Shown here: in pieces, positions 1 to 26,673 of the stretch
Layout of the letters: each line of letters starts with the position of its first letter
How positions within the stretch are numbered: the first letter of the stretch is position 1
NCBI GenBank assembly: GCA_019694835.1
Contig: JAIBBE010000230.1
Coordinates: 1-26,673, forward strand
Reading direction: 5' to 3'
Source: Fimbriimonadaceae bacterium
GTDB lineage: Bacteria; Armatimonadota; Fimbriimonadia; Fimbriimonadales; Fimbriimonadaceae
Length of the DNA stretch: 26,673 bases
The notes under the pieces: generated by a model
Told to the model about the DNA's origin: nothing
Databases searched by the model: none
Seen by the model: the letters and a program-made list of their open reading frames with translations, nothing else
Program-made: the position numbers and the translations under genes

Positions 1-672
1 CTCGGGTCGCTTGCCCGTCGGTACGCGATCAACTTCATGATCTTCGGTGCCTGGGGCCTGATCTATGGTGTGTTCTGTCGGCTTGCAATTGCCCTCAACA
101 TCAACAGCATGGCCGCAATTACTGGGGCCGGCAACCTTGGTGGTCTCCTGACCGGCGCCACAGCTGAAGTCCTGTTGGCAGCAGCGAGCATCCTGTTCTC
201 CGTCTGCATCCTGCTGATTCCCTTCTTGGCGAAGCGGATCGTTGAGGGTGACTTGGGCTCGACCATGTTGACGGTCCTCGGAACCGCCGCGGCTATGGCC
301 CAGGCGGCTGTGGCGACTGCATCCGGTGCCACGGAAGGGTTCGGCCGCACCGCGTCTTCCAGTGGTGGAGCGGAGAGCGCGGGAATGGGTAGTGCGGTGC
401 CCAGCGGCGCGCCACCAGCACCGCCGCCTCCCGCCGGCGCGGGACAAGCCGTGGGTGTCAACACAGCGCCTCAAACTGGCGCTCCATCGGGTCCACGGCA
501 ATCCACGGGATCGATGGGTCAACATCGTCCGGTCAACATCCCCCATGCGGTTGGGTGGCTTGCCGGCGCAGCGGCAGCGCTTGGCGTTCAAGGTGGCCAG
601 CGAGTGGTTCAGGCAGGTCGACGGATGGCGGCGAGAGTGGCGGCGCCCCCTCGGAACTCGGATTCAGCCTAA
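1..672 (+). CDS. VirB6/TrbL-like conjugation membrane protein, 3' part only
   Basis: The reading frame is open from base 1, so the gene begins outside the window and only the C-terminal ~223 residues are seen. The visible part has two hydrophobic segments, one around the first in-frame ATG at 37 and one about 30 residues further on (rich in L, I, A and ending in a basic KR). An Ala/Gly stretch follows, then a low-complexity Pro/Gly/Ala/Ser tail with a basic C-terminus. This is the usual build of TrbL/VirB6 polytopic inner-membrane proteins of type IV secretion systems, which form part of the translocation channel. The family call rests on this architecture and on the VirB8-like gene 15 bp downstream. 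A strong AAAGGAGG lies across its stop codon and serves the next gene. The exact subfamily is uncertain. Confidence 0.6.
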   Translation, partial: LGSLARRYAINFMIFGAWGLIYGVFCRLAIALNINSMAAITGAGNLGGLLTGATAEVLLAAASILFSVCILLIPFLAKRIVEGDLGSTMLTVLGTAAAMAQAAVATASGATEGFGRTASSSGGAESAGMGSAVPSGAPPAPPPPAGAGQAVGVNTAPQTGAPSGPRQSTGSMGQHRPVNIPHAVGWLAGAAAALGVQGGQRVVQAGRRMAARVAAPPRNSDSA

Positions 673-687
673 AGGAGGCGACAGGCG

Positions 688-1449
688 ATGTTTGGCCTTC
701 AACGCAAGGATCGATCGACGCTGCCGGAGAAGCAGCACATCTCCAAGTACTACGAGATGGACGGCGCCCTACGCGCCTACGCCAACCGCATGGCCGTGCT
801 CGGCCTCACCTGCGGATTGTTGGCGTTACTTGCGCTCGGGCTCTTCGCTTACGTGCGTCTACAGCCGCCAGTGGTGATCCGGGTGGATGGAGCCGGAGAG
901 GCTACGGTTGTCGGCGGAACCGCCCTGCACGTCCGGTCTTCGCTCGTGCCATCCGTGCAGGCCCAGAGTACGTCGCCCTCCGACACGGGAGCTGCCCCGA
1001 CGGATGTAGAAGGGCGAGCCATCGTGAGGAGGTTCCTCAACGCCTACTTGACCTACACGCCAGCAAACGTCGAACGCCAGTATGCCGACGCTTTGAACCT
1101 GATGACCGTCAATCTCCGCACGTTCACGATGAACAAATTCCGTGAGGACGACACGCTGGGCAAGATCAAAGTGGAGTCAATCACCTCCAGCATCAAGATC
1201 CGGTCCATCGAACCGGTCGCCGGAATGCCCTGGGCGTACCAGGTATTCGCGGCCAAGGAGATCCACCGTGTGACGACACAGCGAATCGAGCAGACTGAGA
1301 AGATGGTCTGCCGATATCAGGTTCGTTTGGTCTACTCTGGCCGATCGCAACAGCATCCGTCTGGCCTGCTCGTAGGCGAATTTTGGGAGCAACAAATGGT
1401 CGGAGACAGAGACATCGGCCTCGATCAAAGAAGTGGATTGATGCGGTAA
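688..1449 (+). CDS. VirB8/TrbF-like type IV secretion protein
   Basis: A 253-aa protein with a short cytoplasmic N-terminus, one transmembrane segment at about residues 35-57 (MAVLGLTCGLLALLALGLFA) and a periplasmic domain of ~190 residues, which is the VirB8/TrbF plan and typical length. These bitopic proteins scaffold assembly of the conjugation channel. The C-terminal part carries the pattern of a basic helix, a Y-V/Y-Q beta strand and an ending like GDRDIGLDQRSGL, as in TrbF-like proteins. The start is supported by AAAGGAGG nine bases upstream of the ATG, overlapping the stop region of the VirB6/TrbL-like gene, so the two are co-transcribed. The gene appears complete, but the expected following type IV secretion genes (VirB9/VirB10-like) are missing; the next gene is the convergent SMC-like gene 73 bp away. 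Confidence 0.7.
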   Translation: MFGLQRKDRSTLPEKQHISKYYEMDGALRAYANRMAVLGLTCGLLALLALGLFAYVRLQPPVVIRVDGAGEATVVGGTALHVRSSLVPSVQAQSTSPSDTGAAPTDVEGRAIVRRFLNAYLTYTPANVERQYADALNLMTVNLRTFTMNKFREDDTLGKIKVESITSSIKIRSIEPVAGMPWAYQVFAAKEIHRVTTQRIEQTEKMVCRYQVRLVYSGRSQQHPSGLLVGEFWEQQMVGDRDIGLDQRSGLMR

Positions 1450-1522
1450 TTCCCGGATGAGAGTGTTGAGTGCCGCGGTGGGGCTGCTCAAGTCGGATTC
1501 CGGGTTCGGACGGCGGATGGGG
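1450..1522. other. Convergent junction between conjugation genes and defence island
   Basis: A 73-bp gap between the VirB8-like stop and the stop of the minus-strand SMC-like gene. An ATG at 1457 opens a plus-strand frame whose first dozen codons look like the start of a secreted or membrane protein (MRVLSAAVGLL), but the frame soon runs into the antisense of the SMC-like gene. It could be the truncated start of the next conjugation gene, marking the edge of the island, or chance. I see no strong intrinsic terminator with a U-tract here. Confidence 0.4.
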
Positions 1523-4180
1523 TCAGGTCACGCTGACGTACTCGATCCGACCAATCGGCGAGCCGAGTTTCAAATACCGGCGCTCATGGCAGGTCAAGAT
1601 CAAGACTTGATGTCTCCGAGATGCGATTGCCAAACTCGTCAGTGCGTCGGCGAAGCGTTCATCATCCGCATAGACTAGTGCGTCATCGAGGATGATCGGT
1701 GCGGTTATTCCTTGGTCGGCGAGCATATCGGCAAAGGCAATACGGGTGATGACCGAAATCTGCTCGCGAACGCCTACGCTCAAGGCGAAGAACGGCTCAA
1801 CGCTCCCATGTCGCTCAAGTCCCTCAAGCTCTAGCCCGCTACTCAGCTGGATACGCGCGCCGGGAATGATACGACTCAAGTAGGGCTGCACGCGCGCGAT
1901 CACCGGCTCGAGAAACCGCGTGTTGGCATCACGCTCTGCCGCCTGTAAGACGCTATTCAGCACTCGGAGCGCGTTCGCGTCCTGCTCCGTGACTTGCAGC
2001 CGGACCCGAGCAAGCGACAGCTCAGACTCCAAGGATGCGCAAGTGTCGCCGACACCCTTCTGCCCCAACCCATCAAGCCGGCCCTGCAGTGTCAGGACCT
2101 CGCGATCGATTGTGGCGATTTGAGCATCAAGCTCAGTGATGGCGTTCGTAGCGCCGGTCAGTCGAGCTTCGACTGCATCGGCATCAGCCTGCCTATACGC
2201 CGATTCCAGTGCAGCGAACCGCTCTTGACAAAGCTGCTCGGCCTGGAGCGCGGTTTCGATACCTGCGGCCAGAGAATCGTCCGTTTGAGATGCACGGCCG
2301 TCCGTCAACAGCTTGCGTCGAATCTGAAGATCTCGTTCCGCGGCGCTTAACTCGGCGCTCTTGGTCGCCAGTTCCAGTCTGACGGACATCACCGCCTGAC
2401 GGTGTACCTCAACGTCGGCGTTGGCCGTCCTGACATTCTGCTCGGCGACCGTGTACTCTTGCTTGACCTCTTGAAGAGCCAGCTCTGCTTGAACTCTGGA
2501 TGAAGGCTCCGTTATCGTCGCACAAGTACAGAGGTGAGCCACTTCTGCCCGCAAAGCCATCACCTTCGCGGCAAGCTTATCGAGACCGCCAGGTGCAACT
2601 TCAGCGAGAACTGCTGCGGCACGATCCTGCTCGGCTTCCAATCGTGTGCGCTTTTCCGCATTTTCCACAGCTGCTTCGACTGTCGGGGCTCCTATCTCAC
2701 CTAAAAGCCTTGCGAGCTCGTGCTGACAGTTCTGCAGTGTGATTCTTCGATCCAGAATCTCACTTCCACCCGGCGTCACCGTGAGACGGCCCCCCGCCAC
2801 GCTTACCTCTACAGGTTCCGAGGCAAGCACGCTCTCGCGGCTTCCCAACGGATCTCCGTTGATCAAGATATCCGCTCGGTCGGGGAAAGCGAAATCCAGC
2901 TTGGTCGCAGCGGAGTCCACATACGCCTTCGCTTCCAGAACGGCGCGTTCGGCGCTTTGTAGCTTCTTGATCCAGCCTTGATCCGCCCTGAGCGCCTGCA
3001 GTTCGGTTTGTAGGTTCTTTACACGGGTTGTGATCTCCTGCGCCTTGGTGAGAGCGGCTGATGCGATGCCTAGCTCTTCTGACGCACGAGCATGCCGGAG
3101 GACGATGTCTGCGATGTCTAGCGCCTGTCGGGTGGTCGTCAACCGGTCAGATGCCCCTGTCCACCTCTGTTCAGCCAGCCTCGCGCCGGATTGCTTCACT
3201 TCAAGCTCGGTCTGCAAGCCTGCAACCGCGTTCCGCAAGGTGGACGCGTCTTCTTCGGCTTTCGATACCGAAGCGATGAGTTCCTGCCGTTCGTACAACG
3301 CGATTTGCGCAGCAGTCTTGCCTGCAGTTGCGAGCTGTAGTTGCCGCGCAGCCTCTTGAAGTTCCGACTCCAGTTGTGCGAGCGAGGCGGCTGCTTTCTT
3401 GGCATCGGAAAGATGGTCAACGAGCTGATTCCGCAGCTCGGGATCAGAAAGTGATGCGCGCCTCTTTTGCGCGGCATCGAGGCGGTTCAAATCTTCGGTA
3501 AACGCCGCAAACTCATCCCGTGCCTGCGCGAGCTTTGCCTGTAGCGTCTCGACGGTTTTCCGGGCGGCCGCCAAGGAGCCGGTCTCCTGTCCTGTTTTGG
3601 TGAAGTACGCCGCGGTGCCCTGTTCGATTCGCCGGCGGAGCCGATCTCCGTTCTCACCAATTAGAATGTCACCGACTTCCTTCGTCAGGCTGGAGTGAAC
3701 TGTGGTCCTGACGTCCGCGTTGATGTTCAACCCTTGGAATGTAGTACCCTGCTCAACCCAGAACAAGGGCCACATCCCTAGAGTGGAGAAGTCCGTAGCT
3801 CCACGGGATGCTGCCTGGAACCGCAGCAGCTCTTCCAGCTTGTGGTCAGCGTCCTGATTGGCGTATCGGCGGCCGTCAGGACACACGAGCTCTGCGGAGC
3901 CCCCGCCGCCAAACGACTTCCGCAGCCGGTATTCACCATCTGCGAGTTCAAATCTTAGGTAAACCTGCGGACGCACTGAGCAGCCGAAGGGCTGCATCGC
4001 TGCAAGCACCTTTCCGGTAACGTTGTGACGCTGGAAAAGAGCCGCTTGAACGGCAGCCAGGAGGGTCGATTTCCCAATCTCGTTCTCGCCTGCGATGACG
4101 TTTGCGCCGTCTCGAAGATTGCTCACCTTGGCGTGGCGAAGCTTGCGAAAGTCTTTGATTTCAATGTCGCGAAGTTTCAT
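1523..4180 (-). CDS. SMC/Rad50-like (YhaN/SbcC-type) coiled-coil ATPase
   Basis: An 885-aa ABC-type ATPase split by long coiled coils, as in Rad50/SbcC and the YhaN group. The Walker A motif is GENEIGKST at about residues 31-39. The ABC signature LSVGVREQ lies at about 800-807, Walker B LDD with D832-D833 follows, and an H-loop LTCH comes near the C-terminus. In between, helical heptad-like stretches are interrupted near residues 450-500 by a short beta-rich, Gly-containing section, and a CTC pair (C551, C553) sits near the middle of the second half. This is not a canonical CxxC zinc hook. The start chosen is the ATG at 4180 (MKLRDIEIKDF), which has GGGGG upstream and begins at the conserved N-terminal strand; longer starts would overlap the upstream gene. 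It lies 1 bp after the Mre11-like stop, so the two are translationally coupled and probably form a nuclease-ATPase complex acting on DNA ends. Confidence 0.85.
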   Translation of the reverse strand: MKLRDIEIKDFRKLRHAKVSNLRDGANVIAGENEIGKSTLLAAVQAALFQRHNVTGKVLAAMQPFGCSVRPQVYLRFELADGEYRLRKSFGGGGSAELVCPDGRRYANQDADHKLEELLRFQAASRGATDFSTLGMWPLFWVEQGTTFQGLNINADVRTTVHSSLTKEVGDILIGENGDRLRRRIEQGTAAYFTKTGQETGSLAAARKTVETLQAKLAQARDEFAAFTEDLNRLDAAQKRRASLSDPELRNQLVDHLSDAKKAAASLAQLESELQEAARQLQLATAGKTAAQIALYERQELIASVSKAEEDASTLRNAVAGLQTELEVKQSGARLAEQRWTGASDRLTTTRQALDIADIVLRHARASEELGIASAALTKAQEITTRVKNLQTELQALRADQGWIKKLQSAERAVLEAKAYVDSAATKLDFAFPDRADILINGDPLGSRESVLASEPVEVSVAGGRLTVTPGGSEILDRRITLQNCQHELARLLGEIGAPTVEAAVENAEKRTRLEAEQDRAAAVLAEVAPGGLDKLAAKVMALRAEVAHLCTCATITEPSSRVQAELALQEVKQEYTVAEQNVRTANADVEVHRQAVMSVRLELATKSAELSAAERDLQIRRKLLTDGRASQTDDSLAAGIETALQAEQLCQERFAALESAYRQADADAVEARLTGATNAITELDAQIATIDREVLTLQGRLDGLGQKGVGDTCASLESELSLARVRLQVTEQDANALRVLNSVLQAAERDANTRFLEPVIARVQPYLSRIIPGARIQLSSGLELEGLERHGSVEPFFALSVGVREQISVITRIAFADMLADQGITAPIILDDALVYADDERFADALTSLAIASRRHQVLILTCHERRYLKLGSPIGRIEYVSVT

Positions 4181-4181
4181 C

Positions 4182-5309
4182 TTATTTTCCCCCGATTGAA
4201 TGCTCGACATACAAACGATGCAGTGCCGCCTCCGCGAAGGCCGAGTCTGGATCGCCGGCACTGCTGGATAGAGATCTCAGTCGCTGCACGACGTCAGCAA
4301 TGTAGCCATGCCTGCCCAGTTCGTCGAGGTCGGTCTCGCTCGGAAGACTTCTCAGATTGGACGTGTCAAGCCTCAGCACCTGGAGTCTTGCCTCCAAGTC
4401 GGCGAGACATTCGTCAATTCGGGTGCGTTCGGCCAGACTGACCGCTCCGCTCAACCTCAGGTCGACCACAGATTTCGCCCAAGGTTCCTCGATCCCGGCC
4501 AACGCAGTCCGAAGACCTACCTCTGAATCGGGGCTGTGGAGTACGGCCTCGATTCGTTGCCATTTATACTCGCCGACTCGAACGGGTTCGACTGTGGGAG
4601 GCTGTTTGGGTCCGGCGATGTCGACCACCAACACATACCCGGATGTTTGGTCAAACCCGTCAGCCTCGGGCGTGCCCGCATACCAAGTACGAGGGGCGAT
4701 CTCCCGCATCGAGTGCCAGTCGCCAAGAGCCAAGTAGTCGAGCTGCGCTTGCTCGGCGCGCGTATCGAGAATCATGTTGTGCGTTTCTGCCGAGGGCGCC
4801 AGGCGGTTCTGGAGAGAGCCATGAGCCAGACCAACTCGAACAGCGCCGGCAGGAGTAGGACAGGCATCAAAGTGGCTGGTTGGGTCGGCGTACTGATGAC
4901 GCCGGGTAAGTGGTGCTGGCACGATCGCGAGGGCACCATCCGCCAGCAGGATCGGCTGCTGTTCACGAGCAAGTATGACGTTGGCAGGGCATCCTATTCT
5001 TGTGATGCGTTCCCAGATGCTGCTCGCCCCATCCGGGTCGTGATTGCCAGGCAAAAGAACCCAGACGAGCTCCGTCTCGGACATTGCAGCCAGAGCTTCT
5101 CGGAGCACTAGTTCGCGCAACTCGGAACGCTCGAACACGTCCCCTGCTACGAGTACCGCCGAAGCAGACCGCTCCCTGGCGAGTTTACCGACCCGACGGA
5201 TCACGTCGATTCGGGCCTTCCTGAGGAACGCAAGCCTGTCAGAAGGCGCCGCGAGGCTTTCAAACATCTTTCCGATCTGAAGGTCGGCGGTGTGGATGAA
5301 TCTAGGCAT
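4182..5309 (-). CDS. Mre11/SbcD/YhaO-like DNA repair metallophosphoesterase
   Basis: A 375-aa calcineurin-like phosphoesterase with all the family blocks: HTADLQIG (D9, with Q11 in place of the usual second-motif His), VAGD (D57), PGNHD (N89-H90-D91), AHG (H163) and GDWH (D197, H199). Mre11/SbcD-type enzymes use two metal ions to cut DNA ends as partners of SMC-type ATPases, and such an ATPase is encoded 1 bp downstream. The D-x-Q form of motif I also occurs, from memory, in a group of bacterial YhaO-like proteins, so I do not take it as inactivating. The start is the ATG at 5309, preceded by GGAGG; a longer frame to 5369 would run deeper into the upstream gene. The first 8 bp overlap the end of the 164-aa gene. 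Confidence 0.85.
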   Translation of the reverse strand: MPRFIHTADLQIGKMFESLAAPSDRLAFLRKARIDVIRRVGKLARERSASAVLVAGDVFERSELRELVLREALAAMSETELVWVLLPGNHDPDGASSIWERITRIGCPANVILAREQQPILLADGALAIVPAPLTRRHQYADPTSHFDACPTPAGAVRVGLAHGSLQNRLAPSAETHNMILDTRAEQAQLDYLALGDWHSMREIAPRTWYAGTPEADGFDQTSGYVLVVDIAGPKQPPTVEPVRVGEYKWQRIEAVLHSPDSEVGLRTALAGIEEPWAKSVVDLRLSGAVSLAERTRIDECLADLEARLQVLRLDTSNLRSLPSETDLDELGRHGYIADVVQRLRSLSSSAGDPDSAFAEAALHRLYVEHSIGGK

Positions 5310-5796
5310 GGTGGGCCTCCTCCGTATAGCCATTTGCGGTCGTCGCCCTGGTGGACAGGCACAGCTCACAATCCGCCTGGAAGCTTCTCAGCCGAGCCGC
5401 CTGCTGAACTAATGTGCTGTCTTCGAGGACAGAGAGAACGATCTTCCTGCCGAGCGGAAGCTCACGGCACGATGCATACAACTCGTGTCGCCGTTCTCCA
5501 CTGATAGTCGTCATGTCGAACCGGGCTGCCCCCGAACCGGCCTCAGCTTTGAATGCTTGGGCCAGCGGTCTATGAGCGCCAGTTAAGGCGGCGACCATGA
5601 GCAGGAGGTCCTCGAGCATGTTCTCGACCGTAGGAATCCAGATGGCGAGCCGGCTGAAACTCCCTTCCGATTTGATCCGGTAAAGACTAAGAGAGGGCCG
5701 GTCGTTCTCGGTCAGGAATAGTACATGTGTGGGATTGATCCCGCCACCGGAAGGGTGTGCGTGGCCAATCACTGCGGTCGCTGTGGTAGTAGCCAT
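5302..5796 (-). CDS. Unknown 164-aa protein, first gene of the Mre11/SMC unit
   Basis: I do not recognise this family. The protein is soluble by composition, with no signal peptide or membrane segment. After a Thr/Ala-rich start it has a GHAHPSGGG segment, beta-like strands (HVLFL, LSLYRI), a hydrophobic helix around residues 55-75, and a C-terminus with CRELPLGRK and two cysteines four residues apart in DCELCLS. It overlaps the Mre11-like gene by 8 bp, so it is translationally coupled to the nuclease-ATPase pair and is likely a third component or adaptor of that complex. The start ATG at 5796 has only a weak AGAAG upstream and lies next to an inverted repeat and a candidate sigma-54 promoter. 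A GTG eight codons in is an alternative start but has no Shine-Dalgarno sequence. Confidence 0.7.
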   Translation of the reverse strand: MATTTATAVIGHAHPSGGGINPTHVLFLTENDRPSLSLYRIKSEGSFSRLAIWIPTVENMLEDLLLMVAALTGAHRPLAQAFKAEAGSGAARFDMTTISGERRHELYASCRELPLGRKIVLSVLEDSTLVQQAARLRSFQADCELCLSTRATTANGYTEEAHHA

Positions 5797-5798
5797 TC

Positions 5799-5814
5799 TG
5801 CGCTTCTAAGCGCA
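5799..5814. repeat. Perfect inverted repeat at the start of the 164-aa gene
   Basis: TGCGCTT-CT-AAGCGCA: 7-bp perfect arms around a 2-bp centre, ending 2 bp before the start codon at 5796 and overlapping the -12 half of the candidate sigma-54 promoter. On the transcript or DNA it could act as an operator or as a structure covering the ribosome-binding region. The repeat is certain; its role is inferred. Confidence 0.5.
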
Positions 5815-5826
5815 AGCGCAGCGCCA
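5811..5826 (-). promoter_or_regulatory. Candidate sigma-54 (-24/-12) promoter for the Mre11/SMC unit
   Basis: On the minus strand this reads TGGCGCTGCGCTTGCG. Against the consensus TGGCACG-N4-TTGCW it keeps TGGC and TTGC exactly and has GG-N10-GC spacing (GG at 5824-5825, GC at 5812-5813); 9 of 12 consensus positions agree. The predicted transcript start, about 12 bp downstream near 5800, would leave a leader of only a few bases before the ATG at 5796. This is odd and lowers confidence, unless translation starts further in. Confidence 0.45.
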
Positions 5827-5873
5827 AACCAGACGTTCGTGTTTTGAACAACTTACGGCCACTTCAGGAGGCC

Positions 5874-5898
5874 GGAGATCAAGGCGCCTTGAATCTCC
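5874..5898. repeat. Strong inverted repeat after the SNF2 helicase gene
   Basis: A 12-bp self-complementary core (CAAGGCGCCTTG, 5880-5891) is flanked by GGAGAT and ATCTCC arms with one extra base on one side, giving a long hairpin beginning 11 bp beyond the helicase stop. No U-tract follows on the minus strand, so it is not a textbook intrinsic terminator. It could stall transcription, protect mRNA 3' ends or bind a protein. Its position in the only sizeable gap (112 bp) downstream of hsdR suggests it separates two transcription units. Confidence 0.5.
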
Positions 5899-5908
5899 TT
5901 AAAGCGGA

Positions 5909-8656
5909 CTATTGAGTGACGACGGCGGCGAAGAGAGGCATCACTGCATGCCGGATACCAAGCGGAAGCTCTTCGGCGGAGGGCTTCCATAGCAGCTGAA
6001 CCGCGTCCGCCTCGGCTTTCTTCAGCGCGAACACAAGCTCCATATCAGATTCAGCGTTCTTGCGAACCACTGCATCCAGCAGCAACCGAACAGCTTTGCC
6101 CTTATCCGAACCTACGAGCTCTGCGCATTCTGCGCCCGCCACCCGGTAGACGTGCAGAGTTGGGCTAGCCTCGGTCCACTGACCATTGACATCTCGCTTC
6201 AGAGTCAGACGAGCGAGCACGAGCACGCCCGCGGGAAGAGAGCCGAGAAGCTCCGCTGATGAGCTAGGCAGACGAAGCCAGGCGGCCCCAGCAGGCTGGT
6301 TTGGAAACGCCACCTTACGCAGGGATTCACAGACACTAGGGAGATTTAGGCCCAGTTTAGGCGTGACCGAGCCGTCTGGTCCGAACACCAGGGATTCCGA
6401 ATAGTCGGCACAAACGTAGCACGAGTGATCGCCGAGCGATAGTACCTCCGCGTCCTCCTCAACTCGCCGGACAGCGTTGCCATCTCGTCGAAATCGAGTC
6501 GTCCTGAAACCGTCTCGAACAGTCGCACCGCCGTGTTCCGTCATAAACCTTTTGACGTCGGTCCAAGTTGCCTCCCCTGGGTTCTGCCGGCCGATCGACT
6601 TCTGCTGTTCGCCGTACTTATCGTGGAACCGCTTCCAACGCCAGAATCCGTCTTGGACCATTTCGGTGAGGCGGCTCTGGTCTCCCGCACTGAACGGTGC
6701 GGCCGGGGCATTCAGCAGGATGTCTTGAAGCTCGTCTTGACCGAGGAGGCCCATCACCCGACCAAACACGTTCTCAAAACGCTCGGGTTCCACGAGGGTC
6801 TTCGTTATCAGTTTGAGCTTCTCTCGCGCGATTCGATAGGCATCAGCCTCACGACTATCCTGCACGACAACCGTATCGACGATGATTGTCTCGCGTGAGC
6901 CGAACCGGTGGATGCGGCCGACTCGCTGCTCCATATCCATGGGGTTCCACGGAACGTCGATGTGGATCAGCCTTCGTGCGACCTGAAGATTGATTCCCTC
7001 GCCACCCGCACGAGAAGACACCAGGTACTGCGGGCCGTCGGTTCTCCTGAAAGCGTCTACTTCGTGCCGCCGCCGACTGTCATCCTGCCCGCCGATTATA
7101 AGTGACGGTCGCCTGCCGGTTTGCCGCTCCAGAAAGCGGGCCAGAGCGGTGACGGTCTCTATCGGTTGCGCAAACAAGACAACCTTCTCGTCGCCTGCGG
7201 GATCGAGCAGCCGGTCCTTGATGATTTCCCACTTGTCGTCGCCGGAGCTTCGCACTAAGGAAATGCCTTGCTGGATGAGCTGTTCTAAGCCGCGCTGCGA
7301 CTCGGTGTCCCGTGGATCGCCCGGAACGTAATCCTCGATGTCATCAACGTCAGCATCACGCTGTTGCTGAACAACCTCCAGATAGATCCGGCGGAACAGG
7401 GAGTCAGTGTCCTCATCCGGTGGCCCGAGTCTATATGGACGCAACTCTGCCAGAGCCCCTCGAAGCGTCGAGTTGGAGCTGTTCCATCCGGCCCGAACTG
7501 CCTGCCGAGTGAGGTATCCCAGTCCTGCGTGGGGGCTTGAAGCCGCCCATTGCATAGCTTGAGCACACCGCCAGCCTGCCGCTCGCCTTCGAGCTTGCCC
7601 GGTGCGCCAATCCATCGGAGGACGGTAGAAGTCGTGAATGTTGCTCATCCATTCCCGATGTGAAACTCCGAGATCAATCAACAGGGGCTCGTTCACCATC
7701 CGATTTGGGAAAACCGGATGGCCATCCCAATCTCGAATGTCATCCTTCGTTCGATAGATCACTCGCCCAGACAAGTTGGCCTTCTGCTCACTCGTCGCCC
7801 GAAGCAGATTTAGCAGGTTCTCAAAGCGGGTCTCGTGCCCCTGATGCGGAGTACCGCTCATCAGGATCACACGCGCCTCGGGCCCTTGTCGGTCGATCAA
7901 TTCCTTGACGAGGCGATATGCCTCGCTAGGTTTGCCGCCCTCCTGCTCCCAGGCGGAGAGGTGATGGCACTCGTCGACGATGATCACGTCCCAGGGCATG
8001 GTTGCAATCACCCGGTCGAAGTTGTCGCCGTGCACGGCTCTATGGATGCTCGCGATGATCTTTGGATCTGTGAGCCGCGCATCCGCGTCCTGCGCCGACC
8101 ACTGCCGAAACGGGAGCTTCAGACGATCGAACTCGGTTCGGACATTACTGACGAGCCGCGCTGGTGCGAGATACAGAACGCGAGTCTCCGGGCGCTGCTG
8201 CAACACCTCTCGCAAAATCAACCCAGCCTCGACCGTTTTGCCTAGACCCACCTCGTCTGCAATGAGCACCCGCCGCAGGTTCTCGTTCTGAAGGATGTGG
8301 CTGACCAGGCTGACTTGGTGCGACAACGTATCAACTTCTCTGGCATCCAGTCGCCGCTGCGGATCTTCGGCCAGGAGAAAATAGGCCTGCAGCCGCGCAA
8401 GGCTCCGACGACCCTGCGCCTGCCAGTTATCGCTAGACGGAAGCGAAGACAGCAGCTCAGCGGGCGTAGGGAGCGACCGAACGGCTCCAACTTCGACACC
8501 GACCTCGACCGGAGGTTCTGCGGCCTCGGTGTCCGCCCAGAACCGACGTGGAGGCGCCGCCAAATCTACAGCCTCCAGACCCCAGTCTGAATACTGGCGT
8601 AGGAGTGCGTATGGGTGCTTCGCGTCCGCCTTTTGAATCACTGACCCGACTGGCAT
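5909..8656 (-). CDS. SNF2/RapA-type DEAD/H helicase-like ATPase
   Basis: A 915-aa superfamily 2 ATPase of the SNF2/RapA type. Motif I is ADEVGLGKT at about residues 133-141, motif II is DECH at 228-231, motif III is SGTP at 267-270, and the C-terminal RecA-like domain ends in a motif V/VI run GGEGINLQ ... QRVGRIHRFG at about 577-586. The N-terminal ~110 residues and the last ~270 are not recognisable domains; the C-terminal part contains a CYVC pair and no obvious nuclease motif. Such ATPases translocate on double-stranded DNA and remodel bound proteins; similar ones (DrmD of class 1 DISARM) occur in phage defence. The start ATG has GGGAG upstream inside the end of the dynamin gene, and the dynamin stop TAG directly abuts this ATG, so translation is coupled. 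Confidence 0.9.
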   Translation of the reverse strand: MPVGSVIQKADAKHPYALLRQYSDWGLEAVDLAAPPRRFWADTEAAEPPVEVGVEVGAVRSLPTPAELLSSLPSSDNWQAQGRRSLARLQAYFLLAEDPQRRLDAREVDTLSHQVSLVSHILQNENLRRVLIADEVGLGKTVEAGLILREVLQQRPETRVLYLAPARLVSNVRTEFDRLKLPFRQWSAQDADARLTDPKIIASIHRAVHGDNFDRVIATMPWDVIIVDECHHLSAWEQEGGKPSEAYRLVKELIDRQGPEARVILMSGTPHQGHETRFENLLNLLRATSEQKANLSGRVIYRTKDDIRDWDGHPVFPNRMVNEPLLIDLGVSHREWMSNIHDFYRPPMDWRTGQARRRAAGWRCAQAMQWAASSPHAGLGYLTRQAVRAGWNSSNSTLRGALAELRPYRLGPPDEDTDSLFRRIYLEVVQQQRDADVDDIEDYVPGDPRDTESQRGLEQLIQQGISLVRSSGDDKWEIIKDRLLDPAGDEKVVLFAQPIETVTALARFLERQTGRRPSLIIGGQDDSRRRHEVDAFRRTDGPQYLVSSRAGGEGINLQVARRLIHIDVPWNPMDMEQRVGRIHRFGSRETIIVDTVVVQDSREADAYRIAREKLKLITKTLVEPERFENVFGRVMGLLGQDELQDILLNAPAAPFSAGDQSRLTEMVQDGFWRWKRFHDKYGEQQKSIGRQNPGEATWTDVKRFMTEHGGATVRDGFRTTRFRRDGNAVRRVEEDAEVLSLGDHSCYVCADYSESLVFGPDGSVTPKLGLNLPSVCESLRKVAFPNQPAGAAWLRLPSSSAELLGSLPAGVLVLARLTLKRDVNGQWTEASPTLHVYRVAGAECAELVGSDKGKAVRLLLDAVVRKNAESDMELVFALKKAEADAVQLLWKPSAEELPLGIRHAVMPLFAAVVTQ

Positions 8657-11032
8657 CTATGCTCCCGATGTGATCGTCTTTTCTCCCGGCAGACTAGCGA
8701 GCAGCGCCGCCGTTTCATCCAGGATGCGCTTACGCTTTTGGGCATCACTTCGCTCCAGGTACTTCTGCTGTGAAGTGACGATCGCTTCTGCGATCGACTG
8801 GAGCGGATCGCGGTGACCTTCGAAGGCATCCAGAATCTCGTTCTCCACTTCCTTGAACAGATTCGTGAGGATTCGGATTGCCGGTTTCTCCGCGGCATCG
8901 GTCACCTCATCGGCAAGCTCATCGTACAGATCCAAAATGCGAAGCTTGACTCCGGCACCGCGATCCCGGCTCGAATCGATAAAGGACTTGCACCGCTTCC
9001 GGATCGGACCGTCAATCGTCTCAATTAGGAGAGTCGCGTTCTTGTCGCGAACCTCTTTCATCATCTCCTTTCCGACAGTTTTCAACCGCTCCGAATCGGC
9101 TCGGATCGCTTCTCGCTGCGCTTCGACGACCTTCTGCTGAACTCGCGCACCCTGATCTTGAGCCCAAATGTATACCTGATCGACCAGCGATAGACAGCCA
9201 TTCGCGTAGTCATTCGTGCGCTTCCGAATGTCCCTCAAGATCTCCTTGCCCCAGGTTTCTGCGATTGGCTCTTCGAATTTTAAGGCGAATTCGCGCTGTA
9301 TATCGATTTCGGTTGCCCCAGAGAAGCGCCCACCACGCCTTACTGAAGCGCGGAGTGTTGCCCAATGGGATTGACCGAGCTTGTTGAGGTACCGCTGGAT
9401 CTGGTTCCGGGAGCGCTCCTTTGCCGTCTTCACCAGGTCCGTGATGCGGCTTGGAACCGTCGCCCTCAGGAACTCCCGATACTGCCCCTGCAGCGTGTCG
9501 AACTGCCGCCGCAGGGGCCCGATAAAAGCCTCCAGTTCCTGGCGAAGCTGCTCGATCTCCTCAAGGCGCCGTTCTTCATCCATCCATTGGGCCTGAACAA
9601 GGCGGATCGAGGACGCGACGCCTTCCAGTAGGGTGTTGTAGTGTTGTTCCACCTTCGCCTGGCGCTCGCGTTCGAGACTGCTCCGTAGTTCTCGAAGGCC
9701 GGAGATCATCAATGGCACGTTCGTTTGTTCAGGGTGGTCCAGATCGCTCCGTTTCCCGGCGATGAGCCTGCGATACTGAACGGCCGAGAGCGGGTAAACG
9801 CGGAGGGTCGATAGCAGGTTCTCGATGACCGCGCGTTTGGGCTCCCCGAGATCTCCATCCTCCTGCCACAAACGTTCGATCTCACCTCGCAACTGAGACC
9901 GAACCAGCGGGATGGTCCGTTCACAAACGTGCGCAAAGTAGTCGGAGAACTCTCGATCGCCGTCGTCCGAGTATTCGCTATCGGCGACGTCGTCCACCTT
10001 CGTGACCGCGACCACCAATACCGGGTTCCCGGCGGGATCGTCAGTCGTGTGGAGCAGCTTGGCAAGGAACTCACTGTCTCGCAGAAGACGCGCGACAGGT
10101 TCTGTGATGCCGCGGTTGTCCACGACAAGGACGACTGCGCGCGCCCGTTCGCGGATGTAGTTGCGCGTAACTTCCGGGCGAGGATCGCCTATGACTCCGA
10201 GCCCAGGCAGGTCGATAAGAGTAACGCCCTCACTGAGGAGTTGCGACGCCCACCAGACGTTAAGCGTCTTGATCAACGGAGCAAGGAAGCCGGATGCGTG
10301 ATCCTTGAGATCCTGCCTCAACTCTTCGGCGGAACCCTCCCGGACATACTTCGAGCCGTTCTTTGCCAATCGGAGGGCTGAGGTGATGCGCGCGAGCCGC
10401 TCGTTGTCCTCCGGATTTCGCGTTGTTCCCCATCTGCGGTGATAGCCGAGTGCCTCGCGCAAGCTGTCGATCAGGTACCCGATCGGAGTGTCTTTGCTCT
10501 GCTCACCCGTCACGAGTAGTTCTGCGACCTTCCGCGCTTCGAGTCGGCCCTGAAGCTTGCCGTCGGTGGGCTGATCCGGGTCGTCCTTCTCGCCAGGCAT
10601 GTCGGAGCCCAACTCCGCGAGCACTTCGCCTGGCGTATCGTCCTGTTCTCCTGGGCTGCCGAGTTCCGACTTCCACGAGCTTTCAAGGCCGAACACCAGC
10701 TGCCAGAGACGTTGTGCACCGTAGTACTCAACTTCAATTCGTGGCTTAGCGCCATGTCGAACGGAAAGTGCCTGGGCCGTGAGAGGCCCTACGCCACCGG
10801 AAGGGACGACAGTGTGCCCTTCGGCCACGAGCGCATTGATGAGCGTGCTCTTTCCAACACCCGAGTTCCCCAGGAAGCAGACCGGGAGTTCTTGACCAAG
10901 CGTAGCCGTCGACTGCACCAAGCGATCACAATCACGATCGAAGTCCGACAACCGCTCTGGAGCGTTCTTCTCCAGAAACGATCTAGCTTGATCTCTGTAC
11001 CATGCTGTTAGCTGCTGCGCTTGCTCCTGCAT
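8657..11032 (-). CDS. Dynamin-like large GTPase
   Basis: A 791-aa protein with a complete GTPase signature: G1 GNSGVGKS at about residues 55-62, G3 DLPGLG at 274-279 and G4 TKVD at 344-347. A long, charged, mostly helical C-terminal half follows (residues ~470-790). This resembles bacterial dynamin-like proteins and SLIP-GC-type GTPases, with a large insertion rich in acidic residues between G1 and G3. No clear transmembrane segment is visible. Dynamin-like proteins bind or remodel membranes, and several act in phage defence by limiting lysis. The start chosen is ATG at 11032 with GAGGAG seven bases upstream; a TTG one codon earlier is possible. The first 50 bp overlap the end of the nuclease gene, and the stop abuts the helicase ATG, which places it firmly inside the restriction operon. 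Confidence 0.88.
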   Translation of the reverse strand: MQEQAQQLTAWYRDQARSFLEKNAPERLSDFDRDCDRLVQSTATLGQELPVCFLGNSGVGKSTLINALVAEGHTVVPSGGVGPLTAQALSVRHGAKPRIEVEYYGAQRLWQLVFGLESSWKSELGSPGEQDDTPGEVLAELGSDMPGEKDDPDQPTDGKLQGRLEARKVAELLVTGEQSKDTPIGYLIDSLREALGYHRRWGTTRNPEDNERLARITSALRLAKNGSKYVREGSAEELRQDLKDHASGFLAPLIKTLNVWWASQLLSEGVTLIDLPGLGVIGDPRPEVTRNYIRERARAVVLVVDNRGITEPVARLLRDSEFLAKLLHTTDDPAGNPVLVVAVTKVDDVADSEYSDDGDREFSDYFAHVCERTIPLVRSQLRGEIERLWQEDGDLGEPKRAVIENLLSTLRVYPLSAVQYRRLIAGKRSDLDHPEQTNVPLMISGLRELRSSLERERQAKVEQHYNTLLEGVASSIRLVQAQWMDEERRLEEIEQLRQELEAFIGPLRRQFDTLQGQYREFLRATVPSRITDLVKTAKERSRNQIQRYLNKLGQSHWATLRASVRRGGRFSGATEIDIQREFALKFEEPIAETWGKEILRDIRKRTNDYANGCLSLVDQVYIWAQDQGARVQQKVVEAQREAIRADSERLKTVGKEMMKEVRDKNATLLIETIDGPIRKRCKSFIDSSRDRGAGVKLRILDLYDELADEVTDAAEKPAIRILTNLFKEVENEILDAFEGHRDPLQSIAEAIVTSQQKYLERSDAQKRKRILDETAALLASLPGEKTITSGA

Positions 11033-12074
11033 CAATTGACTCCTCTAGAAAGTTCTGCTTCAGGAACTCGATAGTGGCCGGATGGGTTAACCGGCAAACG
11101 ATATTCTGGTTGGCGAACAAGCCGTCAGCCCATTTCGCCTCGGCGAGGGAATATGTGTGTTTCCAATCAACACCGACCGCGTACTCCTGCAACTCCGGAT
11201 CACCTGCATCGTGCTTGAGCTTCGGCTCGGCCAGGGGGAGGTCGAACAACGCTTGACCATCCACGGTGAAATCGCCTGCGGGGACTGAAGACTCCCTCAC
11301 GATTCCGTAGCCGACGTAACCACGGCCCTTCTGGTACGCAAACACCGGGTCCCCGGCTTGAAGTTTTTGGAGCTTGCCTGAATATTGTGTGCCACCGCCC
11401 GCCGCGATGAACCCGTACCGGCGCATGTCCTCCCAGGAACGGTCAGGCTCACCGATGTTGACGTAGTACCACCCAGACCACGGTAGTTGCTTCCGTGCCC
11501 GAGCCTTCTCAACCACTTGCTCTTGGTCTATCAACCAGTCGGTCGCAAGCAGAAGCGTGCCCTCGTGCTCGAACACGTTGAAGAACGCGGTGTTGATGCT
11601 CACGCCATACTCGTCAGAGAGGTACTCAACGATTCGACGTGAGGCGGCATCGAATTCGCTAGCGACAATCAGCATTGAATGGCTGTTGTTCAACGCATCG
11701 GGCAGTGGTTCGCCAAAGAACGCCTCGAATCCCACCTCAAGGGACTTCTGCAGGTACGCCGTACCGATGTCGTGAATGTCCTTTGGACTGAGCTTGCGTA
11801 CCCAGCTCGCGTAGTCGAGGATCTGTGCTACGATCTCGCGGGGCGTCCGGTCCCGCTTCAATTCGATAATCGTCGCGTTTCCGTCGCGGTCGAGCCCTAA
11901 CAAGTCTATACGGCCCCCGCAAGACGTTGGGACCTGACGTCCGACAATCATCACTTCGAGTCCGATCGACCGTGGATCTTTGGCAATCCAACCTTCCAGT
12001 TGGTCTTCCCTGGTGAGTCGCGACCGCTGAAGCGGAATGAGGTTCTCGTCGGCAACTCGGAACAGGTTTGTCAC
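10983..12074 (-). CDS. NucS-like PD-(D/E)XK nuclease with C-terminal EVE/PUA-like domain
   Basis: A 363-aa two-domain protein. Residues ~20-110 match the NucS/DUF91 nuclease core: an acidic helix (E23/E27), GGRIDLLGLD with D57, then IIELKR with E71 and K73, the E-D-ExK metal-binding set, followed by a basic helix. The second half (~195-350) starts WYYVNIGEPDRSWEDM and continues with GFIAAGGG and GDPVFAYQKGRGYVGYGIV, the pattern of EVE/PUA-like domains that bind flipped or modified bases. A nuclease joined to such a reader suggests recognition of modified DNA, for example phage DNA carrying unusual bases. The start is GTG at 12074 in a GTGA overlap with the hsdS stop, so it is translationally coupled to the specificity subunit. 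The fold assignment is by motif only; substrate is inferred. Confidence 0.8.
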   Translation of the reverse strand: MTNLFRVADENLIPLQRSRLTREDQLEGWIAKDPRSIGLEVMIVGRQVPTSCGGRIDLLGLDRDGNATIIELKRDRTPREIVAQILDYASWVRKLSPKDIHDIGTAYLQKSLEVGFEAFFGEPLPDALNNSHSMLIVASEFDAASRRIVEYLSDEYGVSINTAFFNVFEHEGTLLLATDWLIDQEQVVEKARARKQLPWSGWYYVNIGEPDRSWEDMRRYGFIAAGGGTQYSGKLQKLQAGDPVFAYQKGRGYVGYGIVRESSVPAGDFTVDGQALFDLPLAEPKLKHDAGDPELQEYAVGVDWKHTYSLAEAKWADGLFANQNIVCRLTHPATIEFLKQNFLEESIDAGASAAANSMVQRSS

Positions 12075-13267
12075 GCGTTCTGACCTCCGAAGACGTTTTG
12101 CTGGAGGGACGCCGTGAGGTTAAGGGCCTCCTGTTCGGCCTGCCTCGATCTCATTAGAGTGGCCCGGATACACTCCGACGCCACACGAAACGCGCTCTGG
12201 ACGGCAGCCGGAGGCAGCAACATCTGCAGACCTCGAATGTCGTCAAAATTCAGTCCGGCCTTTACAGCGTCGCGGTTAAGCACCACAAATTGCTGTTGGC
12301 CGGCGGGCGTTTGCAGGTAGGCCGACAGATAAACTGGGTCCACACCTTTACATCGAAGGATGACCAGATGCTGATTGATGTAAGCAGTTCCAAAGCCTTT
12401 TGGGATGACCGCAGTCCTCCCAAGATCGGCAGTCACACTCAAGAGAACATCTTCCGGCTCTACCTTGGTCCTGCGGGCCTCTGCCGAATCAGGCGGTTCG
12501 ACATAGGCGACCTCAGACAAGAGCAGTTCATCACGGCCAACGTTCTGGATTCGAAGGAATTTTGCACCGGCAGACGAGTAGTACTTCGCCCAACCACGAG
12601 ACCCGCTCGTCATAAACGAGAGATGGTCTGCTAATCGAGCGACGGGCCATCCGCGGTCGTTCTTCACAGGATCGCCAAAGAATGAATAGAAAGCAGACTT
12701 GAGTAAGCTACGGGCAGTCTTTGATCGCTCCAGAATTGACAGCCGGACAGCTTCAGCCCTATCGAGCACGGCCGCGATGCGGTCCTGCTCGGGTTTGCCG
12801 GGCAAGAAAATAGGCAGATCTTTAAATACATCGAGGGGGATATTGTCAGCGGTCGTGCCCCTCACACGTTGAAGAATCTTTGGTGCTTGGTATCGCAGGT
12901 TATGTGCGAGATAACGAGCATTTAGCTCACGGTTGCAGATGAAGGCCTTCACATCCTGATTGACTGCAACTGGAACTCGGTTTATCGCGACTGGAAGGCG
13001 GTGCTTCAGAACACCGGACCTAACCACCACCAGTACGGACTCCGCCGGAATGAGTCTAGTTGCACTGTTCTCGAGGGCTTCCTCCGTGATGTGGTCTTCA
13101 GTGTCGAAAATGTCACTATGCCTAAAATCCTTTGGGCTGACCCAAGGGATCGATCCGCGGTAGAAGTCCGGGCGTGCTTTACTTGGAGTACCACCCCCAT
13201 AGATCTGGACGACCTCTTTAAGCATTTTTGTGCACCCAGAGCAGCTGGTCGTTGTCGTCGTACTCAT
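12071..13267 (-). CDS. hsdS: Type I restriction-modification specificity subunit HsdS
   Basis: A 398-aa protein with the two-repeat HsdS plan. Target-recognition domain 1 is at about residues 12-160 ([25 protein letters not shown], then an L-P strand pattern ending DLPIFLP). The first conserved helix follows ([17 protein letters not shown]). Target-recognition domain 2 is at about 205-345 ([16 protein letters not shown]), then the second helix to the end. HsdS reads a bipartite DNA sequence and holds two HsdM and two HsdR subunits. The target sequence cannot be read from this alone. Its ATG overlaps the hsdM stop (ATGA) and its stop overlaps the next start (GTGA). An internal ATG at residue 15 is an alternative start. 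Both halves are intact. Confidence 0.93.
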
Positions 13268-14777
13268 CTCAGCAACTTCTCCAGTTCAGTGATATCGCAA
13301 TGGATCTCGGACTGTAGTTGCTTCATGCGTTCGAGAATGAGAGAGGGCGGTTCAACTTGCTGGTCCTCATGAACCAGCTCCTTGTAGCGGCTGATCGACA
13401 GGTCGTACTTTTTGCGACGGATGTCATCTGCGGGCACGAAAAAACCGCTGCTCGCCCTGTCCGTGTGCTTGCGATGATCTCGGTTGCGCCAGCCGTCCAA
13501 GCAACGCGGGAGGTCATTCTGTGCGACTGGATTGCGCTTGTCATCGAGAGAAAACCCGTCCGCCAGCACATCAAAAAAATACACCGCATCGGTTCTGCCG
13601 CCTTTCGTCAATACAAGGATTCCTGTCGAAACGCCGGCATAGGGCCTGAAAACACCAGAGGGGAGGGAAATGACGGCCTCGAGTTGATTGCAGTCCAGCA
13701 GAAACTCTCGAATATCCTGATGCGCCCTGCTAGAGCCAAACAAGACTCCGTCGGGTACGATCATCGCCGATCGACCGCCGGTCTTCAACATCCGCAGTAT
13801 GAGCGCGACGAAGAGCAGCTCCGTCTTCTTCGTTTTCACCTTCGCTAAGAGGTTCTTGTGAACATCCTCCTCATCGAGGCTGCCTTTGAACGGAGGGTTA
13901 GCCAAGATAACGTCGAAGCCGGTCTCGGCTTGCTTCGGAAAGCGATCCGTAAAGCTGCTGCTCAGTGTGTCTTGATAGTGAATGTCCGGAGCATCGACGC
14001 CGTGCAGAAGGAGGTTCATTGACGCAATACGAAGCATCGTCGCGTCGAAGTCGAATCCGTGGAACATCCCCTTCCGAATGTGCTCCCGATAGGGTTCCAG
14101 CAAGTCGCCGCTGTAGATCTTCTGGCCAGTGCTCGGATCGGTGAGCATCCCATCGGGTGACGTATGCCTCTCAGTCAAGTACTGCATTGCGCTGACTAGA
14201 AATCCGCCCGTACCGCAAGCAGGATCTCCGATCACGTCGGTCGGCTTTGGTTCCAGCAGTTCAACCATGAATCGCGTGATGTGGCGTGGCGTGCGGAACT
14301 GTCCGTTGATACCCGCCGTCGTGAGCTTGCCGAGCAGGTACTCGTAGAGGTCGCCCTTGGTATCGGCATCACCGAGGGGAAGGGCGTCAATCATGTTCAC
14401 GGCAGAAACCAGCAAAGTCGGCTTCTGGATCATTAGTTGCGCGTCTTTCATGTAGTCGGCCAAGCTCGCGCCCTCCAGCGACATCTTTCGGAAATGGGGA
14501 AACACGCCATCACGAACGAGCTTCAGCATCTCCTCGGCACCGAGATTCTTGAAGTGCGACCACCGCAGCGCCTGGCCTTCGTTGTCAGCCGGAAAAAGCC
14601 GGGCGAACGGCTTGCCTGTGCGCTTCGCTTTCCGCTCATTCTGCGCCTCGACCATGTCGAGCAAGCGCGCGAACATCAGGAACGTGATCTGTTCGATCAC
14701 CGTCAGCGGGTTTGTAATACCGCCGGTCCAAAACTCTTCCCATAGCCGATCGATTCGGCTTCTGAGATCTCCGGTTA

Positions 14778-14781
<4 letters not shown>
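13264..14781 (-). CDS. hsdM: Type I restriction-modification N6-adenine methylase HsdM
   Basis: A 505-aa N6-adenine methyltransferase. The N-terminal helical HsdM domain ([20 protein letters not shown]) precedes motif [11 protein letters not shown] at about residues 186-195, which binds AdoMet, and motif IV NPPF at 295-298, which holds the target adenine. YEYLLGKL and GQFRTPRHI just before motif I are typical of HsdM. With HsdS it methylates the recognition site and so marks self DNA. All catalytic residues are present, so an active enzyme is expected. Its ATG overlaps the hsdR stop (ATGA) and its stop overlaps the hsdS start (ATGA), giving R-M-S order with full translational coupling. Confidence 0.95.
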
Positions 14782-18176
<3,395 letters not shown>

Positions 18177-18214
18177 GCTGACCACGACCTCATGATCGGC
18201 CGTACGGACCTATC

Positions 18215-18230
18215 TGCATATAGCTTGCCG
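18215..18230 (-). promoter_or_regulatory. Sigma-54 (-24/-12) promoter upstream of hsdR
   Basis: On the minus strand this reads CGGCAAGCTATATGCA. Compared with TGGCACG-N4-TTGCW it keeps GGCA, the G before the spacer, and TGCA, with exact GG-N10-GC spacing (GG at 18228-18229, GC at 18216-18217); about 9 of 12 positions agree. The predicted transcript start is near 18204, giving a ~28-base leader with GAGG before the hsdR ATG. The gene immediately upstream encodes a sigma-54 activator, which makes this the natural target. Confidence 0.72.
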
Positions 18231-18342
18231 TATTCCCTGCCGCGGCATAGGTCTATTCCAGTCAGTGTTTTCATGTATTTCCCGGTGCCGGCTGGAGTCG
18301 CGAAGCTGGAACACATACAAGCTTGCTTGAATTGGCCGAAAC
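18231..18342. promoter_or_regulatory. Candidate activator-binding region upstream of the hsdR promoter
   Basis: This gene-free stretch between the activator stop and the hsdR promoter contains perfect palindromes TGCCGCGGCA (18238-18247) and CAAGCTTG (18318-18325), and a TATTCC repeat at 18231 and 18254 spaced about two helical turns apart. Sigma-54 activators usually bind 80-150 bp upstream of the promoter; the second palindrome is at a suitable distance (about 90-95 bp from the -24 element). No binding motif for this activator is known to me, so the assignment is only positional. Confidence 0.3.
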
Positions 18343-19869
18343 TCAGCTTGAAGAGGGCGTGGCAGAGGCTCGCCGCCGGACATGGTCGCTGATGTTGGCG
18401 CCCGTCATTCCGAGCAGCCGAGCGGCCTTGCTCTGATTTTCCCCACTTATCTCCAAAGCGCGGGCTATCATCCTCTGGCGCAGGTCTTCGATGTATTGCT
18501 TCAGATCGAAGCCCTCGTAGGGCTCTGGCAGATTCGCAAGCGGATCAGGGGTTAGGCTGTCGTCGAACTTGATGTCGTCCGCGCCTAGAATCTCCTTTCC
18601 GTGGGAAAACATAAACGCTCCGTTGATGGTGGACCGCAGTTCACGAACGTTGCCCGGCCAGTGGTAGGACTGCAGCTTCATCAGGGCGTCGGAGGAAAGC
18701 TGACGCTGTTTCCGAGTGGTCTTGTTCTTCGCTTCGAGGAGAAGGAGTGCGATCCGCGAGATGTCGCTGCGACGACTTCGAAGCGGAGGCAAGTGAATCT
18801 GAACCGTGTTGATGCGATGAAAGAGGTCTTGACGAAACCGCTTCTCGGCGACCTCTGACCCAAGGGATCGGTTCGTGGCAGCAATGATGCGAACATTCAC
18901 CTTGACTGGCCTGGTCGACCCGACCGCATCGACCAGACCATCTTCGATAACCCTTAGAATCTTCGCCTGTGCCGCGAGAGGCAGCTCGCCGATCTCGTCA
19001 AGGAATAACGTGCCCTCGTTCGCAAGTTCGAACTTCCCCTTCTTGTCGGCGTTTGCCCCCGTGAACGCACCACGCTTATATCCGAAGAGTTCGCTCTCTA
19101 CCAGCGTTTCCGAGATCGCTGCACAATTCACGACGACGAACGGACCGTTCCTCCGACCGCTGATTCGGTGGACAAGCTTGGCGAACAGGTCTTTTCCAGT
19201 CCCAGTCTCACCTGTGACGAGCACGGGGTCTTCATAGTCAGCACATGCCACGGCACGATCGAGAGCCGCGCGCATGCTGGGGTGTTCGGCGATAATCCCG
19301 AGCTCTTGCAGCACAGCGGCAACCTCTGGACCCGCTTCAATTGGCTCGGCGCCGAACAGCGCGCTGGCGCTCGAGGGAATCACCCTCGGGAAGGGCGTAC
19401 CTTCAACATCCACCTCGCACACAAGCGGCTTGTCGTCGGTGACGAACTGGGGTGGTCGCGAATGGATGAGCGTGGCTGGTATCTCTTTGGCGGCCGCAAG
19501 CAGGAGCCAGCAGGCGTGCATCTGGGGAGTTCCAGACGCGGTAGAGATAGACAGGGCCGCTTTCGGATCGCGATCTACGATTTTTCCGCACTCGCGCCGC
19601 AGATGCGCAAGGATTTGCGAGTAGTCGGTTGGATCTTCCAGCGGCAGCTGGACAACTTCCACCGTAGTTGCCGGGCATTCTTCGGCGACCGCAGCTGCCG
19701 TCGCTGAAGTCTGTTCCGCCATTCGTGGGGTGCCAAACAGCACGACTCTGTCGAACTCGCGAGCTTTGAGAACGGTCAGAATTGGCCCGGGCTGCTCTTC
19801 GCCAGCGACCGGCGCCTTTACATATGGGTCGTGAGAACCCGTAAACGTGAGTAGAATGCTGCTAACCAC
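18343..19869 (-). CDS. RtcR-like sigma-54 activator with CARF-like sensor domain
   Basis: A 508-aa three-domain regulator. Residues ~1-185 look like the CARF/Rossmann sensor of RtcR: alternating strands and helices (ILLTFTGSHDPY, FDRVVLFGTPRM) and the typical SISTASGTPQM motif. The AAA+ sigma-54 domain has Walker A GETGTGK ending at K226, the sigma-54-contacting loop GAFTGA at 267-272, Walker B TLFLDE, and an R-rich sensor segment (FRQDLFHRINTVQIHLPPLR). A Fis-type helix-turn-helix closes the protein (GENQSKAARLLGMTGANIS). CARF domains bind nucleotide-type signals; RtcR of E. coli responds to RNA damage. I infer it activates the adjacent hsdR promoter and the upstream promoter at 25709-25724. 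The start is GTG at 19869 with a weak Shine-Dalgarno; it lies 69 bp behind the ATPase gene, so it is probably co-transcribed with it. Confidence 0.9.
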   Translation of the reverse strand: MVSSILLTFTGSHDPYVKAPVAGEEQPGPILTVLKAREFDRVVLFGTPRMAEQTSATAAAVAEECPATTVEVVQLPLEDPTDYSQILAHLRRECGKIVDRDPKAALSISTASGTPQMHACWLLLAAAKEIPATLIHSRPPQFVTDDKPLVCEVDVEGTPFPRVIPSSASALFGAEPIEAGPEVAAVLQELGIIAEHPSMRAALDRAVACADYEDPVLVTGETGTGKDLFAKLVHRISGRRNGPFVVVNCAAISETLVESELFGYKRGAFTGANADKKGKFELANEGTLFLDEIGELPLAAQAKILRVIEDGLVDAVGSTRPVKVNVRIIAATNRSLGSEVAEKRFRQDLFHRINTVQIHLPPLRSRRSDISRIALLLLEAKNKTTRKQRQLSSDALMKLQSYHWPGNVRELRSTINGAFMFSHGKEILGADDIKFDDSLTPDPLANLPEPYEGFDLKQYIEDLRQRMIARALEISGENQSKAARLLGMTGANISDHVRRRASATPSSS

Positions 19870-19898
19870 TTGAAAACGAATTCTATCAGGGGTCGCAA

Positions 19899-19913
19899 CT
19901 CGCTGGCAGCGAG
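19899..19913. repeat. Inverted repeat between ATPase and activator genes
   Basis: CTCGCTG-G-CAGCGAG: perfect 7-bp arms around one base, in the 69-bp gap before the activator start. It has no following U-tract. It could be an operator for autoregulation or a weak transcript hairpin that lowers read-through into the activator gene. Confidence 0.4.
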
Positions 19914-19938
19914 AGAGCGGTGAAGAGCGCCTCAGCGG

Positions 19939-21489
19939 TTAGCTGGCGATCTCGGTCGTGAGCTGGTCAGCGAGCTGCAGGCACCACATGGTAACGGCGA
20001 TACTGTATTCGAGGCTTTGCCGTGGTCCCCGTAGGTGAGCGCCGGTGTTCCCTACCGCGGGCAGCCCCTCCAGAAGGTGATAGGTAAACCGAGAGATCCT
20101 GCATGGCAGCGTACAATTCTGCTGGGTCATGAGATCCAGAATCCGGCACTGGGGGCCGAGTTCCGTCGGAATCCTCGGCGACCGGGGCCGGTCCTCGAAC
20201 TTTCCGAACTCCCGAATCCATTCGCCGGGGATTTCAAAACCGTTGAACTCTCGATTCCAAATCAATTCGAAGGCTCGATTCGCGATCAGACGCGGTTTGC
20301 TGATGACAATATCAGGCTCATCAAGCTTCTCGACCATATCGGTGAGGTGGGTCATGATGGTTTTATCCACCCCAACAAGCTGGCCCAACCGGAAATCAAG
20401 AACCGTTCGCATGTTGCGACAGTACGCCTCTTTTGATTCGAAGAACTCCTTCAGACTACCCCCGGCCTGGCCGTGCTCGGACGCCGCGTAGGACCGAAGA
20501 AGGCCGCTTCGTATCGACTGAAGTTTGCCCTGCTGAACGACGATGTGGCTCTCCACCAAAGGTTTTGCTGCTTTCGGAAGCTCAATCTGTTTGCCCGTCA
20601 CGCCAAGCTCCGCCAGAAGACGCTGTTGCTCTGCACTGAAAGAACGCCACACCTCGGGGAGGAGGGTATCTCCATCGTGCTGTAGTCTGCGGGCCGCAGC
20701 GTTGACAGTCTCGTTGGTCAGTACATCACCTTCCGATGCACCATCCCAAACGTTCCGACACAGCCCGGCAACAAGGGGCGGCACCCCGCCAGACCAATTC
20801 CAAATCTCTCCAACAAAGCCCTTTCCAACCGTCAGGTTTCTTTCCCGGAATGGCTGAACAGCAGCGTCGACATCTTCCTCAGTCAGGCAACGTAGGTAGT
20901 GAGGTGTGGTATCGAACAGCTTCCAGAAATGTGAGGTTTCAGAACCCGGCACCCAGCAGAGCTCGTTGAGTGTCCTGCGACTGATCGCAAGGTACCGAAT
21001 GCTTTTGTACCGATCAGCTAGGGCACCGAGGTTGTCCCACAGATTCTGAGTTAAGACTCCCCGCCCGAGAAGATGGTCGAAGCTGTCCATGCAGACCAGC
21101 ACACAGATGTTTAGCTCGTCAAGGTATTCGAATACATCACGAACCTCGTCATAATGCTGCTGCTCTGCGTGCTTCAGCTTTTCCGCCGAGTCTCTGTCGA
21201 CGGCTTCCAGCCCCCGCGACAACACTTGTGCGAACTGAGCATAGAACTCGGCGTCGTCTCCCGCGGTCCTTGTGCCAAGGTCCCAATAGATGCTGCTGGT
21301 AATTCCTCCGATTGGTTTCGAGAAGATCGAGCACAGCTCCCGAGCAAGCGCCGTCTTCCCCATATACCTCGGCCCAACAATTGACAGATGGTTCTTCGGT
21401 ATGAGGCGACTAAACTTCGCCAGCTCTGCCTTACGTCCAAGGCATGGAACGTCTGCTCTACCAAAGACTACGTAGGGGTTCTGGTCCAT
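19939..21489 (-). CDS. STAND-like AAA ATPase (516 aa)
   Basis: An ATPase of the STAND/archaeal-ATPase type. It begins with an LGRKAEL box, then Walker A GPRYMGKT at about residues 39-46, Walker B CVLVCMDSFDHL at about 129-140, and a later SRR sensor-like segment (YLAISRRTLNEL). The middle has a winged-helix-like region. The last ~45 residues (AVGNTGAHLRGP followed by a Tyr/Trp-rich helix) resemble the DUF4145/HEPN-like module also seen at the N-terminus of HsdR, though without a clear catalytic R-x4-6-H motif. The ATG at 21489 follows the large fusion gene by 14 bp, with GAAGAG upstream, so the two are co-translated and may act together. Substrate or effector activity is not evident. I do not recognise an exact family. 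Confidence 0.8.
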   Translation of the reverse strand: MDQNPYVVFGRADVPCLGRKAELAKFSRLIPKNHLSIVGPRYMGKTALARELCSIFSKPIGGITSSIYWDLGTRTAGDDAEFYAQFAQVLSRGLEAVDRDSAEKLKHAEQQHYDEVRDVFEYLDELNICVLVCMDSFDHLLGRGVLTQNLWDNLGALADRYKSIRYLAISRRTLNELCWVPGSETSHFWKLFDTTPHYLRCLTEEDVDAAVQPFRERNLTVGKGFVGEIWNWSGGVPPLVAGLCRNVWDGASEGDVLTNETVNAAARRLQHDGDTLLPEVWRSFSAEQQRLLAELGVTGKQIELPKAAKPLVESHIVVQQGKLQSIRSGLLRSYAASEHGQAGGSLKEFFESKEAYCRNMRTVLDFRLGQLVGVDKTIMTHLTDMVEKLDEPDIVISKPRLIANRAFELIWNREFNGFEIPGEWIREFGKFEDRPRSPRIPTELGPQCRILDLMTQQNCTLPCRISRFTYHLLEGLPAVGNTGAHLRGPRQSLEYSIAVTMWCLQLADQLTTEIAS

Positions 21490-21503
21490 CGCTTTTCTCT
21501 TCG

Positions 21504-24500
21504 TTACTCCTCGATGGCCTCGCGCGTTGCGGCCTGAAAGTCGATCTTCGTTCGCAGCCAGCGCGAGAAGAGCGGGACTTCGATCCTGTAATGACCGATG
21601 TTAGATTCTGCGACGAACCGGATGATCTCCTGTTCCTGCAACTCTTCGAGGTCCTCCTTCAACTTGCCATCACTCCCCACGGGTACGCCGCTTGCTTCCA
21701 TTTGGTCCCGGATCAGATCAAAGGTCACACGTGCAGGCGCATCTGTCAGCTGATCGATGAGCGATGCGAGGAAGCGCTGGCGCGCGGTCAGGGCCTGCTG
21801 CCGATAGATTGTTTGGAAATGCTCATTGTTCGCCACCATTGAATCGGCTGATTTGTTGACGAGCTCCGTCGTTACGCTTGTCAGGTTGCTGCTCGCACAT
21901 ACCTCAAAAATGTTGCTGGCAAGCGACTGGACTAAGAAGGGTTGATGCGCGCACAGTTCGAGTAGTCTTTCTATAGCGGAATCGCTATAACTCAGGACTC
22001 CACTCGCTGGCTCGATCACAAGTTGACGCGCTGCCGCGGGTGATAGCGGGCCCACTGGTATCGGGGTCCCGATTCCGAACAACACGTTCCAGTACTCTTT
22101 GCGAAGCTTCTTGATTCGAATCGAACCACTCAGGATGCCAGAGACCCTGTTGTAGGTATGGAAGATGTACCTGAAGTTCTCAGGTACGAGCGGGCTCATC
22201 TGATGTTGCTCTATGCCTTGGTGAATCTTTTCAAATTCGTCCAACATAAGCAGAATACGTCGGGACCCGATGCTGCTCAGAGCAAGTTCGAGCAAGCTCT
22301 CAAACTGCTCAAATGGTCGCTCACTGCCGATTGTCGCCACTAGCTCACGGCATAGCGTCTTCCTCCGCAATGGATCAGCGTTTGCAATTGCCCGGAGTGG
22401 TTCGACTAACTCAGGCGTGTGAGGTGTTGCGACAGCATACAGGAGCTCCCGCGCAACAAGCCTATACAGGCTTTGCGCGTTCGGCTCTCCGCCGATACCC
22501 TGAAACTGGCAGTACACGGGTATCCAGTTGCGAAGCGTATCCGACTGTTGAAGCCTATGCAGTATCGAGGTCTTGCCAGCCCTCCGATTTCCCTCTAGAA
22601 GGATGACTGTTGATGGGCCGTCGGGTCTGAGAAGTCGATGGATCTGATCAATAATCTCCGCACGGCCGAAGAACGTTCGGTCGGTGTCCACGGGCGCACC
22701 CGTCACGTAAGGGTTCACGCGGAACGGATCAGGAGTGCGTATCTCCGAGATCTGGGTGACCTCGATCGAAACCTGCTCGCTCCCGGTCGCTCTCTTTCCG
22801 TTAATCCTCTCGCCGCTCCACAGAATCCTGAACTGCTGCTTGCCCGTCAGCGTTGGCGTGAACGCAAACGTGAGGCTTGCTTCCTGCTCTGGCCGAACCA
22901 ACGCCAGTTCCTTTTGTGTCTCAAGCTCTTGCACCAGTATCGAAACTCTTCGCAGAGGGCCGACGCCCCCGTTAACCAGCGAGACTTGCAGCTCCGACGG
23001 AACATCCACGACAAAACTCGTACTCTTGAGGGAAACCCTCAACGATGCCGAGTCCGCGATGCGAGCGGCTTCGGTGCTAGCGGCATCCATAAGCACCTCA
23101 CACATCGCGTGGAATCGAGCGGCTGCCTTGCTCCGAATGCCCGGTGAGGGAAATGCCTCCTGAGCGCGATCCTTTGCTGGCCAGAGTTCGTGAAGCGCCC
23201 ACTTATCCCAGCTCTGGAGCGCAGCGTAGCGCTCCAAGCCTGGCGGAAGTTCCACTGCGTCTGCGAGAGCCACCGCATGCTCTGCCCAGATCCTGAGGTA
23301 TCGCGCCAGTTCTTCGTCTTCTCCCTCCTCGGCCTCCATTGAACGGCACCGCCCGATAGTCTGATCTAGCGCCCGCCACCAATCCGCCGAGTACCCGGAG
23401 CCATCCCCGGCTTTGAGCAGAGCGTCCACCCCTGCATCATTGAGCAGGAATGTAGTCCACTGCGATTCGCCGCTCATTCGGCGGAAAACAGCGAGCACCG
23501 CGCTCGCATCGTCGGTCGACCGGACGGCTTCCGCTAGAAAGCGTTGCTGCTCCAGAGTCAATGCCGGGATCTGCAACGCTCTAACTGCGCGCGTACTGAG
23601 GTGTTGGATGACGCTGCCAGTGGCCCTAGCCCTGAACCAGTCCAGATACGGAGCAGTTTGGAGCAGGCGAAACATGGCGATCGCGTCGAACACGGGCCTT
23701 GGTCGAATGACGATCAGTCCGTTGGCGGGAACTGCACCGGCCAGTACCTGATCAACAACAGCAGTGTGGCCAACTGTGCCAGACCGCGTGAGCAATATGT
23801 CGCCTGCCTTCAGCCTCAACTGTTCGGCCACTTTTCGAGCAGCGTGGGGCCTCAAGAACATCGATGGACGTCGGACCTTTGCGTAACGTCTTTGTTCGTC
23901 CTTTCGCGAGCTTACGTCCTGAACTCGTACGAGCGGAACGATCTGCTGTGCGCTTGAGTTCGGAAGTTGCGGATCTTCGTCTTTGGGCAGAGGAGATCCG
24001 TGCACCTCAGGATCTCGCACGATATCTTCACTCGTGTAACTAACGCCACTGAGGACCTCCGCCACTTCCTCAAGCGCCACGATTTCCAATGGACCAAGTT
24101 GATTGCGAATGAGGTCTAGGAACGAATCAAGCTCGTCAGCACTGGCCGAGGTGGGCACCAGTTCCCAGTGGCGCTTCGCCAGTTCGTGCACGGGAACCGT
24201 CCTTACATCTTCTTCAACGCTGCTGCCCGAGCTAGCTCCCTGCGGCAGGTCCGGAATTTCTCGTCCATGAGCTAGGGCATTTCGCCATCTCTGCCACTGC
24301 GCGACGAAGCTCTCTTGACCGCGACCAGGCCAGTTCTGCATAGCCACAAGCCCAGTGAGTACCGCCAAGCCAGTTGGGCCTATGAGGCTAGCTATTGATT
24401 TGAGCCCAACCGCCGCAGCGAGGGGGCCAACCAAGTATCGAGATCCCGTCAAGGTCGCTAGCAGGTGCCGCTTCCCGCTTCCCGGGGGCTCCGACAGCAG

Positions 24501-25652
24501 AATATGGTCGCGCTCTTCTCGATTCGACAGGATAGGCGTCGTCACCCGTTCGCCGATGAATACGACACTCGGAACGGGCGGATCGCGACGGATTACGACA
24601 ATGCTGGCCTTGAGACCCGCCGAAGATCTGAATACTCCTTTAGGGATCGACCATATGGTTTCCACCGAGTATTCGCGGACAAGCTTTCGTCGAAGTTCTA
24701 CGTCTGCTCCCCTGCGGAATAGAAAACTCTCGGGCACCACAATCACGGCCCGGCCACCTGTTCGAAGCCGTGCGAGGATGTGTTGAATGAAGGCGGATTC
24801 CGAGGACGCGGTTGGTATCGGATAGGACGCGACAACGTCCTTCGGAGGCCTAAAGCCGAAAGGAACGTTTGCGAGGATGCAATCGAACTCATTGTAAGGC
24901 GCGGAGGCAGGAATGGGGTCCGCGAGTGAATCAGCAATTCTCAGCTCTGGGTGTGGCTCGCCGCTGAGTATGATGCGTGCGAGTGCAACGACGTAGAGCG
25001 TTGGTTCGAGTTCCTGCCCCCAAATGGACGGTTTTGGACGTGATCCATCTACGCGTCGGTCAGCTGTAGCCCCGAAAACCGCAGATGCGGCGCGAGCCAA
25101 CAAACTACCTGTTCCAAAACACGGATCGTAGATTCGCTCTCCAGGTTGTGGATCCGCTAGCGCAACCATCAAATCAGCGAGATCCCCAGCCGTTGTGAAC
25201 TCCCCCCCGTACTTCGCCTCACGCGCCCAGAGAGCGATCGCAGCATTGAGCGTAAGCAGAAGTTCCGACCGGCCCTGAGTCGTTTGCGCGTCGGTCGATT
25301 TGATTCCATCCCAAAGGAACCCGGCAGCTCGGGTTGACGAAAGTCCGCCTTCATCGACAATTCTCGGAACAGGAACTTTCAGTGGCGCCTCGACGCCCAC
25401 CATGCGTGGCAGGTAAGTCCAAGAACGGGCAAGCGCTTCGACTTCCTCCATCGAATCGCTAATTCCGGCCGAAGCGAAGATCGTTCGTCGCCTGATACCC
25501 TCCGCTTCCGGGCCAGAGGCCAGTCGAAACAGGACCAAACCGGCGACAAGCTGCAAAAGCTCACCCGCTGCGTTCGAGAGTCCCGACGAATGCAGTTCGT
25601 CTGCGACCATCGGTAGTCGGCGTGCCAGTTGTCCTTGTGCTGGAGTATTCAC
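21504..25652 (-). CDS. Methylase-like/HsdS-like/STAND ATPase fusion protein (1382 aa)
   Basis: A large multi-domain protein. Residues ~130-360 are an HsdM-like N6-methylase fold with motif I DPCFGTGSLL (176-185), but motif IV is NVPF (262-265) instead of NPPF. Residues ~520-710 resemble an HsdS target-recognition domain (LEEVAEVLSGVSYTSED, LKAGDILLTRSGTVG, VRALQIPALTLEQQRFLAEA). A beta-rich Ig-like section follows at ~880-970 (SFVVDVPSELQVSLVNGG). The C-terminal third is a STAND-type ATPase: FFGRAEII, Walker A EGNRRAGKTS near 1019-1028, Walker B LLMLDEF with D1138-E1139, and a winged-helix-like end. The altered motif IV suggests DNA or AdoMet binding without methylation, so a sensor role is more likely. 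The start is GTG at 25652 with AAAGG close upstream, 57 bp after a strong sigma-54-type promoter. First gene of the unit with the 516-aa ATPase and the activator. Confidence 0.88.
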   Translation of the reverse strand: MNTPAQGQLARRLPMVADELHSSGLSNAAGELLQLVAGLVLFRLASGPEAEGIRRRTIFASAGISDSMEEVEALARSWTYLPRMVGVEAPLKVPVPRIVDEGGLSSTRAAGFLWDGIKSTDAQTTQGRSELLLTLNAAIALWAREAKYGGEFTTAGDLADLMVALADPQPGERIYDPCFGTGSLLARAASAVFGATADRRVDGSRPKPSIWGQELEPTLYVVALARIILSGEPHPELRIADSLADPIPASAPYNEFDCILANVPFGFRPPKDVVASYPIPTASSESAFIQHILARLRTGGRAVIVVPESFLFRRGADVELRRKLVREYSVETIWSIPKGVFRSSAGLKASIVVIRRDPPVPSVVFIGERVTTPILSNREERDHILLSEPPGSGKRHLLATLTGSRYLVGPLAAAVGLKSIASLIGPTGLAVLTGLVAMQNWPGRGQESFVAQWQRWRNALAHGREIPDLPQGASSGSSVEEDVRTVPVHELAKRHWELVPTSASADELDSFLDLIRNQLGPLEIVALEEVAEVLSGVSYTSEDIVRDPEVHGSPLPKDEDPQLPNSSAQQIVPLVRVQDVSSRKDEQRRYAKVRRPSMFLRPHAARKVAEQLRLKAGDILLTRSGTVGHTAVVDQVLAGAVPANGLIVIRPRPVFDAIAMFRLLQTAPYLDWFRARATGSVIQHLSTRAVRALQIPALTLEQQRFLAEAVRSTDDASAVLAVFRRMSGESQWTTFLLNDAGVDALLKAGDGSGYSADWWRALDQTIGRCRSMEAEEGEDEELARYLRIWAEHAVALADAVELPPGLERYAALQSWDKWALHELWPAKDRAQEAFPSPGIRSKAAARFHAMCEVLMDAASTEAARIADSASLRVSLKSTSFVVDVPSELQVSLVNGGVGPLRRVSILVQELETQKELALVRPEQEASLTFAFTPTLTGKQQFRILWSGERINGKRATGSEQVSIEVTQISEIRTPDPFRVNPYVTGAPVDTDRTFFGRAEIIDQIHRLLRPDGPSTVILLEGNRRAGKTSILHRLQQSDTLRNWIPVYCQFQGIGGEPNAQSLYRLVARELLYAVATPHTPELVEPLRAIANADPLRRKTLCRELVATIGSERPFEQFESLLELALSSIGSRRILLMLDEFEKIHQGIEQHQMSPLVPENFRYIFHTYNRVSGILSGSIRIKKLRKEYWNVLFGIGTPIPVGPLSPAAARQLVIEPASGVLSYSDSAIERLLELCAHQPFLVQSLASNIFEVCASSNLTSVTTELVNKSADSMVANNEHFQTIYRQQALTARQRFLASLIDQLTDAPARVTFDLIRDQMEASGVPVGSDGKLKEDLEELQEQEIIRFVAESNIGHYRIEVPLFSRWLRTKIDFQAATREAIEE

Positions 25653-25708
25653 GGTGCCTTTGGAGCCAAAATCAGCTTATCGCAGCGACGCTGCTCGATT
25701 CAGTACCA

Positions 25709-25724
25709 AGCAAGCGTGCTGCCA
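25709..25724 (-). promoter_or_regulatory. Strong sigma-54 (-24/-12) promoter upstream of the fusion gene
   Basis: On the minus strand this reads TGGCAGCACGCTTGCT. It matches the consensus TGGCACG-N4-TTGCW at 10 of 12 positions, with perfect TGGCA and TTGCT and exact GG-N10-GC spacing (GG at 25722-25723, GC at 25710-25711). The transcript would start near 25698, leaving a ~46-base leader before the GTG at 25652. The unit it would drive ends with the sigma-54 activator gene, implying positive autoregulation. Confidence 0.8.
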
Positions 25725-26002
25725 TACTCGGGGGTCCCGTAAAGTGTTGGATCTGCAAGGTACTTCCGTCACTGGATGAAATCGTCGCTGCAAGTGATCT
25801 TGTTGTACTCCCAAGCCGATTTGAGTGCCCTCTCGGGCAGGGCTCCCAAGCTCGCGCGCTATCTGGCTCTGTCAGAGTCGTTTCTCCGACGGAACGAGTG
25901 GCCGTATCCTGCAGTTCGATGCAGCCAACCTCCATCGAACCATCGCCACCGCACTGGGAGCCCTTGGAGCAGCGATTGGCGCCGCCGCAGTGCGCCGAGT
26001 TT
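25725..26002. other. Intergenic region with possible activator sites and ORF remnants
   Basis: No convincing gene. Short plus-strand frames with plausible codon use appear in succession in different registers: from ATG 25776 for ~48 codons, then another register around 25915-26010. This could be a decayed, frameshifted gene or chance in GC-rich DNA. A perfect palindrome CTCTG-T-CAGAG lies at 25867-25877, about 145-155 bp upstream of the sigma-54 promoter, a usual distance for activator binding. GCCC-TCTC-GGGC at 25828-25839 is a second small hairpin. Confidence 0.3.
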
Positions 26003-26164
26003 ATGTGGATGTACCGACAAGGCGGGCTCGATTACTACAAGCACATCGAAACGCGGAAGTACTTGCGGCTGGACGGCGAAGGGAGATGCTTTGTGCCGGC
26101 AGAGATCGGCTGGAAGGAGGTGCCGTTTGAAGACGAATGGAAGCGCGTCTCCGGAGGGGCGTGA
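26003..26164 (+). CDS. Small protein of unknown function (53 aa)
   Basis: The C-terminal 45 residues read like a real folded protein: Tyr/His-rich GLDYYKHIETRKYLRLDG, then RCFVPAEIGWKEVPFEDEW, with balanced charge and codon use unlike the frames around it. I do not recognise it. The start is uncertain: ATG at 26003 and ATG at 26009 both lack a clear Shine-Dalgarno, and the same frame is open further upstream to 25622 where it lies antisense to the fusion gene, so it could be the end of a longer or truncated gene. It is followed 13 bp later by another small gene on the same strand, which suggests an operon of carrier-element genes rather than defence genes. Confidence 0.5.
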   Translation: MWMYRQGGLDYYKHIETRKYLRLDGEGRCFVPAEIGWKEVPFEDEWKRVSGGA

Positions 26165-26177
26165 CGAGACGGAGTCG

Positions 26178-26504
26178 ATGTACGAATCGCCAAAGCCGGT
26201 TCCGGCAAAGAGCTCTGGCTCGAAAGCAGGTGCGCGCCGCGCGAACCGGCGGCGCCGGGCGGACTCCGGTGATCAACTGGTCCGCTACTTCGTGGGCCGT
26301 CCGGCCGGGGACGACGGCAAACCCACGCTGGAGCAAGAGGTTGTGAGTGAGCCGGAGGGGCTGGTGATCGCGTTCAAGAACGACAGCCGCGTGTACTTCG
26401 TGCACGAGTACCGGGTGACGCAGAGGATTGAGGGCAATGAGGTCCGGCTGGAGAAAGAGCCGGTCAGCTCGGCCAAACGGGTTTCTACTGCCAACGCAAG
26501 TTGA
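26178..26504 (+). CDS. Small basic protein of unknown function (108 aa)
   Basis: A 108-aa protein with a Lys/Arg/Ser/Ala-rich, probably disordered N-terminus (ARRANRRRRADSG) and a compact C-terminal part of beta-type pattern (LVIAFKNDSRVYFVHEYRV, RIEGNEVRLEKEP). I do not know the family. The basic tail could bind nucleic acid, but that is only compositional. The ATG at 26178 has GGAG just 3 bases upstream, closer than usual. It lies 13 bp after the 53-aa gene on the same strand and diverges from the defence island, so it probably belongs to the flanking mobile or chromosomal backbone. Confidence 0.6.
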   Translation: MYESPKPVPAKSSGSKAGARRANRRRRADSGDQLVRYFVGRPAGDDGKPTLEQEVVSEPEGLVIAFKNDSRVYFVHEYRVTQRIEGNEVRLEKEPVSSAKRVSTANAS

Positions 26505-26673
26505 GTAGAAGGCGCCCACACCTCATGTGGGAGTCCGCTTTCGCAGCCTTCACCGGTTCCGAGAGCAACCTGTCCAGCCGTATCGCGACAGGCAACACAA
26601 CGGAATAGGGCGGCTTCCATTCGCGGAGGCCTGACCCGAAACACGAGTGTTTCGGCAGCAGGCCAGCGAAGGA
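26505..26673. other. Right-edge non-coding stretch with two hairpins
   Basis: No gene is evident in the last 169 bp. It holds two inverted repeats. One is CCCACA-CCTCA-TGTGGG at 26515-26531, ten bases after the 108-aa gene stop, which may act as a weak terminator although no U-run follows. The other is a stronger 8-bp perfect stem at 26636-26655. Confidence 0.4.
26636..26655. repeat. Perfect 8-bp-arm inverted repeat
   Basis: CCGAAACA-CGAG-TGTTTCGG, arms at 26636-26643 and 26648-26655. Perfect pairing and a tetraloop. On the plus strand it is not followed by a T-run, so it may be part of a larger repeat or a recombination or regulatory site continuing beyond the window. Confidence 0.5.

What the first reader, a model, noticed from the sequence alone, without database searches (positions are those of the whole stretch)
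1523..25724. Composite, apparently undescribed defence island built around a type I restriction core
Eleven intact genes plus a CARF-like sigma-54 activator run on one strand: methylase/HsdS/STAND fusion, STAND-like ATPase, activator, hsdR, hsdM, hsdS, NucS-EVE nuclease, dynamin-like GTPase, SNF2 helicase, unknown 164-aa protein, Mre11-like and SMC-like proteins. Gaps are minimal and many genes overlap, so this reads as one evolved system rather than a random cluster. The BREX (pglZ) and DISARM (drmA/drmB) hallmarks are absent. I do not know a named system with this gene set.
Basis: partly seen in the sequence, partly recalled or inferred. Interest (0 to 1): 0.9.

Follow-up and report, generated by a model that had tools for sequence, protein, structure and literature searches.

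The report
Stress-switched multi-part anti-virus operon
A bacterial gene cluster combines a classic DNA-cutting defence system with several extra defence parts, and it probably switches on through one special start signal when a stress sensor fires; it matters because two of the extra parts look like undescribed modules found in distant bacteria.

Summary
In detail: twelve intact, closely packed minus-strand genes (1523-25652) around a type I R-M core. It is not one indivisible system but a composite of modules that mostly occur apart: (1) a CARF-sigma54 activator with hsdRMS, a link already in print; (2) a methylase-TRD-STAND fusion with an Orc/Cdc6-like ATPase; (3) a NucS-type nuclease; (4) a dynamin-SNF2 pair; (5) an Mre11-SMC pair and a small new family.

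New evidence: (a) a sigma54 -24/-12 element lies between activator and hsd genes in 19 of 20 loci (the 20th by hand). A matrix from those loci ranks the site at 25724-25709, ahead of the fusion gene, first of 53,316 window positions. (b) Activator-hsdR-hsdM-hsdS-fusion-ATPase recurs in that order in three phylum draws. The STAND motif is intact in 98 of 98 fusions, the methylase motif canonical in only 42 of 97, suggesting a DNA-reading sensor. (c) SNF2 follows dynamin in 27 of 29 loci across many phyla.

Function was not tested. Likely a new variant of activator-led restriction superoperons carrying two apparently unnamed modules.

The parts
25709..25724 (-). predicted sigma54 -24/-12 promoter TGGCAGCACGCTTGCT ahead of the fusion gene
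   Evidence: best of 53,316 positions with a matrix from 17 distinct sites of other loci: 18.8 bits, next 11.1, training range 12.3-22.6
21504..25652 (-). methylase-TRD-STAND fusion, 1382 aa; SAM motif kept, methylase motif IV altered (NVPF)
   Evidence: Pfam N6_Mtase 6e-36, AAA_16 1e-8; PADLOC HsdS models at about 564-725; motif survey
19939..21489 (-). partner ATPase, 516 aa; Orc/Cdc6-MuB/TnsC-STAND type N-terminal half
18343..19869 (-). CARF-AAA+-HTH sigma54 activator (RtcR-like, not the RNA-repair RtcR equivalog)
   Evidence: PADLOC RtcR_PspF2 1.1e-130; NCBIfam RtcR 324 bits vs cut-off 650
14778..18185 (-). hsdR, 1135 aa
   Evidence: PADLOC REase_I 7e-284; 53.6-55.3% identical to eight activator-linked HsdR of the Pseudomonadota draw
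13264..14781 (-). hsdM, 505 aa, canonical NPPF
   Evidence: PADLOC MTase_I 2e-176
12071..13267 (-). hsdS, 398 aa, two target-recognition halves
   Evidence: Pfam Methylase_S 9e-18 over 15-180; PADLOC Specificity_I over 15-396
10983..12074 (-). NucS-type nuclease with PUA/EVE-like C-terminus (EVE by eye)
   Evidence: PADLOC PDC-S11 1.7e-125; D57, E71, K73 invariant in 4 aligned proteins
8657..11035 (-). dynamin-like GTPase
   Evidence: Pfam Dynamin_N 1e-12; 540 proteins with E<=0.001 among 7997 scored
5909..8656 (-). SNF2/RapA-type helicase, partner of the dynamin
   Evidence: PADLOC HmaA 2e-51; best PDB sequence match RapA; follows dynamin in 27 of 29 loci
5302..5796 (-). u164, small protein of a new family
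   Evidence: 12 proteins found, the window's own included; model pLDDT 86; no confident PDB match
4182..5369 (-). Mre11/SbcD-like phosphoesterase (true start probably inside)
   Evidence: Pfam Metallophos 8e-7; NCBIfam sbcD 1e-12, 48 bits, below cut-off 77.65
1523..4261 (-). SMC/Rad50-like ATPase (true start probably inside)
   Evidence: Pfam AAA_23 9.5e-10; relatives pair with an Mre11-type gene in 4 of 4 plasmid regions read
5811..5826 (-). weak sigma54-like site ahead of u164
   Evidence: 7.0 bits, rank 13 of 53,316; suggestive only

Best explanation
A composite anti-invader superoperon. The activator's CARF domain senses a ligand of infection stress, by analogy with RtcR an RNA end with a 2',3'-cyclic phosphate (inferred). 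It then activates sigma54-RNA polymerase at the promoter at 25724-25709 (predicted). One transcript carries the fusion, the ATPase, the activator itself (positive feedback), hsdRMS, the nuclease, dynamin and SNF2, and perhaps u164, Mre11 and SMC.

HsdRMS cuts unmodified DNA (family knowledge). The nuclease with a PUA/EVE-like end would cut modified DNA that escapes HsdR (inferred). The fusion uses a methylase-TRD clamp to read DNA and, with the Orc/Cdc6-like ATPase, acts as an NTP-dependent sensor or backup rather than a second methylase (inferred from motif conservation). Dynamin-SNF2 and Mre11-SMC are separately mobile defence-type modules captured into the operon; their mechanism is a guess.
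For: Gene order, overlaps and motifs. Sigma54 element in 19 of 20 activator-to-hsd gaps at >=10 of 12 matches; the 20th was found by hand inside a probably over-long hsdR call. The 20 form 13 groups at 80% HsdR/M identity. Three hsdR genes without an adjacent same-strand activator lack it (8, 7 and 9 of 12); L011, whose activator is on the other strand, has one at 10 of 12. Matrix from other loci ranks the window's pre-fusion site first. No terminator-like site on the minus strand in 17900-20100, 5250-6100 or 1300-1700. Six-gene order in three phylum draws. STAND Walker A intact in 98 of 98 fusions, methylase motif IV canonical in 42 of 97, but in 7 of 7 separate HsdM. SNF2 follows dynamin in 27 of 29 loci; distance matrices correlate, r 0.90, n 26, 0 of 2000 permutations. 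Mre11-SMC pairs beside SIR2/ATPase and DUF4297-HerA genes in two of the four plasmid regions read.
Against: The window's own activator-to-hsdR gap has no good sigma54 site (rank 573; shuffle p 0.27), unlike its relatives. The window's CARF part is 41% identical to that of L069 but only 22-25% to those of the two six-gene loci compared, and its HsdR about 29-30% to the three six-gene HsdR over 571-598 aligned residues, so the window may be a re-assembly rather than that system. The window fusion keeps Asn and Phe in motif IV, so it may still methylate; 23 of the 43 altered motifs are NPPI, perhaps one clade. The modules are mostly apart in genomes. No expression or phage data; host and its rpoN unknown.
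Confidence: 0.66

Rival explanations
1. A chance defence island: independent modules stacked by repeated insertion into a mobile element, each with its own expression, and no common control.
For: Modules occur mostly apart; gaps of 69-157 bp precede the activator, hsdR and u164 and could hold promoters; one sigma70-like site lies ahead of the activator, though no more than chance (1 found, 0.6 expected).
Against: All twelve genes on one strand, many overlapping; top-ranked sigma54 site at the head; six-gene order in three phylum draws; shared contig lengths among relatives of fusion, dynamin and u164.
Confidence: 0.22
2. One obligate twelve-gene system.
For: Tight packing; metagenome relatives may hold fusion+u164, dynamin+u164 and dynamin+fusion on the same contigs.
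Against: 0 of 29 dynamin loci carry fusion/ATPase, nuclease or u164; 0 of 33 activator neighbourhoods carry dynamin, nuclease or Mre11/SMC.
Confidence: 0.08
3. The fusion is an active second modification enzyme that widens protection, and the STAND part only regulates methylation.
For: SAM-binding motif DPCFG or DPCCG in 84 of the 86 alignment rows shown, 2 gapped, 12 of 98 rows not shown; canonical motif IV in 42 of 97; window fusion retains Asn and Phe (NVPF).
Against: 43 of 97 fusions lost the catalytic Asn/Asp or the aromatic residue, while Walker A is intact in 98 of 98.
Confidence: 0.25

Closest known systems
RtcR-like CARF-sigma54 activators linked to R-M systems (Makarova 2014, PMC4012209) and RtcR-led superoperons with type I RM and CoCoNuTs (Bell 2024, PMC11090510)
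   Same: CARF-AAA+-HTH activator with R-M genes on the same strand; both papers predict that it activates downstream genes (passages read).
   Different: No McrBC/CoCoNuT core among the twelve; carries fusion-ATPase and dynamin-SNF2; the activator lies inside the operon behind the promoter. The passages read of PMC11090510 show no promoter survey ('promoter' occurs once in its text).
BREX / BREX-related DUF499 (Hma) systems (PMC12839542, passages read)
   Same: Methylase plus Orc/Cdc6- or STAND-type ATPase plus SNF2 helicase logic.
   Different: No PglZ, BrxC or DUF499 among the listed matches; the ATPase goes with a methylase-STAND fusion and an HsdRMS core.
MADS (methylation-associated defence system)
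   Same: Methylase and HsdS relatives with ATPases (recalled).
   Different: NCBIfam MADS2 36.6 bits vs cut-off 720 and MADS5 39.4 vs 400 for the fusion.
PDC-S11 candidate nuclease (PADLOC)
   Same: Near full-length match 1.7e-125.
   Different: Here inside an hsd operon; in three plasmid regions read it is alone (Priestia), beside SNF2-hsdM-hsdS (Deinococcus), or beside nuclease and helicase genes (Halalkalicoccus).
Lamassu, Septu, Gabija ATPases; LeoBC dynamins
   Same: Shared P-loop ATPase/GTPase domains.
   Different: Only partial matches; their partner genes were not among the matches.

Membership tests
Type I restriction-modification | HsdR, HsdM and HsdS with intact motifs in one operon | tested here: met
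CARF-sigma54-led R-M superoperon | CARF + NtrC-like AAA+ + HTH protein next to R-M genes on the same strand | tested here: met
CARF-sigma54-led R-M superoperon | sigma54 promoter for the gene block | tested here: met
   by sequence only: rank 1 of 53,316, ahead of the fusion; not ahead of hsdR, rank 573
RNA-repair RtcR | equivalog score and rtcA/rtcB next to it | tested here: not met
   324 bits vs cut-off 650; no RtcA/RtcB match among the window proteins scanned
CoCoNuT | McrB/McrC-type CnuB/CnuC | tested here: not met
   no McrB or McrC match among the twelve proteins in Pfam
BREX | PglZ and BrxC | tested here: not met
   no such Pfam match and none in the PADLOC rows shown, which are capped at 25 per protein
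DISARM | DrmA/DrmB; DrmD above cut-off | tested here: not met
   no DrmB among the rows shown; the SNF2 protein matches DrmA and DrmD models, DrmD at 172 bits vs cut-off 610
MADS | MADS2/MADS5 above cut-off | tested here: not met
   36.6 vs 720 and 39.4 vs 400 bits
Orc/Cdc6-STAND AAA+ (partner ATPase) | Walker motifs and Orc/Cdc6-type AAA+ fold | tested here: met
EVE domain | Pfam EVE match | tested here: inconclusive
   no match at E<=1; similarity by eye only
active N6-adenine methylase (fusion) | motif IV [ND]PP[YFW] (recalled) | tested here: not met
   window has NVPF; 42 of 97 fusions are canonical
Anti-phage activity | protection in a phage assay | not testable with these tools
   needs experiment

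The most novel reading that the evidence does not exclude
The methylase-TRD-STAND fusion and its Orc/Cdc6-like ATPase form a new immune sensor: a restriction methylase turned into a DNA-reading trigger for a STAND NTPase. It would tell the cell, by way of the R-M recognition apparatus, that unmodified or wrongly modified DNA is present, and it is wired with HsdRMS under an RNA-damage-type CARF-sigma54 switch. It would be an NLR-like receptor whose ligand is a DNA site.
Probability: 0.35. Interest if true: 0.85.

Novelty: new variant of a known kind. Interest (0 to 1): 0.62.

Why it matters
It gives the predicted link between CARF-sigma54 activators and restriction systems a testable molecular handle: a conserved promoter in nearly every activator-hsd locus examined. 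That suggests that many type I R-M systems are inducible rather than always on. It also points to two modules I could not find named: a methylase-STAND fusion with its ATPase, and a dynamin-SNF2 pair spread over many phyla, one locus being in an archaeal draft genome. The latter would tie a membrane-type GTPase to a DNA motor, which no described defence known to me does.

Tried and rejected
One twelve-gene system: rejected as the main reading because modules are mostly apart. BREX, DISARM, MADS and CoCoNuT membership: rejected on tested hallmarks. Sigma54 promoter ahead of the window's hsdR: my first scan listed a strict GG-N10-GC site there, and three such sites in the 475 bp of gaps looked striking (about 8 expected per strand of the whole window; threshold chosen after seeing the sites), but the matrix ranks it 573rd, so I dropped it. 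The site before u164 is kept as weak.

Literature: ten searches. Only passages of PMC4012209, PMC11090510, PMC12839542, PMC10853773 and PMC7641849 were read; 'dynamin' occurs 0 times in the last four. Subscription papers are not covered, so 'unnamed' means not found there, nor in PADLOC 2.0.0 or NCBIfam 20.
Full report

THE ACTIVATOR AND ITS PROMOTER. A CARF-only profile (A2) matched 50 of 398 genomes of the Pseudomonadota draw and 11 of 199 of the Acidobacteriota draw (phyla inferred from the named locus each draw was centred on). There were 33 matches with E below 1e-19. A same-strand hsdR follows directly, or after one small ORF, in 16 of these, and hsdM in one (several contigs end early). 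I then asked whether a sigma54 promoter lies in the gap. In 20 loci with the activator followed by hsdR or hsdM (17 of the above, L150 with a weaker match, L019 and G958 from other searches), 19 have a site with at least 10 of 12 consensus matches, mostly TGGCAY-N5-TTGCT. The 20th, L140, has TGGCACACCCATTGCT just inside the called hsdR start. The 20 fall into 13 groups at 80% identity and 7 at 60%, so they are not one clone, though nine are close. Three hsdR genes without an adjacent same-strand activator lack such a site (8, 7 and 9 of 12); L011, with the activator on the other strand, has 10 of 12. Activator loci with other cargo are mixed: L133 has 11 of 12 and L146 10 of 12, the eight others looked at reach 6 to 9. 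A matrix made only from the other loci ranks the window site TGGCAGCACGCTTGCT, 25724-25709 on the minus strand, first of 53,316 positions at 18.8 bits; the next scores 11.1. The site before u164 ranks 13th; the one before hsdR ranks 573rd. So in this window the strong promoter sits ahead of the fusion, and the activator lies downstream of its own likely target. Makarova 2014 and Bell 2024 predicted activation of downstream genes; the passages read did not list promoters.

THE FUSION-ATPASE MODULE. The ATPase found one full-length relative in 297 genomes of the Acidobacteriota draw (15 other genomes had only partial matches). The fusion found one in 398 of the Pseudomonadota draw. An ATPase alignment found two in 109 of the Planctomycetota draw, none in 96 and 95 genomes of two other draws, and in 48 genomes of one order only the known one at full length. 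Three of these four genomes carry activator-hsdR-hsdM-hsdS-fusion-ATPase in that order (hsdS of L067 is named by its place and by its match to hsdS genes of other loci). The fourth has a fusion fragment and ATPase only. An Acinetobacter ursingii plasmid has hsdR-fusion-ATPase. In the window the pair stands before the activator, and the hsdR is of another subfamily: about 29-30% to those of the three six-gene loci, 53.6-55.3% to eight of the common activator-linked type. Thus the window holds the same six functions, re-assembled.

WHAT THE FUSION DOES. In 98 aligned fusions (the window's, four from loci, 93) the STAND Walker A is intact in 98 and the Walker B core MLDEF in 93. Methylase motif IV is canonical in 42 of 97. 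43 of 97 lost the Asn/Asp or the aromatic residue, 23 of them as NPPI, perhaps one clade. The other 12, the window among them, changed the first proline. Seven separate HsdM of the window and related loci are canonical in 7 of 7. Selection seems to keep the NTPase more than the methylation, and I infer a DNA-reading sensor with its own NTPase switch. This inference is untested, and the window clade could still methylate.

THE DYNAMIN-SNF2 PAIR. A scan of the 84,980-species collection with two peptide patterns gave 29 loci, by record title from Acidobacteriota, Planctomycetota, Chloroflexota, Verrucomicrobiota, Pseudomonadota, Myxococcota, Cyanobacteria and one Methanoperedenaceae draft genome. 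The SNF2 gene follows on the same strand in 27 of 29; the other two are cut or fragmentary. In 25 of the 27 the spacing is between -71 and +89 bp. Distances in the two proteins correlate (r 0.90, n 26, 0 of 2000 permutations), as expected for co-inherited partners, though shared ancestry adds to this. Among the few neighbours scanned, one locus each has McrBC (L009), AIPR/AbiU (L020) and Orf5/HEC-06-type genes (L018). Hsd genes lie near in 4 of 29, three on the same strand and upstream. PADLOC names no system for the dynamin beyond a partial LeoBC match.

OTHER PARTS. Relatives of the nuclease lie on 94 of 72,556 plasmid records, 41 with at least 80% coverage; in three regions read it is alone, beside SNF2-hsdM-hsdS, or beside nuclease and helicase genes. 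The Mre11-SMC pair recurs in 4 of 4 plasmid regions read, out of 114 records with an SMC match; two of the four lie beside other defence-type genes. u164 has 12 known sequences, the window's included, none with a Pfam domain. Its model is good (pLDDT 86), but no fold match is convincing.

HOW THE PIECES RELATE. The module counts argue against one obligate system. In favour of a composite that travels, a fusion and a u164 share a printed longest-contig length of 32188, a dynamin and a u164 share 78465, and a dynamin and a fusion share 9880. Chance expectations are 0.016, 0.034 and 0.23 (only the 120 best of 540 dynamins were listed). The first two are unlikely accidents and the third is weak. 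The contigs could not be fetched.

VERDICT. A real, intact and probably co-regulated composite: a new variant of the known CARF-sigma54-led restriction superoperon, with two modules I could not find named. The promoter result and the methylase-to-sensor reading are the new points; function remains untested.

Noticed in passing
window 1-1449: Two plus-strand ORFs, one with a sub-threshold VirB8 match and one hydrophobic, TrbL-like by eye: a possible conjugative element edge.
   Followed up: partly
L009 7194-9995; L024 7204-9997; L011 7509-9955; L069 4987-7598; L121, L123, L131, L140, L141: A pair of an AAA15 (NsnB/AriA-like) ATPase and a roughly 300 aa protein (no Pfam match in the two tested) repeatedly lies downstream of hsdS or hsdM in activator-linked or other type I R-M loci, and precedes dynamin-SNF2 in three.
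   Followed up: partly
L133 near 16850: An activator followed by a sigma54-like site TGGCATGAATCTAGCT and a run of non-R-M genes: the activator may drive other cargo.
   Followed up: no
L143, L144, L146 (one genome, G077): Three RtcR-like activators in one genome, two of them near very large ORFs (1903 and 3391 aa), none beside hsdR.
   Followed up: no
L182 about 8012: A strong sigma54-like site TGGCATATTATTTGCT upstream of xdhC and a fusion fragment-ATPase pair, with no activator found on the contig.
   Followed up: partly
L073 (Deinococcus plasmid pDrdI): SNF2-type gene, NucS-type nuclease, hsdM and a short hsdS in a row: another hsd locus with this nuclease.
   Followed up: no
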